Positions 1-64,000 of a DNA stretch of 64,000 nucleotides are shown one piece after another. The stretch is from Haloferula luteola (lineage in GTDB: Bacteria; Verrucomicrobiota; Verrucomicrobiia; Verrucomicrobiales; Akkermansiaceae). A program made the position numbers and the translations under genes. The stretch covers positions 248,001 through 312,000 of the forward strand of contig NZ_JACHFD010000003.1 in NCBI RefSeq assembly GCF_014201715.1, given 5' to 3'. Below the pieces are notes generated by a model. It was not told where the DNA came from, ran no database searches, and saw only the letters and a list, made by a program, of their open reading frames with translations. How positions within the stretch are numbered: the first letter of the stretch is position 1; every line of letters begins with the position of its first letter.

Positions 1-28
1 TGGACCCACTTTTCAAACTCACCGAGTT

Positions 29-592
29 TCATGCAGGGGAGGCAGGGTTGAGTTTTTGCTCAATGCAGCGTCTCAGGGCGATTCGCAAACGATGGATCCG
101 CGCCCGAAGTCCCGACGCCGTCAGAGCCGAGGCATCCGCCGCCTCGGCGATCGCCCCGTACTTCCGATAGCGACTGAGAAGCAACTCACGATGGTCGTCA
201 TCGAGATTCTTCAAACACTGGCTCAATGCCCCCATCCGTTGTTGACGGTCATCGGGTTCGTTTTCGTGCTCCTCTGCCAGAGTTTCGACCAACTCAAGAC
301 TGAACACGAACTGCCTCTCCCGCTTGAGCTTCCGAAGGTGATTCATCATCACATTGCGGGCGAAACGGAATGCCCATGCCTTGAAATGCGTTCCGGGAGT
401 GAACTTGGAACGCTTCTCCAACAGCAGCATGTTCACCTCCTGCAGAACATCCTCCGTCCCCGCATAATAGGGCGCCAAATGGTGAATAAACACCCGCAGC
501 TCCGACTGCAGCGCGATCAATTGCATCGTGTAGGAGTTCATGGAGTCAGCGTCGGACATTTCGCGAGACTCAGGATCAGGAACCATGGGCAT
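29..592 (-). CDS. ECF-type RNA polymerase sigma factor (Planctomycetes/Verrucomicrobia family)
   Basis: A 187-residue sigma-70 family factor that would direct RNA polymerase to a small regulon. Region 2 is visible at about residues 45-90 (EDVLQEVNMLLLEK, then FKAWAFRFARN, the usual core-binding and -10 segment) and a region 4 helix-turn-helix at about 125-175 (RELLLSRYRKYG, then SGLRARIHRLR). There is no anti-sigma gene next to it. It is transcribed divergently from the PEP-CTERM gene. The start is uncertain: in-frame ATG codons at residues 1, 3, 12 and 18 are all plausible, and the family often begins near residue 18. Confidence 0.85.
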   Translation of the reverse strand: MPMVPDPESREMSDADSMNSYTMQLIALQSELRVFIHHLAPYYAGTEDVLQEVNMLLLEKRSKFTPGTHFKAWAFRFARNVMMNHLRKLKRERQFVFSLELVETLAEEHENEPDDRQQRMGALSQCLKNLDDDHRELLLSRYRKYGAIAEAADASALTASGLRARIHRLRIALRRCIEQKLNPASPA

Positions 593-662
593 ACCAAGCT
601 ATTTGGCAGGAGGCCAGACGTTGCCGAAAAAATCCCTCCACGCCTCAAAAATCGATCACGGA

Positions 663-686
663 GCAGAAATCAGAAATTTTTTCTGC
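663..686. repeat. Inverted repeat in the leader of the PEP-CTERM gene
   Basis: GCAGAAA at 663-669 is complementary to TTTCTGC at 680-686, with an A/T-rich 10-base loop. It sits in the 211-bp gap between the divergent sigma factor and PEP-CTERM genes. It could be a leader hairpin or an operator; no promoter elements could be assigned with confidence. Confidence 0.3.
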
Positions 687-803
687 AACGTCTTCCGGCC
701 ACCCAAATCCCTGAATGGGAGACCGGATCGCCAGCCCTTGCGATTTCGATTCCCTGTGCCTTCGAAAAACCCATTGAACCCAAGTCCCAAACTCAGAAAA
801 CCC

Positions 804-1610
804 ATGAAGATCGCTTCCTTCCACCACCTCATTCCCACTCTATCAGCCCTCGTATTTCCAGCGAGTGCCGCCCTCACGGTCTCCCAGGGCGATTTCGAAT
901 CGGGCGGTTTGAATTTTGCCATTTCCGGCGCACCCGACTTCATCACCTCGGACCTCGTGGCAAGCTCAGGCCAAGGTTGGTACACTTCCGCCAATGTCGA
1001 CAAAACTTTCCAGATCACTTCGGGAGGGTCAGGCGGCTCGGGCAACTATGCGGCGGTGACCTCGGGGGGCACCGGCACCATCGGGAATCACCGCGGCATC
1101 GTCTACGTCTTGGAAGACGGCCAAAGCACAACGGGAGAAGTCACCGCCACCATCGATCTTCTGATGCTTCCCCAAGGCGGCAATGAAAACTTCCTGATCA
1201 AAGTATTCGGCGTGACCGACTCAGACGCCGGCACCCCCGGAGTGCAGTGGGATGGGTTGATCGATCTCACCGGTCCGCTCGGAAACTTCGATGCCCTCAA
1301 CCTCCGCAACCTCGACGGCAGCTCCACCATCACACCAGGATATACCGGTTCCTCATTGACCACCCTGGCCAGCTACGATGCCGCCAGTCTCGGGGCCGTG
1401 GCCGGAACAAGCTGGAACTCGGGGCTGAGCTTTTCCTTCGACCTTGGCGCATCAGGCTACGATCAAGTGATCATCGGCTTTGCCATCCACGACTCCCCTA
1501 TCGCAGGCACCCTGAGCGGCATCGACAACCTCACCATCGTTCCCGAGCCATCAGCGACCTTCCTGATGCTCACCTCCGCCACCGGGCTTCTCGTCCGCCG
1601 TCGCCGCTGA
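804..1610 (+). CDS. Secreted PEP-CTERM sorting-domain protein
   Basis: A 268-residue exported protein of unknown function. It has an N-terminal signal peptide (MKIASFHHLIPTLSALVFPASAA), a beta-rich body of about 220 residues and a C-terminal PEP-CTERM signal: VPEP, a hydrophobic stretch and a terminal RRRR, which exosortase/archaeosortase-type enzymes recognise. The ATG at 804 was chosen because the open frame upstream to 540 encodes no signal peptide. The body (GDFES, GWYTS, WDGLIDLTGPLGN, GYDQVIIGFA) is homologous by eye to two tandem modules in the sulfatase encoded next. No exosortase gene is visible in the window. Confidence 0.85.
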   Translation: MKIASFHHLIPTLSALVFPASAALTVSQGDFESGGLNFAISGAPDFITSDLVASSGQGWYTSANVDKTFQITSGGSGGSGNYAAVTSGGTGTIGNHRGIVYVLEDGQSTTGEVTATIDLLMLPQGGNENFLIKVFGVTDSDAGTPGVQWDGLIDLTGPLGNFDALNLRNLDGSSTITPGYTGSSLTTLASYDAASLGAVAGTSWNSGLSFSFDLGASGYDQVIIGFAIHDSPIAGTLSGIDNLTIVPEPSATFLMLTSATGLLVRRRR

Positions 1611-1662
1611 AGCCACTGGCTTCGACGGCTCTACCCACCACGGACCCCTGCGAACTTCGCAG
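1609..1662. terminator. Two 15-bp palindromes between the PEP-CTERM and sulfatase genes
   Basis: GAAGCCA-C-TGGCTTC (1609-1623) overlaps the stop codon of the PEP-CTERM gene, and CTGCGAA-C-TTCGCAG (1648-1662) follows 24 bases later. Both are perfect 7-bp arms around a single C. There is no T-run, so they may attenuate or terminate transcription, protect the mRNA end, or be short palindromic repeats. Confidence 0.4.
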
Positions 1663-1705
1663 GTAGGATCCGTTGGGCCGACGACACCCATTTCCCCAAT
1701 CATTC

Positions 1706-4700
1706 ATGATCTCCGTTTTTCGATACCTCGGTCTTCTCGGGGTGATCTCCTCCACCGCTTGGGCGGACATGGCTCTCACCAATGGCGACTTCGAGGGACC
1801 TGAGTTCTTTACCAATTCTCAAACTGGCACAACCTCCCGGGACGGTCTCTTTTACGAAGCCTATGCTACCCACGGTGATGGTTGGTACAATTCCAACAAC
1901 CCCACCCATTGGAATCTCCTCCCAGGCGGGCCGTCAGGATCGGTCACCTATGGCGCGAAAGATTCCTCAACGAATCTCAGGTCACTTCTCCATGTCATCA
2001 CCGACAACCGGCAGACGACCGGAGTCGTCAAGCTTCAGGCGAAGGTGCTCTATCGAGCCAGCGGCGGCAACGAGAAGATGGTCATCAAGGCTTGGGGAGT
2101 CCGAGAGAATACTCCTGGCCAATGGGACGGTTGGGTCGACCAAACGGGTCCCCTCGGCAACCCCGACGCCCTGGATGTGCGAGATTTCAACTCAGCACTT
2201 TCCCCAGATGCCACTGGACAACAACTCAGCGGCGATCCCGTCAGCTATACCGGCTCAGACTTCACCCCCCTGCTCTCTCAGACCGCAGCCTCACTGGGCC
2301 TCGCCCCAGCCGAAGTTTGGCAGGATGTCTTCTTTGAACTAAATCTCGGGGACATCGGATACGATCAGATCGTTCTCGGCGTCTCCTTTGCCGAGACCAG
2401 TGGCACCCGAAGCGGGGTCGATGAACTCAAAATCGTCCCCCGGCCGAGTGCCGAACTCACCGTGACAAACGGAGATTTTGAAGGCACCGAGCTTTTCGCA
2501 CCCACCCTTACCGATCCGAACGGGCGCGACTCCTTCTTCCGTGATCTTTACGCCCAGCATGGGGATGGATGGTACACTTCGAACAATCCAGATTCCACTT
2601 GGACACTGGAGCCGGGCGGTGCTGGAGACTCACCAAACTACGGTGGAAAGCGGAGTAGCGGCAACCATCGAGGCATCGTCCATGTCATCACCGACGAACG
2701 CCAGCATACCGGTCCCTCAGTCCTCCATGTGAATTTGCTGCACCGCCCGAATGGAGGTTCAGAAAACCTCATCGTCAAGATTTGGGGCATCCGCGAAACC
2801 GTTCCCGGAAAATGGGATGGCTGGATCGATCTCACGGGTCCCTCCGGAAACACCCACGGCCTCGATCTCCGCGATTTCAATACGGCGATCCCTCCCGGAG
2901 ATCCCTCCCAGACCTCTACCACATCAGTTCCGAACTACACCGGAAGCGACTTCACCACCCTCCTCGTCACGAGCGCAGCGGGACTGGGGATCTCTTCCTC
3001 GGAAGACTGGCAGCCAGCAGCGCTTCCCTTCGATCTGGGCGATACTGGCTACGATCAGATTGTGGTGGGCTTCGCCTATCAAGCCACCACGGGAAAGCCG
3101 AGTGGCGTCGACGACCTGAGCCCTGAAGTCACCATGCCTCTCGACTTCACCTTTGCCGCTTCTCCCACCAAACCCACTTTCTCGGACGACACCGTCTCTT
3201 TCACTTGGGGACACTCCAACCCGATCGAAAACGGCATCTACCACATCACCTCATCGCTTCCCGGGCAAGGTCCATGGGATGTGACTGCACTGACGATCGG
3301 TGATCCCGAAGTTACCAGCTCCGAACCCTTCAGCGTGCCTTACGATCCAGAAGGTGGCGATGTGACCTACACCCTCGCCATCGCCGATCCCGAGACCGGG
3401 CGCACCTATCGAAAATCGATAACTCTCATTGCTCCCCGACCGGAGCCCACTCTATCGGTCACCCCTGATCATCTCGATCCCGGCCAGACGGAAATCTCGC
3501 TCACCTGGTCGACACTTGGATTCCCCACCAACGGCCAGGTCGTCATCACGACCAACCGAACGACGATGGGGCCCATCGACGTCACTTCCATGACCGACTC
3601 TCAGGGAGCCAGCACCTCCCCCTTGGTCATTCCCTATGACTCGATCGGTGGCGACGTCGAAATCACGCTCACCGTGACTCATCCGATCTCTGGCGTTACC
3701 GGCACGACACGGCAAGTGGTCAGCGCCTCCTCAGGGGATCTCCCAAATGTTCTTGTCGTGCTCGTCGACGACATGGGCTGGTCCGATATCTCACCCTACG
3801 GTGGGGAAATTCAAACCCCGACCTTGCAGCGACTCGCCGACCATGGCCTGCGTTTTCGAGACTTCCACAACGAAGGACGCTGCGCCCCCACTCGCAATGC
3901 TCTCCTTTCCGGGCTCCACGTGCAGACCTCCGCCACCAAACCGAACAACAACCTTCCGGCCATGCGGATCGACAACAACGTGACGATTGCCGAAATGCTC
4001 CGAACCGCTGGCTATCGGACCTACATCTCCGGGAAATGGCATATCAGTGAATACCAGAACCAAGCCGACTACACCCCCCTTTCATCTCCGACGCACCGCG
4101 GCTTCGACTACGCCTTCAATGCCAGTCTCTGGGGCGGAAACCTCGCGGACAATCATGCCCTGGGTTACTGGAATCCCGCGGAATATGACCTATGCCCGGC
4201 CGATTCCGAGATCCTTCCGATCCGCTACGACGGCACCGATCCACGCGCCACCCTGCCGTTCTTCCAGACCGACGCAAAAACCGACTACGCCCTCGAATAC
4301 CTCAACCACCACTATGGAAAAGGAGACGACAAACCGTTCTTCCTCTATGTGGCCTACGGGGCACCTCATTTCCACCTTTCCGCACCCAAGGAACTCATCG
4401 ATCGCTACACCGACATCGCCGACGCCCATCCCGAGGATGAAGACATTTACCGCTACGAAGACGGTTGGGAAATCACCCGTCAGCGACGCTTCGACCGCCA
4501 ACTCGCAGAAGGGGTCATCCGACCAGGCACCCGACTGTCTCCGCCCAGCCCGAATCCCGACAACGGCAATCCCATCCCGCAGTGGGATTCCCTCAGTTCG
4601 GTAGAGAAGGACGATCTCTCCCGACGCATGGCTCTCTATGCCGCCATGGTCGACAACATCGACGACAATCTCGCTCGGATTCTCTCCAAACTCGAAGCCG

Positions 4701-6502
4701 AAGGGGAGTTGGACAACACCGTCATCCTCTTCATGTCCGACAATGGCGGCAATGCCGAGCAAGGACTCTTCGGCGGAGGCAATCGCCAGACCGGAACGGC
4801 TCTCGCCGAAATGGGTCAACCAGGACAAGCCAACCTATGGATCGGCGGAGCTTGGGCCAATGTCAGCAACACACCGTACCGTTACTTCAAACATCACACC
4901 CATGAAGGCGGCACCCGCACCCCACTCATCGCTCACTGGCCCGCGGGCATTCCCCACAGCCTCGATGGAAGCTGGACTGACGAGCGCGGCCACGTGATCG
5001 ACGTTCTCCCGACTCTGCTCGACATCGCCGGGATCCGCTACCCGGAAACGTTCCATGGCCACAACGTCGAACCCGCGCAAGGAACCTCGCTCGTTCCGGT
5101 CTTCCAGGGGGCTCGTCTCGCGCCACGCGACCTCATGATCGAACACGAACGCAATCGCGCACTCTACCGCGGCGATTGGAAGTTGGTCTCAAAAACCTTC
5201 ACCTCTCCCCAGACCTCCGACCTCCCCGGCAACGTTCCCGAACTCTACAACCTCAAGAACGATCCTACCGAGATGAATAATCTCGCCTTCCACGAACCCG
5301 CCATGCTCGCGGAAATGGCGACCGCTTTCAACCACTGGGTGGATCTCAACGAGGGCCTTGATGCCAACCGAAAACTCGCTCTCCCAGCCATCGAATCCGC
5401 GCCCTTCATCATGCCGCGGGGACGGGAATTTCTCGTCGATGACTTCAATCGAACCGACAGCGACGACCTGGACGCCAACCAGTCTGGATTGTCCGGTCGA
5501 CTCATCGGCATGAACCAGCAGCCGCTCCATCAAGTCTATCTGGAAGGCCATCAACCTGCCGGCATGCAGATCGTGGACAAGCAACTGAGGATCTCCGGAC
5601 AAAGCTCCAGCGGAGTAGCGATCAATCTAGATGACCCACTCACCCATGCCACCGGCGGATACAGCGTCGGATTCGACCTTGTGACCGCCCCCCAAGAGGG
5701 AGACGACCTTGTCGGCTTGGCGATCGGCCTCACTGAAATCGAAGCCACCGCCGGAGGCATTCCTGGCAGTCTCGATGCCTTCAGTGCTCCTGACAAAGCT
5801 GAGTATTTCGCTGACCTCACTGCAAGTGGACAGCTCAACCTTCGGGTCCAAGGGGAAACGATCGCTTCCATCCAAGTCGGAGCAGTCACCGGAAGGTGGC
5901 TCTTTGCCGTAGAAACCGCGGGAGGATTTCACCTCGGGGATGGCGTGACGGTAAAAGTATTCTTCAATGGGTCCCCCATTCATCAATCAACCTTCAACTG
6001 GTCACAGGCCGATTCTTCACGACTTGGAATCACCGCGTCCTCGAGAAGTTTTGTGGCGATCGACAATCTGATCGTCGCCCCCCTTCCCTTGCTGGAATCC
6101 TTCATCGGGCCTTACGCCTTGGATTCGGGTCTATTGGAAGCCCATGCCGATCCTGACGCCGATCCCGATCAAGATGGTGTGACGACAGCCGGTGAATGGT
6201 TGCTAGGCACCCATCCCGGAATTGCGGACAATCCGACCCAAGGAGCCCTTGCCATCTGGGGGGACTCTCCCAATGGTCCAGCTCTCTTGATGCGGCGTGC
6301 CGCCGGATATTTGGAAGCCGGGATTCCATTCCAGATTCGCTATTCGACCGACCTCACCCGACCCGTGTCGCAATGGTCGATTCTCAGTGATGAAGAAACT
6401 CAAGTGCTCTCGGAACAAGACGGCTACCAGACAGTCGCCATGACCCTTCCCCCCTCATTGCGGGGCTTGCCTCACCTGTTCTGCGTGCTGCAGGTCGATT
6501 GA
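1706..6502 (+). CDS. Large secreted sulfatase with duplicated N-terminal PEP-CTERM-like modules
   Basis: A 1598-residue exported sulfatase, expected to remove sulfate esters from polysaccharides outside the cytoplasm. After a signal peptide (about 1-21) come two tandem modules (about 22-250 and 260-490) like the body of the preceding PEP-CTERM protein, then two Ig-like segments (about 490-675). The sulfatase domain (about 680-1215) starts with PNVLVVLVDDMGWSD and has Cys726 in CAPTR, the C-x-P-x-R signature converted to formylglycine. The C-terminus has a beta-sandwich-like part, a D-rich calcium-type motif (DPDADPDQDG) and a terminal STDL...W domain common in Verrucomicrobia. The start at 1706 gives a clean signal peptide. 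No sulfatase-maturase gene is in the window. Confidence 0.92.
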   Translation: MISVFRYLGLLGVISSTAWADMALTNGDFEGPEFFTNSQTGTTSRDGLFYEAYATHGDGWYNSNNPTHWNLLPGGPSGSVTYGAKDSSTNLRSLLHVITDNRQTTGVVKLQAKVLYRASGGNEKMVIKAWGVRENTPGQWDGWVDQTGPLGNPDALDVRDFNSALSPDATGQQLSGDPVSYTGSDFTPLLSQTAASLGLAPAEVWQDVFFELNLGDIGYDQIVLGVSFAETSGTRSGVDELKIVPRPSAELTVTNGDFEGTELFAPTLTDPNGRDSFFRDLYAQHGDGWYTSNNPDSTWTLEPGGAGDSPNYGGKRSSGNHRGIVHVITDERQHTGPSVLHVNLLHRPNGGSENLIVKIWGIRETVPGKWDGWIDLTGPSGNTHGLDLRDFNTAIPPGDPSQTSTTSVPNYTGSDFTTLLVTSAAGLGISSSEDWQPAALPFDLGDTGYDQIVVGFAYQATTGKPSGVDDLSPEVTMPLDFTFAASPTKPTFSDDTVSFTWGHSNPIENGIYHITSSLPGQGPWDVTALTIGDPEVTSSEPFSVPYDPEGGDVTYTLAIADPETGRTYRKSITLIAPRPEPTLSVTPDHLDPGQTEISLTWSTLGFPTNGQVVITTNRTTMGPIDVTSMTDSQGASTSPLVIPYDSIGGDVEITLTVTHPISGVTGTTRQVVSASSGDLPNVLVVLVDDMGWSDISPYGGEIQTPTLQRLADHGLRFRDFHNEGRCAPTRNALLSGLHVQTSATKPNNNLPAMRIDNNVTIAEMLRTAGYRTYISGKWHISEYQNQADYTPLSSPTHRGFDYAFNASLWGGNLADNHALGYWNPAEYDLCPADSEILPIRYDGTDPRATLPFFQTDAKTDYALEYLNHHYGKGDDKPFFLYVAYGAPHFHLSAPKELIDRYTDIADAHPEDEDIYRYEDGWEITRQRRFDRQLAEGVIRPGTRLSPPSPNPDNGNPIPQWDSLSSVEKDDLSRRMALYAAMVDNIDDNLARILSKLEAEGELDNTVILFMSDNGGNAEQGLFGGGNRQTGTALAEMGQPGQANLWIGGAWANVSNTPYRYFKHHTHEGGTRTPLIAHWPAGIPHSLDGSWTDERGHVIDVLPTLLDIAGIRYPETFHGHNVEPAQGTSLVPVFQGARLAPRDLMIEHERNRALYRGDWKLVSKTFTSPQTSDLPGNVPELYNLKNDPTEMNNLAFHEPAMLAEMATAFNHWVDLNEGLDANRKLALPAIESAPFIMPRGREFLVDDFNRTDSDDLDANQSGLSGRLIGMNQQPLHQVYLEGHQPAGMQIVDKQLRISGQSSSGVAINLDDPLTHATGGYSVGFDLVTAPQEGDDLVGLAIGLTEIEATAGGIPGSLDAFSAPDKAEYFADLTASGQLNLRVQGETIASIQVGAVTGRWLFAVETAGGFHLGDGVTVKVFFNGSPIHQSTFNWSQADSSRLGITASSRSFVAIDNLIVAPLPLLESFIGPYALDSGLLEAHADPDADPDQDGVTTAGEWLLGTHPGIADNPTQGALAIWGDSPNGPALLMRRAAGYLEAGIPFQIRYSTDLTRPVSQWSILSDEETQVLSEQDGYQTVAMTLPPSLRGLPHLFCVLQVD

Positions 6503-6545
6503 GAAAATCGCCGGGAACCCTTCAATCGTGGCCCATTCAGCTCAC

Positions 6546-6577
6546 AACCCGCCCACCTTCTTTGGGGGCGGGTTTTT
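6546..6577 (+). terminator. Rho-independent terminator after the sulfatase gene
   Basis: AACCCGCCC (6546-6554) pairs with GGGCGGGTT (6566-6574), followed by a run of T to 6577. This is a classical intrinsic terminator about 45 bases past the sulfatase stop codon. Confidence 0.8.
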
Positions 6578-6706
6578 CGTTTTTCAATCCTCAGCATTCC
6601 CGATCATTTTCTCTGCTCGCGGTCGTCCAGAGAAACAAAGTCAAACTCCAGCCTCGCGATGGGAGCGACATCTTACCTAACTATCGTTTCCTCATTTTCC
6701 CCTCCC

Positions 6707-7605
6707 ATGAAGACACTCGCCAGCACTTTCCTCGTGACCGCACTTGCAGCCAGTTTCACGACTTCGGCACTCGCACAAGGCATCGCGAAACCCACACTGA
6801 AGTCCGATCAGGTCCCACGCGAAACCCAAGCGGGCGAGGGCCCAGGCCGCTATGTCCCCCCGGTCCCGCAAAAGAAAAGCCTCCCCACCCTCTGGCTGAT
6901 TGGAGATTCCACCGTCCGCAATGGATCGAAAGGCGACAATGGCCCGGAAGGTAAGTGGGGTTGGGGCGCCCCATCACGGCCTACTTCGACTTAAAAAAGA
7001 TCAATTTGGTAAATCGCGCGCTCGGAGGAACCAGCAGTCGATCCTTTTTCAACGATCTTTGGGAAGATGTTCGATCCAAAATCAAAGAAGGCGATGTCCT
7101 CATCCTCCAATTCGGTGCCAATGACAACGGCGGCGCGAATGGCAAAGGAGCGCTCAATGGTGTCGGCAATGCGACGGAGAAAAAGGGTGACGAGACGGTC
7201 CACAGTTTCGGCTGGTACCTTCGCAAATACGTCGAAGACACCCGGGACCAAGGCGGCACCCCAATCATCTGCTCGTTGACCCCACGCAAAGCATGGTCTT
7301 CGGACGGAAAGTTTCAGCGTGGAGGATCTCACGCCGAATGGGCATGGCAGGCGGCCAAAGAAACCGACACGCCCTTCATCTCCTTGAACGAAATCATTGG
7401 GCAACGATATGAAGTCCTGGGACAGCGACAGGTCGAGAAACTCTACGTTCCTTCCCCCAAGGAGAACCTTCACACCGGCTGGGACGGCGCCGTCGTCAAC
7501 GCCGAGTGTGTGATCGCAGGCTTGAAGGCCTTGTACCCCAACCCCCTCCAAAACTTCTTCAGCAAACGCGCCGCTGCCATTCCCGCGTGGCAAAGCAAGA
7601 AGTAA
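6707..7605 (+). pseudogene. Frameshifted SGNH hydrolase, rhamnogalacturonan acetylesterase type
   Basis: The family removes acetyl groups from rhamnogalacturonan in pectin. One frame from 6707 encodes a signal peptide and the GDSTV nucleophile block, then WGWGAP. The homologous protein continues one frame over at 6973 (ITAYFD, then GGTSSRSF glycine block, FGANDNGG asparagine block, ENLHTGWDGA histidine block). Restoring one C in the CCCC run at 6969-6972 would fuse both parts into a protein of about 300 residues. It is therefore either a true one-base deletion or a sequencing error in a homopolymer. The usual DxxH acid appears as ExxH here, which may be tolerated. Confidence 0.8.
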
Positions 7606-7628
7606 GCGGCTCTCGTCTTGATTCGAGA

Positions 7629-9548
7629 CTAGCCCGCAATATCAGTGAGGAACTCGTCGAAACGCGCATAATGGGAGAGCTTTTTCTCAGCAGATTCGCA
7701 AGTCTCTGGTGCCACGATCCCCGTGTTCTTACATAGAAAAATGATATATCGTGCGACGTTCGAAGCAAACTTCAAGCGACCTTCGTCGCTGATCGCATAG
7801 AAGCGCTCTCGTTGTCGGTAGCCAGCTGGCGAGTGATCACCCAACGCTGCCTTGTCCGCCTTTCCTCCGGCTGCAAGGATGTAAAGGAAGTTATACTCGA
7901 ACCAGAACATCCACTCGGGATCCGCCTTGAGCGACGTCAGCACTTCCCGAGTTCCCTCGCTGGAGGAAAACAGATCATCACTCACTTCAACTCCCGCCGT
8001 CTTCAGAGATTCGACAATGAAACTTCGGGCCATCGATTGCTCCGTACGGCTCTCGGCAAAAGCCCCGGCCACCGCAAGATCGAGTGTGAACTGATACCAA
8101 TCCTTCCACAACGCCTGGTCTCCCTCGTCACTGGAAGCGGAAAGTGCCCGCCCCATCTCATAGGTGTAGCGGCCACTGGTCTTGATCTCCAATTGGCCAC
8201 CGGTGACCTCTCCCATGACCTGATAATTTTCGGCCGATTTTCCCGACCCGGAATGGAAGCCGATGCTCACCCCAAATGTCCGGCAAACCTCCCACTGACG
8301 CTCGATCATCGTGCGGAGTTCACCATTGTCGGGATAGGGCATGTTCTTCTGAAATCCAAAGGCAGGCGCGATGAAATTCACCGGCATCTCCAGGGCTTCA
8401 CACAACGCCAACATGATCGCGGTCGTTTCGGCAGTGGTCAGGCCCGGTAATTCATCGATGGAAAGCTCGCGCAGATATGAGCAGCCCACTTCGGTCGTGA
8501 AATGCTTCTCCCTTATCGCCCGGTATTTCTCATCACGAATCTTCATCTTATCCATCGACGGCCAAACGCGGCACAGCAGTTCATTGAACTCCGCCGGGTC
8601 CAGATTCAGCCCGGCATCCGCCACCCGACCTTTCACCTTTTCCACCAGAGACGCATCGATCTCGGAAACAACATATTCCGCCTGCGCCTTCGCACCCTCG
8701 GGAAGTGGGGTGACGCTGAGCTCTGGAGAGAGGTCAAAAGTGATGTAGGAAGCCAACAAACACCCCTCCACCAACGAGTCCTCCCGCTCGTCATACCACC
8801 CACCGATCGGCTGGTGATCGGCATTGAAACTCCACGCAATCTTCCGCCGATGAAATCCGGTTTTCAGCTTTGCCATTACGCAACCGTGACTCATGCCCTC
8901 GACACTTTGTCCCTGGTGGCCCTCCGGAACATCCGTTCCGATGAATGGGAACGGCACCTTCGCCAATCGGTCCGCCAACATCGCTTCGACATCAAACACC
9001 AGCTCCCTCGGGATGCTATTCTGGTTGGCGGTGACGCCGATTCCCAATTGCGCCATCGCCCAATCAACCCCGGGCCAATGTAGCGTCGTGAAGCGCGCAC
9101 CCACACCAATCGTCGATGAACCAAGTCGAGGTGTGGCCGTGGGAAACACCGTCGCATCGGGATCGAATTCCTGAATCGCATTCTTCATCTCGAGCAGGTG
9201 CTCAAACGTGGCGGGGAAGGCGATCGAGCCATCCGGCAACTCGACGGCCTCTCCTGAAAGGGCCAACCGACCGCGTCCGCCGGATTTCGGAAGGAGAATC
9301 CACGCGTGATCACCCGCCTCATTTTCGGCAATGCTCCACAGCCCGTCCTCGGTGGTGACTTCGCTTAGCGGATAGACCGCAAATCCCGATCCAAATGCCA
9401 ATTCCGCAGCGAGGGTCGGCCAATCGAGACAAAAGTCAGGGCTGATGCACGGGTTTGTCGAAAGCCGAAGTTGATGAGTGAGGAGAAAGTCGTTGATCGC
9501 GCTCATGGATTGCCGGCCCATCCCAACAAGTTGTCTGACAAACTCCAA
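7629..9548 (-). CDS. UxaE-like (tagaturonate epimerase family) protein
   Basis: A 639-residue cytoplasmic protein without a signal peptide. The central and C-terminal parts show motifs I associate with D-tagaturonate 3-epimerase UxaE: an RLGSSTIGVGARF segment, then IGFHSGSGKS, and TGGQLEIKTSGRYTYE, matching the HSGSDK and TGG...KT.G..E pattern of that family. UxaE interconverts tagaturonate and fructuronate in galacturonate breakdown, which fits the neighbouring pectin esterase. The protein is longer than the roughly 480 residues of the bacterial enzyme, mainly at the N-terminus, so a related sugar-acid activity is possible. The start is a TTG preceded by GGAGG; ATG codons at 9521 and 9506 are alternatives. 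Confidence 0.6.
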   Translation of the reverse strand: MEFVRQLVGMGRQSMSAINDFLLTHQLRLSTNPCISPDFCLDWPTLAAELAFGSGFAVYPLSEVTTEDGLWSIAENEAGDHAWILLPKSGGRGRLALSGEAVELPDGSIAFPATFEHLLEMKNAIQEFDPDATVFPTATPRLGSSTIGVGARFTTLHWPGVDWAMAQLGIGVTANQNSIPRELVFDVEAMLADRLAKVPFPFIGTDVPEGHQGQSVEGMSHGCVMAKLKTGFHRRKIAWSFNADHQPIGGWYDEREDSLVEGCLLASYITFDLSPELSVTPLPEGAKAQAEYVVSEIDASLVEKVKGRVADAGLNLDPAEFNELLCRVWPSMDKMKIRDEKYRAIREKHFTTEVGCSYLRELSIDELPGLTTAETTAIMLALCEALEMPVNFIAPAFGFQKNMPYPDNGELRTMIERQWEVCRTFGVSIGFHSGSGKSAENYQVMGEVTGGQLEIKTSGRYTYEMGRALSASSDEGDQALWKDWYQFTLDLAVAGAFAESRTEQSMARSFIVESLKTAGVEVSDDLFSSSEGTREVLTSLKADPEWMFWFEYNFLYILAAGGKADKAALGDHSPAGYRQRERFYAISDEGRLKFASNVARYIIFLCKNTGIVAPETCESAEKKLSHYARFDEFLTDIAG

Positions 9549-9592
9549 GCCTCCTGTTCCTCCCCCAATCAGGGTAATTCATCCTGCCAACA

Positions 9593-9668
<76 letters not shown>

Positions 9669-9801
9669 TAGTTGTTGGCAATCAACACCCGAAAGTCTTC
9701 TTCCGGTGGCGTTCACCACCGCCGTTCACCACCGCATGCAAAATGCCGCCTTTTTCTGCGCCCTTGGCGGGCTGAAAAAGTGACAGCAGGCTGGTGAGAA
9801 C

Positions 9802-10087
9802 TTGGTGAAGCATTCGTCGGGGACGATCTACCTGCGGGCAAAGGTGGGGGGCAAGATCTTTCAACGCACCCTGACGGCCTCAGACGTCCGGATATCGAAG
9901 CTCAAACGAGATGCCGAGCCCGACTCGATTTGGGAGGCCAAGAACGAGGAACGAGGCGATCCGATCGAGACCCTCGATGACTCGCTCGACCATGCATCAC
10001 CGACAACCCGATTTGAGGAGTCACGTCGCCAACCGGAGAGATTTCTACAACCAGCGGCGGAAGCACGAGTCACTGAACTACCATTTG
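9802..10087 (+). pseudogene. Remnants of an integrase arm domain and an IS3-type transposase end
   Basis: From 9802 one frame encodes SSGTIYLRAKVGGKIFQ followed by LTASDVRISKLKRD, resembling the N-terminal arm-binding part of tyrosine recombinases, but no catalytic domain follows. In another frame, about 10037-10087, RDFYNQRRKHESLNYHL resembles the C-terminal end of IS3-family transposases (usually FYN-RRRHSSLGY). The pieces are in different frames and lack their cores, so this is best read as a decayed mobile element next to the tRNA gene. Confidence 0.45.
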
Positions 10088-10307
10088 ATGAGATGGGAGC
10101 GTCAAATGAACCTGGAATTCGGTATGCTGCCTCATCTCAAGACCCGGAGACTTTTGAGGACGTCCGGCCTCTCATGCCACAACTTTCCGTCCATCGGCGT
10201 GCCTCACGACCGCCATCCAAGAGGGTCCTCAATCTGACGCACCGAGAAAACTCAGGCCCTTTCCTCAACCAGGAAAGAGCCCATGGAAAAAATCGACAAG
10301 GTCGGCC

Positions 10308-10532
10308 TCAAGCGGCGATCTCGTAATGTTCGGCAATCTGCCGGAAAATCCGATCCCTGCGTTCACGCGCCAGGTCAACATCGCGGGTTTTCAGGGAGAA
10401 ACGAAGGCGCTCGGCAGTGGCATCGGGTTTGTGAACCGTCAAGTGGCACCACCAAACGCCGCGGTTGTTCCAAAGGTGGTGGTTGGGATTGTCATGATTC
10501 ACTCGGAGAGCGAGCTTCGCTTTGCGTTTCAT
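10308..10532 (-). CDS. Small integrase-N-terminus-like protein or fragment
   Basis: A 74-residue frame (88 if started at 10574) beginning MKRKAKLALRVNHDNP, with NNRGVWWCHLTVH and then RFSLKTRDVDLARERRDRIF. The pattern of a beta-sheet followed by a TRDVDLARERRD helix is that of the N-terminal arm domain of site-specific integrases, as in the remnant 300 bases away. The recombinase catalytic domain is absent. It may be a stand-alone small gene or the broken end of an integrase. Its own upstream region to the tRNA contains no intact recombinase. Confidence 0.45.
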   Translation of the reverse strand: MKRKAKLALRVNHDNPNHHLWNNRGVWWCHLTVHKPDATAERLRFSLKTRDVDLARERRDRIFRQIAEHYEIAA

Positions 10533-10711
10533 GAAATGCTTGGTGGGGATTTGGGTTTGTGGTGCGCGGCCCATTCAACGCACGGATGGGACCACGACGA
10601 CTGACGAATTGGATTCCATCCAACGGGCCCAAACAAGGAAAATCCCGCCATGGGGTGCGCACGCTTTGTGCATTCCCGCGCATCAATTCCTGCCAGAACG
10701 CACCCCAGGAA

Positions 10712-12181
10712 TCAAATCGCCTCCAAGGCGGTGAGAAACACTTCCTCCAAGTGCTGCGGGTCTTCCTGCCCGACAGAGACTCGGATCAACGACTCCGGCA
10801 CCCCACATCCAGCAGCCCAGTCCCGCTCATGGTAATGAGCCAACATCACATATGGAGACGCCAAGGTGAACGAGGTGCCAAAACTCGGCCCCTTCGAAAC
10901 CGCCAGAGCGTCAAAGAACTTGGGAGACTTCTTGGGAGCTTTCAGTTTGAACGAGAAGAGCCCGCCAAATCCTCCGTGCGGTGTCTTGACCCGTTCGTAG
11001 CGATCGCGGTGAACGACGCTCGGATGCCAAACGGACTCCACTGCCGGATGCGCACCCAGCATGCCCACCAAACGCAAGGCCGTTTGGTTCGGTCGCGTCA
11101 TCCGCTCCTTGAAGTCCTTCATGTTGGCCAGCAAGACCTGCGCGTCTCCGACATATAGAGGGGCACCCTCCTGAGATTCACGCTCCAAGGCAGGGAGAAA
11201 ATCCGTCGCAAAGGGAGAGTCCTCACGCACCACGACCGCCCCCGCCATCACATCCCCCGCTCCAGAGATCCACTTGGTCAAACTCGCGGTCACAACGTCC
11301 GCCCAGGGCAGCACCTGAACGTTGTAGGGCCCCACCGCCGAGTCATCGACGATCAGAGGGATTCCTCCCTCTCGACAGGCCTCCGACACCTGTTGGAGAT
11401 CCGGACAGCGGAGCAGCGGATTGCTAGGAACTTCGGTGAAAACCCCGGCGAACTCGCCCTGCCGGATACGCTGTAGGGCTTCATCGAACGACTCGCCCTC
11501 GGTCTGACCAAGAAACACCACCCCCGTGCCAAATAGCTCCTGCACCTTCAGGGAGTCCACATACGGGAACTCCAGTTGCAGTGTCTTTTTGCCTTCAGCG
11601 ACACCGGGCAGAGATCGCATCACAGCCATCACTGCCGACATCCCGCTGCCATAGACGGAAATGTGATCCGCCGAAGCGCCGTAGAGCCCCGCCAAGCGCC
11701 GCTTCACCAAATGGCTTTTGTCGCCCATCTGCACGCCGCCTTCGAAGAAATCTTCCGCAGCACGACTGCTCACCAACTCGCCAGAGAAGCGCTGATAATC
11801 TCGGGCCACTCCTGCCACCCCCTCGGGAACCACGACGGCATGGAAAGGGTCGAATCCCGCAGCCCGGACCGCGCCGCCGGATTGACGCTCGATCCAGCGC
11901 TGAGCGCGTTGGGCGGAACCTTTGCTCGGGAAAAGAAACACAGCTTCCCCCACCCCGCCGATTTCGTGGGAGGCTTGTGCGGTCAGTCGGGACACCAAGG
12001 GATTGGTGAAAAACCGAGGATAGCCGGCTCGCATCCGGCGAATCACCTTATCTCTCCCTTCTTCGTAACCAATCACTGCTGACCACGTGGGCAAAGCCAC
12101 GGAACATGCATGGGCAGAATCCGGCAACGGAAGCCCCAAGTCGGCCTCTGTCCACGCCGGTTGTTGGATGAAATCGCGCAT
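10712..12181 (-). CDS. Cystathionine gamma-synthase-like PLP enzyme (fungal-type, long form)
   Basis: A 489-residue Cys/Met-metabolism PLP-dependent enzyme, probably joining an activated homoserine to cysteine in methionine synthesis. The PLP lysine is Lys303 in SLTKWISGAGD, and VDDSAVGPYN precedes it. The N-terminal segment HACSVALPTWSAVIGYEEG, followed by GYPRFFTNPLV, is the pattern I know from fungal cystathionine gamma-synthases (Str2 type, N-terminally extended) and not from the shorter bacterial MetB of about 380 residues. ATG 12181 was chosen; another in-frame ATG at 12211 adds ten residues. It is divergent from the Verru_Chthon gene. No SAM riboswitch could be recognised in its leader. 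Confidence 0.82.
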   Translation of the reverse strand: MRDFIQQPAWTEADLGLPLPDSAHACSVALPTWSAVIGYEEGRDKVIRRMRAGYPRFFTNPLVSRLTAQASHEIGGVGEAVFLFPSKGSAQRAQRWIERQSGGAVRAAGFDPFHAVVVPEGVAGVARDYQRFSGELVSSRAAEDFFEGGVQMGDKSHLVKRRLAGLYGASADHISVYGSGMSAVMAVMRSLPGVAEGKKTLQLEFPYVDSLKVQELFGTGVVFLGQTEGESFDEALQRIRQGEFAGVFTEVPSNPLLRCPDLQQVSEACREGGIPLIVDDSAVGPYNVQVLPWADVVTASLTKWISGAGDVMAGAVVVREDSPFATDFLPALERESQEGAPLYVGDAQVLLANMKDFKERMTRPNQTALRLVGMLGAHPAVESVWHPSVVHRDRYERVKTPHGGFGGLFSFKLKAPKKSPKFFDALAVSKGPSFGTSFTLASPYVMLAHYHERDWAAGCGVPESLIRVSVGQEDPQHLEEVFLTALEAI

Positions 12182-12526
12182 GCCGGCCCCTGATTGGATT
12201 CGAGGCGGCATTCGAGCAAGACGTAATTCCCTCTGAAATCACCGATTCCTTCGGCGTCTCCCCAAAAGCAAGGATTCTCCCCTCTTTCCAAATGCCTGCG
12301 ATCCCCTAACCTCCTAGCTTTCGGAGCATACGTTTTCCCGCTTCCACTCTCCCGTTTCCCCCCGACTCTTTTGGATGACTCAAAAAGGGTAATTCCCATC
12401 CCTCGATTTCAAGGGTAGGGTATGGATCAAGTATTCACTGGGGACTCCAACCCAGACCTTGGTGGATGCCTCGATCCATTCCTTCGATCGGCCTTCGACA
12501 TCCCAGACCCTGCTTCCGTCGAGACC
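12182..12526. other. 345-bp divergent intergenic region
   Basis: This separates the cystathionine gamma-synthase-like gene from the Verru_Chthon gene and must hold both promoters. No convincing sigma-70 boxes, riboswitch core, repeat or short gene was seen. An open frame running from 12422 into the Verru_Chthon gene exists but encodes no signal or recognisable motif. Confidence 0.5.
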
Positions 12527-15500
12527 ATGAAAACCCATCCCATCCGGCCTCTGGAGCTCCGTATCCCCGGACTTCAACCACCCTCAGGATTCGCTCTGAT
12601 CATCACCATCAGTTTGATGGTGCTCCTCAGCTTGTTAGCCGTAGGCCTGCTCGCCCTATCATCGGTGACTCTCCGTGGCTCGAATTCCGGAGATGCCATG
12701 CGGGAGGCCCGCTCGAATGCCAAGCTAGCCCTCGAACTCGCCATCGGCCAATTGCAGAAAGAAGCCGGTCCCGACACCCGCATCACCGCCTCCGCGAATC
12801 TGGTACAATCCAGTGCCCCACGTGGCATCACCGGAGTTTGGCAAGCCTCCACACGCAATGAATTGGCCCAATCGCCTCCTGATAAAACGGACCGATTTGT
12901 CGCATGGTTAACCTCCGACTCGATGCGCACGCTCTCCCAAGACTCGGCTCATTGGGAGCCTGTATCCGAAGAGGATGATGCTGTCGTTCCATTGTTTGGC
13001 GCCCATTCGCTGGGCGAAAACCCCACCGCCGATGAAAAGCGTGAGCAAATGTTCTCCCGCCCGTTGGAGCTTGGGTCCGATTCTCATCGCGGGCGCTTGG
13101 CCTGGGTGACGGTCGACGAAAGCACCAAGGCGCGCTTCGATCTTCTCGACGATCATTCGACCTCCACGCAGGAATCATTGGCTCGTCGGGTCTGTCGCAG
13201 TGCGGCCCCCCGTCGCGTCGGTGTTTTCGCCCTCGATAGTTTAGAAAACCTTCGCCCCAACGCTGCCATGGTGTCGAAGTTCGCCACCTTCGAATCGGCA
13301 ATATTTGGAACTCAAATCGAGAAACTCCGCACTTATCGTCCCGACCTCACTCCGTGGTCGCTTTCCCTCATGACCAACCCCGTCGATGGCGGACTCAAGA
13401 CCGATCTCAGCACTTTGATCTCCGAGAACCCCACGGAGCTCGAATCCGACGGATCCCTGTATGCCTATGCCGGTTTGCCCTCCCATCGAAGTTCGGACCC
13501 GGAAATGTCCACCTTGGCCGCCTATCACGAACTCTACAAGGAAATCGGCAAATCCAATGCATTCACACGGACCGTGCGTTCCGATGCCGTCGGGGCATCC
13601 CTGCCGGGAAATCTAAGACCCTACACGGTGCGTGGCGGACGCTATGTCACCAATGCCCAAGTGCCTGACGGCATGGTGCTTCTTCCCAATTTGGTGCGGG
13701 TCGACATGGTGTTTTCCTTGGTCGCGCGGGACCCCCACACCGGCAGCTGGGCCGATTCCCATAAAGCCCTCGGCAACAATTACATGCTCCACCTGATGTA
13801 TCTCCCGGTGGTGACCCTCCACAACCCCTACAATATTCCCTTATCCTTTCAATCCATGAAGATCACGTTTCAGGACGTTCCGATTGGATTCAAAATGCTC
13901 GTCGGGGGACGACCCGCCACCACCGATTTGGTCCCGCTGAACAACATGTACATCGACTTCCAGAACTCCAACACCAGCAAGCAATTTGGAATCAACCTCA
14001 AGCGATCGCTCACTGGGGGCGCCGCCATGACTCTGGAGCCTGGCCAAACCAAGATTTTTGGAACCATCGGCGTCAACCCGAGTTGGAATTGGAACAGCGA
14101 ACTCGGAAACAACCGACTTCTCTTCGATTGGGAAAACAAGAATACCGGAGACGTCGATTTGCTCCCAAAAATGATGACGGATTCCACCGGAGGAGCCGGT
14201 TTCGACATTGACTGGCTGGCTCAGGAATCTCGTCAAACGAGCTTCGCCAAGTATTTCTGCGCCAGAGGAACCGTAGGGGCCAAAAAGAATGACATCGTAT
14301 CGGTGGAGTGGGGACCCGTCCGCCAACCCAGTTCGGAATTCTCTATCATCATGGAGCTCAATGGTCGGCCCGCCGGGATCTATAAGATCAACTATGGAGA
14401 TGAAAAAAACCTGACCGACATCGTTTCTGAGGGAACCTCCGAACGATTCCCGGATCCTCGCAGCTTCCCATTCTCCTCACCGGAATCAAGTTCCCCAAAA
14501 TGGCGGGCCTCCTCGATCTATGAAGCTCCCAACACGCCCTTCAACCAATACAGTCGCGCCGTCCCTTTCGCGCTGTTCAGCTTTTCGGGGAAAACCACCC
14601 AGGATTCCTTCGTCCCCGCTCGTCCCTACGCCGACTCCAGTACCAATTTGTTCGTCGCCGATTTGAACATTTCGCGGGGCAAGGGGGCCGCAGGAGATCA
14701 ACCCTTCGAACTGGCCATGGTTCCGATCAAGGCACAAACCGCACCGATCGCTGAAAACCGCGAAGATGAAGAAGGCTTCTTCTTTGGTGGCAACGACTCC
14801 GATCGAGGCACCTCGCGGGCCACCTTCAATGAAATCCCCCGCGCACCCTTGCAATCTCTTGCGCAGTTTCGTCACGCCAATCTGGCCAATTCCGGCACGC
14901 CTCCCTTCATGACCTACACGGTTGGAGAATCCTGGGCGCACCCGATGCTGCCCACCGATGAGGTCACGGGAACCGATCCAGGTGGCAGCGGCGAAATCCT
15001 CGACCACACCTACCTCTGCAATGCCGCCCTCTGGGACCGCTATTTCTTTTCCACCATGGCGGACTATGAAGGTGACGCCTTCAGTGGAACCTCGAAGTCC
15101 GCCGCCGAGGTGCGGGAAGAGTTTTTCGCGGGCGATGACGTGCTGCTCAATCCGCGCTTTACCTCCCTTGTCCACGGGCATGAAGCGGACCAGGCCGCCT
15201 CAAAAATCGCCGCTCCTGGTGGCGATCAGGAAGTTGCCCGATACCTCGGGCTGAAAGGTGGATTCAACGTGAACTCCACCTCGGTGGATGCCTGGATCGC
15301 CATGCTCTCCTCGCTGCGGGATACGGAGGTGCTCAATCAAGTCGACGGCGCCATTGAATCGCAGACTTATTCGCCTTTCCTCCGTGTCCGCTACCCGTCC
15401 GCCGGCCCCATTGAAGGCGCCGGGTCATCGTTTTTCGGGGAGAACGAGCCGCGCTGGCAAGGATACCGCCAACTCGATGAAAGCGAGATCAAGTCGCTTG

Positions 15501-16027
15501 CTGAAAACCTCGTCGACGAGATCCGAGAACGCGGACCCTTTCTCTCCCTTGCGGAATTCGTGAATCGGCGCCTTGGCCCATCCAATGATGAAACCGCCCT
15601 TCGTGGTGCGCTGTCTTCAGCCATCCAAAAGGCCGATTTGAATGCCGTGATTGAAGGAGACGGCATTGAACTCGAAGCCGGCAATCTGGGCACCCACCAA
15701 TGGGTCACGCCCGCCGCCGTGATCGGAACCAACACCGAAGGAGCCCCTGGTTCTCTCACCCAGGGTGACATCCTCACTTCTCTCGGAAGCCAACTCACCG
15801 TCCGTGGAGACACTTTCGTGATCCGCGCCTATGGCGAATCCACCTCCAAACGCGGCCAACCGGAAGCCCGCGCCTGGTGTGAAGCGGTGGTCCAGCGCAC
15901 CCCAGAGTTTACCGACCTCCGAGACGCGGCAGACAGTGCCCCCGATGCCTTGAATCCCGTGAACAGCCGCTTTGGACGCCATTTCGAAGTTCTTTCTTTC
16001 CGCTGGCTCGTATCCGATGAGATTTGA
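12527..16027 (+). CDS. Verru_Chthon cassette protein A
   Basis: A 1166-residue cell-surface protein of the Verru_Chthon cassette family, found in Verrucomicrobia. The N-terminus has a pilin-like stretch (about residues 20-50, GFALIITISLMVLLSLLAVG followed by LLALSSVTLRGS), then RSNAKLALELAIGQLQKEAGPD, the family hallmark. The remainder is a long, mostly soluble region. The family is usually found with cassette proteins B, C and D bearing prepilin-like ends; none is present here. ATG 12527 was chosen because the extra 35 upstream codons carry no feature. A secreted hypothetical gene follows 9 bases downstream, probably in the same operon. Confidence 0.85.
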   Translation: MKTHPIRPLELRIPGLQPPSGFALIITISLMVLLSLLAVGLLALSSVTLRGSNSGDAMREARSNAKLALELAIGQLQKEAGPDTRITASANLVQSSAPRGITGVWQASTRNELAQSPPDKTDRFVAWLTSDSMRTLSQDSAHWEPVSEEDDAVVPLFGAHSLGENPTADEKREQMFSRPLELGSDSHRGRLAWVTVDESTKARFDLLDDHSTSTQESLARRVCRSAAPRRVGVFALDSLENLRPNAAMVSKFATFESAIFGTQIEKLRTYRPDLTPWSLSLMTNPVDGGLKTDLSTLISENPTELESDGSLYAYAGLPSHRSSDPEMSTLAAYHELYKEIGKSNAFTRTVRSDAVGASLPGNLRPYTVRGGRYVTNAQVPDGMVLLPNLVRVDMVFSLVARDPHTGSWADSHKALGNNYMLHLMYLPVVTLHNPYNIPLSFQSMKITFQDVPIGFKMLVGGRPATTDLVPLNNMYIDFQNSNTSKQFGINLKRSLTGGAAMTLEPGQTKIFGTIGVNPSWNWNSELGNNRLLFDWENKNTGDVDLLPKMMTDSTGGAGFDIDWLAQESRQTSFAKYFCARGTVGAKKNDIVSVEWGPVRQPSSEFSIIMELNGRPAGIYKINYGDEKNLTDIVSEGTSERFPDPRSFPFSSPESSSPKWRASSIYEAPNTPFNQYSRAVPFALFSFSGKTTQDSFVPARPYADSSTNLFVADLNISRGKGAAGDQPFELAMVPIKAQTAPIAENREDEEGFFFGGNDSDRGTSRATFNEIPRAPLQSLAQFRHANLANSGTPPFMTYTVGESWAHPMLPTDEVTGTDPGGSGEILDHTYLCNAALWDRYFFSTMADYEGDAFSGTSKSAAEVREEFFAGDDVLLNPRFTSLVHGHEADQAASKIAAPGGDQEVARYLGLKGGFNVNSTSVDAWIAMLSSLRDTEVLNQVDGAIESQTYSPFLRVRYPSAGPIEGAGSSFFGENEPRWQGYRQLDESEIKSLAENLVDEIRERGPFLSLAEFVNRRLGPSNDETALRGALSSAIQKADLNAVIEGDGIELEAGNLGTHQWVTPAAVIGTNTEGAPGSLTQGDILTSLGSQLTVRGDTFVIRAYGESTSKRGQPEARAWCEAVVQRTPEFTDLRDAADSAPDALNPVNSRFGRHFEVLSFRWLVSDEI

Positions 16028-16036
16028 TTTCCACCC

Positions 16037-16762
16037 ATGATGACCGTTCGCCATCTGCTCGCTGCCTTCCTGCTCGTTGTTTCGGCGCTCGTCGCCCCGA
16101 TGCAGGCTCAATCCGAACGCTCGATCCAATTCCGAGCCCTTTGTCTGCAATATCAAAACGATGTCCGCTCCGGCCGGGTGCCCTCCGGCAAAGGAGGCAG
16201 TGGAGAAGTGGAGTTTTTCACCGGCGGATTTGGTGAACTCCATCAGGGAACGTTCAAAGACAACACCGCCGTCTTTTATGTGGAGGACTCTTCGGCACCC
16301 GATGGAAAGCGAATCATCGCCTCCGGAAAACTGGCCGAGGGAAACGTCCAGCTGTTCTTGCTGGTGCCAGACGGTGAAAAAGATCGGGCCTATCGCATCC
16401 AGTGTTTTGCCGATGATGTCGCGCATTTCCCCATGGGAGGGGTGAGATTCCTCAATCTCACTTCCTTTCCCGCCCGATTGGAACTCGCCGGCACCACTCT
16501 GAAGCCCGTCAACCCAGGAACCGCGCAGGTCTATCCCATGGTCACCAAGGCCGATGAGTGGAATATGTACCAAGTCCGTTTGGAATTGCAGGCTCCCACA
16601 GGCCAATGGGCCACCATTTCCAGCCCCTCGTGGAAAGCCCTCAAAACCAAGCGTGACTTCGTGGTCATCACCATCGACCCCAAGTCCAAACGCCCGAAGA
16701 TATTCAGTTTCAAGGATCTTCCCCCGTGGTTGGAAAATCCCGAGAGCGCCGGAAATCCCTGA
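16037..16762 (+). CDS. Secreted hypothetical protein linked to the Verru_Chthon gene
   Basis: A 241-residue protein with a signal peptide (MMTVRHLLAAFLLVVSALVAPMQAQS). I do not recognise the rest. It contains an aromatic-rich beta region (VEFFTGGFGEL, then YRIQCFADDVAHFPMGGVRFLNL) and a lysine-rich end. It starts 9 bases after the Verru_Chthon protein A stop and probably depends on the same promoter, so a role at the cell surface with that protein is likely but not shown. ATG 16040 is an equivalent start. Confidence 0.7.
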   Translation: MMTVRHLLAAFLLVVSALVAPMQAQSERSIQFRALCLQYQNDVRSGRVPSGKGGSGEVEFFTGGFGELHQGTFKDNTAVFYVEDSSAPDGKRIIASGKLAEGNVQLFLLVPDGEKDRAYRIQCFADDVAHFPMGGVRFLNLTSFPARLELAGTTLKPVNPGTAQVYPMVTKADEWNMYQVRLELQAPTGQWATISSPSWKALKTKRDFVVITIDPKSKRPKIFSFKDLPPWLENPESAGNP

Positions 16763-16821
16763 ATTCCGCACGATAGCATTTGCCCGCGACCGAAGTTCGA
16801 ACGAAGGGTTTCACCATCGGC

Positions 16822-18411
16822 ATGCACGGCAAACGACCACTTCTCATCGCTCTGGCGGTCCTTTTGATTGGGCTTCTGGTCGGCCGCTGGCTCGGACAGA
16901 GTGCTTCCACTACCGACGGCTCGGCCTCCTCAGACGAATCGATTCAAAGACAAGTCGTTCGGAATCAACGGGTTGAAGATTCCCGCCTCCCAGCACCCAA
17001 ATCGGAAAGAGGCCCCGGGGCTCACTTCCGCGAAGACAGTGAGGCCATCGCCTCCGGTGCCATCGCCAACCAACGCGCGATCACTTTCGGATCGGCCGAG
17101 GCACTGGCGGCATTCCTCAAAAAAATCGAAGGAAAGGGCATCGCCGTCCTCGATCGCATCGATGCTCTCAACACCCTCCGTCTCAGCTTCCTCAACTTGG
17201 AGGACTTGCTCGCCGCTCTCGATGGCGATGAAGACATGGGATTCATTTTCCCTGCACTGACACCAGGAAACGGCACCGTCCAGGATGGCGCGGTTGGCTT
17301 CGGCGACCACTTTCTGGAATGGCTCGGCATCTCCGATACCAGTGGCTATGGATCGAACATCAAGGTGGCCGTTCTCGATACCGGCGTCGTGATCACCGAC
17401 ACGTTCACGGGCAAGGTCACCCAGGTCGACTGGGTGGATCGCCCCACCGACCTCTCCTCTCAAAACAGTCACGGCACCTCCGTGGCTTCGATCATTTTGG
17501 GTCAGCTGGGGCTCTCGCCTTCAGCGGAGCTTTATGACTACCGAATCGCCAATGATGAAGGCGTTTCCGATACCTTCCTCATCGCCAAGGCCGTGATGGA
17601 AGCCGTTTCCAGCGGGGTCGATCTGATCAACATCTCTCTCGGCTCACGCGGATACAGCCAAGTTTTGGAAAATGCCGTGATGGCTGCCTACCAAGCCGGC
17701 ATTCTGGTGATCGCTTCAACCGGCAACGATGGATACGACTCGGTTTCCTACCCTGCCTCGTCAAATTATGTGGTAGGTGTCGGTGCTGTCGAAGGCCGCG
17801 GGGAGGTCCTGGATTTCTCCAACACGGGCAATGTCTCCATCACCGGGCCAGGTTTGGCACTTTCCGCGGCAGACACTTCGGGTAGCTCGACTTACTTCTC
17901 CGGAACCTCCGCGGCAGCTCCCACGGTCACCGGTGGAATCGCAGCCGTCATGTCCCAATTTGGCATTTCGGCAGAAAGCGCCTGGCGCATCCTCCTCGCC
18001 ACCGCCAATGAGAGCGGCGCCCCAGGATATGACTCCCTCTATGGAGAAGGCACCTTGAATGTCGGGCGAGCTCTCGATTCCCAGACCCCGGGCATCAACG
18101 ACGTCGCCATCGCGTCCAATTATTTCACCACCAACTCTGCAGGAAATTCTGTCGTCCAGGTCGTCGTCGAAAACCGCGGCACTACCACCCTCACCAACGT
18201 TCCGGTCTCGGTCACCACCCCTGCCGGAGCACAAGATGCCAGCGTGTCGTCATTGATTCCCGGTGAAGTCACCGTGTTGACCTTTCCATTGGGCCAATCC
18301 CAAGGAGACGTCACCGTTTCCTCGTCCGTCGAGATTTCGAATGGCGTCGTCGACGAGAATCCGCAAGACAACCAGCGTGCCGATACTCAAAGCACCTCCG
18401 ATTCTCCTTAG
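16822..18411 (+). CDS. Membrane-anchored S8 (subtilisin) serine protease
   Basis: A 529-residue subtilase. An N-terminal hydrophobic anchor (about residues 5-27) is followed by a propeptide-like region, then the catalytic triad Asp186 (AVLDTGV), His217 (NSHGTSVAS) and Ser363 (FSGTSAAAP). After the protease comes a CARDB-like beta domain (about 430-529, QVVVENRGTTTLTNVPV). Architecture and spacing match the S8 protease at 39245, including Ser363 at the same position. ATG 16822 is preferred; a TTG at 16780 would add 14 residues. Its end overlaps the next gene, a cysteine protease, so the two are probably co-translated. Confidence 0.87.
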   Translation: MHGKRPLLIALAVLLIGLLVGRWLGQSASTTDGSASSDESIQRQVVRNQRVEDSRLPAPKSERGPGAHFREDSEAIASGAIANQRAITFGSAEALAAFLKKIEGKGIAVLDRIDALNTLRLSFLNLEDLLAALDGDEDMGFIFPALTPGNGTVQDGAVGFGDHFLEWLGISDTSGYGSNIKVAVLDTGVVITDTFTGKVTQVDWVDRPTDLSSQNSHGTSVASIILGQLGLSPSAELYDYRIANDEGVSDTFLIAKAVMEAVSSGVDLINISLGSRGYSQVLENAVMAAYQAGILVIASTGNDGYDSVSYPASSNYVVGVGAVEGRGEVLDFSNTGNVSITGPGLALSAADTSGSSTYFSGTSAAAPTVTGGIAAVMSQFGISAESAWRILLATANESGAPGYDSLYGEGTLNVGRALDSQTPGINDVAIASNYFTTNSAGNSVVQVVVENRGTTTLTNVPVSVTTPAGAQDASVSSLIPGEVTVLTFPLGQSQGDVTVSSSVEISNGVVDENPQDNQRADTQSTSDSP

Positions 18412-19165
18412 CCTCCTGCTCACGGCATCGACCCTGCAGGCGCAGGAACGATGGGCACCCCACGCGGTCGCCGGGCCAGTCAATCAACTCGTGGTTTCAG
18501 GCAATGCCTGCGGCCCCTCCGCCTTGCTCGCCTCCATCCGCTGCGGGGGCCCCCGTTGGGTCGAAATTGCGCAACAGCTCCCCGGCAGCTCCGACCGCGC
18601 CAAGCTCCTCTACATCATCAAAGCCCATGGCTTGCGCCCATCGATCTCACTTCGCGATCGCAACCGCTGGACCCGTCATGGAATCAATGCCGAGGATCTG
18701 CATGCCATCGCCGGAGAATTGGCAGCCATCGGCGGCCTCCCCGCGCCCAAGTCCGAAGCCCTTCTGCTCGGGCCACGCGAATCGGCCCACGCGGGTCTTC
18801 GTCGCCTCCACAAATACTGCCGACGATCCCTCATCCAAGGCTTTCCTCCCGTGCTCAGCCTGCGGCGCTATGTCCTACGCAAGGGCCACTGGACCTCGCT
18901 CGAATCCCATTTCGTCACCGTCGTTGAGGTGCCCGACCGGCTCCCACGCAAAGACACCCAGTTCTCACTGACCTATTTTGATCCCTGGGGCGGAAAGAAA
19001 CGCACTGCGATCCTCCAAGAGCCTGCACTTCCGCTGCTCAGCAGCGATGATCAAAAACCAGGCGCTCTCGATCTGCAGGCACCTCATGCCGATATCGGAC
19101 GCGATCAAATCCGCAAAGGCGAACCCACCGCCATCGTGCCGGCGATGCTGATCGGCACTTGGTAA
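18377..19165 (+). CDS. Secreted C39-like papain-fold cysteine peptidase
   Basis: A 262-residue exported protein. With a GTG start at 18377 it has a typical signal peptide (VPILKAPPILLSLLLTASTLQAQE); an ATG at 18341 is also in frame. Cys45 in GNACGPSALLASI, a histidine in SHFVTVVEV and an aspartate in YFDPWGG form the Cys-His-Asp pattern of C39-type peptidases, as in bacteriocin leader cleavage. There is no ABC transporter domain. It overlaps the preceding S8 protease by 35 bases, suggesting a coupled protease pair, with one possibly maturing the other. Confidence 0.7.
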   Translation: MPILKAPPILLSLLLTASTLQAQERWAPHAVAGPVNQLVVSGNACGPSALLASIRCGGPRWVEIAQQLPGSSDRAKLLYIIKAHGLRPSISLRDRNRWTRHGINAEDLHAIAGELAAIGGLPAPKSEALLLGPRESAHAGLRRLHKYCRRSLIQGFPPVLSLRRYVLRKGHWTSLESHFVTVVEVPDRLPRKDTQFSLTYFDPWGGKKRTAILQEPALPLLSSDDQKPGALDLQAPHADIGRDQIRKGEPTAIVPAMLIGTW

Positions 19166-19238
19166 CCATCCCGCGTCCTCCACCTCTAAGGATTCACCCC
19201 ACCCTCAACGCAGCTCGTCGGCTGCTTGGCGCGCTTCG

Positions 19239-20321
19239 ATGCTACTCTACCTGCACATTCCCTTTTGCCACCGAGTCTGTCCGTATTGCTCGTTCCATAA
19301 GCACACTCCCGGCGCGACCCCCATCGGCAGCTTCATCGAAAGCTTGGTGAAGGAAGCCCGCCATCGGCTCCCTGCCTTACCACCTCCACGCACCCTCTAC
19401 TTCGGCGGCGGCACGCCCTCAATGCTCTCCCCCTCTCACCTTCGTCGTCTCTTCGATGGTCTCGACGAAGTCATCGATTTTGATGCCCTTGACGAAGTCA
19501 CTTTCGAGGCCAATCCCGCCACCTTCGACCTCGCCAAGGCAGAACTTTTCCGCGAACTCGGCGTCCGACGGGTCTCCCTTGGCATCCAGTCATTCGCGCC
19601 TCATGTCCTGAAAACCCTCGGACGCGAGCACGACCCCACCCAAGCAGAGGAAGCCGTTCGACTGCTGCGCCGGGCCGGCATGCCCTCCGTCAACATTGAC
19701 CTCATGTTCTCCGTCCCTGGTCTCACCCTCGACGACTGGGCAAGCACGCTGGAGACCGCCGTCGCACTCGAACCCGATCACATCTCCGCCTACAACCTCA
19801 CCTACGAGGAGGACACCTCCTTTTTCGATAGCTTGCACCGCGGAGAAATGGATCGCGATGAAGATCGGGATGCGGAGCAATTCCAGCTCGCACACGATCG
19901 AATCACCAGCGCCGGTTTCGACCACTACGAAACCAGCAACTACGCCCGACCCGGTCACCGATCTTCCCACAATCACGGCTACTGGAACGGGGAGGACTAT
20001 CTTGGGCTCGGCCCTTCCGCCGTATCCACTCTCGCCGGTGTCCGCCACGGGAACATCGCTGACACCGCCCGTTACGTCGAAATGGTCAATTCACTCGGCC
20101 AAGCCATCGTCGAGAGCGAGGCGCTGACTCCCGATCAGTTGCGTCTCGAAAGACTCGCCCTGCTCCTTCGCACGACAGAGGGAGTCCCGCTTCACCTCAT
20201 CGCTCCGTCCGATCCTTCGACTCTCATCGAACACGGCCTCGCAGAAATCCACGAAGATCGCCTTGTGCTGACCCGGGCCGGTTCAGCGCTCGTCGATCCG
20301 ATCGCCACCCAGCTGGCCTGA
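19239..20321 (+). CDS. hemW: HemW-like radical SAM protein
   Basis: A 360-residue member of the oxygen-independent coproporphyrinogen oxidase-like family. The radical SAM motif is CHRVCPYC (CxxxCxxC) near the N-terminus, followed by TLYFGGGTPSML and VSLGIQSF, all typical of HemW. HemW is a haem-binding chaperone that delivers haem to respiratory enzymes and is not a true HemN. The ATG follows a short leader without a clear Shine-Dalgarno sequence. It has no functional relation to the proteases before it. Confidence 0.9.
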   Translation: MLLYLHIPFCHRVCPYCSFHKHTPGATPIGSFIESLVKEARHRLPALPPPRTLYFGGGTPSMLSPSHLRRLFDGLDEVIDFDALDEVTFEANPATFDLAKAELFRELGVRRVSLGIQSFAPHVLKTLGREHDPTQAEEAVRLLRRAGMPSVNIDLMFSVPGLTLDDWASTLETAVALEPDHISAYNLTYEEDTSFFDSLHRGEMDRDEDRDAEQFQLAHDRITSAGFDHYETSNYARPGHRSSHNHGYWNGEDYLGLGPSAVSTLAGVRHGNIADTARYVEMVNSLGQAIVESEALTPDQLRLERLALLLRTTEGVPLHLIAPSDPSTLIEHGLAEIHEDRLVLTRAGSALVDPIATQLA

Positions 20322-20369
20322 ACTCTCGGGTCACTGGACATCCCGAGCCACCCACGCCAAGCTTGCTCC

Positions 20370-20852
20370 ATGACTTCACGGTCCCTTCTCGCTGCCGTCA
20401 TCCCCGGGCTGCTTCTATCCGCCTGCATTCCTCCGCCTCCCCCTCCTCCGCTTCCGAAGCATCCGGAGTTGCCCTTCAGCGAAACCCGCAAAGTCTCTCG
20501 GGCCGCGGCTCACCCCGGCAAGGTCACGGAAATGGATCTATCCACTTTCTTTGAATTCCAGCAATCCGGCCAAGCACTGATCTACGACGTGCGGCCCACA
20601 TTCGTGCAGCAATTCGGCACCATCCCTGGCGCGATTGGCTGGCCCAAATCCGAATTCTCCGCCAAAATCGCGACCCGCGAAGCCGAAATTCGTTCCGCTC
20701 GACAGCACGGCCAACCGGTCGTTCTTTACTGCACGGATGCCGAATGCCCGGATGCTCGAACGGTCGCCGACAAGCTTGCAGCTCGAGGTCATGACGTTTC
20801 GGTTCTCCAAGGAGGTTACAGTTCTTGGAAAGAATCAGGGCTAGCAGAATGA
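20370..20852 (+). CDS. Rhodanese-domain lipoprotein
   Basis: A 160-residue lipoprotein: signal peptide ending in the lipobox LLSAC, a proline-rich linker (PPPPPPPLP), then one rhodanese domain (about 55-158). The candidate sulfur-carrying cysteine lies in VLYCTDAECPDA and the fold's closing motif is VLQGGYSSWKESGL. It would transfer sulfane sulfur or sense oxidation in the periplasm. It is preceded by hemW with a 48-base gap. Confidence 0.8.
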   Translation: MTSRSLLAAVIPGLLLSACIPPPPPPPLPKHPELPFSETRKVSRAAAHPGKVTEMDLSTFFEFQQSGQALIYDVRPTFVQQFGTIPGAIGWPKSEFSAKIATREAEIRSARQHGQPVVLYCTDAECPDARTVADKLAARGHDVSVLQGGYSSWKESGLAE

Positions 20853-21005
20853 TCGAGGCCTGCGGGATTCTCCCCCTTTAGGGGCTTTCCCCGCCACCTT
20901 CTTGAAAAGCCCGTCTCTCACCCCACGTTTCCTCCGCTCATCGTCGAGGCCAAGGCGATTTCATTGGCCGTCCTGATTCCTCTAGTCTTCGTCACCCATC
21001 TGCTC

Positions 21006-22517
21006 ATGCGTGCCTCTTTGTTGCTTCTATCGCTCCTCACTTTTGTGACCTTCGCCGCCGCGGCGCCCTCCGATGCGCCCGAGTCGAGCAGCCCGCCGGC
21101 TGCCGAGAAAAAAGAAGGCTCCGAGAAATCTCAGGATCCCATCACCAAGGAAGATTCGGTCGTCATTCAAGGCCAACGCATCCCTTATTCCGTCACCACT
21201 TCGAAACTGGTTTTGAAGAAAGACGATGGCACGCCTCGCGCGTCGATCTTCAACGTCTCCTACGTGCGCCAGAAAGTGGAGGACAAGTCCTCTCGACCCG
21301 TCCTGTTCGCTTTCAATGGAGGGCCTGGATCCTCCTCCGTCTGGCTGCATCTCGGCTTTCTGGGGCCCTACCGCGTTCAAGTCCCCGGAGATGGCACCAC
21401 CGCTCCTGAGCCACCCGCTCGCATCGTTCCCAACGAATACAGCATCCTCGACCTCGCCGATGTCGTTTTCATCGACCCCGTGTCGACCGGATACAGCCGA
21501 ACCGAAAAGGACACCAAAGGCAGCGACTTCCACGGCGTCCGTCAGGACATCGAATCTGTTGGTGATTTCATCCGTCGTTGGGTCACTGAGAACGATCGCT
21601 GGGCATCGCCCAAATTCCTCCTTGGCGAATCCTACGGTGGCATCCGAGTCTCCGGACTTTCCGAGCATCTCCAATCTCGCTTCGGGATGTCGCTCAATGG
21701 CACCATTCTCTTGTCGTCCTTGGTGGATTTCCGGACCCTCATGGCTGGCGAAGGAGATCCCCTTTCCTACCAAGTCTTCCTCCCTGGCTACACCGCCACC
21801 GCCCACTTCCACGGCAAGATCAAGGGCGACCGCGACGCTCTCGTCCAACAAGCACAGGAATTTGCCTTTGGCGACTACGCGAAAGCCTTTGCGGAAGGCA
21901 ACCGCCTTCCCGCTGAGCAACTCGACGCCCTCGCTCAGAAAATGTCATCGCTTACCGGGATCGACGCCGAACTGCTCAAGACGCTCCACCTCCGGCTCGA
22001 TCCCTCGCGCTTTCGTGCAGAACTTCTCCGGGATCAAGGGAAGATCCTGGGTCGTTTCGATGCTCGGGTCGCGTGGCCTTCGACGCAATCTCAGATGCCC
22101 TACCCGGAGTATGATCCCTCCTACTCGCTGGCCCTGGGAGCTTACTCCACCGCCATGCTCTCCTACCTGGGCGATCACCTCGGCTGGAAGGAAGACTCGC
22201 CCTACGAAATCCTCACCGGAAAGGTCCAGCCATGGGACATGGGACGAGGAAATAGCTACGTCAACATGACCGGTGAACTCGCGGAAGCCCTGCGCGACAA
22301 TCCCCACCTGCGCATCTTGATCATGGAGGCTGCCTGCGACCTCGCCACTCCTCCGGCCGGCATCGAATACTCCCTGCGCCAAATGATCGACGCACCGGAA
22401 AGTTTCACCTCACGCATCCAGCGGACGAAGTACGAGGCCGGTCATATGTTTTACCTCAATCCACCCGACCTTCAGAAAGCCCGCAAAGACCTGGCGGCCT
22501 TCATTTCCGGGAACTGA
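21006..22517 (+). CDS. Secreted serine carboxypeptidase (S10 family)
   Basis: A 503-residue exported peptidase of the S10 family, which removes C-terminal residues from peptides at acid pH. Signal peptide MRASLLLLSLLTFVTFAAAA, then the oxyanion segment FNGGPGSSS, Ser209 in GESYGG, Asp445 in ACDLATPP and His480 in AGHMFY. ATG 21006 was chosen; an upstream TTG at 20964 adds 14 residues with no signal character. The gene is followed directly by the palindrome cluster before the porin gene. Confidence 0.9.
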   Translation: MRASLLLLSLLTFVTFAAAAPSDAPESSSPPAAEKKEGSEKSQDPITKEDSVVIQGQRIPYSVTTSKLVLKKDDGTPRASIFNVSYVRQKVEDKSSRPVLFAFNGGPGSSSVWLHLGFLGPYRVQVPGDGTTAPEPPARIVPNEYSILDLADVVFIDPVSTGYSRTEKDTKGSDFHGVRQDIESVGDFIRRWVTENDRWASPKFLLGESYGGIRVSGLSEHLQSRFGMSLNGTILLSSLVDFRTLMAGEGDPLSYQVFLPGYTATAHFHGKIKGDRDALVQQAQEFAFGDYAKAFAEGNRLPAEQLDALAQKMSSLTGIDAELLKTLHLRLDPSRFRAELLRDQGKILGRFDARVAWPSTQSQMPYPEYDPSYSLALGAYSTAMLSYLGDHLGWKEDSPYEILTGKVQPWDMGRGNSYVNMTGELAEALRDNPHLRILIMEAACDLATPPAGIEYSLRQMIDAPESFTSRIQRTKYEAGHMFYLNPPDLQKARKDLAAFISGN

Positions 22518-22527
22518 CCGTCCCTCG

Positions 22528-22550
22528 GGACATGAGGCTCCCTCATGTCC
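22528..22550. promoter_or_regulatory. Palindrome with LysR-type ATGAG-N5-CTCAT core upstream of the porin
   Basis: Arms GGACATGAGG (22528-22537) and CCTCATGTCC (22541-22550) are perfectly complementary around CTC. The central 15 bases (22532-22546) are ATGAG-GCTCC-CTCAT, the same form as palindromes before narK (27072) and nirA (35567). It starts 11 bases after the S10 stop codon, so it could also terminate that transcript, although no T-run follows. Confidence 0.5.
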
Positions 22551-22583
22551 TACCCCCCATCGAATTCGTGGATGAAGCGCCGT

Positions 22584-22637
22584 CCCGGCATGGCAATGGC
22601 CGGGATCGCGCTTCCCAGCATGGCGTATTCCGCCATG
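22584..22637 (+). promoter_or_regulatory. Two leader hairpins, the second enclosing the porin start codon
   Basis: CCCGGC (22584-22589) pairs with GCCGGG (22599-22604). CATGGCG (22619-22625) pairs with CGCCATG (22631-22637), whose last three bases are the porin ATG. Folding of the second hairpin would hide the start codon, so translational control is plausible. Confidence 0.45.
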
Positions 22638-23906
22638 AAAAGAACACTCCTCCTCACCCTTGCCGCGGCCACGCCCCTTTACGCTGGCTCACCCGTCTCT
22701 GCCCCCGAAGTTCCCCCTGCGGAACATTGGATCAAGCCCACCCTCGATCTTCGGGCGCGCTTCGAATACGGCGATTTCGACGCCCCGGGAACTGACTCCG
22801 CCTCCGCGTTCACCCTTCGGGAACGAGTCGGATTGGTCACCCGCGACTGGCACGGATTCAGCGCCCTGATCGAAGGTGAATTCCTTCAGGCCATTGGCGA
22901 TGATTATGACTCCGCTCCCACGCCGTTCGCCACCCAAACCACTCGGCCCAACCCCGCAAACCCAACGACCCAGATCAACGACCCTGAAACCAACGAGCTC
23001 AATCAAGCCTACCTGCAATACCAAGGGTTCGATACCATCGTTCGCGCAGGACGCCAGCGCATCATCCTCAACAACGCCGCCATGGTCGGCAATGTCGGTT
23101 GGCGCCAGAACGAACAGACCTTCGATGCCATCAGCATCACCAATACCTCGATCGACGATCTCTCCCTCTACTACGCCTATGCGAATCGGGCGAATCGAAT
23201 CTTTGGCTCCGACGCCACCGGTGCCCTTCGCTCTTTTGCAGGCGACATCCACCTTTTCAACGCCACCTACACCGGATTGGGCGACCTCTCCCTCACTGGG
23301 TACGCCCTCTTGATGGACTTCGATGAAACCGCTGCCAACGCCGGTTACATCTCGAACAACACCTACGGCATCATCGCCACCCAGCCCCTCGGCCCGGTGA
23401 CCCTCTACGGCGAAACGGCCCTTCAGACCGATACCTCCAGCTCTCCCGCCAGCAAGCCGGACGAAGCCTGGTATGCTCACGTCAACGCCTCCTATCAGGC
23501 GGGCTCCCACACCTTCACCCTCGGTTGTGAATACCTGGACGCCGACTTCGTGACCCCCTTGGCCACCGTTCATGCTTTCAACGGCTTTGCCGATGCACTC
23601 ATCGGTCCGCGCCTTGGTTTGGTGCGCAATCCAGGCATCGCCGACATCTATCTGACCCACGCAACACCCCTGCCCTTCTGGGGCCTCAAGTTCAATCAAT
23701 CCATCCACCTCCTCGGAGACAACAACTCGGATCTGGACTACGGCTGGGAGTACGACGCGGTCCTCGCCAAGAAGTTCAATGAGAACTTCCTGGCCATCGC
23801 CAAGTTTGCCTACTTCGACGCCAGCGGTCCCACCGCCGGCCCCATTGCCAACCCTGCACCTTTCGACACCACTCGTTTCAGCGTCGAACTGAACTACAAG
23901 TTCTAA
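22635..23906 (+). CDS. Outer-membrane beta-barrel porin (alginate-export-like)
   Basis: A 423-residue outer-membrane protein: signal peptide MKRTLLLTLAAATPLYAG, then alternating amphipathic strands (LDLRARFEYGDF, LRERVGLVTRDWHGFSALIEGEF, IVRAGRQRIILN) and a C-terminal strand RFSVELNYKF ending in phenylalanine, as required for barrel assembly. The RERVGL and GRQ segments resemble the alginate-export porin family. Its substrate is unknown; its position before moaA and the nitrate genes, and a shared palindrome upstream, suggest nitrate or nitrite passage, which is inference. The in-frame codons before 22635 lie in leader hairpins and encode no signal peptide. Confidence 0.78.
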   Translation: MKRTLLLTLAAATPLYAGSPVSAPEVPPAEHWIKPTLDLRARFEYGDFDAPGTDSASAFTLRERVGLVTRDWHGFSALIEGEFLQAIGDDYDSAPTPFATQTTRPNPANPTTQINDPETNELNQAYLQYQGFDTIVRAGRQRIILNNAAMVGNVGWRQNEQTFDAISITNTSIDDLSLYYAYANRANRIFGSDATGALRSFAGDIHLFNATYTGLGDLSLTGYALLMDFDETAANAGYISNNTYGIIATQPLGPVTLYGETALQTDTSSSPASKPDEAWYAHVNASYQAGSHTFTLGCEYLDADFVTPLATVHAFNGFADALIGPRLGLVRNPGIADIYLTHATPLPFWGLKFNQSIHLLGDNNSDLDYGWEYDAVLAKKFNENFLAIAKFAYFDASGPTAGPIANPAPFDTTRFSVELNYKF

Positions 23907-23932
23907 GCCTCCCTTTCCGGTTGCGCGTCAGC

Positions 23933-23959
23933 AGGCTCGGAAATGGGTTTTCCGAGCCT
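23933..23959 (+). terminator. Hairpin between porin and moaA
   Basis: AGGCTCGGAAA (23933-23943) pairs perfectly with TTTCCGAGCCT (23949-23959) around TGGGT. It lies 27 bases past the porin stop. The short T-run is inside the stem, so it is terminator-like but not canonical. Confidence 0.6.
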
Positions 23960-24011
23960 ACCTCCTTCTTCCCACTGGCGCAATTCCCCATTCCGCGCCA
24001 GTTTCCCATCA

Positions 24012-25010
24012 TTGAACCCGACCGACCGTCTCCAGCGCCCCCTGCACGACCTGCGGATCTCCGTGACGGATCGTTGCAATTTCCGCTGCCGCTACTGCAT
24101 GCCCGCAGAAGAGTTCGGGGCCGACCACGCTTTTCTCCCACGCGAGGAAATCCTCACCTTTGAAGAAATCGTGCGCCTCACTCGCGTGGCCTCACGACTC
24201 GGCGTCACCAAGGCTCGCCTCACCGGCGGAGAACCCCTCCTCCGCCGCGGTTTGGACGACCTCATCGCCATGATTGCGACCGTTCCCGGCATTGAGGACA
24301 TTGCCCTCACCACCAATGGCACTTTGCTGGCCCACCATGCCGAGGCACTGGCATTGGCGGGACTCTCGCGCGTCACGGTCAGTCTCGATGCTCTGAATCC
24401 CGACACCTTCGGCCGCATGAATGGAGTCGGAGCCAAGGTCGAGCGAGTCCTTTCCGGCATCACCGCAGCGCGCACCTTTGACCTTGGCGTCAAAATCAAC
24501 TGCGTCATTCAAAAAGGCGTCAACGAACAAGAAATCCTTCCACTCGCTCGCTGGGCCGCCACTGAACAACTTTCCCTCCGCTTCATTGAGTTCATGGATG
24601 TCGGCGAAACCAATCATTGGGACGCCCGCCAAGTCGTCCCGGCCGATGAAATTCTCACTCACCTCCGCACCGAGTTCCGGCTGGAACCGCTCCAGCCCAC
24701 TCAAGCCGGTGAAACCGCCCGACGTTGGCGACTCGACAACGGACCTACCGAAATCGGCATCATCGCCTCGGTGAGCCAGCCCTTTTGTCGCGCTTGCAAT
24801 CGGCTCCGTCTCTCGGCCGATGGGCGAATCTACACCTGCCTGTTCGCCAGCCAGGGACACGACCTCCGGCCTCTCCTTCGCGGAGCTGCCGATGACAACC
24901 TCCTCGAAGCCACGCTCCGCGGTCTGTGGTCCGCCCGTGACGATCGATACTCGGAACTGCGTGGCCAAACCCACGCGCCCAAAGCAGAAATGAGTTACCT
25001 CGGAGGGTAA
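24012..25010 (+). CDS. moaA: GTP 3',8-cyclase MoaA
   Basis: A 332-residue radical SAM enzyme for the first step of molybdenum cofactor synthesis, converting GTP to the cyclic precursor with MoaC. N-terminal cluster CNFRCRYC (CxxxCxxC), TGGEPLLR, a C-terminal second cluster starting FCRACNRLRL with TCLF further on, and the conserved ending SYLGG. The TTG at 24012 (LNPTDRLQRPLHDLRIS) fits the usual family length; ATG 23943 is in frame but lies inside the hairpin after the porin gene. The other moa/moe/mob genes are 27-30 kb downstream, with the nitrate genes in between. Confidence 0.95.
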   Translation: MNPTDRLQRPLHDLRISVTDRCNFRCRYCMPAEEFGADHAFLPREEILTFEEIVRLTRVASRLGVTKARLTGGEPLLRRGLDDLIAMIATVPGIEDIALTTNGTLLAHHAEALALAGLSRVTVSLDALNPDTFGRMNGVGAKVERVLSGITAARTFDLGVKINCVIQKGVNEQEILPLARWAATEQLSLRFIEFMDVGETNHWDARQVVPADEILTHLRTEFRLEPLQPTQAGETARRWRLDNGPTEIGIIASVSQPFCRACNRLRLSADGRIYTCLFASQGHDLRPLLRGAADDNLLEATLRGLWSARDDRYSELRGQTHAPKAEMSYLGG

Positions 25011-25034
25011 ATCTGCCGCGGATCCCCCCGCGCT

Positions 25035-25949
25035 TCAGTGCTCCCCCAATGCTTCGCCCACCATCGCGGCGATTCCCGCCAAAGTCTCTTCAATCAGGCT
25101 GAGGGGACGATCCTTGTTCCAAAATACCGCCCACTCGCGCTCGATCGATTCTTCGCCCAAGGCAATCGAAGTCAGGCTCCCCTCGTGCAGCTCTCGACGC
25201 GCCACCCAGGGAGCCACGATCCCAATCCCGATGCCAATTTTGGACATCTCCTTGATCGCCTCCATATCTCCCAGTGCAAGCGGGGCACGCAACCTCACAC
25301 CCATCTGCTCGAAGTGCTTCTCTACCAGCGCATACGTTTGCGTTGCTTTCGCGTAGATGATGAACTGAGTCTCCTCGATCTCCTCAACCGTTCTTTCATC
25401 CGTGTCGTTCCACGGGTGCACCGGAGGAGCAACGAAGATCATGCGATCCCGGAAGATCGTCCGAGACTCGGTTTCCGGATCGTCCTTTCCACGCATCCCG
25501 ATCACCACGTCGAGATCATGGGCGACCAGACTTTCCAACAAAGCAGCGGTATCTCCAGCTTCGATGCTCGGTTCGCATCGCGGAAAACAATCACGAAACT
25601 CGCGCAGAACCGTTGGCAGGAGAAACTGACAAAGGGAATGAGGAGCCCCGATCCGGATGCGAGCTTGGCCCCACCGTTTCATGCCATCCAATTCGCGGCT
25701 GGCCTGCTCCAACTCGCCGAGAATCCGTCGACATCGATTCAGGAACACCTCGCCCTCTCCAGTCAGCGTCGTTCGCTTACCCATCCGAGTCAGCAGCTTA
25801 CAGCCAAGGCTGTCTTCCAGAGCCTTCATGGAGTGACTGATTGCCGACTGCGTTAGATACAGCTTCTTGGCCGCAAGCGTGAAGCTCCCTTCATCCGCCA
25901 CAGCGACGAAGGACCGAAGTTGGCGCAGATCGGGAAGCAACTCACTCAT
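25035..25949 (-). CDS. LysR-family transcriptional regulator, probable nitrate regulon regulator
   Basis: A 304-residue LysR-type regulator: N-terminal winged helix-turn-helix (about 5-65, LRSFVAVADEGSFTLAAKKLYLTQSAISHSMKALE in pieces) and a periplasmic-binding-like effector domain (about 92-300). It is divergent from the NasS-like gene with 91 bases between starts, the normal arrangement for a LysR protein acting on its neighbour. The intergenic region has a palindrome overlapping its own start codon that fits the T-N11-A LysR box, plus ATGCC repeats. The effector is unknown; nitrate or nitrite is inferred from context. Confidence 0.88.
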   Translation of the reverse strand: MSELLPDLRQLRSFVAVADEGSFTLAAKKLYLTQSAISHSMKALEDSLGCKLLTRMGKRTTLTGEGEVFLNRCRRILGELEQASRELDGMKRWGQARIRIGAPHSLCQFLLPTVLREFRDCFPRCEPSIEAGDTAALLESLVAHDLDVVIGMRGKDDPETESRTIFRDRMIFVAPPVHPWNDTDERTVEEIEETQFIIYAKATQTYALVEKHFEQMGVRLRAPLALGDMEAIKEMSKIGIGIGIVAPWVARRELHEGSLTSIALGEESIEREWAVFWNKDRPLSLIEETLAGIAAMVGEALGEH

Positions 25950-25962
25950 GAAGGAAGCTCAT
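25948..25962. promoter_or_regulatory. Candidate LysR operator overlapping the regulator start
   Basis: ATGAA-GGAAG-CTCAT: the palindrome differs by one base from the perfect ATGAG-N5-CTCAT copies elsewhere in the cluster. It covers the regulator's start codon, so binding would suit autorepression, as is common in this family. Confidence 0.45.
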
Positions 25963-25984
25963 GAAACATTCTTCCCCAAAAAAG

Positions 25985-26018
25985 CATGCCGCATGCCAAT
26001 GCCCAATGGAGTTGGCAT
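25985..26018. promoter_or_regulatory. ATGCC repeats and inverted repeat before the NasS-like gene
   Basis: CATGCC occurs at 25985-25990 and 25992-25997, and ATGCC again from 26000. ATGCCAA (25993-25999) is inverted as TTGGCAT (26012-26018). It lies between the divergent starts and may be a second operator half or another regulator's site. Confidence 0.35.
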
Positions 26019-26040
26019 TGATCAAGCTTTGCAAATCTTG

Positions 26041-27075
26041 ATGGCTTCGCCCGATTCTCGCACCCCGATTCGCCTTGGTTTCGTTCCTCTCAACGATTGT
26101 GCGCCGGTAGCTGTTGCCAAGGAAATGGGCATCTTCGAGAAGTACGGCCTGCATGTGAGACTCTCACGCCAACCGGGTTGGGCGACCGTGCGAGACATGC
26201 TCCTCTACGGGGAATTGGATGCCGCCCAATCGATTGCGGGCTTGGCATTCCACCTCGCTCTCGGCCTCAGCCGGTTGCGCCGAGAGGTGGCGGTTCCACT
26301 CATCCTCAGTGCTCACGGCAATGCAATCACCCTCTCTAACGAAATCCCTCACGAGATCGTCGGCCAAGGCGAAGGCCTCGCTGGTTTCATCGAGCATCGC
26401 TGGAAAAAGAACCGGCCACTGACCCTCGCGGCAGCTCACCGCTACTCCTCGCATCACATTCTCATGCAATCCTGGCTTCATCGCCACGGATTGAAAGCGG
26501 GCCGCGAGCTCGAACTGGTTTTTCTCCCTCCGCCGCTCATGCCAGGGCATCTTGCCTCGGGCCACATCGATGGCTTCTGTGTCGGTGAACCCTGGAACTC
26601 CGAGGCCATCCTCAATGGCCATGGCTGGAGCCCGGTCACTTCCGCCGATCTCGCCACGGGTCACCCCGAAAAGATCCTACTCGTCGACGGCAATTTCGTG
26701 GGAGAACGCCGGGACGACACCATCGCCCTTGGCGCGGCTCTCCTGCATTCCTGCCGGCTTTGCCAGGACCCCGACTTCCTCGACGAAATGGTCCGAATCC
26801 TTTCGATGCCGGCCTACACGGGCTGCTCCGAGAAGACACTCCGCAATAGCCTAGGCCCGAAATTCAACTCGGGTCGCGGTTTTGTCGATGGCACCAATCT
26901 TCACCTCTTCTACGGGGGAGACCTGAATTGCCCCAGCGCAGACAAAGCCTCGTGGTTTCTCTCGGGCATGCGCAATACGGGCCTCCTCCCCGATAACATC
27001 ACCGCCTCCTCCCTCACTCGCCTCTACCGTCAGGATCTTTTCCGCTCATCCGAAAAAGCCCTGCTCGCGACATGA
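26041..27075 (+). CDS. Cytoplasmic NrtA/NasS-like nitrate-binding protein
   Basis: A 344-residue protein of the nitrate-binding NrtA/CmpA fold: IRLGFVPLNDCAPVAVAKEMGIFEKYGL at the start, HGNAITLSNEI, and GFCVGEPWNSEAI. It has no signal peptide or lipobox at the ATG at 26041, unlike the NrtA at 30634, so it should stay in the cytoplasm. That matches NasS, the nitrate sensor that controls the antiterminator NasT. No ANTAR-type NasT gene is in the window; the divergent LysR regulator may be its partner here, which is inference. A longer frame from 25867 overlaps the regulator and adds nothing recognisable. Confidence 0.8.
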   Translation: MASPDSRTPIRLGFVPLNDCAPVAVAKEMGIFEKYGLHVRLSRQPGWATVRDMLLYGELDAAQSIAGLAFHLALGLSRLRREVAVPLILSAHGNAITLSNEIPHEIVGQGEGLAGFIEHRWKKNRPLTLAAAHRYSSHHILMQSWLHRHGLKAGRELELVFLPPPLMPGHLASGHIDGFCVGEPWNSEAILNGHGWSPVTSADLATGHPEKILLVDGNFVGERRDDTIALGAALLHSCRLCQDPDFLDEMVRILSMPAYTGCSEKTLRNSLGPKFNSGRGFVDGTNLHLFYGGDLNCPSADKASWFLSGMRNTGLLPDNITASSLTRLYRQDLFRSSEKALLAT

Positions 27076-27091
27076 GCCAGGCTCATTGACA
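27072..27091. promoter_or_regulatory. Palindrome ATGAGCCAGGCTCAT abutting a TTGACA before narK
   Basis: ATGAGCC (27072-27078), A, GGCTCAT (27080-27086): a perfect 15-base palindrome of the ATGAG-N5-CTCAT form. Its last T is the first base of TTGACA (27086-27091), a candidate -35 box; TTGGAT at 27110-27115 would be a -10 at 18 bases. The palindrome overlaps the stop codon of the NasS-like gene. Confidence 0.5.
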
Positions 27092-27180
27092 GGATCAAAT
27101 CTCTTCCCCTTGGATTCATCGCCAGACGGATTTCTGGCATCCGGGCCGCTCCCTGATTTGCCAACTCACTGAGCGATCCC

Positions 27181-28662
27181 ATGGCCCAAGCAACTTCAGG
27201 CAACCTCCGCCTTCTCGACTTCAAGTCCCCCGCGATCCGGACTCTCCACATCACCTGGTTCGCATTCTTCCTCACTTTCGTTCTCTGGTTCAGCCACGCC
27301 CCGCTGAAGAGCGCGATCACCACGACTTTCGGCATGACCGAGGCCCAATGGAAGGCCCTGCTCATCCTCAATGTCGCGCTTACCATCCCCTCGCGCATTG
27401 CCATCGGCATTCTGGTCGACAAATTTGGCCCACGAGTCACCTACTCGCTCCTGCTCATCGCAGCGGGAATCCTTTGCTCCTTCTTTGCGCTGTCCACCAG
27501 CTTCGAAATGCTCGCGCTGGCTCGCTTCCTGATGGGATTCGTCGGTGCCGGATTCGTGATTGGCATCCGTCTCGTTGGGGAATGGTTTCCGGCCCGCCAG
27601 GTAGGACTCGCCGAGGGAGTCTACGGTGGGTGGGGTAATTTCGGCTCCGCGGCTGCCGCCATGACGCTCCCGTCACTGGCCCTTGCCTTCGGTGGCGAAA
27701 ATGGCTGGCGCTACGCCCTGCTCTCCATCGCTGCCGTGGCATTTCTCTACGGATTCTTTTTTTACCGCTCCGCTCGCGACACTCCAAAAGGATCTACCTA
27801 CTTCAAGCCCAAGAAGTCCGGAGGACTGGAAGTCTCTTCCCGGCGCGACTTCGCTTTTCTCATCGCCATGAACGTCCCCATGTTCATCGCGCTTGGCGTC
27901 CTCGCTTGGAAGCTATCACCAGCGGGGGTGAAGCTCCTGCCTGAATCCCTCGTTCAAATTCTTTACGCCGTCCTCGCGCTCCTCTTCGCCGTCCAAACCT
28001 GGCAAATCTGGCGGGTCAACGCCGACATGCTCCGGTCGGGCAAAGTCCCCGACCACCAACGCTACTCATTTCGCCAGGTCGCCATTCTCGATATCAACTA
28101 CTTCATCACCTTCGGCTCCGAGCTGGCAGTCGTCTCCATGCTTCCCGCGTTCTTTGCCGATACCTTTGGACTCAGCCCCGTGACCGCCGGCCTGCTGGCC
28201 TCCGGCTTTGCTTTCATGAATCTTGCCGCGCGCCCTGGTGGTGGGTGGATCTCTGATAAGTTCGGACGCCGCAAGTCGATGCTGATCCTCTTAGGCGGAT
28301 TGGCGCTCGGCTACCTCCTGCTCTCTCGGATCGATTCCACTTGGCCGGTCGCTCTCGCCGTCGTCTCCACCATGCTGTGCTCCTTTTTTGTCCAGGCCGG
28401 AGAAGGCGCAGTATTTGCCATGGTTCCATTGATTCAACGCCGCATGACCGGTCAAATCGCCGGCATGGCTGGAGCCTATGGAAATGTCGGGGGAGTGACC
28501 TTCCTCACCATCTATTCATTCGTCGACGCTTCCACCTTCTTCGTCATCATCGCCGCCTCGTCGATCCTTGGGTTCGTCGCCTCCCTCTTTCTCGCGGAGC
28601 CCAAAGGACACATTTCTGAAGTCGCAGAAGATGGCTCTGTTCAATTGATCGAGGTGGCCTGA
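27181..28662 (+). CDS. narK: NarK-type nitrate/nitrite transporter (MFS)
   Basis: A 493-residue major facilitator protein with 12 predicted membrane segments. It carries nitrate/nitrite porter signatures: [18 protein letters not shown] near the start, [10 protein letters not shown] in loop 2-3, [28 protein letters not shown] in helix 5 (the glycine-rich nitrate signature) and [18 protein letters not shown] in loop 8-9. It brings nitrate in, and possibly nitrite out. It has its own candidate promoter and is followed 18 bases later by the phosphatase-kinase gene, which should be co-transcribed. Confidence 0.93.
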
Positions 28663-28680
28663 ACTCCCCGGCTCATTCCC

Positions 28681-30456
28681 ATGAACCACTCGCCATCCCC
28701 TACCCGTTCGGATAGACGAGGCGACGTGCATTTTCGTGGTAACATCCAATGGGAGAGTGGTCGCTTCACTGACCCCGGCCCCAAAGCGGAAAACCAGGAC
28801 TTCCTCGGCATGCGGGCGGCGGAAGGATCGCTCATGGCGACCAAAGGCATGGCCGCCTGCATCGCCGATGGCGTTTCGGCCGCTTCCGCAGCCCGCGAAG
28901 CCGCCGAAACCACGGTTCGCTCGTTTCTTACCGACTACTTCGAAACGCCCGAAAGCTGGCAGGTCAAAACCTCCGCTCAGCGTGTCCTGACCTCCATCAA
29001 TCGCTGGCTCTTCTCTCAAGGCCAACAGCATTCATCCTCAGAGAAAGGATGCGTGACCACATTCACCGCCCTGATTCTCAAATCTCGGACTGGCCACTTC
29101 TTCCACATCGGGGACTCCCGGCTCTATCGACTTCGCGAAGGGAATCTTGAACTACTCACCCGCGACCACACCACCCAGTTGTCTCCAGGAACCTGCTACC
29201 TCAGCCGCGCCATGGGGGTCACCCTCAACCCTCAAATCGACTACGATTCCTTTCCGCTCGCCCCAGGTGATCTCTTCGCCCTCACCACCGATGGCATTCA
29301 CCAATTCATTTCCCACGGCGAACTTCGACGCATTCTCAGCCTCCCCGCCTCACCTCAAGAGATCGCCGATCTCCTCGGGCAATCCACTTCTCTCAGTGAC
29401 GACAACCGCTCCGTCCTCGTGCTGCGGGTCCATACTCTCCCCGATGAAGATACCGACGACGTCTACCGCCACCTCGCCGAACTCCCCTTTCCTCCCGCCC
29501 TCCTCCCAGGCCAACAAATCGACGGACTCCGAATCGAAAAACTCCTCTCCGAGTCCCCACGCTCCCAGATCTATCAAGTCACCGACACACTCGATCAGAA
29601 TCGCCAACTCGTCCTCAAGACCCCCTCGCCACTTTACGAAGACGATCCCGCCTACCTCGAGCGCTTCGCCCTCGAAGAGTGGATCGGCCTGCGAGTCGAC
29701 CATCCCCATTTGGTCAAGGCCGTCCGTCGTTCGACACCAAAAACCTTTCTCTACCACCTCGTCGAGTGGATAGAGGGTCCGACGTTGGCGGTTTGGAGCA
29801 ACCAACATCCTCGACCCCCGATCCATCAAATTCTCGAGTGGACGCAACAATTGGTCTCCGGAGTGAGGGCCCTCCATCGCAAGGAGACTCTCCATCAAGA
29901 CCTCAAACCGGATAACCTCGTTATCGACTCCTCCGGCATCTTGAAAATCATCGACTACGGCAGCTGCCGTATTGCCGGCATGAGCGAGATTGCCAGCCCC
30001 TTTGACCGAGAGATCGCGCTCGGCACCCTCGACTTCTCGGCTCCCGAATTCCGACTCGGGGCAGCTGCCACCACACGGTCAGACCTCTTCTCCATCGCCG
30101 TCATCACCTACCACCTTCTGACCGGCGGCAAACATCCTTACGGAGAGGCTTGGCAGCGCGCACGCACTCTTCAGGACTTTCACCGTCTCCGCTATCAGAG
30201 CGCCACTCAGCATCACCCCATGGTCCCCCTGTGGATGGATGCCACCCTCAAAAGAGCTCTCTCCATCCAGCCAGAACATCGCCACGAATCGATGTCGGAA
30301 TTCGTGACCTACCTTCAGCGTCCCGATCCCGAACAACTTCCGCTTTCGGCATTGCCGCTCGCCCAAAGGCGACCTCTGCTCTTTTGGAAACTGCTCTCGC
30401 TGCTTCTGTTCATCGCATGGATCACCACCTGGATGTGGGCTTCCTCCCGATTCTAA
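28681..30456 (+). CDS. Bifunctional PP2C phosphatase / Ser-Thr kinase with C-terminal membrane anchor
   Basis: A 591-residue fusion. The N-terminal PP2C phosphatase (about 30-240) shows AENQDFLG, CIADGVS, FHIGDSRLYRLR and LTTDGIHQF. The C-terminal kinase (about 275-540) has VLKTPSP, His405-Gln-Asp407 in HQDLKPDN and Asp425 in IDYGSC (DYG for DFG). One membrane segment (about 565-585) anchors it with both enzymes in the cytoplasm. It could phosphorylate and dephosphorylate the same target, perhaps the transporter or the LysR/NasS-like proteins. Similar fusions occur next to nitrate transporters in other bacteria as I recall, but the target is not known to me. Confidence 0.9.
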   Translation: MNHSPSPTRSDRRGDVHFRGNIQWESGRFTDPGPKAENQDFLGMRAAEGSLMATKGMAACIADGVSAASAAREAAETTVRSFLTDYFETPESWQVKTSAQRVLTSINRWLFSQGQQHSSSEKGCVTTFTALILKSRTGHFFHIGDSRLYRLREGNLELLTRDHTTQLSPGTCYLSRAMGVTLNPQIDYDSFPLAPGDLFALTTDGIHQFISHGELRRILSLPASPQEIADLLGQSTSLSDDNRSVLVLRVHTLPDEDTDDVYRHLAELPFPPALLPGQQIDGLRIEKLLSESPRSQIYQVTDTLDQNRQLVLKTPSPLYEDDPAYLERFALEEWIGLRVDHPHLVKAVRRSTPKTFLYHLVEWIEGPTLAVWSNQHPRPPIHQILEWTQQLVSGVRALHRKETLHQDLKPDNLVIDSSGILKIIDYGSCRIAGMSEIASPFDREIALGTLDFSAPEFRLGAAATTRSDLFSIAVITYHLLTGGKHPYGEAWQRARTLQDFHRLRYQSATQHHPMVPLWMDATLKRALSIQPEHRHESMSEFVTYLQRPDPEQLPLSALPLAQRRPLLFWKLLSLLLFIAWITTWMWASSRF

Positions 30457-30633
30457 TTCAGGCGGGCTCGCTCAGCCTTACTTCCCCGCAGTAGCCCACT
30501 CGGTCCTTCTGGACGAGGAGCCATGCACCGCTCTCACGGATCGCATGAAAACGATGAGCCGCCGCGCATCCTTCCTTCAAGGAGATGGGCACGCATGAGG
30601 CTTGTCTCTGGGGACACCGCGAACCCCAAAAAC

Positions 30634-31989
30634 ATGAACATCCGATCCGTCTTACTCAGCACCGCCGCCCTTGTTGGAGCCCTCCATGCCGACCCGCTCG
30701 CAGTCGAGAAAAGTGAACTCAAACTCGGCTTCATCAAGCTCACCGACTGCGCCCCCATCGTCATCGCCAAGGAAAAGGGCTTCTTCGAGGATGAAGGACT
30801 TCAAGTCGAGGTCATCGCTCAATCCAACTGGAAGGTCCTCCTCGACAATGTCATTACCGGCAATCTCGACGGAGCTCATATGCTCTCAGGCCAACCCATT
30901 GCTGCCACCATCGGCATCGGCACCGAAGCCCACGTGGTGACTCCCTTCACCATGGATCTCAACGGCAATGGAATCACCGTTTCCAACTCCATCTGGGAAC
31001 AAATGCAGGAGAACGATCCGTCGCTCGATGTCGATCAGCCCGAGCATCCGATTTCTTCCGAGTCCCTCAAACCCATCGTCGAGGATCTCCTCGCCCAAGG
31101 TGAAAAACTTCAAATGGGAATGGTCTTCCCCGTCTCCACTCACAACTACGAGCTTCGTTATTGGCTGGCAGCCTCCGGTATCCATCCCGGTTTCTATTCC
31201 AAGACCGACCTCGCCGGCCGCACAGATGCGGAAGTCGAACTTTCCGTCACTCCGCCGCCGCAGATGCCAGCCACTCTCGAGGCAGGCACGATCTCGGGCT
31301 ATTGCGTAGGGGAACCCTGGAACCAACAGGCGGTCACCAAGGGCATCGGCGTCCCCGTGACCACCAACTACGACATCTGGAAGAACAACCCCGAAAAAGT
31401 CTTTGGTGTCACCCGCAAATGGGCCGACGAAAACCCGAACACTCTCATCGCCCTAACCAAGGCGCTCATCCGCGCGGGAAAATGGCTCGACGAGACCGAA
31501 GGCGATCAGCTCGTTCATCGTGAGGAAGCCTGTCGCATCCTCTCTCAGCCCAACTATGTCGGCGCCGACTATGAAGTCATCAAAAACTCTATGACCGGTA
31601 CCTTCATCTTCCAAAAATCCGATGTCCGAGACATGCCCGACTTCAACGTCTTCTTCAAACACGACTGCACCTACCCTTGGTATTCCGACGGCGTCTGGTT
31701 CCTCACCCAAATGCGCCGCTGGGGTCAGATCACGGAAGCCAAGCCTGCCTCTTGGTACCATGAAATCGCCAAAAAGGTCTACTTGCCCGAAGTCTACCTC
31801 AAGGCAGCCGAGGCTCTCGTCGCCGAGGGTCACCTCGAAGACGCCGAGATTCCTCACACGGAAGACGGCTACAAACCAGCCACCACCGATTTCATCGACG
31901 GCAACTCCTTCGACGGACACAAGCCCATCGAATACCTCAATTCCTTCCAAATCGGCATCAAGGACGACTCCTCCTTTGCCACCAAATAA
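30634..31989 (+). CDS. nrtA: Nitrate ABC transporter substrate-binding protein
   Basis: A 451-residue exported binding protein: signal peptide [21 protein letters not shown], then [41 protein letters not shown] and [13 protein letters not shown], all NrtA/CmpA hallmarks shared with the protein at 26041. It captures nitrate or nitrite in the periplasm. No lipobox cysteine is evident. ATG 30634 was chosen for its signal peptide; the frame opens at 30523. It heads a compact set nrtA-nrtB-two ATPases. Confidence 0.92.
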
Positions 31990-32070
31990 GCCGCCCTTTC
32001 TCCGCCGGCGCATCGACTTCAGGTGCGCCGGCTCCTTCCGGATCACTTTCCCGCCTCAGGCGCCACCGCT

Positions 32071-33672
32071 ATGAAATACAAGCTTCTCAAGGTCATCGAT
32101 ACCGCCGGTCTGAGCTTTCTCTCCCCGGTCGTCCGCCTCGTCACCGGCGAGGAACCCCGGAAACAACTCCAGGACATCGCCCGCTTCATTCTCGTCCCAA
32201 CCATCACCTTCCTCGCCTTCCTCTGGCTGTGGTCGGTCGTCGCCCCGAAGCACAAAACCAAAGCAGGCGAGGTTCCGACTCCTTCCGTCGTTTGGGATGC
32301 CGCCCATGGCATCTGGCGATTCCACGATCGCGAGTCCGCGAAGGAACAAGGATTTCTTCTCATCGGCTCCGCCCGCGAGTCCGAACTTCAGCGAGCCACC
32401 GCTCGTCTCAAGGAAGTCGAAGAACTCGAAACCCGTGCCCAACAACAACTCGCCACCATCCGCGATCGGTCCAAGGAACGCTTCGAAACCGCGGTGGCTC
32501 CTGCCAAAACCGCTTACGATCGCAAACGCGATGACTACCGCCAATTCCGCACTCAACAAGCCGCAGAATTGAAGGATGAAGCCGCTCTACTCCGCCATTC
32601 TGATTCCGCCACTCGCCAGGAGTTTCTCACGAAACTTCGAAGAAACGCCGAAACCGAAGAGGCCCTTAAGGCCGAGGTCGATCGCCTCAAAGCTGTCTAC
32701 TCGGAGGCCCAAGAACTCACCTTTCCCGAAGTCAAGCAGGCCATGCGCGCTGCGACCCTTCTCGGGGAGGAAAAGCAGTTCCTGACCAAATACCTCGACA
32801 TGCTCGGGGAGAGCTCGCGGGAAGAAAAACTCGCCACCGCCGAACAACGCCTCGAAGACACCCGCAGTCGCTTCCTATCGACCACTGACGAAGACCTCTA
32901 CAAACTCGGCACTAATCTCCTCAAGCAAGAGGATTTCCTCTCCACCACTGCCGACTCGCGCTACGCCAAACCTTGGACCCTTCCCAAGCAAATCGTCCGC
33001 TCCTTGCTCTGCGTCTTTACCGGCTTCCTCATCGCCTCCGCGATCGCCATTCCCATCGGCATCCTGTGTGGCCTGTCACCGACCTTCATGGCCGCGGTCA
33101 CTCCCTTCATCGCCCTCTTCAAACCCGTCTCACCCCTCGTCTGGCTGCCCATCGTCATGATCATTGTTGGCGGGTTCATGCCCGATCCGGAGAACCACTG
33201 GTTGGTGGTGGCCCTTTCGAAGGTGCCCTTCATCAAGAACTACGGCATCGATCCCATGTTCATCTCGTCTGCCATCACCGTGGCGCTTTGCTCACTCTGG
33301 GCTACCTTGGTCAATACCGCCCTCGGAGTCGGGTCCATCGACAAAGATCACATGAATGTCGCTCGTGTCCTGCGCCTGAACTTCACCTCGCGGCTGTTCA
33401 AAATCATCGTCCCCACTGCCCTGCCTCTCATCTTCGCCGGCCTCCGGATCTCTCTCGGTGTCGGCTGGATGGTTCTCGTCGCCGCTGAAATCCTCTCCAC
33501 TTCTGAAGGCATCGGAAAGTTCGTGAACGACATGTATACGAACGGATCCTCCCAGTCCTTCGCCCAAATGTTTGTGGTCGTTTTCATCGTCGGCTTCATC
33601 GGGATGCTACTCGACCGCATCATGGTCTTTCTCCAACGCCTTGTCTCTTTCGATACCGCCCCAGCACTGTGA
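32071..33672 (+). CDS. nrtB: Nitrate ABC transporter permease with a large coiled-coil insertion
   Basis: A 533-residue NrtB-type permease, almost twice the usual 275 or so. One membrane helix (about 31-55) is followed by about 230 residues outside the membrane, rich in charged residues and heptads (ATARLKEVEELETRAQQQL, then ETEEALKAEVDRLKAVYSEA), ending near TTADSRYAKPW. The standard permease domain then follows (about 305-530) with the EAA-like loop VGSIDKDHMNVARVL. The insert would project into the periplasm between helix 1 and helix 2 and may form a stalk or bind NrtA. Everything is in one frame, so it is not a fusion artefact from a frameshift. Confidence 0.88.
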   Translation: MKYKLLKVIDTAGLSFLSPVVRLVTGEEPRKQLQDIARFILVPTITFLAFLWLWSVVAPKHKTKAGEVPTPSVVWDAAHGIWRFHDRESAKEQGFLLIGSARESELQRATARLKEVEELETRAQQQLATIRDRSKERFETAVAPAKTAYDRKRDDYRQFRTQQAAELKDEAALLRHSDSATRQEFLTKLRRNAETEEALKAEVDRLKAVYSEAQELTFPEVKQAMRAATLLGEEKQFLTKYLDMLGESSREEKLATAEQRLEDTRSRFLSTTDEDLYKLGTNLLKQEDFLSTTADSRYAKPWTLPKQIVRSLLCVFTGFLIASAIAIPIGILCGLSPTFMAAVTPFIALFKPVSPLVWLPIVMIIVGGFMPDPENHWLVVALSKVPFIKNYGIDPMFISSAITVALCSLWATLVNTALGVGSIDKDHMNVARVLRLNFTSRLFKIIVPTALPLIFAGLRISLGVGWMVLVAAEILSTSEGIGKFVNDMYTNGSSQSFAQMFVVVFIVGFIGMLLDRIMVFLQRLVSFDTAPAL

Positions 33673-33705
33673 CGATGTCCTTCGCCCCGTTCTTATTTCA
33701 CGACC

Positions 33706-34614
33706 ATGAACACCCTCTCTTTTCCCATGAGACGGAACTTTCTTGAACTCGATCAGGTCTCCATCGGCTTCGGCCCCACTCCCACTCGGGTGGACATCCT
33801 CAAGGACGTCCAACTGTCCGTGGCAGAGAATGAGTTTGTCGCGATCCTCGGATTCTCCGGCGCCGGCAAATCCACGCTCATCTCTCTCCTTGCGGGCTTG
33901 GAAGCACCCACTTCGGGTGAAGTTCGCATGGCGGGAAAACGCGTGACCCGACCCAGCCCACGCCGCGGCGTGATGTTCCAATCCTATTCCCTCCTGCCCT
34001 GGCTCACGGTATTCGGAAATATTCATCTCGCGGCCCAACAGGTCTTTCCCGAGAAATCGAAAGCGGAGGTCCGCGAACACGTCGAACGCTACATCGAGAT
34101 GGTTCACCTGACCGCCGCTCGCGATAAACGCCCCCACGAACTCTCCGGCGGCATGCGACAGCGCGTCTCCCTGGCGCGCACTCTTGCCATGCAGCCTGAG
34201 GTCCTTCTGCTCGATGAACCACTCTCCGCTCTCGATGCCCTCACTCGTGCGGTCCTTCAAGACGAGATCCTACAAATCTGGGAACAGGAGAAAAAGACCG
34301 TCGTCCTCATCACCAACGATGTCGATGAAGCGATCCTCATGGCCGACCGCATTCTGCCACTGACGATGGGCCCCGAGGCATCTCTTGGTGAGGCATTCCC
34401 TGTCACCCTCGAGCGACCTCGCAATCGCCGAACTCTCACCGATCAACCCGAATATCAACATCTCAAGGCGGCCATCACCGCTCATCTCGTCGGTCTCAAT
34501 CAGGAGGCCCGCGCCCTTCGCGGAGGCAGCCTCGTGCCCATGCCTGACATCGCTCCCAAAGAATTTCACGCCCCATCAAAAATCACCGGACTGAAATGGA
34601 AGTTCTCTGCCTGA
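33706..34614 (+). CDS. nrtC: Nitrate ABC transporter ATPase with an altered H-loop
   Basis: A 302-residue ABC ATPase: Walker [10 protein letters not shown] (49-57), signature ELSGGMRQR, Walker B VLLLDEP. The switch residue normally histidine is Asn204 (ITNDVDEA), suggesting this subunit hydrolyses ATP poorly or works only in a heterodimer with the next gene product. A C-terminal tail of about 70 residues is unrelated to the core. ATG 33706 gives [11 protein letters not shown] 33727 is possible. I use nrtC/nrtD by position only; there is no NrtA-like domain fused, unlike cyanobacterial NrtC. Confidence 0.85.
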
Positions 34615-34650
34615 TCTCTCCTTTCACCTCCTCACTCACCACCTTCTCCG

Positions 34651-35523
34651 ATGCGCTCCGTAGAAATTTTCAACCTCGCCAAGTTTTACCCAAACCCCTA
34701 CGGCGAACCCTTCAAAGCCGTCGTCGACTTCAACCTAGATATCCAACAAGGTGAGTTTGTCGGACTCATCGGGCACTCTGGATGCGGAAAATCCACCGTG
34801 CTCACGATGCTCGCCGGACTCAACGAGATCTCCGATGGCGGCATCGTCGTGAATGGCCGAGAGATCGACGGTGCCGGACCTGATCGCGCCGTAGTCTTTC
34901 AATCCCCATGCCTCATGCCCTGGCTCACCGCCTTTGGCAATGTCATGCTCGGCGTCAAGAATGTCTACCCCCACGCTTCTTCGAATCAGCGCAAACAAAT
35001 TGTCGAATCCGCCCTCTCCGCCGTCGGACTGGCCGATTCGATGAAGAAGTATCCTCGTGAGATGTCAGGGGGCATGCAGCAACGCGTGGGCATCGCCCGA
35101 GCCATCGCCCTCAAACCGAAGCTCCTTCTTCTCGATGAACCCTTCGGACGCCTCGATTCCCTCACCAGGATGGAACTCCAGGACGTCATGCTCGACATTC
35201 TGCATCGGGAAAAGATCACGACCGTCCTCGTTTCCCACGATGTCGACGAAGTGGTGTTTCTCTGCGATCGGGTCGTCATGATGACCAATGGTCCCGCAGC
35301 CACCCTCGGTGAAGTTCTCAATATCGACTTCGAGCGCCCTCGCGACCGGGCAAGCCTTCTTCAGGATCCCCTGTACTTCCGTTACCTCGATCATCTTGTC
35401 TCCTTCCTCACCGAGCGCGCCCACCTGCGCACCGAACCCCGCCATTACGACTCGAAGAGCCTTCTAACCTTCACCGGCAAAAAAATCGAATCCGCAGACG
35501 AACTCTCTCAAGCCGTCGCTTGA
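34651..35523 (+). CDS. nrtD: Nitrate ABC transporter ATPase with complete catalytic motifs
   Basis: A 290-residue ABC ATPase: Walker [10 protein letters not shown], signature EMSGGMQQR, Walker B LLLLDEP and His196 in VSHDVDE. It is the catalytically complete partner of the Asn204 ATPase before it, 36 bases away. Together they would energise NrtB. The segment [15 protein letters not shown] after the H-loop is typical of the nitrate/cyanate/taurine subfamily. It ends 154 bases before nirA. Confidence 0.88.
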
Positions 35524-35566
35524 TCGCCCCCTCCGCCCACCTCCCTCATGCCACCCGTCACCAATG

Positions 35567-35581
35567 ATGAGTCCCGCTCAT
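35567..35581. promoter_or_regulatory. ATGAG-N5-CTCAT palindrome before nirA
   Basis: ATGAG (35567-35571), TCCCG, CTCAT (35577-35581), matching the narK and porin copies exactly in both arms. It lies in the 154-base gap between the ABC transporter and nirA, 97 bases before the nirA start, consistent with a separate nirA promoter. Confidence 0.5.
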
Positions 35582-35677
35582 TCATAAGGTGACGTCGTTT
35601 CCTCCCTGAACTGCGCTCTCTGGCACTCCATCGCATGCCAACTGCTTGATTCACGCCCAAGCAACCCCTTCACCGCC

Positions 35678-37444
35678 ATGCGACTCATCAGCGAAAACAA
35701 CGGCTTCACCGGAGAACAAACCTTGTTCCTCAAAGCCTTCATTTCCGGTCTCCAACAAGGTCGGGATCTGCCCCACCTCGGTCAGGACGACCAAGGACGC
35801 TTCACCCACGAGCCTGAGGCCACAGTCCACGGGACCCCAGTCGACGACCTTTGTCGGGAAGAACGCATCAAACACGAGAAAAACGGTCTCGATTGCTATG
35901 ACACCATTCTCAACAACGCCTTGGAAAATCGATTCCCGGAGGCAGACGACGTCTTTCGCTACAAATTCCATGGCCTCTTCTATGTCTCGCCAGCGCAGGA
36001 CAGCTTCATGCTCCGATGCCGCATCGCCGGCGGAGCTCTGAGCACGCATCAATTCCGTGGGCTCGCCGAGATCGCCCAGGACTGGGGCCCAGGGCATGCC
36101 GACCTGACCACCCGCGCCAACGTTCAAATTCGCGAGATTGAACCGAAGAACTGCCCGGACGTTTTGATGAAGCTGAGCGAACTTGGTCTCACCTCCCAGG
36201 GTTCCGGAGCCGACAATGTGCGCAATATCACGGCAACTCCCACCACCGGGTTCGACCCTCACGAATTGATCGATGTGATGCCCTATGCCCGCGCCATGCA
36301 TCACTACATCCTCAAGAACCGCGACCTCTACGGTTTGCCTCGTAAGTTCAATATCTCCTATGACTCGGGAGGATGTGTCTCGGTTTGCGCCGATACCAAC
36401 GACATCGGCTTCTATGCGGTGCGTGTTCCCGAGAATGATCTAGGCGTCGAACCAGGAGTCTACTTCCGCATGCAGCTCTGCGGGATTACCGGACACAAGC
36501 AGTTCGCCACAGATTGCGGAATTCTTCTCACACCTGGCGAAACCCTTCCCGTGGCAGCGGCTCTGATTCGCATGTTCATCGAGAACGGCGACCGCACGAA
36601 TCGCAACAAGGCTCGGCTCAAATATCTCGTCGATGACTGGGGCCTTGAGAAGACCCTCGTCGAGACTCAAGCCAAGCTCGCCTTCCCCCTTCGGTACTTT
36701 CCTCTTGATGCCTGCGAGGTTCCCCGCCCTAAGGACAAACAGGGATACCTCGGCATTCACCCTCAGCCCGACGGCAAAAACTACATTGGGATTTGCACTC
36801 CAGTGGGCCGCATGAGCGTCTCCCAGATGCACGCCCTGGCCGATATCGCCGATGCGTTCGGCCGTAGTGAAATCCGTCTCACCGTTTGGCAAAATTTGAT
36901 CATCCCAGGCATCCCCGACGAACGACTTCAGGATGCCATCACCGCCATCGCCGCCACTGGTCTGGATCACCGAAATCATCACCTCACCGGTGGCCTCATC
37001 GCCTGCACAGGTAGCCGGGGTTGCAAATACGCCGCGGCGGACACCAAGGCCCAAGCCGTCGCCCTCGGTCAGCACCTTGCGGGAAAGATGATTCTCGATC
37101 TCCCCATCAACCTTCACCTCACCGGCTGCAAGCACTCGTGCGCCCAGCACTACATCGGCGACGTCGGCATGATGGGAACCCGCGTCAAGATCGACGATGG
37201 ATCCACCGTCGATGGCTACAACATTGTGCTCGGAGGCGGCGTCGACGACCAGCAAGCCATCGCCCGAGAAGTCTGGAGCAACATCAAGGCCAGTGAAATC
37301 AATGGCCTCGTCGAGCAATTACTCTGCGCCTACCTCGCCCAGCGCCACGATGGCGAATCCTTCGCCTCGTTCACCCATCGACTCTCGATCGAAGAGCTAC
37401 ACGCCCTCGTCGACACCGCCAAGCTCGCCTCGGCCGCCGCCTGA
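35678..37444 (+). CDS. nirA: Assimilatory nitrite reductase (siroheme, NirA type)
   Basis: A 588-residue siroheme-[4Fe-4S] reductase of the NirA/sulfite reductase family, reducing nitrite to ammonium with six electrons. The cluster ligands are Cys443 and Cys449 (CTGSRGC) and Cys484 and Cys488 (TGCKHSC). Two ferrodoxin-like repeats are visible (LTTRANVQIREI; LTVWQNLIIPGI). It has no NirB-type NADH/FAD domain, so it needs an external donor; ferredoxin in the classical family, with the only redox partner gene nearby being the DmsB-DmsC fusion downstream. Confidence 0.93.
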   Translation: MRLISENNGFTGEQTLFLKAFISGLQQGRDLPHLGQDDQGRFTHEPEATVHGTPVDDLCREERIKHEKNGLDCYDTILNNALENRFPEADDVFRYKFHGLFYVSPAQDSFMLRCRIAGGALSTHQFRGLAEIAQDWGPGHADLTTRANVQIREIEPKNCPDVLMKLSELGLTSQGSGADNVRNITATPTTGFDPHELIDVMPYARAMHHYILKNRDLYGLPRKFNISYDSGGCVSVCADTNDIGFYAVRVPENDLGVEPGVYFRMQLCGITGHKQFATDCGILLTPGETLPVAAALIRMFIENGDRTNRNKARLKYLVDDWGLEKTLVETQAKLAFPLRYFPLDACEVPRPKDKQGYLGIHPQPDGKNYIGICTPVGRMSVSQMHALADIADAFGRSEIRLTVWQNLIIPGIPDERLQDAITAIAATGLDHRNHHLTGGLIACTGSRGCKYAAADTKAQAVALGQHLAGKMILDLPINLHLTGCKHSCAQHYIGDVGMMGTRVKIDDGSTVDGYNIVLGGGVDDQQAIAREVWSNIKASEINGLVEQLLCAYLAQRHDGESFASFTHRLSIEELHALVDTAKLASAAA

Positions 37445-37499
37445 AGGCCGCTCTCTCTTTTATCGGCACCTCTTCTGTCCACCGGCCCCTTCCCGCATC

Positions 37500-39083
37500 G
37501 TGATCTCCACCCTCCATCCCAAATCCTTGGAGCAGTCACCCCTTCCCAAGGCCAGCGAATTGCGGACGCTGATCGACGAACTCATCGCCGATCAGGCGCA
37601 GCTCCAGACCCCGGTGGCCCGCTTCGCCGAAATTCACGATCGCCAGCCGGATCTCGCCGACCACTACCGGAACCTCATTCCCCTCAGCCAACCGGCCGCA
37701 GGTGAACAGTATGCTTTCGAGGTCTCGCTTGACCGCTGCACCGGTTGCAAAGCCTGCGTCTCTGCTTGCCATAATCTGAATGGTCTCGATGAACACGAAG
37801 CCTGGCGCGATACCGGCACCCTTGTCGGGGGGAAAGTCGCGCCAGGCTGGCAGCAGACGATCACCAGCGCCTGCCACCACTGCGAAGACCCGGGCTGTCT
37901 CAATGGCTGCCCTGTCGGAGCCTACGAAAAAGATCCCGACAATGGCATCGTCCGCCACCTCGATGATCAGTGCATCGGTTGTTCCTACTGCATTCTCAAA
38001 TGCCCATTCGACGTCCCTAAGTATTCAAAGCAACGCGGCATCGTGCGCAAATGCGATATGTGCCATCAGCGACTAGCTGAGGGCGAGGCTCCCGCATGCG
38101 TTCAAGCCTGCCCCACCGAGGCCATCCGCATTGTCAAGGTTCCCACCCAAACTCCCATCGCGCCTCCTCGCACCTCTCCGTTGCCCGTCTTTCTCACCGG
38201 TGCCCCGGATCCGTCCATCACGCGACCTACCACGCGCTACATCGGCCGCGATGTGCCTCTGTCTGCCCACGCCGCCGATCGTTCGACCTTGACTCCTCAA
38301 CACGCTCACTGGCCCCTGATCTTCATGCTGGTGCTCACTCAGGCAGGCATCGGAGTGCTCGGAAGCGCAGCCTTTCAAGAATCACCGGCACTCATGGTGA
38401 CAGGCGCGATCCTCTTCAACCTCGGCATGGCTGCGGCCACCCTCCACCTCGGACAACCTCTCAAGGCATGGCGATTTTTCCTTGGCCTACGCACCAGCTG
38501 GCTGTCTCGCGAAATCCTGGCTTTTTCCCTGTTCGCCCCCCTTCCCTTTGCCCTCGCTGCCCTTCCATTTCTCCCTGATTTTCCATTCAAGAACCTCATC
38601 ACCCCATGCGTCTCCTGGATCACGATCCCTCTCGGGATCGGCGCGATCTTCACAAGTGTGATGATCTACCATGATACCCGTCGATCGCTTTGGCGTCTCC
38701 CCCTCACCGCCACCCGATTCTACGGCACGACACTCAGTTTCTTCTTTCTCGCTCTATCACTCCACTTCCCGTGGGCCAAATGCTTGCTCGTGGTGACCCT
38801 TTGCGCCAAGGCCGGCCCAGAAATCTCCATGCTCTTGCATCGCCGGCCCTCTGACGAATGGGCGCCCGATCTCCACAGCGCTCGCCTCTACAGGGGGCCC
38901 CTGAAGAATCTCATTCTCATCCGCGCCGCCACCACCCTCTTCACGCTGCTCGCCCTTTTCGTTTCTCCTTGGCTCGCCCTGCCTCTCCTCCTGATTTCCG
39001 AGATTTTCGAACGTCAGCTCTTTTTTCAGGCGGTCCAAGCTCCCAAAATGCCTGGACACTTTGGCTCGCCACTTCCCCACTGA
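37500..39083 (+). CDS. DmsB-DmsC fusion: four-cluster ferredoxin plus membrane anchor
   Basis: A 527-residue protein fusing a DmsB-like iron-sulfur subunit (about 70-215) to a DmsC-like membrane anchor (about 265-520, eight predicted helices). Four cysteine groups are seen: CTGCKACVSAC, CHHCEDPGCLNGCP, CIGCSYCILKCP and CDMC with CVQACP. It would take electrons from quinol and pass them to a reductase, presumably the nitrate reductase and perhaps NirA. No Tat signal is present, so the clusters should face the cytoplasm. The GTG at 37500 was chosen; the longer frame overlaps nirA by 248 bases and is a shadow there. Confidence 0.88.
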   Translation: MISTLHPKSLEQSPLPKASELRTLIDELIADQAQLQTPVARFAEIHDRQPDLADHYRNLIPLSQPAAGEQYAFEVSLDRCTGCKACVSACHNLNGLDEHEAWRDTGTLVGGKVAPGWQQTITSACHHCEDPGCLNGCPVGAYEKDPDNGIVRHLDDQCIGCSYCILKCPFDVPKYSKQRGIVRKCDMCHQRLAEGEAPACVQACPTEAIRIVKVPTQTPIAPPRTSPLPVFLTGAPDPSITRPTTRYIGRDVPLSAHAADRSTLTPQHAHWPLIFMLVLTQAGIGVLGSAAFQESPALMVTGAILFNLGMAAATLHLGQPLKAWRFFLGLRTSWLSREILAFSLFAPLPFALAALPFLPDFPFKNLITPCVSWITIPLGIGAIFTSVMIYHDTRRSLWRLPLTATRFYGTTLSFFFLALSLHFPWAKCLLVVTLCAKAGPEISMLLHRRPSDEWAPDLHSARLYRGPLKNLILIRAATTLFTLLALFVSPWLALPLLLISEIFERQLFFQAVQAPKMPGHFGSPLPH

Positions 39084-39110
39084 ACTTTCGCGGGCTCGTC
39101 CACACATAGC

Positions 39111-39157
39111 CGATCCTTCAGGAAAAAATCGGCCTCTTCATCAGATCTGAAGGATCG
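39111..39157. repeat. 11-bp inverted repeat after the redox fusion gene
   Basis: CGATCCTTCAG (39111-39121) and CTGAAGGATCG (39147-39157) with a 25-base spacer. It lies 28 bases past the stop codon and 88 bases before the S8 protease gene, at the left edge of the block that separates the nitrate genes. It may be a terminator or an insertion scar. Confidence 0.45.
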
Positions 39158-39244
39158 CCATGCCATGATTCGGGTGAACCTCGCCGCCGCGACTCATGGA
39201 GGAAGAACAACTTTTCCCCGGAAGCGGCGGTTTCCCGTCCGATC

Positions 39245-40840
39245 ATGCCAAGGATCCTCCGCTATGCTCCTGCCCTGCTCATGCTGGTCGCCGGCGGGGT
39301 AGCCTTTTTGGTGGCACGTCGCCTTTCCACCCTCCCGGATGGCATCGTTCTGGACCGGATGGTCGAAACCGTGACGCGCACTCCCCGCCACCCACTCCAC
39401 TCGAAATCCGCACCATCCAGCCCACGCACCCTGGAGATCTTCTCCTCCGCCCGGCCCGAAGAGACCATCCTTCGTTTCCCCGATTCTGAAAGCTATCTCG
39501 CCGCCCTCGCCACACCGCTCGCAGCCGGCCTGGAGTGGCGTGGCCAACTGGACCGCCTCGAAACCATCCGGCTCCACTACACCCATTGGGCGTCTCTCGC
39601 CCAATGGGTGGCCGCACTTGGCTATTCAGGATTCTCCGAACCTCCACCTGCTCCCTCCGTAGGACTTCGCTCGGATGGAGTCGACTCCAGTCAGGCCCTC
39701 GGATTTGAACGAAATTCCGTCGATTGGCTCGGAGTCCCCGGCCGCCATCCGCAATGGGGTGCCGGAGTGCGCATCGCGATCATCGATTCCGGCGTGGTGG
39801 CCCATCCCGAACTTCGGCCAGCGACCGAATCCATCGAGATCGTCCCCTTTCCGCAGGACCTCTCGAAAACTCACCCTCACGGCACCTCCGTCGCCTCCGT
39901 CATTCAAGGACAGGGACCTCGAATCAATGGCCTCGCTCCCGCAGCAGAGATCATTTCGATTCGCGCCATCGACGACGAGGGCCAAACGGATGCCTACGAT
40001 TTCGCTGCCGCCCTGCTCGCCGCCATCGATGCCAGGGTGGACCTCGTCAACCTTTCGGTCGGCTCCCTCACCGGAAGCTCACTCGAAGCCGACGCCGTGC
40101 AGCAAGCCATCGACGCTGGGATAGTCGTCGTCGCGGCGGCAGGAAACGACGCCCACGATCATCTTCGGTTTCCCGCCGCCTACCCCGGCGTCATCAGCGT
40201 CGGCGCCATCGATGCCGGCGGAGAACGCATGGCATTCTCCAATACCGGCGATCATCTGGCCATTGTCGCCCCAGGAGTCGCCATGCTGACTGCGGCGCCA
40301 GGAAATGGCTACATTCTCACCAGCGGAACCTCCGTGAGTGCCCCCCTCGTGACCGCCGCCATCGCCGCAACCATGTCGGACGGCTCGGGTCGGCACCTTT
40401 CAGCCCGCCAGGCCGCCGATCTTGTTTTGAGCCTTACCGACGACATGGGACCCGCTGGCCGGGATCCCGAATACGGCTTCGGAATCCTCAATCTCAGCCG
40501 CATCATGAACCGGAGCACCATGGGCATCGTGGACGCCTGCCTCACCGACCAACGATTGGTACGCAACGCCACCGGCCAGCTCTCCCTCCGTGTGACGGTT
40601 CAAAATCGAGGCACCGCGACGCTTACCAATATCCTCGTAAGAATTGAGCCCACGGGATCCCTGGCAAGCATTGGACTTCTCAAGGCAGGAGCGGTCCACT
40701 CACTGGATTTTCCACTCGGCGAATTTGCCCCGTCCATCGGGCTGCCCGTGACATTCACCAGTCAAATCACTCTGTCTCAGGGCGCCGCCGACATCAGCCA
40801 AGAGGATCATCAACTGACCACCCGGATTTTTGCCCCTTAA
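39245..40840 (+). CDS. Membrane-anchored S8 (subtilisin) serine protease, second paralogue
   Basis: A 531-residue subtilase with an N-terminal hydrophobic anchor (about 5-25), a propeptide-like region and the triad Asp181 (AIIDSGV), His212 (HPHGTSVAS), Ser363 (LTSGTSVSAP). A C-terminal CARDB-like domain (RVTVQNRGTATLTNILV) matches the one in the protease at 16822, and the whole architecture is shared. It has no obvious link to nitrate metabolism. The ATG has no strong ribosome site. Confidence 0.87.
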   Translation: MPRILRYAPALLMLVAGGVAFLVARRLSTLPDGIVLDRMVETVTRTPRHPLHSKSAPSSPRTLEIFSSARPEETILRFPDSESYLAALATPLAAGLEWRGQLDRLETIRLHYTHWASLAQWVAALGYSGFSEPPPAPSVGLRSDGVDSSQALGFERNSVDWLGVPGRHPQWGAGVRIAIIDSGVVAHPELRPATESIEIVPFPQDLSKTHPHGTSVASVIQGQGPRINGLAPAAEIISIRAIDDEGQTDAYDFAAALLAAIDARVDLVNLSVGSLTGSSLEADAVQQAIDAGIVVVAAAGNDAHDHLRFPAAYPGVISVGAIDAGGERMAFSNTGDHLAIVAPGVAMLTAAPGNGYILTSGTSVSAPLVTAAIAATMSDGSGRHLSARQAADLVLSLTDDMGPAGRDPEYGFGILNLSRIMNRSTMGIVDACLTDQRLVRNATGQLSLRVTVQNRGTATLTNILVRIEPTGSLASIGLLKAGAVHSLDFPLGEFAPSIGLPVTFTSQITLSQGAADISQEDHQLTTRIFAP

Positions 40841-40897
40841 CGCGCATTTTCAGGGATCTTCATCTTTCCTAAAGGTCCGCCGGTACAGAATGCGGCC

Positions 40898-42283
40898 ATG
40901 AAGTTGATTGCGCTCGGGATTTTCCCCGCCTTCCTGTGGGTCGGCTGTGCTCCCGGAAATTTCTCCCTCCCCACCACCGGGCCCCTTCCCGCTCAATGGA
41001 AACATGCCGGGAATTTCCCCACGGCCCAACCCTCCCGCGACCTCAGCCACTGGTGGAAGTCTTTCAACGATCCCACCCTTACGCGGTTGATCTCCGAAGG
41101 GCTTTCCAACAGCCCGGATATCGATTCCGCCGTCGCCCGGGTCCGTGAGGCTCGCGCCAACCGCAAAGCCACGGCATCCTCTCTTTTCCCCACTCTTTCC
41201 GGCTCCGGCTCGGCAGGTGCCAGTTTCACCGAACCTCGCGGTAGCGCCACCACCACCAGCCAATCCTACTCCGCCGGCCTCAGTGCATCCTGGGAAGCCG
41301 ATATCTACGGCAAAAACCGTAACAACCTCATCGCTGCTGGAGCCAACCTTGGTGCCGCCGATGAAAATCTCCACTCGGTGCAGGCCTCACTGGCCGCTCA
41401 AATTGCCTCCGCTTATGTTCAATTGCGCTCCGCGGAAGCTGGCCTCGATGTCCTCCAGCGCAATATCGCCACTCAGGAAGAAACCTTTCAGTTCGTCTCC
41501 TGGCAAACCCAAGCCGGCGAAACCGACGCCTATGAAGAGAATCAGGCGAAAACCAGCCTCGAGCAGGCCAAAGCGTCCATCCCCTCGGTCCTGCAGAGCA
41601 TCGAGCAGTCTCGCAATGCTCTCGCTCGCCTCTGTGGACATGCTCCCGGTGGTATCGATGGCATTCTGGGCTCCTCCACTCGGGGGGTTCCGGTTCCTGC
41701 GGAGAAGCTCGCCGTCGGCATTCCTGCCGACACCATCCGTCAACGCCCCGATGTCCGAATCGCGGGATACCAACTTCTCGCTTCCGTGGCGCAAACCGAA
41801 GCCACCAAGGCAGACCGCTTTCCCTCGCTTGGGCTTTCTGGATCACTCGGAGTCAATTCGCTGAAAGCATCCAAAATCTTCGATCCAAATGCCGTCGCGG
41901 GCAGCATCGCCGCCGGCCTCGCTGGCCCCATTTTCGATGCCGGGCGGATTCAAGCCAACATTGAGGCCAGCACCGCTGCCACCGATCAAGCCATCGCCAG
42001 CTACCGCTCCACGGTCATCACCGGACTCTCCGAAGTCGAAGATGCCTTGATCGCCTGCAAACGATCTGCCGAGCGCCTCTCCGCGATCGAAAAAGCCACC
42101 GTGCTCGCGCGCGAGTCCGATCGCCTCGCGCGCATCAGCTACCAAGCCGGAGAGATTGACTTCCTTTCCGTTCTCGATTCGCAGCGCACGCTGCTCGGAC
42201 TCGAAGACAGCCTCCTTTCAACCCAATCCGACCGTACCAACGCCTACATCAGTCTCTATCAAGCCCTCGGCGGCGGCTGGTAA
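40898..42283 (+). CDS. NodT-family outer-membrane efflux lipoprotein
   Basis: A 461-residue TolC-like outer-membrane channel. It has a lipobox (FLWVGC, Cys at about 17), the DLSHWWKSFNDPTL opening typical of NodT/OprM proteins, long alpha-helical heptads and the RPDVRIAGYQLLASVAQTEATKADRFPSL signature repeat in pieces. It forms the outer part of the efflux assembly with the next three genes (MacA-like adaptor and MacB-like ABC). Confidence 0.92.
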   Translation: MKLIALGIFPAFLWVGCAPGNFSLPTTGPLPAQWKHAGNFPTAQPSRDLSHWWKSFNDPTLTRLISEGLSNSPDIDSAVARVREARANRKATASSLFPTLSGSGSAGASFTEPRGSATTTSQSYSAGLSASWEADIYGKNRNNLIAAGANLGAADENLHSVQASLAAQIASAYVQLRSAEAGLDVLQRNIATQEETFQFVSWQTQAGETDAYEENQAKTSLEQAKASIPSVLQSIEQSRNALARLCGHAPGGIDGILGSSTRGVPVPAEKLAVGIPADTIRQRPDVRIAGYQLLASVAQTEATKADRFPSLGLSGSLGVNSLKASKIFDPNAVAGSIAAGLAGPIFDAGRIQANIEASTAATDQAIASYRSTVITGLSEVEDALIACKRSAERLSAIEKATVLARESDRLARISYQAGEIDFLSVLDSQRTLLGLEDSLLSTQSDRTNAYISLYQALGGGW

Positions 42284-42319
42284 TCCTCCTACCTCGCGAA
42301 TCTCCAATCCATTCACTCC

Positions 42320-43642
42320 ATGTCCAAGTCGCAACCCGAAGAAGACCTCGCCGCCATCGTGCGCAGCGGAGCTTCCCGTCCCATGAAAAAAGTCGTCGTC
42401 GGAGTCGTCGTGCTCGTCCTCGTCGCCGGAGGCGTCGCCTACTTCCTGAAAAATGAGAAAGCCGAATCCGGCAAAACTCACTACGTCACCGAGCCCGCTG
42501 AAAAGACCGACATCTCGATCGTCGTCACGGCATCCGGCAACCTTGCGCCGACCAACCAAATCGTGGTCGGAAGTGAACTCTCCGGCACCGTCACGGAGAT
42601 CTATGTCGACACCAATGACACCGTGACCAAAGGCCAGGAACTGCTGCGCCTCGACACCACCAAATTGGAGCAACAGACCGAACGCAGCCGCGCTTCCCTC
42701 CTCTCCGCGAAAGCCCAACTCAGTCAGGCAGAGGCCACTTTGGAAGAAGAACGTGCCACCCTCGCCCGCCAGGAGGAATTGCTCGAACTCAGCGGTGGCA
42801 AGACCCCATCGCGTGCCGTGATGGCCGCCTCCCGTGCCGCCGTCGCTCGTGCCGAGGCCAATGTGGAGAGCGCCAAAGCCACCATCGCCGCATCGGAGGC
42901 CGACATTGGGTCCTACGAAAGCGACCTGCAAAAGGCCATCATCCGCTCGCCCGTTGATGGCATGGTGCTCGCCCGCTCCATTGAGGTGGGCCAGACCGTG
43001 GCAGCCTCCTTCACCGCTCCCACCCTATTCACGATCGCCGAGGACCTCACCACCATGGAACTGGTGGTTTCAGTTTCCGAAGCTGATATCGGCCGTGTCA
43101 AAGAAGGCCAAACCGCCACCTTCAACGTCGATGCCTGGACCGGCCGCACCTACACCGCGACCGTGAAAAAGGTGGCCTTCGGATCCGCCGACCTCACCTC
43201 TTCTTCCACCACCACCGCCACAACAGGAGGCGTGGTCACTTACGACACGGAACTTTCCGTCGAAAACAAGGACCTCTCCCTGCGCCCAGGAATGACTGCG
43301 ACCGTCGACATCCAGGTAGTCAACGAAGTCGACGTCTTGGCAGTGCCGAATTCCGCTCTGCGCTTCGACCCCGCCCTGTATGAGGCTCTGGCCAATCCCG
43401 AAGAAAAGGACCAGACACTGGTTCAAAGCATGACGCCAGGAGGACGTCGTTGGCGCCGTGATGGACCTCGCAAGTCCGGCGGTCCCGGAGGTCCGCCCAC
43501 GGTATGGATTTTAAAAAATGGCGAGCCAGCCAAGGTCGTCGTGGAGACCGGTGTCACCGATGGCAGCATGACCCAGATCACCAGCGGAGATCTCGATCCC
43601 GGAACTGAAGTGCTCACCAGCATCGAGCCCCCGAAATCATGA
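42320..43642 (+). CDS. macA: MacA-like periplasmic adaptor protein
   Basis: A 440-residue HlyD/MacA family adaptor. Membrane anchor at about 24-44 (VVVGVVVLVLVAGGVAYFL), barrel-sandwich halves GSELSGTVTEIYVDTNDTVTKGQELLRLD and IRSPVDGMVLARSIEVGQTV, long coiled-coil between (about 110-215), then a beta-barrel. A proline/glycine/arginine-rich loop near 375-395 is unusual. It links MacB in the inner membrane to the NodT channel. It overlaps the next gene by 4 bases (ATGA). Confidence 0.92.
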   Translation: MSKSQPEEDLAAIVRSGASRPMKKVVVGVVVLVLVAGGVAYFLKNEKAESGKTHYVTEPAEKTDISIVVTASGNLAPTNQIVVGSELSGTVTEIYVDTNDTVTKGQELLRLDTTKLEQQTERSRASLLSAKAQLSQAEATLEEERATLARQEELLELSGGKTPSRAVMAASRAAVARAEANVESAKATIAASEADIGSYESDLQKAIIRSPVDGMVLARSIEVGQTVAASFTAPTLFTIAEDLTTMELVVSVSEADIGRVKEGQTATFNVDAWTGRTYTATVKKVAFGSADLTSSSTTTATTGGVVTYDTELSVENKDLSLRPGMTATVDIQVVNEVDVLAVPNSALRFDPALYEALANPEEKDQTLVQSMTPGGRRWRRDGPRKSGGPGGPPTVWILKNGEPAKVVVETGVTDGSMTQITSGDLDPGTEVLTSIEPPKS

Positions 43643-44349
43643 GTGCCCCCCCCCTCATCGAGCTCCAACAGCTCACCAAAGTCTACGGCAGCGGAGCCGC
43701 CGCATTCAAGGCCCTCAAAGGCATCGACCTGACCATCGCCAGTGGAGACTTTGTCGCAGTCATGGGCCCCAGCGGATCGGGAAAGTCCACCCTGATGAAT
43801 CTACTCGGCTGCCTCGATAGCCCCACTTCCGGCTCCTACCGATTCAAGGGAATCGGCGTCGAAACCCTGAACAAAGATCAGCGCTCCCTCCTGCGCCGCC
43901 ACGCTCTCGGCTTCATCTTCCAAGGCTTCAACCTGCTCGCACGGACCTCCGCCCTGGAGAATGTCGAGCTGCCTTTGCTCTACCGTGGCTATCCGCGGAA
44001 ACGTCGTCACGAACTCGCGCGCATCGCCCTCGCCAATGTCGGCCTCGCTGACAAAGAGCGCAATACTCCCGCCGAACTGTCGGGTGGACAACAACAACGC
44101 GTCGCCATCGCCCGAGCCATCGTCACCAGCCCCGAAACCTTGTTTGCTGACGAACCGACCGGCAACCTCGATTCCAAAACCACCCATGAAATCATGGACC
44201 TGCTCGGCACGCTCAATCGCGACCAGGGCATCTCCATCATCATGGTCACGCACGAAGATGAAGTCGCCTCGTTCGCCAAGCGAGTGATTCACGTCCGCGA
44301 TGGACTCATCTCCAGCGACCTCCGCAACACCCCTGTGGACGCCAACTAA
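43639..44349 (+). CDS. MacB-like ABC ATPase subunit
   Basis: A 236-residue LolD/MacB-type ATPase: Walker [10 protein letters not shown], signature ELSGGQQQR, Walker [12 protein letters not shown] and H-loop VTHEDEV. In E. coli MacB this domain is fused to the permease; here it is a separate gene next to it. It energises efflux of peptides, siderophores, macrolides or lipoproteins; the real substrate is not visible from sequence. Translation is probably coupled to the adaptor. Confidence 0.94.
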
Positions 44350-44363
44350 GCCCACCTCTTCCC

Positions 44364-45569
44364 ATGCTCTTCAACGCCCTTCTGATCGCCATCCGGGAAA
44401 TCCGCCGGAATCTCACCCGATCCTTCCTCACCGTCATTGGCATCGTCATTGGCGTGGCGGCCGTGGTCACCATGGTCACCTTGGGCCGCGGCGCCACGGA
44501 AACCATCAAAGGAGAGATCTCCAAGATGGGCAGCAACCTGCTCGTGCTCCGACCCGGGCAAGGCTGGTGGAGCCGAGGCGTCGATCAATTTTCTCTCGCC
44601 GACCTGGATGCCATCCGCCACCAGATCAATGGCGTCGCCGACATTGCCCCCTTCGTCCAGACATCCGTTTCCGCCGTCTATCAGGAAAACAACAAAACGT
44701 ACGACGTTCAGGGTACCACGCCGAACTACTTCGAGATCGCCAACTGGACTCTCTCCAGCGGTCGCATCTTCACCGCCGAAGAAGTTGAAGACTCCGTCTC
44801 CGTTTGCGTGATCGGGGAAACCGTCCGCAAAGCCTTGTTCGGTTCCGTCGACCCCGTCGGCAAACGCATCCGGCTCGGCACGACCTCCGCCGAAGTCATC
44901 GGAGTGACCGCCGCGAAAGGCCAGGGTGGTTTCGGAGACGACCTCGATGACAACATCATCGTCCCCTACACCTCACTCGTCCGCCGCCAAACCGGCAGCC
45001 AAGGTGGCCGCTTCGTTTCCCAAGCGATGATTTCGGGCGAAGATGGCTTTCCCAGTGCCCAGATTGTGGCGGAAATCACCAACCTGCTTCGCGAACGCCG
45101 AAACATCACTGGCAATGAACAAGATGACTTCAACGTCTTCGATTCCCAGCAACTCGCCGACGTCGTCACCTCCAGCACCAAAGTGATGACCTCCCTCCTC
45201 GGAGCCGTTGCAGGCGTGAGCCTGTTAGTGGGAGGTATCGGTATCATGAACATCATGCTCGTCTCCGTTACCGAACGGACCCGCGAAATCGGCATTCGCC
45301 TCGCCATCGGCGCGAGGGCTCGGGAAGTTCTCCTCCAGTTTCTTGTCGAGGCAATCACTCTCTCGTGCATCGGAGGCCTGGCCGGCATCCTCCTCGCTTT
45401 CGGACTCTGCCATGCACTGGTCAAAGCCGTCGGCACTCCGTTCATCTTCGATCCCACCATCAATCTCATCGCCTTCGTCTTCTCGGCGGCTATCGGAATT
45501 CTCTTTGGATACATGCCCGCACGACGCGCCGCTGCCCTCGACCCGATCGACGCCCTAAGGCATGAATGA
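44364..45569 (+). CDS. MacB-like ABC permease subunit
   Basis: A 401-residue FtsX/MacB-type permease. One N-terminal membrane helix (VIGIVIGVAAVVTMV), a large periplasmic MacB_PCD domain (about 50-250), then three C-terminal helices starting GAVAGVSLLVGGIGIMNIML and VTERTREIGIRLAIGAR, a strong family signature. It mates with the ATPase 14 bases upstream and the adaptor. Confidence 0.93.
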   Translation: MLFNALLIAIREIRRNLTRSFLTVIGIVIGVAAVVTMVTLGRGATETIKGEISKMGSNLLVLRPGQGWWSRGVDQFSLADLDAIRHQINGVADIAPFVQTSVSAVYQENNKTYDVQGTTPNYFEIANWTLSSGRIFTAEEVEDSVSVCVIGETVRKALFGSVDPVGKRIRLGTTSAEVIGVTAAKGQGGFGDDLDDNIIVPYTSLVRRQTGSQGGRFVSQAMISGEDGFPSAQIVAEITNLLRERRNITGNEQDDFNVFDSQQLADVVTSSTKVMTSLLGAVAGVSLLVGGIGIMNIMLVSVTERTREIGIRLAIGARAREVLLQFLVEAITLSCIGGLAGILLAFGLCHALVKAVGTPFIFDPTINLIAFVFSAAIGILFGYMPARRAAALDPIDALRHE

Positions 45570-45639
45570 CCTCGGATTTTGAAGTGAATCGGTCGCCACC
45601 CCATCTGGAAGCTTCCGATTCGCCCGCCACCCCATCCTG

Positions 45640-46290
45640 ATGCGCCTGCTTATCATCGAAGACGATCCCCTCCTCCTGCATAGCCTCCGTGAAGGGCTGC
45701 AGGAGGAACGCTACGCGACCGACACCGCCATGGACGGCGTCGATGGCCTCGCCATGGCGCGGGAAATCGATTTCGATGCCATCGTCCTCGATGGAATGTT
45801 ACCCGGAATCGATGGCTGGGAACTCCTGCGACAACTGCGGGAGACCAAAACCACTCCCGTCCTCATGCTCACCGCTCGCGATGCCGTTCCCGATCGCATC
45901 CGCGGATTGGATGCCGGTGCCGATGACTACCTTACCAAACCCTTCGATTTCGACGAACTTCTGGCCCGGCTCCGTGCGCTGATTCGTCGCAATCACGGCC
46001 AAGCAAAAAACTATCTCGAACTGGGCGATGTCACCCTCGACCTCGCCACCCGGACTCTCAGTCAAACCGGCTCTCCCGTGGCTCTCACCCCCCGCGAATA
46101 CGCACTCGTCGAGTATCTCGGCCTTCATCGCGGTGTCGTCATCAGCCGCACCGAACTCTACGAGCACCTCTTCGACGAGAACGACGACTCCCTTTCCAAC
46201 CTGCTCGATGTTCACGTCTCGAATGTAAGAAAGAAGCTCGGCGCATCCTTCATCACCACCCGCCGCGGTCACGGCTACTCGATCGAATGA
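45640..46290 (+). CDS. OmpR-family response regulator
   Basis: A 216-residue two-component regulator: receiver domain with Asp8, Asp9 and phospho-acceptor Asp51 (VLDGMLPG), and Lys in TKPFDFDEL; C-terminal winged helix (ALTPREYALVEYLGLH, SNVRKKLG). It partners the histidine kinase whose start overlaps its stop (ATGA). It probably controls the efflux genes upstream, in the order commonly seen for CzcR/CusR or macAB systems. Confidence 0.95.
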   Translation: MRLLIIEDDPLLLHSLREGLQEERYATDTAMDGVDGLAMAREIDFDAIVLDGMLPGIDGWELLRQLRETKTTPVLMLTARDAVPDRIRGLDAGADDYLTKPFDFDELLARLRALIRRNHGQAKNYLELGDVTLDLATRTLSQTGSPVALTPREYALVEYLGLHRGVVISRTELYEHLFDENDDSLSNLLDVHVSNVRKKLGASFITTRRGHGYSIE

Positions 46291-47723
46291 AGCGCCCATT
46301 CCACTCCATTCGCTGGCGCTTGCTCCTCTGGCACTCGCTCGTCTCCCTTGGCCTCGTAGTCGCCGTCTGGCTCCTCGCCAATCGCTTGAGCACTCGCGAT
46401 CGCATGGAGCGAATCGACCGCGACCTCCACGATCACGAAAAGTCCTTCTACCGAGGCGTCTTCGCTCCCAAGAACTCGTCCAACGACAAAGACGGGCCTC
46501 CCTCCCTCGATGACATCCGAGACCGACTCCGCTCGCTGGGCAACCCCGCCATCGATCCCCCGGAGTTCCGCGACCTTTTCAAATCCGATCCCGCGGGCAC
46601 CTACATCGTCGTCTGGGACAGTGACGGCTCCTCGCTCTTCACCTCTCCCAATGCCCCAGCGGGTCTCACCCGCCCTACCAAGGTGCGCCCGGAACGCTCC
46701 GAGCGCTCCGTATGCGATCGAGGAACTTTACACGAACTCCACAGTGCCCACCCCTCCGGTATCATCACCGTGATTGGTCGGGATATCTCCACCGAACTGG
46801 GAGCTCTTTACCGATTTCGCATCCTTCTCGCCGTTGGCGGTGCCTCGATCCTCCTCGCCGCCATCGCAGGCGGTTGGTGGCTCGCCGGCCGCGCCCTCAA
46901 ACCCATCCATACCATCTCACAAACCGCCTCCCGCATCGCTGCGGGGAAACTGGAAGAACGCATCGCCATCCCCGACCGCGACAACGAGTTGGACCAACTC
47001 GCCCACGTCCTGAACGACACCTTCGATCGCCTCGCCTCGGGCATAGAGCGCCAAAAACGCTTCACCGCCGATGCCTCCCACGAGCTCCGCACTCCGTTGA
47101 CCATCATCCTCACGGAAACCCAACGGGCCCTCCGCTCCGAACGCGACCCCGCCCAGTACCGGCAGTTTCTCGAAAACTGCCAAACGGCAGCTCAGCGCAT
47201 GCGCGGGATCGTCGATTCCCTCCTCGTACTGGACCGCCATGATGTCGGCGCCGAATCACGAGCCCATCGTCCCTGCGATCTGGCGGAAATTGCCCGCGGC
47301 GTGACGGACCGCCTCGCCCCCCTCGCCCAAGAACGCGGCAGCAACCTTCATCGCCAGCTTTCACCTGCCCTCGTCGGAGGGGACCCTGAGTGGCTTGAAA
47401 CCGCCGTTCAAAACCTCCTTTCCAATGCACTCTCCCATCCTCCTGCAGGCACCTCGGTCTCCGTTCGCTGCGGCCACCGGGGAGGAGAAAGCTATGTGGA
47501 AGTCCACGACGAAGGTCCCGGCATCCCGCAGGAACATTTGCCTCGGCTTTTCGACCGATTCTATCGGGTCGACCGCGCTCGCACCCAAACTCAGGGACAT
47601 ACCGGACTTGGGCTCGCCATTGTTCAAACCATCGCCACCGCCCACCACGGACGGCTCGAGGTCACCAGCAACGCCGGGCAGGGCACCACCTTTTGCCTGA
47701 CATTTCCTCATCTCCCTTCATGA
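46287..47723 (+). CDS. Sensor histidine kinase
   Basis: A 478-residue membrane sensor kinase: two membrane helices (about 10-30 and 175-198) flank a periplasmic sensor of about 140 residues, followed by a HAMP domain, the phospho-acceptor His265 (DASHELRTPLT), and an ATPase domain with NLLSNALSHPP, DEGPGIP and TGLGLAI. It phosphorylates the response regulator encoded immediately upstream. The sensed signal is unknown. Its stop overlaps a weak copy of the nitrate-cluster palindrome. Confidence 0.94.
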   Translation: MKRPFHSIRWRLLLWHSLVSLGLVVAVWLLANRLSTRDRMERIDRDLHDHEKSFYRGVFAPKNSSNDKDGPPSLDDIRDRLRSLGNPAIDPPEFRDLFKSDPAGTYIVVWDSDGSSLFTSPNAPAGLTRPTKVRPERSERSVCDRGTLHELHSAHPSGIITVIGRDISTELGALYRFRILLAVGGASILLAAIAGGWWLAGRALKPIHTISQTASRIAAGKLEERIAIPDRDNELDQLAHVLNDTFDRLASGIERQKRFTADASHELRTPLTIILTETQRALRSERDPAQYRQFLENCQTAAQRMRGIVDSLLVLDRHDVGAESRAHRPCDLAEIARGVTDRLAPLAQERGSNLHRQLSPALVGGDPEWLETAVQNLLSNALSHPPAGTSVSVRCGHRGGESYVEVHDEGPGIPQEHLPRLFDRFYRVDRARTQTQGHTGLGLAIVQTIATAHHGRLEVTSNAGQGTTFCLTFPHLPS

Positions 47724-47734
47724 ATCCGCATCAT
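47720..47734. promoter_or_regulatory. Weak copy of the nitrate-cluster palindrome before the nitrate reductase
   Basis: ATGAA-TCCGC-ATCAT keeps the ATGA/TCAT ends and the T-N11-A spacing but has changed inner arm bases compared with ATGAG-N5-CTCAT. It ends 83 bases before the nitrate reductase start. Confidence 0.3.
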
Positions 47735-47817
47735 CAGGTGCATGACCCCATCTCCGGAGCCTCCGGTTGATCCCGGACGGAATCCGCACACCTCGTGCTA
47801 GCATCGGTCACTCCGCC

Positions 47818-50082
47818 ATGCTTGCCCGCCTGCTCAAACAGCACACCGGCCCGCTCACCCGCGATCTGGTGCAAACCCCTGGATCATTTGGCCTCGGCAA
47901 AGTGCCCGAGCGCCTCAAACCCGTCGGCACAACGACCTCGATCTGCGGATACTGCGCGACGGGTTGCCAACTAAAGCTTCATCTCGACGCCAGCGGTCGC
48001 GCGATCAACCTCAGCCCTCAGGCCCACTATCCCGTCAATCTCGGCATGGCATGCCCGAAAGGCTGGCAGGCTCTCGACCCCCTTGATGCTCCCGACCGCG
48101 GCACCACCCCTCTCCGGCGCACGGCTCAGGGCGATTTCGAATCCATCGACTGGGCAACAGCCGTCGAAACATTCGTTCATCGATTCAAAAGCATCCAACA
48201 GCGCCACGGCCACCATTCGGCCGCTTTCCTCTCCACCGGCCAGATTCCCTTCGAAGAGATGGCCTTCCTCGGTTGCCTTTGGAAGTTCGGCATGGGCTTC
48301 CATCACGGCGATGCCAATACCCGACAGTGCATGGCCACCGCCGTCAGCGCCTACAAGCAATCCTTTGGCTTCGACGCCCCTCCCTACACCTATGCCGACT
48401 TTGAAGAGAGCGATGTCATTGTGCTCGTCGGCGCGAATCTATGCATCGCCCACCCCATTCTCTGGCAGCGCATCGTGCGCAATCCACGCTCCCCAAAAAT
48501 CATCGTCATCGACCCCCGCGCAACGGAAACCGCGCAAGCCGCAGATCAGCATCTTCCCCTTCGCCCCAAGGGAGACCTCCCCCTCTACTACGCTCTTGCT
48601 CACTGCATCATCCGTGATGGGCGCATCGATTCCAACTCACTCGAACGCACCGAAGGCTTTGAGGAGTTCCGCCATTTCGTTCGCGATTACTCTCCCGCGG
48701 CCGTCGCCGAAGCCACCGGGATCGACTCCGACACCATCGAAACCCTGGCCCACCAGGTCTCCGAGCCGGGCAAGCGCGTCTCCTGGTGGTGGACGATGGG
48801 CGTGAACCAATCCTACGAGGGAGTTCGTACCGCCCAGGCCATCATCAATTTGTGCCTAATGACCGGGAACATCGGTCGTCCAGGCACCGGCCCCAATTCC
48901 ATTACCGGGCAATGCAACGCCATGGGTTCCCGGCTCTTTTCCAACACCACCTCACTCGTCGGTGGTCACGACTTCGCCAACCCGGAACATCGCCTGAAAG
49001 TTTCCAGAATTCTGGGAATACCGCTCGATGCGATTCCCTCCTCCCCCTCCCTCGCCTACGATCAAATCCTCGACGCAGCCGAACGGGGCGAAATCAAAGG
49101 CTTGTGGATCGTCGCCACCAATCCATTCCACTCTTGGATTGATTCTGGAAGACTCGCCGCGCTTCGCGAAAAGCTCGAGTTTCTCGTCGTTCAGGACATG
49201 TATTCGACGACCGAGTCGGCACAGGTAGCGGACCTGTTCCTGCCCGCCGCCGGGTGGGGCGAAAAGCAAGGTTGCTTCATCAACTCCGAACGCCGGATTG
49301 GCACCCTCAAGGCCGTTCGCACACCCCCGGGTCAGGCCCTAGCCGATTTTAGAATCTTTCGGCTGCTGGCACACGCCTGGGGTTGCGATTCTTGGTTCGA
49401 CTCATGGACCGATCCTGAAGCGGCTTTTCTTCAACTCCGTGACCTCACCCTTGACCGGCCCTGTGACATCACCGGGATCCGCGACTATCAGCACATCGAT
49501 CAATCCGGAGGCATCCAATGGCCTTACCCAAAATCGATGACGACCCCTCCTCATCCAACCCACGCAGATCGGGTCGGTGAACTCACTGAACGCCGCCTTT
49601 TCGCCGACTGGAACTACTACACCCCTACTGGAAAAGCTCGAATCCACTTCTCTCCTCCGGCCCCACCTCCTGAACCTCCCAACGCCGACTTTCCCTTCCT
49701 CCTTCTCACTGGCCGGGGCTCAAGCAGTCAGTGGCATACCCAGACTCGCACCGCAAAATCCGATATCCTGCGAAAACTCTCTCCACAGGAAGCCTACCTT
49801 GAGATCCATCCTGAGGACGCCGCCATTCTCGGCATCGCCGCCAACGATCCCGTCAAAGTGAGCTCGCGCCGGGGTGAAATCATCGTCGCCGCCTACCTTG
49901 CGCCCACCATGCAACGTGGCCAGGTGTTCCTTCCGATGCACGATCGTCGAGTCAATCAGCTCACCCACCCGTCCTTCGATGCCCATTCCCGCCAGCCGAA
50001 CTACAAGGCTTGTGCCGTTCAGATCTCCTCAGCCAAGACCTCGTCTCCCAGCAAAAAATCGAGAACGTCTCCCGCCGAATAG
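47818..50082 (+). CDS. nasA: Assimilatory nitrate reductase, molybdopterin catalytic subunit
   Basis: A 754-residue molybdenum bis-MGD oxidoreductase of the NarB/NasA group, reducing nitrate to nitrite in the cytoplasm. The [4Fe-4S] ligands are Cys43, Cys46, Cys50 and Cys79 (CGYCATGC, then MACPKG), and the molybdenum-binding cysteine is Cys171 (NTRQCMATA). [15 protein letters not shown] and [15 protein letters not shown] are cofactor-binding motifs. No Tat signal, no C-terminal iron-sulfur extra domain. ATG 47818 was chosen over TTG 47767. Its 3' end overlaps the convergent next gene by 64 bases. It is the catalytic gene of the cluster but lies 8.7 kb from nirA's neighbour. Confidence 0.92.
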
Positions 50083-51449
50083 CCCTTGGATCCCGGAGCG
50101 GCCAGCTTCCGAATCCCCGACAGATCCTTGCCACACGTCAACAAAGGCTGCTCGGTTTCCTCGGCACGCCGTTGCCCCAATCCAATGTTTGCCATCAGGC
50201 TGTTGCACAGACATTTCCGCCCAGCGGTCTCTTCGATTCGACCTCCCTTCTTCTGAAAGTCCAGCGGTTGTTCCGCCGGGCACCTCCAGCCCACCGAGCC
50301 ATCTTCCCGTTCGTAGGCCTCCCGCAGATAGCCCAAGTCGCAGATCCTCTGCCGCTCCTCGTAGATCTCCGCCTCTGACAATGACCCCGGAGCCGTCAGC
50401 ACCTGAAATGGGAACCCGGTAGGAGATGCCGCCGGATCCCGGAAAACTTTCTCCTCTCCCGCCAACGCCGATTTGATCGCTGCCTGCTTCAGGTCTTCCC
50501 GAAGACCCGACTCCTCGCAAAAAGCAAACAAACTGCCGAGCTGAATTCCTTCCGCACCATCCGCCCGTGCCTCTTGCAACTTTTCCGGGCTGCCTTGGGA
50601 ACCGGCCACCCAGAACGGCAAGCCCAGTGCCCGAATCGCGGCGCGATCCACCTCATCACGCGGTCCATACATCGGTTCACCCTCCTCGCTCAACTTCAGG
50701 GCGCCACGCGGCGGAGCATTGTGGCCTCCCGCCGTGGCATCCTCAACGACCAGACCATTCACTCCGCCTTGGCACTTCTTGACCAACATCGAGGCCAAGG
50801 TGACCGACGACACGATCGGGAAAAACAAAGGACGCTGAAGCTCCGGAGTTTCTCCCGGAAACCACCTTTTCGGATCCAACCGCATCTTGTGATCCCCCCC
50901 CGCTCCCGTAACATGAAGACTGAATTCCACCGGCTCCCATGCCGCCAAGCGGTCAAGAATCGATGGAATCTCCAACGGAATCCCTGCACCGATCAAAACC
51001 ACACTGACCCCCGCCAACATCGCCCCCAGCAACGAGGGCAACATCGGTGTCTGGATCTTGTGCAGGAAATTGATGCCGACCCATCCCTGATGCCCTTCCT
51101 TCGCCAGAAACACCTCCGCAAAGTTGGCCACCACCATCAACTCTTCCAATGCCTGGCCCTGACGATCTCCCACCATGGGCTTTGCCGCGAACGCCTTGGT
51201 CTCCGGTTTGCCCCCTTCCACGAAATAGCGGTCAATCACCCGTTCCGCCATCTCCCTCCCGGGAAACGCCGCCAAGGCCCGCCGCATATGACCGCCCGGA
51301 TCCCCCGCTTGCAGGCGCCGCGTCAGGATCAGGTCGATCGCCGTTCCCGACACCACGCCCAATTGTCCTCGCAACGCCACCGCTTTCGCCAGACGCCAAT
51401 TCGAAATGCCGAGGCCCATGCCTCCTTGAATGATTCGGGGAAGTTCCAT
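50019..51449 (-). CDS. Nitronate monooxygenase-like FMN protein
   Basis: A 476-residue TIM-barrel flavoprotein of the nitronate monooxygenase / 2-nitropropane dioxygenase family: [16 protein letters not shown] at the start, [13 protein letters not shown] as FMN-binding and [32 protein letters not shown]-terminal tail of about 100 residues has [14 protein letters not shown] and [10 protein letters not shown], longer than typical NMO. ATG 51449 gives [10 protein letters not shown]; the longer frame adds no family motif. It detoxifies nitroalkane propionate nitronate in known members; its role here is unproven. It overlaps the nitrate reductase gene end. Confidence 0.8.
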
Positions 51450-51613
51450 GAGAAATCCAGGTGCCCCCGCAGCTGGCGGCGGCCAAACCCGATCCTTCGG
51501 TCCCGTCACCGCTCGGTGAAGATCATTCGCTTCCACCCGCAAGAGCCGCGACGACTTCCGCAACCCGTGCGCAGGCCCTTGATGTTTCCTCCCCATCCAA
51601 CGATGATCCTCCC

Positions 51614-52105
51614 GTGAGTGCGACGATCCATCAGCTCTTCACCTCGCCGGGGCACAACTTCTACGGCCACCACGGCGGACCCGCCGGAACCCACGAATCG
51701 ATCGAGCACGACTCCATCGAACTCGTCGCGGGCAGGGGGATCCGTGGCGACCGTTTCTTCGACTACAAAGAGAACTACAAAGGCCAAATCACCTTCATCG
51801 ACCTCGCGGTCGTCGAAGCGATTCGGGAACACGCCCAAGCCCCCCACCTCCCGGCCTCCGCCTTCCGGCGCAATGCGGTCGTTTCCAACATCGATCTCAA
51901 CGCCCTTATCGGCGAACGTTTCTGCCTCAATGGACTTCTCTTTGAGGGCACTCAGGAATGCAGCCCTTGCTATTGGATGGACGAAGCCACGGGCACCGAT
52001 GGCACCGAAGCCCTGATGAAAAATCGCGGCGGTCTGCGTTGTCGCATTCTAGAATCCGGCATCCTCACCACCGGCCCTGCCACTCTCGAGATCCCAGCCC
52101 TCTGA
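51614..52105 (+). CDS. MOSC-domain protein
   Basis: A 163-residue protein with a MOSC domain (molybdenum cofactor sulfurase C-terminal fold): VAGRGIRGDRFFDYKENYKGQ, RRNAVVSNIDLNALIGERF, and a conserved cysteine in ECSPCYWMD. Such proteins bind molybdenum cofactor or its sulfur. GTG 51614 (MSATIHQLF) was chosen; the frame opens at 51461 but those codons lack family features. It is 7 bases upstream of moeA and probably in its operon, divergent from the NMO-like gene. Confidence 0.8.
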   Translation: MSATIHQLFTSPGHNFYGHHGGPAGTHESIEHDSIELVAGRGIRGDRFFDYKENYKGQITFIDLAVVEAIREHAQAPHLPASAFRRNAVVSNIDLNALIGERFCLNGLLFEGTQECSPCYWMDEATGTDGTEALMKNRGGLRCRILESGILTTGPATLEIPAL

Positions 52106-52112
52106 CATCCTC

Positions 52113-53288
52113 GTGGACGACCCCATCACTCCCGCCGAAGCCGATGCGATCATCGCATCCTCCCTCTGGCAACCCGCGACTGATCGGGTCTCCCTCGTCG
52201 AGGCCGTCGGCCGCACCCTAACCCGTGCCATCCATGCCGACCGCGACCTCCCCCCTTATGCTCGCGCCATGATGGACGGGGTGGCCTTCTCCTCCTCCTC
52301 ACCACCCCATTGGATTCAGGGCCTACACGCTGCCGGCGACCCACCGCCCACGGCCTTGTCCGCCGAGCATGCGTGGGAAATCATGACTGGGGCCTGTGTT
52401 CCGGCCGATTGCGACACCGTCGTTCCCTACGAAGACATCACTCTCGAACCGCAGGGCGAAGAGCTTCAAATTCTTCAAATACTAGAAACTTATGAACCCG
52501 GCCAGTACATCCACCCAACTGGCAGCGATGCCCTATCGGGAGAAGTGCTGGTCCCAGCCGATCGGATCATCGGACCCGCCGAAATCGCCATTGCCGCCTC
52601 CGTCGGGCTCACTGAGCTTGAAGTGGCAGCGCGACCACGCATCGCATTGATTTCCAGCGGAGATGAGGCCATTCCTGTCGCCGATCACCCTCAGCCCTGG
52701 CAAATTCGCCGTTCCAACGGTCCGATGCTCGAAGCTCTGCTGCGTCGCGCTAGCCATGTTCCTCGCCTCGTCCGCCATGTTCCGGACGATGCCGATGTCG
52801 CCCGCGACGACCTTCACGACGCCCTCGCCCAATCGGACCTCGTCATCCTTTGCGGCGGCATCTCCAAGGGCAAACGGGACCTGATTCGCCCCCTCCTGGA
52901 AGAAAAACTCGGTCCCCCCGCCTTTCATGGTGTTTTCCAGCGCCCTGGGAAACCCCTGGCATTCTGGTCGGGGCCACCTCTGGTCTTCGCCCTTCCCGGA
53001 AATCCTGTCTCTGTCCTGGCCACCTTCACTCGCTACGTTCTGCCCGCACTCAGCCAACTCGAAGGAAGCGACCTTCAGGTACCGACCCGACCATCTCCAC
53101 CAGAGCTCCAGCCCCTCCCTCACCTGACCTGGTTGCTGGCCCTCGACGCCGCCGGCAACCCTCTCCCTCCTCGCAACTCCGGGGATTTTGTCTCCATCTC
53201 TGGAGCCGCCGGGTTTCTGGAAGTCCCGCCTGCACCCGATTGCACCGATCGTCTGCACCTCCGTTTCTTTTCCTGCTCTCCATCCTGA
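52113..53288 (+). CDS. moeA: Molybdopterin molybdenumtransferase MoeA
   Basis: A 391-residue enzyme inserting molybdate into adenylated molybdopterin. Motifs: LPPYARAMMDGVAF at the start, GACVPADCDTVVPYE, ISSGDE in IALISSGDEAI, and FALPGNPVSVLATF near the end. GTG start 7 bases after the MOSC stop. It acts after MoaA-MoaC-MoaD/E; no MogA/MoaB adenylating gene was seen, so that step is encoded elsewhere or absent. Confidence 0.93.
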   Translation: MDDPITPAEADAIIASSLWQPATDRVSLVEAVGRTLTRAIHADRDLPPYARAMMDGVAFSSSSPPHWIQGLHAAGDPPPTALSAEHAWEIMTGACVPADCDTVVPYEDITLEPQGEELQILQILETYEPGQYIHPTGSDALSGEVLVPADRIIGPAEIAIAASVGLTELEVAARPRIALISSGDEAIPVADHPQPWQIRRSNGPMLEALLRRASHVPRLVRHVPDDADVARDDLHDALAQSDLVILCGGISKGKRDLIRPLLEEKLGPPAFHGVFQRPGKPLAFWSGPPLVFALPGNPVSVLATFTRYVLPALSQLEGSDLQVPTRPSPPELQPLPHLTWLLALDAAGNPLPPRNSGDFVSISGAAGFLEVPPAPDCTDRLHLRFFSCSPS

Positions 53289-53300
53289 ATTCATCTCGCC

Positions 53301-53774
53301 ATGTCCCTGACCCACGTCGACGCCAACCATCACGCCAACATGGTCGATGTCTCCGCCAAGGAGATCACCCAACGCAGTGCCACCGCCGAAGCCCTAGTCA
53401 CCGTCAACGACGCCGTTTCCGCCCAGTTCGATGGCTCCGACCTGATCTCCAAGAAAGGGCCCGTCTTCCAAACCGCGATCCTCGCCGGTATCATGGCCGC
53501 CAAGCAGACCAGTCAACTCATTCCCCTCTGTCACCCTCTGCCGCTCGATAGCGTCAAAGTCGACATCACTTTCGCCGACCACACTGCCACGATCCATTGC
53601 ACAGCGCGAACCACCGGCAAGACCGGTGTCGAGATGGAAGCGCTCACCGGAGCCTCCGTCGCCGCCCTCACCCTGCACGACATGTGCAAGGCCCTCGACC
53701 CCGCCATCGTGATCTCTCAAATCCGGCTGCTCAAAAAAACGGGCGGCAAATCCGATTTTTTGGCCCAACCCTAA
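53301..53774 (+). CDS. moaC: Cyclic pyranopterin monophosphate synthase MoaC
   Basis: A 157-residue enzyme, acting after MoaA to form the cyclic pyranopterin. It opens with LTHVDANHHANMVDVSAKEITQR in pieces, has QLIPLCHPL (active-site region) and TGVEMEALTGASVAALTLHDMCKA, the strongest family signature, and ends KTGGKSDF. It starts 12 bases after moeA. Confidence 0.95.
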   Translation: MSLTHVDANHHANMVDVSAKEITQRSATAEALVTVNDAVSAQFDGSDLISKKGPVFQTAILAGIMAAKQTSQLIPLCHPLPLDSVKVDITFADHTATIHCTARTTGKTGVEMEALTGASVAALTLHDMCKALDPAIVISQIRLLKKTGGKSDFLAQP

Positions 53775-53787
53775 ACCGCCAGATCCA

Positions 53788-54600
53788 TTGAAAGCCCTCA
53801 TCCTCGCAGGTGGCCGCAGCCAGCGCATGGGTCGCGACAAAGCCACCCTTGAACGGCCCGATGGTCGCCGCCAACTCGACCACCTCATCTCGCTCCTCCA
53901 AACCGTCGGCACAGACGTCATTGTTTCCGCCAATCACCCGATCTCGCTGCCCCCAGAAGTCCCGATCCTTAAGGATCTGCGCCCGGGAGGAGGCCCCTTG
54001 GCGGCTCTCGAATCCTTCCACGCCGCCCACCCGGAAGATCCCGTTCTGCTCATCGGCTGCGACCTCTTCCTCCTCGACGCGCCCACCCTCAAGACCCTGA
54101 TCGATTCCTACGAAGATCCCGCCACCGCATTCCGCAACCGCCTTGACCAACGCGGAGAACCCCTCGCTGCCATTTATGCTCCCGCAGCCCTCGATCGCGT
54201 CCCACTCCTCCTCGATCACCAATCGTTTTGCGCCCGGCATTTTCTTGAATCCCTCAATCCCCTTCTTCTCGACCTTCCTCACCCCGTCGCCCTCGACAAC
54301 GCGAACACCCCTGTGGAACTCGACGAAGTCTTCGCCAAGATCACTTCAGGCGTTCACCCCAAGACGGTGAAAATCCTCTATTTCGCCAAACTTCGTGAAG
54401 CTCGTGGCCTCGACGAAGAGATTCTCGAAACCGTCGCCTGCACCGTCGGCGGGCTCTACGAGGAACTTCGTTTTCAACATCGACTGCCGCTCGCTTGGAA
54501 TGCCCTCCGCGCAGCCCGCAATGGCGACTTCTGCGACGGGTCCACACGCCTCGCCCCCGACGATGAAATTGTGTTCATCCCCCCCGTCGCAGGTGGCTGA
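53788..54600 (+). CDS. MobA-MoaD fusion protein
   Basis: A 270-residue fusion. Residues about 1-185 are MobA, the GTP:molybdopterin guanylyltransferase (LILAGGRSQRMGRDKATL, GGGPLAAL, IGCDLFLL), forming the MGD cofactor of nitrate reductase. Residues about 190-270 are MoaD (KILYFAKLREARG; ending PPVAGG), the sulfur carrier whose C-terminal GG is thiocarboxylated by MoeB. The GG is at the true C-terminus, so the fusion keeps it free. The TTG at 53788 is the only start near the glycine loop. A MoeB gene is not in the window. Confidence 0.88.
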   Translation: MKALILAGGRSQRMGRDKATLERPDGRRQLDHLISLLQTVGTDVIVSANHPISLPPEVPILKDLRPGGGPLAALESFHAAHPEDPVLLIGCDLFLLDAPTLKTLIDSYEDPATAFRNRLDQRGEPLAAIYAPAALDRVPLLLDHQSFCARHFLESLNPLLLDLPHPVALDNANTPVELDEVFAKITSGVHPKTVKILYFAKLREARGLDEEILETVACTVGGLYEELRFQHRLPLAWNALRAARNGDFCDGSTRLAPDDEIVFIPPVAGG

Positions 54601-54661
54601 TCTCAAAACTGCACCCCCTTCACTTGCCCATCTCTCCTGCCCGACTTCTTCGATTTCCTCG

Positions 54662-55084
54662 ATGTTCCGACTCCAGACCACTCCCCTGTCGCCCACCGAA
54701 CTCCGCGAAGCCACCATCGATCCCGCTGCCGGAGGCTTCTGCTCCTTTGAGGGCTGGGTTCGCAACCATCACCTCGGACGTCCGGTCGCCCGACTCGAAT
54801 ATGAAGCATATGTTCCCCTCGCAGAAAAAGAAGGAACGCGCATCCTTGATGAGGCCCGCGAACGCTTCTCCATCCTGCACGCTGTTTGCGTCCACCGCAC
54901 CGGCCCCATCGAAATCGGTGGCCTCGCCGTAGTCGTCTGCGTTTCCGCAGTGCATCGCGATGCCGCCTTCGAAGCCTGCCAATTCATCATCGATGAAGTG
55001 AAAGCCCGGGTTCCCATCTGGAAGAAGGAGTTCTTTACCGATGGCGAAGAGGGCTGGGTCCGCTGCGATCACTGTGGGCACTAA
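54662..55084 (+). CDS. moaE: Molybdopterin synthase catalytic subunit MoaE
   Basis: A 140-residue MoaE: GGFCSFEGWVRNHHLGRPV, LEYEAY, HRTGPIEIGG, VPIWKKEFFTDGEEGWV near the end, with the lysine used for thiocarboxylate transfer from MoaD. ATG 54662 was chosen; the longer frame from 54395 is a shadow of the MobA-MoaD gene. Completes the synthase together with the MoaD domain immediately upstream. Confidence 0.94.
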   Translation: MFRLQTTPLSPTELREATIDPAAGGFCSFEGWVRNHHLGRPVARLEYEAYVPLAEKEGTRILDEARERFSILHAVCVHRTGPIEIGGLAVVVCVSAVHRDAAFEACQFIIDEVKARVPIWKKEFFTDGEEGWVRCDHCGH

Positions 55085-55138
55085 AGACTCTTAGGATCGC
55101 CCCTTGCGCTCCCGGCTCGAGACCGCTCTGTTGCACCC

Positions 55139-56323
55139 GTGAAATTTGCCTTCGTCCTGAGTTTTTCGCTGGGCCTCCCAACTCTTGGTCACGCTGCCTT
55201 GCTGGCGCATGTTGCCACCACACTCGGTGACATCACCGTGGATCTCCAGTACGCCGCCGCTCCAAAAACGGTGGCCAATTTCATCACCCTCGCCCAGGGC
55301 ACGCGCGCCCACCTCGACCCCACCAGTGGAACCCTCTCCCACACTCCCTACTACGTGGGAGAGTCGTTCTTCCGCGTCGTCAATGACACCACTTTCAAAA
55401 TTGCCCAGACCGGCTCGGGAACGGGCACCAACTCCGGTGGACCAGGATTTACCTTTCCCGATGAATTTGCGCCCTCGCTCCGCCACGGTCCCTACATGCT
55501 GAGCATGGCCAACAGTGGGCCCAACTCGAATGGCAGCCAGATCTTCTTCGTCGGGAATTCCACCCCCTCTCACCTCGACGACGTCCATACCATCTTCGGC
55601 CTCATCCCCGACAGTGCTAGCCGCGCCGTCATCGATGCCATCCATGCCGCCGGCAGCAACGGCTCGTCCATCACCGCCATCACCTTCGAGCGCACCGACG
55701 CCGCGGCGGAAGCCTTCGACGAATTCGCCCAAGGATTGCCGGAGGTCACACCGGCCACCGCAACCCTCGCTGTCACACCGGGAGAAAACGTGGATCTCCT
55801 TCCCTCCCCGCCTCTTCAACCCGGAGAGTTTCTTTCCATCCAGCGTAGCACTGATCTCGCGGTCTGGGCAGACCACCTATCTCTCTATGCCGGCCCCGAG
55901 GATCTACCCGTGGAAACCGTTCAGACCGAATCGCCCTCGCCCCCATCTCAAGCCTTTTACCGCATTACCCGCGTCACCTACCCCGAGGCCCTCGCACCGG
56001 GATCATTGGCAAACCGGACTCTCGTCGTCCTCCTGCCCGACACCTCCGATTCCGTCACCCTCACTTTCGACGCCACGGGCACTGGCGGCACCTGCGACTA
56101 CACTGGCAGCAACACCTCGGGCACCCTCACCTATGTCGACTATGCTCCGTCCGCCTACGGCATGAGCCTGGTGTTTTCCTCCACCAACGTCATTCCCCTG
56201 AACATCCTCGGTTCCTTCGATTCCGAAACCGACGGCACCCTCATCGGACGGCACTCACTTTACGGCTGGAGCAACTCGGCGTGGACTTCCTTGGGCTCAT
56301 CCACCCTCACTCTCAGCCATTGA
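55139..56323 (+). CDS. Secreted cyclophilin-type peptidyl-prolyl isomerase
   Basis: A 394-residue exported protein: GTG start and signal peptide (KFAFVLSFSLGLPTLGHAA), a cyclophilin domain (about 20-205: DITVDLQYAAAPKTVANFI, FFRVVNDT, GSQIFFVGN), then a beta-rich C-terminal region of about 190 residues with a SIQRSTDLAVWADH motif like that at the end of the sulfatase. It would assist protein folding outside the cytoplasm. The short gap to moaE and the change of function suggest an unrelated unit. Confidence 0.87.
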   Translation: MKFAFVLSFSLGLPTLGHAALLAHVATTLGDITVDLQYAAAPKTVANFITLAQGTRAHLDPTSGTLSHTPYYVGESFFRVVNDTTFKIAQTGSGTGTNSGGPGFTFPDEFAPSLRHGPYMLSMANSGPNSNGSQIFFVGNSTPSHLDDVHTIFGLIPDSASRAVIDAIHAAGSNGSSITAITFERTDAAAEAFDEFAQGLPEVTPATATLAVTPGENVDLLPSPPLQPGEFLSIQRSTDLAVWADHLSLYAGPEDLPVETVQTESPSPPSQAFYRITRVTYPEALAPGSLANRTLVVLLPDTSDSVTLTFDATGTGGTCDYTGSNTSGTLTYVDYAPSAYGMSLVFSSTNVIPLNILGSFDSETDGTLIGRHSLYGWSNSAWTSLGSSTLTLSH

Positions 56324-56341
56324 ATTTCGATTTTTCGTCTC

Positions 56342-57310
56342 TCAGTTCATGGCTCCGAACCACTCCGGCTTCACCAGCCAAGCGCAGTAGATGAAATAGC
56401 CGACCAATAACAAGGTCCCCTCAAATCGATTGATCCTCGATCCCCGGGCTAGAACTGGCACTAGGGCCAGGGTGAAGCCACCCATCACCATCAAGTCGAG
56501 GCGATTCAACGTTGCCACCTCGATCGGTTTGATCACTGAAGAGATTCCCATCACCGCCATCACATTGAAAAGGTTCGAGCCGATGATGTTTCCCGCAATG
56601 ATGTCCGTTTCATTTCGCCGAGCAGCCGCCACCGTGGTCGCCAACTCCGGCAATGAAGTCCCAACCGCCACTAAGGTCAGGCCGATCACCACCTCTGAGA
56701 TCCCCATCGTTCGGGCGATCGCCACCCCTCCAAATACCAAACGGTCCGCACCGTAGACCAAGCCAGCCAGACCGATCGCTACCCACATCAAGCTCTTCCA
56801 AAGAGGGCCCCTGGACTCTTCCACCACTTCCTCGGGGAGATCCACCGCTAGGTCGCCCGGCTGCTTTCGGGCCATCCGGATGCTTGCGATCACATAAACG
56901 ACGATTCCCGTCGTCAGCACCGCTCCTTCCACCATCGAAAGTCGCCCATCCCAGATCATGGCGATGAAGGCCGCCGTCACTCCCAACAGAATCGGAATCT
57001 CCCGTTTCACCACCTGACTCGACACGACCAACGGTCGAATCAACGCGGCCAATCCCAACAGGAGGGCGATATTGCAAATATTCGACCCCACCACATTGCC
57101 GACGGCGATGTCCGCCTGGGTGTCTGCCTTCAAATTCGCCTGCAAACTGACCAGCAACTCTGGCGCGCTGGTTCCGAACGCCACCACGGTGAGCCCGATC
57201 ACCAACGGAGTCACTCCCGCCCGAAGGGCAATCTCGGAGGCTCCCTTCACCAGCCAATCGGCACCCACTGAGAGCAGCACGAGTCCCAAGGCCAGCCATC
57301 CGAGATTCAT
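56342..57310 (-). CDS. Calcium/sodium antiporter, YrbG/CaxA type
   Basis: A 322-residue exchanger of the CaCA family with ten predicted helices in two repeats. The alpha motifs are GLTVVAFGTSAPELLVS with GNVVGSNICNI in the first half and GLTLVAVGTSLPELATT with GNIIGSNLFNV in the second, the acidic residues of which bind the ion. ATG 57310 (MNLGWLALG) was chosen; the frame to 57373 adds no helix. It converges on the cyclophilin gene, with an 18-base gap. Confidence 0.93.
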   Translation of the reverse strand: MNLGWLALGLVLLSVGADWLVKGASEIALRAGVTPLVIGLTVVAFGTSAPELLVSLQANLKADTQADIAVGNVVGSNICNIALLLGLAALIRPLVVSSQVVKREIPILLGVTAAFIAMIWDGRLSMVEGAVLTTGIVVYVIASIRMARKQPGDLAVDLPEEVVEESRGPLWKSLMWVAIGLAGLVYGADRLVFGGVAIARTMGISEVVIGLTLVAVGTSLPELATTVAAARRNETDIIAGNIIGSNLFNVMAVMGISSVIKPIEVATLNRLDLMVMGGFTLALVPVLARGSRINRFEGTLLLVGYFIYCAWLVKPEWFGAMN

Positions 57311-57411
57311 CAGAATATCCACGCCCCGAACCCTGCCTGACCTTCCCCCAATGCCAACTGGAAACTCCCCCACGATTTTCCACCCCGGACCAACACTTCA
57401 GCCCCCCTCTT

Positions 57412-57826
57412 TCCGGACTGCGGTGACACGTCACCGCCTTCCCCCTCCAGCGACACCCACACCAGCACCCTCCCTTTCGGACTGCGGTGACACGTCACCG
57501 CTTTCCCTTTCCAGCAACACCCACCCCAGCACCTTCCCCGGAGTCGACACGTCGGCTCCGCCCTCCACCTTCCGCCCCAACCTCACCCCTCTCGGACTGC
57601 GGTGACACGTCACCGCTTTCCCTTTCCAGCAACACCCACCCCAGCACCCTCCCCGGAGCCGACACGTCGGCTCCGCCCTCCACCTTCCGCCCCAACCTCA
57701 CCCCTCTCGGACTGCGGTGACACGTCACCGCTTTCCCTCTCCAGTGCCACCCACCCCAGCACCCTCCCCGGAGCCGACACGTCGGCTCCGCCCTCCACCT
57801 TCCGCCCCAACCTCACCCCTCTCCAA
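57412..57826. repeat. 115-bp tandem repeat array with two palindromes per unit
   Basis: GCGGTGAC-AC-GTCACCGC occurs at 57420-57437, 57484-57501, 57599-57616 and 57714-57731. A second palindrome, GGAGCCGAC-AC-GTCGGCTCC, is centred at 57549, 57664 and 57779 (the first copy has a T for G). Full units are spaced 115 bases apart; the first gap is 64 bases because its second palindrome is missing. Both palindromes share GACACGTC. The spacers are C-rich and A/T-poor. It fills most of the 622-base gap between the antiporter and leuB. Confidence 0.93.
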
Positions 57827-57923
57827 ACCACAACATCAACTCACCGCCTTCCCCTTCCACCCCCCATTCCCATCCCGTCATCATCATCGATTTCCCCTTT
57901 GTCATTTGTCATTCGTCCTTTAG

Positions 57924-59048
<1,125 letters not shown>

Positions 59049-59080
59049 GCGGCTCAAAGCCTCCACAGCCAATATTTCCC

Positions 59081-59112
59081 CGCCCGTCCGCTTCCCGCGG
59101 CCGGGCGTCTTT
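59081..59112 (+). terminator. Rho-independent terminator after leuB
   Basis: CGCCCGTCCGC (59081-59091) pairs, with one mismatch, with GCGGCCGGGCG (59097-59107) around TTCCC, followed by TCTTTATTT. A standard intrinsic terminator 33 bases past leuB. Confidence 0.8.
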
Positions 59113-59141
59113 ATTTCCTCAGTCCCCCTTTTTTCCGGACT

Positions 59142-59340
59142 GCGGTGACACGTCACCGCTTTCCCCTCCTTCTCCCTCCCACCCCAGCACCCTCCCCGGT
59201 GCCGACACGTCGGCTCCGCCCACTCCCTCCGCCCACTTCCCCCTTTTTCTCGGACTGCGGTGACACGTCACCGCTTTCCCCTCCTTCTCCCTCTCACCCC
59301 AGCACCCTCCCCGGTGCCGACACGTCGGCTCCGCCCTCCG
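59142..59340. repeat. Second 115-bp palindromic repeat array, downstream of leuB
   Basis: GCGGTGAC-AC-GTCACCGC at 59142-59159 and 59257-59274, again exactly 115 bases apart, and the second palindrome at 59197-59218 and 59312-59333 (GGTGCCGAC-AC-GTCGGCTCC, one mismatch). Same element type as the array at 57412, with slightly different spacer. It occupies most of the 371-base gap to fabH. Confidence 0.92.
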
Positions 59341-59419
59341 TCCCCCATTTCCCTTGTCTTCAACCCCGTTTCGTTCCCCCTTGCCCTCCGCCCCAGCAGC
59401 CCCCAGATTCGCCGCCAAC

Positions 59420-60424
59420 ATGAGCGCCGAGCACTCCGAGACACCGGTCTGCATTGCAGGCACAGGTAGCTACGTTCCCGAAAAAGTTCTCACCAACGCC
59501 GACCTCGAAAAGATGGTCGACACCACCGATGAATGGATCGTCACCCGCACCGGGATCCGCGAACGACGGATCGCCGCCGAAGGCGAATACACCTCCCACT
59601 TGGCCACCCATGCGGCACGCAAAGCCCTGGAGCAGGCCCAAATGGAAGCCAACGAGATCCAACTGATCATCGTCGCCACCATCACCCCGGATACCCTCAC
59701 GCCCTCCACCGCCTGTTACGTCCAACAAAACCTCGGGGCCTTCGGCGCCGTCGCATTCGATATTTCCGCAGCCTGCTCCGGCTTCCTTTACGCCATGAAA
59801 ATCGCCAAACGGCTGATTTCCGATGGCGCCTTCGAAAACGCCCTTATCATTGGCGCCGAAAAACTTTCTTCCTTCGTCAACTGGGACGATCGCTCCACCT
59901 GCATCCTATTTGGCGATGGCTCGGGTGCCGCCGTTCTCCGCAAGGCCACTCAACCCGATGACGGAGCCATTCTCGCCACCGAAATGGGCACCGATGGGCG
60001 CCAGACCCACCTCCTCAATATTCCTGGAGGCGGCTCCGCCTGCCCCATCACCATCGAAAACGCTGACAAGCGCCTCGCCACCCTGGCCATGCTTGGAAAA
60101 GAAGTCTTCAAGCACGCGGTGACCCGGATGAAACAATCCGCCGAGAAGGTCATCGAACGCTCCCATTTGAAGCCTGAAGACATCGCCCTGGTGGTCCCCC
60201 ACCAAGCCAATCTTCGGATCATCGACGCCATTGCTGAGCGGCTCGACGTTCCTTACGACCGCGTCTTCACCAACCTCCAAAAATACGGCAACACCTCCGC
60301 TGCGGCCGTCGCCATCGCCCTCGACGAAGCCAACCGCTCAGGTCGCATCCAGAAAGGCGAACACGCCGTGCTCGTCGTCTTTGGAGCCGGTCTCACCTGG
60401 GCCGCCGCCGCGATTCGGTGGTAA
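59420..60424 (+). CDS. fabH: Beta-ketoacyl-ACP synthase III
   Basis: A 334-residue initiating condensing enzyme of fatty acid synthesis. Catalytic triad: Cys119 (AACSGFLYA), His261 (VVPHQANLRI) and Asn291 (GNTSAAAVA). The start MSAEHSETPVCIAG at 59420 matches the family; the open frame from 59354 runs back into the repeat flank. It is followed by a strong hairpin, so it is likely transcribed alone. Confidence 0.95.
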   Translation: MSAEHSETPVCIAGTGSYVPEKVLTNADLEKMVDTTDEWIVTRTGIRERRIAAEGEYTSHLATHAARKALEQAQMEANEIQLIIVATITPDTLTPSTACYVQQNLGAFGAVAFDISAACSGFLYAMKIAKRLISDGAFENALIIGAEKLSSFVNWDDRSTCILFGDGSGAAVLRKATQPDDGAILATEMGTDGRQTHLLNIPGGGSACPITIENADKRLATLAMLGKEVFKHAVTRMKQSAEKVIERSHLKPEDIALVVPHQANLRIIDAIAERLDVPYDRVFTNLQKYGNTSAAAVAIALDEANRSGRIQKGEHAVLVVFGAGLTWAAAAIRW

Positions 60425-60431
60425 ACTCATC

Positions 60432-60460
60432 ATCCCCGGGCCCGCCAAGCCCGGGGATTT
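60432..60460 (+). terminator. Terminator hairpin after fabH
   Basis: ATCCCCGGGC (60432-60441) pairs perfectly with GCCCGGGGAT (60449-60458) around a 7-base loop, followed by TT. It starts 8 bases after the fabH stop. Confidence 0.72.
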
Positions 60461-60541
60461 CCGCCCCCTCCCTTCTTTCTCGCTGGATTGGCGGCCGGCG
60501 TGCTCCGCGGAGGCCCACCTGTTCGATTTCAGCCACCCGTC

Positions 60542-62392
60542 ATGTCCGAATTCCGCACTGAGCCGTCTCTGTCCTCAAAACTCCCCTCCGGCATCCCCCA
60601 CATCGTCGGCAACGAAGCCGCCGAACGGTTCTCCTTCTACGGCATGAAGGCCGGCCTCGCGATTTTCCTCGCCAACTACCTTGGCCACCTCGGAGGAGAA
60701 TCGATGTCCGAGACTCAGGCGACCGTCTATGTCGCAGCCTTCACAGCTGCCGTGTACTTCACCCCCTTCTTCGGAGCGCTCGTCTCCGACTGGTTCTGGG
60801 GAAAATACCGGACCATCATCACCCTCTCCATCGTCTACTGCCTCGGCCACCTGTGCCTTGCCTTCATGGGAGTCGGAGGAGCAGTTCAGTTTTGGCTCCT
60901 CGCCGGCCTCGGTCTCATCTCCATCGGGGCCGGAGGCATCAAACCCTGCGTCTCCGCTCACGTCGGTGACCAATTTGGCCCCAACAACCAGCATCTTCTA
61001 ACGAAGATCTTTAATCTCTTCTACCTCTCCATCAACCTCGGTGCGGCGGTTTCCAATCTTCTCATCCCATGGCTCCTCGAATGGTATGGCCCGCACTGGG
61101 CCTTCGGCATTCCAGGCATCCTCATGGCCCTCGCCACGGTCGTCTTCTGGATCGGACGCCACCGCTTTGTCCACGTCCCAGCCAGTGGCTCAGCCTTCAT
61201 CCGACAGGTCTTCTCCAAGGAAGGCGTCGGGTCGCTCGCTTGGTTGGTCCCCCTCTTCCTCTTCGTCGCCGTTTTTTGGAGTCTCTTTGACCAGACCGCT
61301 TCCACCTTGGTTTTCCAAGCCGTTTCCATGGATCGCCATCTATTTGGCGTCGAACTCCTTCCCTCACAGATTCAGGCGGCTAACCCCATCCTCATTCTCA
61401 TCCTCATCCCCTTTTTCGCCTTTGGAGTCTACCCCTTCGTCGGCCGATTCGTGCGCGTGACTCCCCTGCGCAAGATGGCCACTGGCATGTTTCTCATGAC
61501 GGCAGCCTTTGCTCTCGTCGCCGTCGCCCAGGAGAAGATCGATGCCGGCCAAGCCCCCCACATCGCTTGGCAACTCGCCGCCTACGCCGTCCTCACCTCT
61601 GCGGAAATCATGATCTCCATCGTCGGCCTTGAATTTGCCTACACTCAGGCGCCAAAGCACATGAAGTCGATGATGATGTCTCTCTTCCTCTTCTCCGTGT
61701 TCATCGGCAATGGACTCACCGCCGTCGTGAACCTTTTCATCCAAATTGACGAGCCCGCCAAAACCCAGTTTGCGGCTGCCCAAGCCCACCTCACCTCGGA
61801 TTGGCAGGAATCACCGCAAAACATCGTCCTTCCCGGCTTCGACGGGGCAACTGGAACCAACGACGATCTCATCGCTCGCGTTTCCGAAGGAAAACTCTCC
61901 CGCGTCGAATTTCCCGGCCAGGATTCCATGAAATCCCTCGGGTCTCGCATCGCCCAACAAGCCATCGACCTTGGCCGCCCTCCCACCCTTGATGAAGTCG
62001 GCGACCTTGGACTCGACCCTTGGGGCCAGCCCATTCGATACGATATCCTCAACTCCCTTTCCATGCGCCTTACCAGCCCTGGAGCCGATGGCATCGCCAA
62101 ATCCCCTTGGGATCTCACCACCCTCATCAACTTGGCAGAGCCATCCAAACCGGTCGCCGAAACCTCCTGGAGTGACCGATTCCGCCCGGCAGAACCTTGG
62201 CTCGTTCGCCACGGAGGCGTGGCATCCACCACCGATCCCGCCGAACCTTTCTCCCTCACCACCCGCCTCGGCGGAGGCAACAAACTCGAAAAGGCCGCCT
62301 ACTTCTGGTTCTTCACCGCCCTCATGGGAGCCACCGCCCTTCTTTTCGTCCCCTTCGCCATGCTCTATCGCCCTCGTCAACCCGAGGCTTGA
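60542..62392 (+). CDS. POT-family peptide transporter with a pseudopilin-like insertion
   Basis: A 616-residue proton-coupled oligopeptide transporter. ERFSFYGMKAGLAIFL is the family ExxERFxYY-type motif; GAGGIKPCVSAHVGDQF is a second. Around residues 405-575, between the last transmembrane helices, sits an extra 170 residues, including PGFDGATGTNDDLIARV and DPWGQPIRYD with SPGADGI, which resembles the C-terminal calcium-binding part of type II secretion pseudopilin GspG. A final helix (AYFWFFTALMGATALLFVPFA) follows. The transport part is standard; the role of the insert, likely periplasmic or cytoplasmic depending on helix count, is unknown. ATG 60542 was chosen. Confidence 0.88.
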   Translation: MSEFRTEPSLSSKLPSGIPHIVGNEAAERFSFYGMKAGLAIFLANYLGHLGGESMSETQATVYVAAFTAAVYFTPFFGALVSDWFWGKYRTIITLSIVYCLGHLCLAFMGVGGAVQFWLLAGLGLISIGAGGIKPCVSAHVGDQFGPNNQHLLTKIFNLFYLSINLGAAVSNLLIPWLLEWYGPHWAFGIPGILMALATVVFWIGRHRFVHVPASGSAFIRQVFSKEGVGSLAWLVPLFLFVAVFWSLFDQTASTLVFQAVSMDRHLFGVELLPSQIQAANPILILILIPFFAFGVYPFVGRFVRVTPLRKMATGMFLMTAAFALVAVAQEKIDAGQAPHIAWQLAAYAVLTSAEIMISIVGLEFAYTQAPKHMKSMMMSLFLFSVFIGNGLTAVVNLFIQIDEPAKTQFAAAQAHLTSDWQESPQNIVLPGFDGATGTNDDLIARVSEGKLSRVEFPGQDSMKSLGSRIAQQAIDLGRPPTLDEVGDLGLDPWGQPIRYDILNSLSMRLTSPGADGIAKSPWDLTTLINLAEPSKPVAETSWSDRFRPAEPWLVRHGGVASTTDPAEPFSLTTRLGGGNKLEKAAYFWFFTALMGATALLFVPFAMLYRPRQPEA

Positions 62393-62465
62393 TGTTCTGA
62401 CCGGTGACCCCGAGTTTCCCGCAGCCCAGCACGGCACCATCCGACCGGGCAACCGACGATTCTCC

Positions 62466-63272
62466 ATGCTTACCGACTCCCATTGCCACCTCGCCTCCGC
62501 CAAGTTCGATGCCGCTGAAGTTCCGGCACTCATCGAACGCGCACGGCATGCCGGCGTCACCCGCCTGATCTCTCTCGCCACCTGCCTCGATGACATTCAG
62601 GCCCATCTCGACCTCGCCACCACTTACCCTGAAGTCCATTGCTGCCTGGGCATCCACCCTTGCGAGGCTCATGATGCCCCCGATGATGTCATCGCACAAC
62701 TTCGCCCCCACCTTACTCACCCACAGGTCGCCGCGATCGGAGAAACCGGACTCGACTACTTTCATCCTGCACCCGCTGACTGGCAGGAAACCGACTACCG
62801 TCGGCGCCAAACCGAACTCTTGGAGGCTCATTTTGCCCTCGCCTCCGAATGCGGCCTGAACCTTGTCATCCACACTCGCGATCGTCAGGGCGACGCCTCC
62901 TTTCAGGATGCCCTCTCCATCTATCGGGGCTTTTCAGATCAAACCCGCGCCGTATTTCATTGCTTTATCAGCAGTCCTGAAAATGCCCGTGCCGTCATCG
63001 ACCTCGGCGGAAGAGTTTCCTTTGGAGGAGTCGCTACCTTCAAAAATGCTACCTCCGTTCTCGATCTCGCTGCCAAGCTCCCCCCTGGAAGCTTCATGCT
63101 CGAAACCGACTCCCCCTATCTCTCCCCTCATCCACATCGCGGGCAGCGCAACGAACCAGCAAGGACCTCGATCATCGCTCAGCGCATCGCCGAAGCACGC
63201 GGCGAAACGATCGAACAACTCGCGAGTCATACCACTCAAACAGCCATCGACTTCTTCAAGGGAATTGAATAA
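62466..63272 (+). CDS. tatD: TatD-family DNase/hydrolase
   Basis: A 268-residue metal-dependent hydrolase. DSHCHL at the start, GETGLDYF (metal-binding Glu), LVIHTRD, FHCF and LETDSPYLSPHPHRG supply the usual ligands. Family members act in DNA repair and quality control. ATG 62466 lies 73 bases after the transporter stop. Confidence 0.93.
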   Translation: MLTDSHCHLASAKFDAAEVPALIERARHAGVTRLISLATCLDDIQAHLDLATTYPEVHCCLGIHPCEAHDAPDDVIAQLRPHLTHPQVAAIGETGLDYFHPAPADWQETDYRRRQTELLEAHFALASECGLNLVIHTRDRQGDASFQDALSIYRGFSDQTRAVFHCFISSPENARAVIDLGGRVSFGGVATFKNATSVLDLAAKLPPGSFMLETDSPYLSPHPHRGQRNEPARTSIIAQRIAEARGETIEQLASHTTQTAIDFFKGIE

Positions 63273-63337
63273 ATTCCGCGTCGGGTGTCGTTCTCTCCAT
63301 CAAACCGGCCGCCTGAGAACTCCAACCCCACGCAACA

Positions 63338-63763
63338 ATGAATCCAACCCTCCGCTTTTCCGCCCTCATTGGAGCCGCCGCGCTCTCTTCCTGCTCTCTC
63401 TTCAACAAGGAAGAAAACTACGACACTGCCAGTGGATACGATACATCGAATCCTTACGGAGTTCCCTCCTCTGGCGGATATGAGTCCGCGCCCTATCAAG
63501 ATGTGAACGCGCCAGCCACCGACCCTTCCTACGGCAGTGCCGCTTATGAAGAAGCCGCAGTGACTCCGGCACCAGCCCCCATCCCCGCCGCCCCCACTCC
63601 CTCGGCATCGCTTTCATCCCACACCGTCGTCAAGGGGGATACCCTCTGGGGTATCAGTCGCAAATATGGCGTGACCGTGGATGCCATTCGCAGCGCGAAT
63701 GGCATGGCGGCCGGAGACACCAACGTGCGCCTCGGCCAGACAATTTCGATTCCTGCCCGATGA
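63338..63763 (+). CDS. LysM-domain lipoprotein
   Basis: A 141-residue lipoprotein with lipobox AALSSC, a Tyr/Ser/Gly-rich low-complexity spacer (about 25-70), Pro/Ala linker and a C-terminal LysM domain (HTVVKGDTLWGISRKYGVT, NVRLGQTISIPAR) that binds peptidoglycan. It overlaps the next gene by 4 bases (ATGA), so the two are probably translationally coupled. Confidence 0.85.
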   Translation: MNPTLRFSALIGAAALSSCSLFNKEENYDTASGYDTSNPYGVPSSGGYESAPYQDVNAPATDPSYGSAAYEEAAVTPAPAPIPAAPTPSASLSSHTVVKGDTLWGISRKYGVTVDAIRSANGMAAGDTNVRLGQTISIPAR

Positions 63764-64000
63764 TTCGTGCCGTCGCCTTGGCCTGCCTCATCGCCCTCGC
63801 CCCTCAGGCGTGGGCCCAACGGCCGGCCACTGGCCCCACACTGCGCGAAGCCGTCGATCTCATGCTCTCCGAGCGTGAATCCCAAGAGGCACTCGAAGCA
63901 GCCATTCAACGTGCCCGTGACCTTGGCGCCTCCGAACAATCCGTTCTGGAGGCGCGTTTTCTTTACTGTGTTGATCGTCGAGAAGACGCGGTGATCGCGT
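63760..64000 (+). CDS. Secreted hypothetical protein, truncated by the window end
   Basis: An open frame from the ATG at 63760 to the window edge (80 codons seen). It begins with a signal peptide, MIRAVALACLIALAPQAWAQ, then a helical, charged segment (LREAVDLMLSERE, QEALEAAIQRARDLG). The product is not recognised and continues beyond 64000. The ATGA overlap with the LysM gene suggests one operon. Confidence 0.75.
   Translation, partial: MIRAVALACLIALAPQAWAQRPATGPTLREAVDLMLSERESQEALEAAIQRARDLGASEQSVLEARFLYCVDRREDAVIA

Follow-up and report, generated by a model that had tools for sequence, protein, structure and literature searches.

In Proteobacteria, sigma-54 is paired with a nitrate-specific layer of control, and assimilatory nitrate operons are governed by NasS-NasT or NasR antitermination. 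AtzR, a LysR-type regulator of the cyanuric acid pathway in Pseudomonas sp. ADP, is transcribed divergently from its target from a sigma-54 promoter that it represses itself, using RBS and ABS sites, and only this promoter of the regulator's own gene is known to be of the sigma-54 type. The LysR-type protein Nac of enteric bacteria is likewise expressed from a sigma-54 promoter when nitrogen is limiting, and acts on sigma-70 promoters; to our knowledge, no nitrate-specific composite belongs to the Nac system. LysR-type operators are built on a T-N11-A dyad (PMC4834489), and three accounts describe a layout in which this dyad overlaps the regulator's divergent promoter and a tetramer occupies two sites (PMC4834489, PMC4486848, PMC6628147). 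For BenM and CatM, PMC6628147 gives the dyad as ATAC-N7-GTAT and describes how one tetramer also occupies a second site. NtcB is presented in two sources as a LysR-type protein that responds to nitrite and activates nitrate assimilation in cyanobacteria (PMC5318462, PMC4390856); according to a reference title in PMC4834489, NtcA is needed jointly with it.

The window, i.e. the whole stretch of 64,000 nucleotides from Haloferula luteola that was analysed, contains a nitrate gene cluster that resembles each of these systems in part (Table 1). As with NtcB, LysR-type control of nitrate assimilation genes would operate alongside a global nitrogen regulator, but this partner is NtcA of the CRP family in cyanobacteria and is predicted to be sigma-54 here, and the Haloferula regulon would include a porin. 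The LysR protein of the window matches the solved structure of NtcB (PDB 8h3v, E 5e-20, 75 bits); NtcB is not its closest solved relative, since 5y2v, a chain labelled Rubisco operon transcriptional regulator (101 bits), and 8sbf (81 bits) score higher. A predicted sigma-54 promoter of the LysR-type gene is a likeness to Nac and, with its divergence from a target, to AtzR, from which the locus differs in that the target promoters also look like sigma-54 promoters. The combination of sigma-54 with a nitrate-specific layer and an NrtA/NasS-like protein beside the cluster, likely a cytosolic sensor, recall NasS-NasT, yet here LysR would take the nitrate-specific role. The ANTAR domain of NasT was not found in 18 same-genus genomes, that of H. 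luteola included; it occurs in 3 of 145 family genomes, two of them above the cut-off, and in 0 of 14 control genomes, so that the sensitivity of this search rests on those two. The T-N11-A dyad, and perhaps a second site, is shared with BenM and CatM, whose model differs in using a sigma-70 promoter. A limited literature search found no described nitrate case in which a LysR operator is paired with a sigma-54 promoter.

Table 1. Genes, palindromes and predicted promoter elements of the nitrate cluster, in positions of the window.
Feature	Position	Strand	Remarks
Primary palindrome, porin	22532..22546		centre 96 bp before ATG 22635
Predicted sigma-54 -24/-12 element, porin (TGGC-N9-GCT)	22597..22612	+	59 bp from palindrome centre
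Outer-membrane porin-like barrel	22635..23906	+	sub-threshold matches to Alginate_exp and Opr porin; start reassigned to signal-peptide ATG
moaA-like, molybdenum cofactor synthesis	23943..25010	+	behind porin
LysR-type regulator, proposed palindrome binder	25035..25949	-	matches solved NtcB (8h3v)
Palindrome between LysR and sensor gene	25948..25962		overlaps LysR start codon
Predicted sigma-54 promoter, LysR gene	25983..25999	-	back to back with sensor-gene promoter
Predicted sigma-54 promoter, sensor gene	26013..26028	+	59 bp from palindrome centre
NrtA/NasS-like domain protein (sensor gene)	26041..27075	+	nearest solved structures: NrtC/CmpC C-terminal regulatory domains
Palindrome, narK	27072..27086		overlaps sensor-gene stop codon
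Degenerate second copy, narK	27094..27108		22 bp downstream, 7/10 positions
Predicted sigma-54 promoter, narK	27135..27150	+	57 bp from palindrome centre
narK-family nitrate/nitrite transporter	27181..28662	+	TIGR00886 just above cut-off
PP2C-Ser/Thr kinase and NrtABCD-type ABC transporter genes	28681..35523	+	without own palindrome
Palindrome, nirA	35567..35581		
Degenerate second copy, nirA	35589..35603		22 bp downstream, 7/10
Predicted -24/-12 element, nirA	35631..35646	+	single mismatch, GG replaced by CG; palindrome centre 58 bp away
nirA-family nitrite reductase	35678..37444	+	NF007126 above cut-off
Weak palindrome, nitrate reductase	47720..47734		overlaps stop codon of histidine kinase gene
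Degenerate second copy, nasA	47742..47756		22 bp downstream, 7/10
Predicted -24/-12 element, nasA	47784..47799	+	GG replaced by CG; palindrome centre 58 bp away
Nitrate reductase, NasA-type by best match	47818..50082	+	NCBIfam score under cut-off; start reassigned to ATG 47818

A preliminary description of this DNA had noted the palindrome ATGAR-N5-CTCAT upstream of the porin, LysR, narK and nirA genes, with a weaker copy before the nitrate reductase. Scanning the window recovered all four exact copies (22532, 25948, 27072 and 35567) as seven strand-wise matches, against a shuffle mean of 0.21 and with seven reached in 0 of 100 shuffles. The relaxed form ATGA-N7-TCAT gave five matches (0.99 expected; five reached by no shuffle) and added the copy at 47720, which looks real. 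The T-N11-A spacing of LysR-type operators was likewise borne out, as were overlaps with two stop codons (27072, 47720) and one start codon (25948). A further start-codon overlap, at 22545, was discarded as an ORF artefact, the 22532 copy touching no start other than that of an over-long porin ORF. Likely starts are the signal-peptide ATG 22635 for the porin, ATG 26041 for the gene behind LysR and ATG 47818 for nasA, and on these reassigned start codons rest the distances from palindrome centre to gene of 96 bp (porin), 86 bp (sensor), 102 bp (narK), 104 bp (nirA) and 91 bp (nasA). In the 4.9 Mb genome of H. luteola, ATGAR-N5-YTCAT is not randomly spread: four of its 15 places lie within the 25-kb cluster and 11 elsewhere (about 2 per Mb). 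The other copies, for instance near genes that we read as mqo-like, pgi-like and cydA-like, lack an exact sigma-54-type promoter and were treated as background.

In 74 loci of relatives (1.21 Mb), a spacer of five gave 102 matches, against 1-19 for 15 other spacers. Counting only genes whose protein match began no more than 30 residues from the query start, the palindrome was found within 250 bp upstream of the porin in 16 of 28 cases, the sensor gene in 27 of 38, narK in 5 of 9, nirA in 9 of 18 and nrtB in 5 of 14, while exact copies were absent from the same interval before nrtC (0/29), nrtD (0/24), nasA (0/12) and moaA (0/5). Within the genus, it precedes the porin in 11 of 11 upstreams examined and the sensor gene in 16 of 17, the window included in both; related genomes in all of these counts are not independent. 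Clustering and conservation thus support the earlier proposal that the palindrome may be the operator of an undescribed nitrate regulon including the porin.

Absent from that first reading was a sigma-54-type promoter 3' of the palindromes; it alters the mechanism and makes a sigma-54 activator a rival candidate for binding them. Such an element (GG-N10-GC, with CG in place of GG before nirA and nasA) lies 57-59 bp downstream of all five palindrome centres in the window. The spacing characteristic of sigma-54 recurred in 66 of 212 cases, against 3-15 for N6-N9 and N11-N14, and the genome encodes RpoN and an AAA+ activator. In relatives, 53 palindrome-promoter pairs are 55-59 bp apart and no other 5-bp bin exceeds 6, except for 27 pairs at -45, which are the mirrored LysR promoter. 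When divided into three classes, chosen after inspection of the spacing distributions, 112 matches fall at 55-60 bp (68), 46-48 bp (17) and 34-39 bp (19), with eight elsewhere; in other genera the distance is 46-48 or 34-39 bp, each about one helical turn less. Given predicted start sites and provided that the -24 element is placed correctly, the palindrome centre lies near -82 from the expected start in the main class and nearer in other genera, rather than at the -65 of LysR-type operators. The copy at 25948-25962 stands between the predicted LysR promoter and the LysR frame, as in the LysR-type overlap with the regulator's own divergent promoter, and with this promoter the LysR transcript would begin just before the palindrome. 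Elements resembling it also precede LysR in other genera, by our own reading.

Over 29 sites that do not lie in the LysR/sensor gap, including the manually added nirA and nasA sites of the window, a weaker second copy 22 bp downstream matches on average 5.59 of 10 positions, against a background of 2.82 (z 7.0). The signal is weaker in the other two spacing classes (z 2.9 and 2.5), was not seen in 27 LysR/sensor-gap sites and is poor at the porin of the window (1/10). The primary palindrome and this copy may be the paired sites that a LysR tetramer occupies. In the offset scans, peaks at +/-13 were set aside as, in our reading, self-overlap of the motif ends. At some same-genus porins, a second dyad, GTGCG-N5-CGCAC, occupies the +22 position.

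Raw counts of the palindrome range from 1 to 45 sites per genome, with some in 145 of 145 genomes, and fail to distinguish genomes that have LysR from those that lack it. The composite of palindrome and promoter, unlike this count, tracks the LysR gene: LysR (matched at E <= 1e-40 in 75 of the 145 genomes of the family, that of H. luteola included) is present in 50 of the 52 genomes with a well-spaced composite, the other two being 72% and 83% complete. LysR occurs without a composite in 25 of the 75, and eight LysR-less genomes have a loose composite, six of them only at spacings outside the three classes. At the thresholds used, the same-genus genome G093 lacks LysR, nirA and the composite together; at 19 LysR loci examined in genus g8, the sensor gene was found at none and a composite at one (L095). 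A comparison of LysR recognition helices did not separate composite-bearing from other genomes.

On these grounds, the palindrome is probably the primary operator of the LysR protein, placed upstream of predicted sigma-54 promoters and adding nitrate or nitrite control. RpoN is predicted to tie the target genes to nitrogen supply, with LysR layering the nitrate/nitrite response on top; a tetramer would occupy the primary palindrome and the weaker +22 copy, and the inducer, by analogy with NtcB, is assumed to be nitrate or nitrite. Induced LysR would permit or assist opening of the sigma-54 complex by an AAA+ activator whose gene lies elsewhere, candidates being an NtrC-like protein and a second one with a non-conserved DNA-binding helix, and on the other side of the 25948 palindrome LysR would repress sigma-54 transcription of its own gene. 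The porin, sensor protein, NarK, NirA and nitrate reductase would thus form one regulon. Verrucomicrobiota would thereby gain a nitrate regulon that is defined and open to testing, with a legible operator and promoter code, an orphan porin family would be assigned to nitrate use, and a LysR-type operator would be placed in fixed register with sigma-54-type promoters. Against this reading, LysR proteins lack the AAA+ ATPase that sigma-54 polymerase requires, and a centre near -82 fits the enhancer of a sigma-54 activator at least equally well. The LysR genomes without a composite, the g8 loci, the gaps in the +22 copy, the lack of exact palindromes before nasA in relatives, the recognition-helix comparison and the GG mismatches at nirA and nasA also count against it. 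If LysR truly licenses sigma-54 transcription, the question is how an ATPase-less regulator does so. One possible answer, offered tentatively, is that the LysR tetramer, phased to one helix face, itself serves sigma-54 polymerase as its enhancer-bound partner and replaces the DNA-binding arm of an AAA+ activator working from solution, such as the family's protein with the non-conserved helix, the stand-alone NrtA-like sensor feeding it the nitrate signal. This would define a class of LysR-licensed sigma-54 promoters covering a whole nitrate regulon and a porin in one verrucomicrobial family.

It is rather unlikely that the palindrome is instead the enhancer of an NtrC-type AAA+ activator, with LysR merely a target gene like enteric nac. 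Sigma-54 promoters do need an AAA+ protein, at least one activator was found in each of the 145 genomes searched, and a location near -82 in constant helical phase is typical of enhancers. Upstream of 88 sites no second conserved dyad of enhancer type was detected, so that the palindrome itself is the evident candidate. Certain 7-mers 5' of the palindrome are more frequent than in shuffles (20/88 against at most 14) and are read as LysR coding sequence because sensor-gene sites adjoin the LysR gene. A general activator, however, should mark non-nitrate genes, yet 19 of 20 further composite loci fetched are at porin, nitrate or sensor genes, and the three exact composites of the H. luteola genome are all inside the window. 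The NtrC-like protein keeps its helix GISRRTLQRKL in G000, G048 and G093, and also in G028, G038 and G100 among the four g3 genomes read (G002 differs), although no composite was found in G093 or any of 19 g3 genomes searched. In the second activator group, the DNA-binding helix differs in each of G000, G048, G093, G061 and G050, whereas the palindrome arms stay constant. Not every composite genome has further activators: G114 has two activator matches in all, fitting by score the NtrC-like and second groups.

A LysR operator combined with a start at a nearby ordinary sigma-70 promoter, TGGC-N9-GCT then not being a sigma-54 element, appears improbable: the sigma-54 elements are predicted and two of the five at target genes in the window (nirA and nasA) carry CG in place of GG, but the spacing optimum is exactly GG-N10-GC, an RpoN gene is present, and the LysR/sensor-gene gap holds the same element in both orientations. 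That the palindromes reflect chance or coding constraint can practically be dismissed, for although ATG and TGA belong to start and stop codons and 11 further copies exist in the genome, this is contradicted by the shuffles, the spacer-5 excess, the promoter-distance peak and the GG-N10-GC optimum, and the palindrome is kept at three porins (L248-L250) with no recognised nitrate gene in the surrounding 12 kb.

The positions of four exact palindromes and a weaker fifth, claimed in the preliminary description, were confirmed (see table), and the motif density exceeds that of shuffled sequence, with 7 strand-wise matches of ATGAR-N5-CTCAT in the window against 0.21 expected from dinucleotide shuffles. 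ATGAR-N5-YTCAT occurs at 15 places in the whole genome (4.9 Mb, 84 contigs), 4 of them inside the nitrate cluster. Start codons of the porin (moved to a signal-peptide ATG), sensor and nasA genes were re-placed by sequence reading. Palindromes also precede mqo-like (L010), pgi-like (L013) and cydA-like (L008) genes, named by our own reading, and no exact sigma-54 element was found beside these three.

Palindromes and genes in the window (window-based positions; distances in bp from the palindrome centre)
Feature	Position	Gene downstream	Re-placed start	To start	To predicted promoter GG
Palindrome, exact	22532	porin	22635	96	59 (exact)
Palindrome, exact	25948	sensor gene	26041	86	59 (exact)
Palindrome, exact	27072	narK		102	57 (exact)
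Palindrome, exact	35567	nirA		104	58 (CG for GG)
Palindrome, weak	47720	nasA	47818	91	58 (CG for GG)
LysR gene	25035-25949 (-)
Sensor gene	26041-27075 (+)
PP2C-kinase fusion	28681-30456
NrtC-like ATPase gene	33706-34614
Interposed genes	39245-47723

LysR matches (E <= 1e-40) were obtained in 75 of the 145 family genomes. The nearest named relative of the LysR protein is from Haloferula sargassicola (88%), and Luteolibacter and Haloferula are among the other carriers. The motif is kept in relatives: in the loci of the 74 genomes besides our own, each taken as at most 20 kb surrounding the top LysR match (1.21 Mb in total), ATGAR-N5-YTCAT occurs 102 times, while identical arms at 15 other spacers occur only 1-19 times. 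With the window included and up to 250 bp counted upstream of each recognised gene, it precedes the porin (16/28), sensor gene (27/38), narK (5/9), nirA (9/18) and nrtB (5/14), and none was found before moaA (0/5), the kinase (0/8), nrtC (0/29), nrtD (0/24), the Fe-S gene (0/6), nasA (0/12) or nrtA (0/3). For LysR itself the count, which leaves out same-genus sites overlapping the start codon, is 21/73, and 11 of the 22 sites lie at most 25 bp from the start. In four loci of genus g8 (L084, L085, L089, L091), where LysR has no sensor neighbour, two palindromes 32 bp apart, one or both imperfect, precede LysR's own sigma-54-like promoter.

Upstream alignments revealed YTGGCA-N8-GCT after most palindromes. 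GG-N10-GC is the geometry of sigma-54 -24/-12 promoters, and rpoN is present in the genome. When the inner spacer was varied, GG-N10-GC accounted for 66 of 212 cases and other spacers for 3-15; when the centre-to-GG distance was left free, 53 pairs fell at 55-59 bp and at most 6 in other 5-bp bins, except for 27 at -45, which represent LysR's mirrored promoter. This predicted LysR promoter and the one of the sensor gene stand back to back; by our reading, sigma-54-like elements lie upstream of LysR in further genera. Since its element matches at 58 bp, even the weak nasA palindrome has a predicted promoter at the right place.

The composite of palindrome and predicted promoter was detected in 58 of 145 genomes, and a reversed control pattern in 1. 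Its 112 matches fall into spacing classes about one helical turn apart, 55-60 bp (68), 46-48 bp (17) and 34-39 bp (19), with 8 others; all three exact composites of our genome lie inside the window. Among 20 further loci selected from matches outside LysR loci, 19 (all but the unassigned L256) carry it immediately upstream of a sensor-like gene or of porin, narK, nirA, nrtA or nrtB. At L248-L250 it precedes porins with no recognised nitrate gene in the 12 kb covered, so porin membership is hard to explain by neighbourhood, in support of the earlier proposal that the porin is drawn into the nitrate regulon. At L263 (G133), another, distant LysR (~31% identical) is paired with a second sensor-like gene in the divergent arrangement of the first LysR and sensor genes, with a composite between them.

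Judged from sequence, LysR is probably the protein that binds the palindrome. Class-spaced composites occur in 52 genomes, 50 of which encode LysR (the two others are 72% and 83% complete), and are missing from 25 of the 75 LysR genomes (Fisher p 1.5e-17, with spacing classes set post hoc and related genomes not independent); nirA is present in 48 genomes, 46 of them with LysR. A weaker motif copy 22 bp downstream scores 5.59/10 on average versus a background of 2.82 (z 7.0; 29 sites outside the divergent LysR/sensor gap, two added by hand); this signal is weaker in the other spacing classes (z 2.9, 2.5) and absent from the 27 LysR/sensor sites. A T-N11-A dyad and a weaker second site under one tetramer form the LysR layout described in PMC6628147, PMC4486848 and PMC4834489. 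The same-genus porin promoters L052, L059 and L060 have another dyad, GTGCG-N5-CGCAC, at the +22 position, plus an additional ATGAR-N5-YTCAT 26 bp upstream of the main palindrome. Three points count against LysR: a position of about -82 is distant for a LysR operator, LysR proteins have no ATPase, and no other conserved enhancer-like dyad was found upstream of 88 sites. It is nevertheless unlikely that a sigma-54 activator binds the palindrome instead: such activators are encoded in 145/145 genomes, but the NtrC-like helix GISRRTLQRKL, read in G000, G048, G093 and three of four genomes of genus g3 (G028, G038, G100; not G002), is shared by G093 and g3 genomes although neither G093 nor any of the 19 g3 genomes has a composite. 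A second activator group, with a different helix in each of five genomes read and not among six g3 proteins read, might be a candidate for action from solution. L166, L271, L269, L274 and L275 hold a sigma-54 activator group in which the C-terminal DNA-binding helix is different in each genome read and the rest of the protein is well conserved.

Motif, promoter-like elements, spacing, conservation and co-occurrence are direct observations. With LysR as the binder, a tetramer would span the palindrome and second copy, nitrate or nitrite would be the inducer, target genes would be transcribed via sigma-54 with the help of an AAA+ activator that lacks its own conserved site, and LysR may repress itself. 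A search for ANTAR proteins, with limited control, gave none in the genus, which fits LysR in NasT's place as the nitrate-specific layer.

Pfam and NCBIfam profile matches identify, in the first gene block, a porin-like barrel (below cut-off), MoaA, LysR, NMT1_2 (NrtA/NasS-like), NarK, PP2C-kinase, an NrtABCD-type transporter, NirA and an Fe-S/DmsC fusion. The nearest solved structures of the NMT1_2 protein, encoded by the sensor gene, are NrtC/CmpC C-terminal regulatory domains (E 6e-49), then NrtA (3e-32); it is a stand-alone NrtA-like domain protein, likely cytosolic. It most resembles the regulatory C-terminal domain that is part of cyanobacterial NrtC, and the NrtC-like ATPase here (302 aa) is too short to hold such a domain. 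The PP2C phosphatase-Ser/Thr kinase fusion is encoded with narK on one side and the genes of the nitrate ABC transporter on the other; in several relatives, too, it comes after narK. Past unrelated genes, a second block encodes a nitrate reductase of NasA type (below cut-off) and MoeA- and MobA-like proteins. The genes interposed between nirA/Fe-S and the reductase are those of a subtilase, a MacB-type efflux system and a two-component pair; at L055 and L258, for example, nasA directly follows the Fe-S gene.
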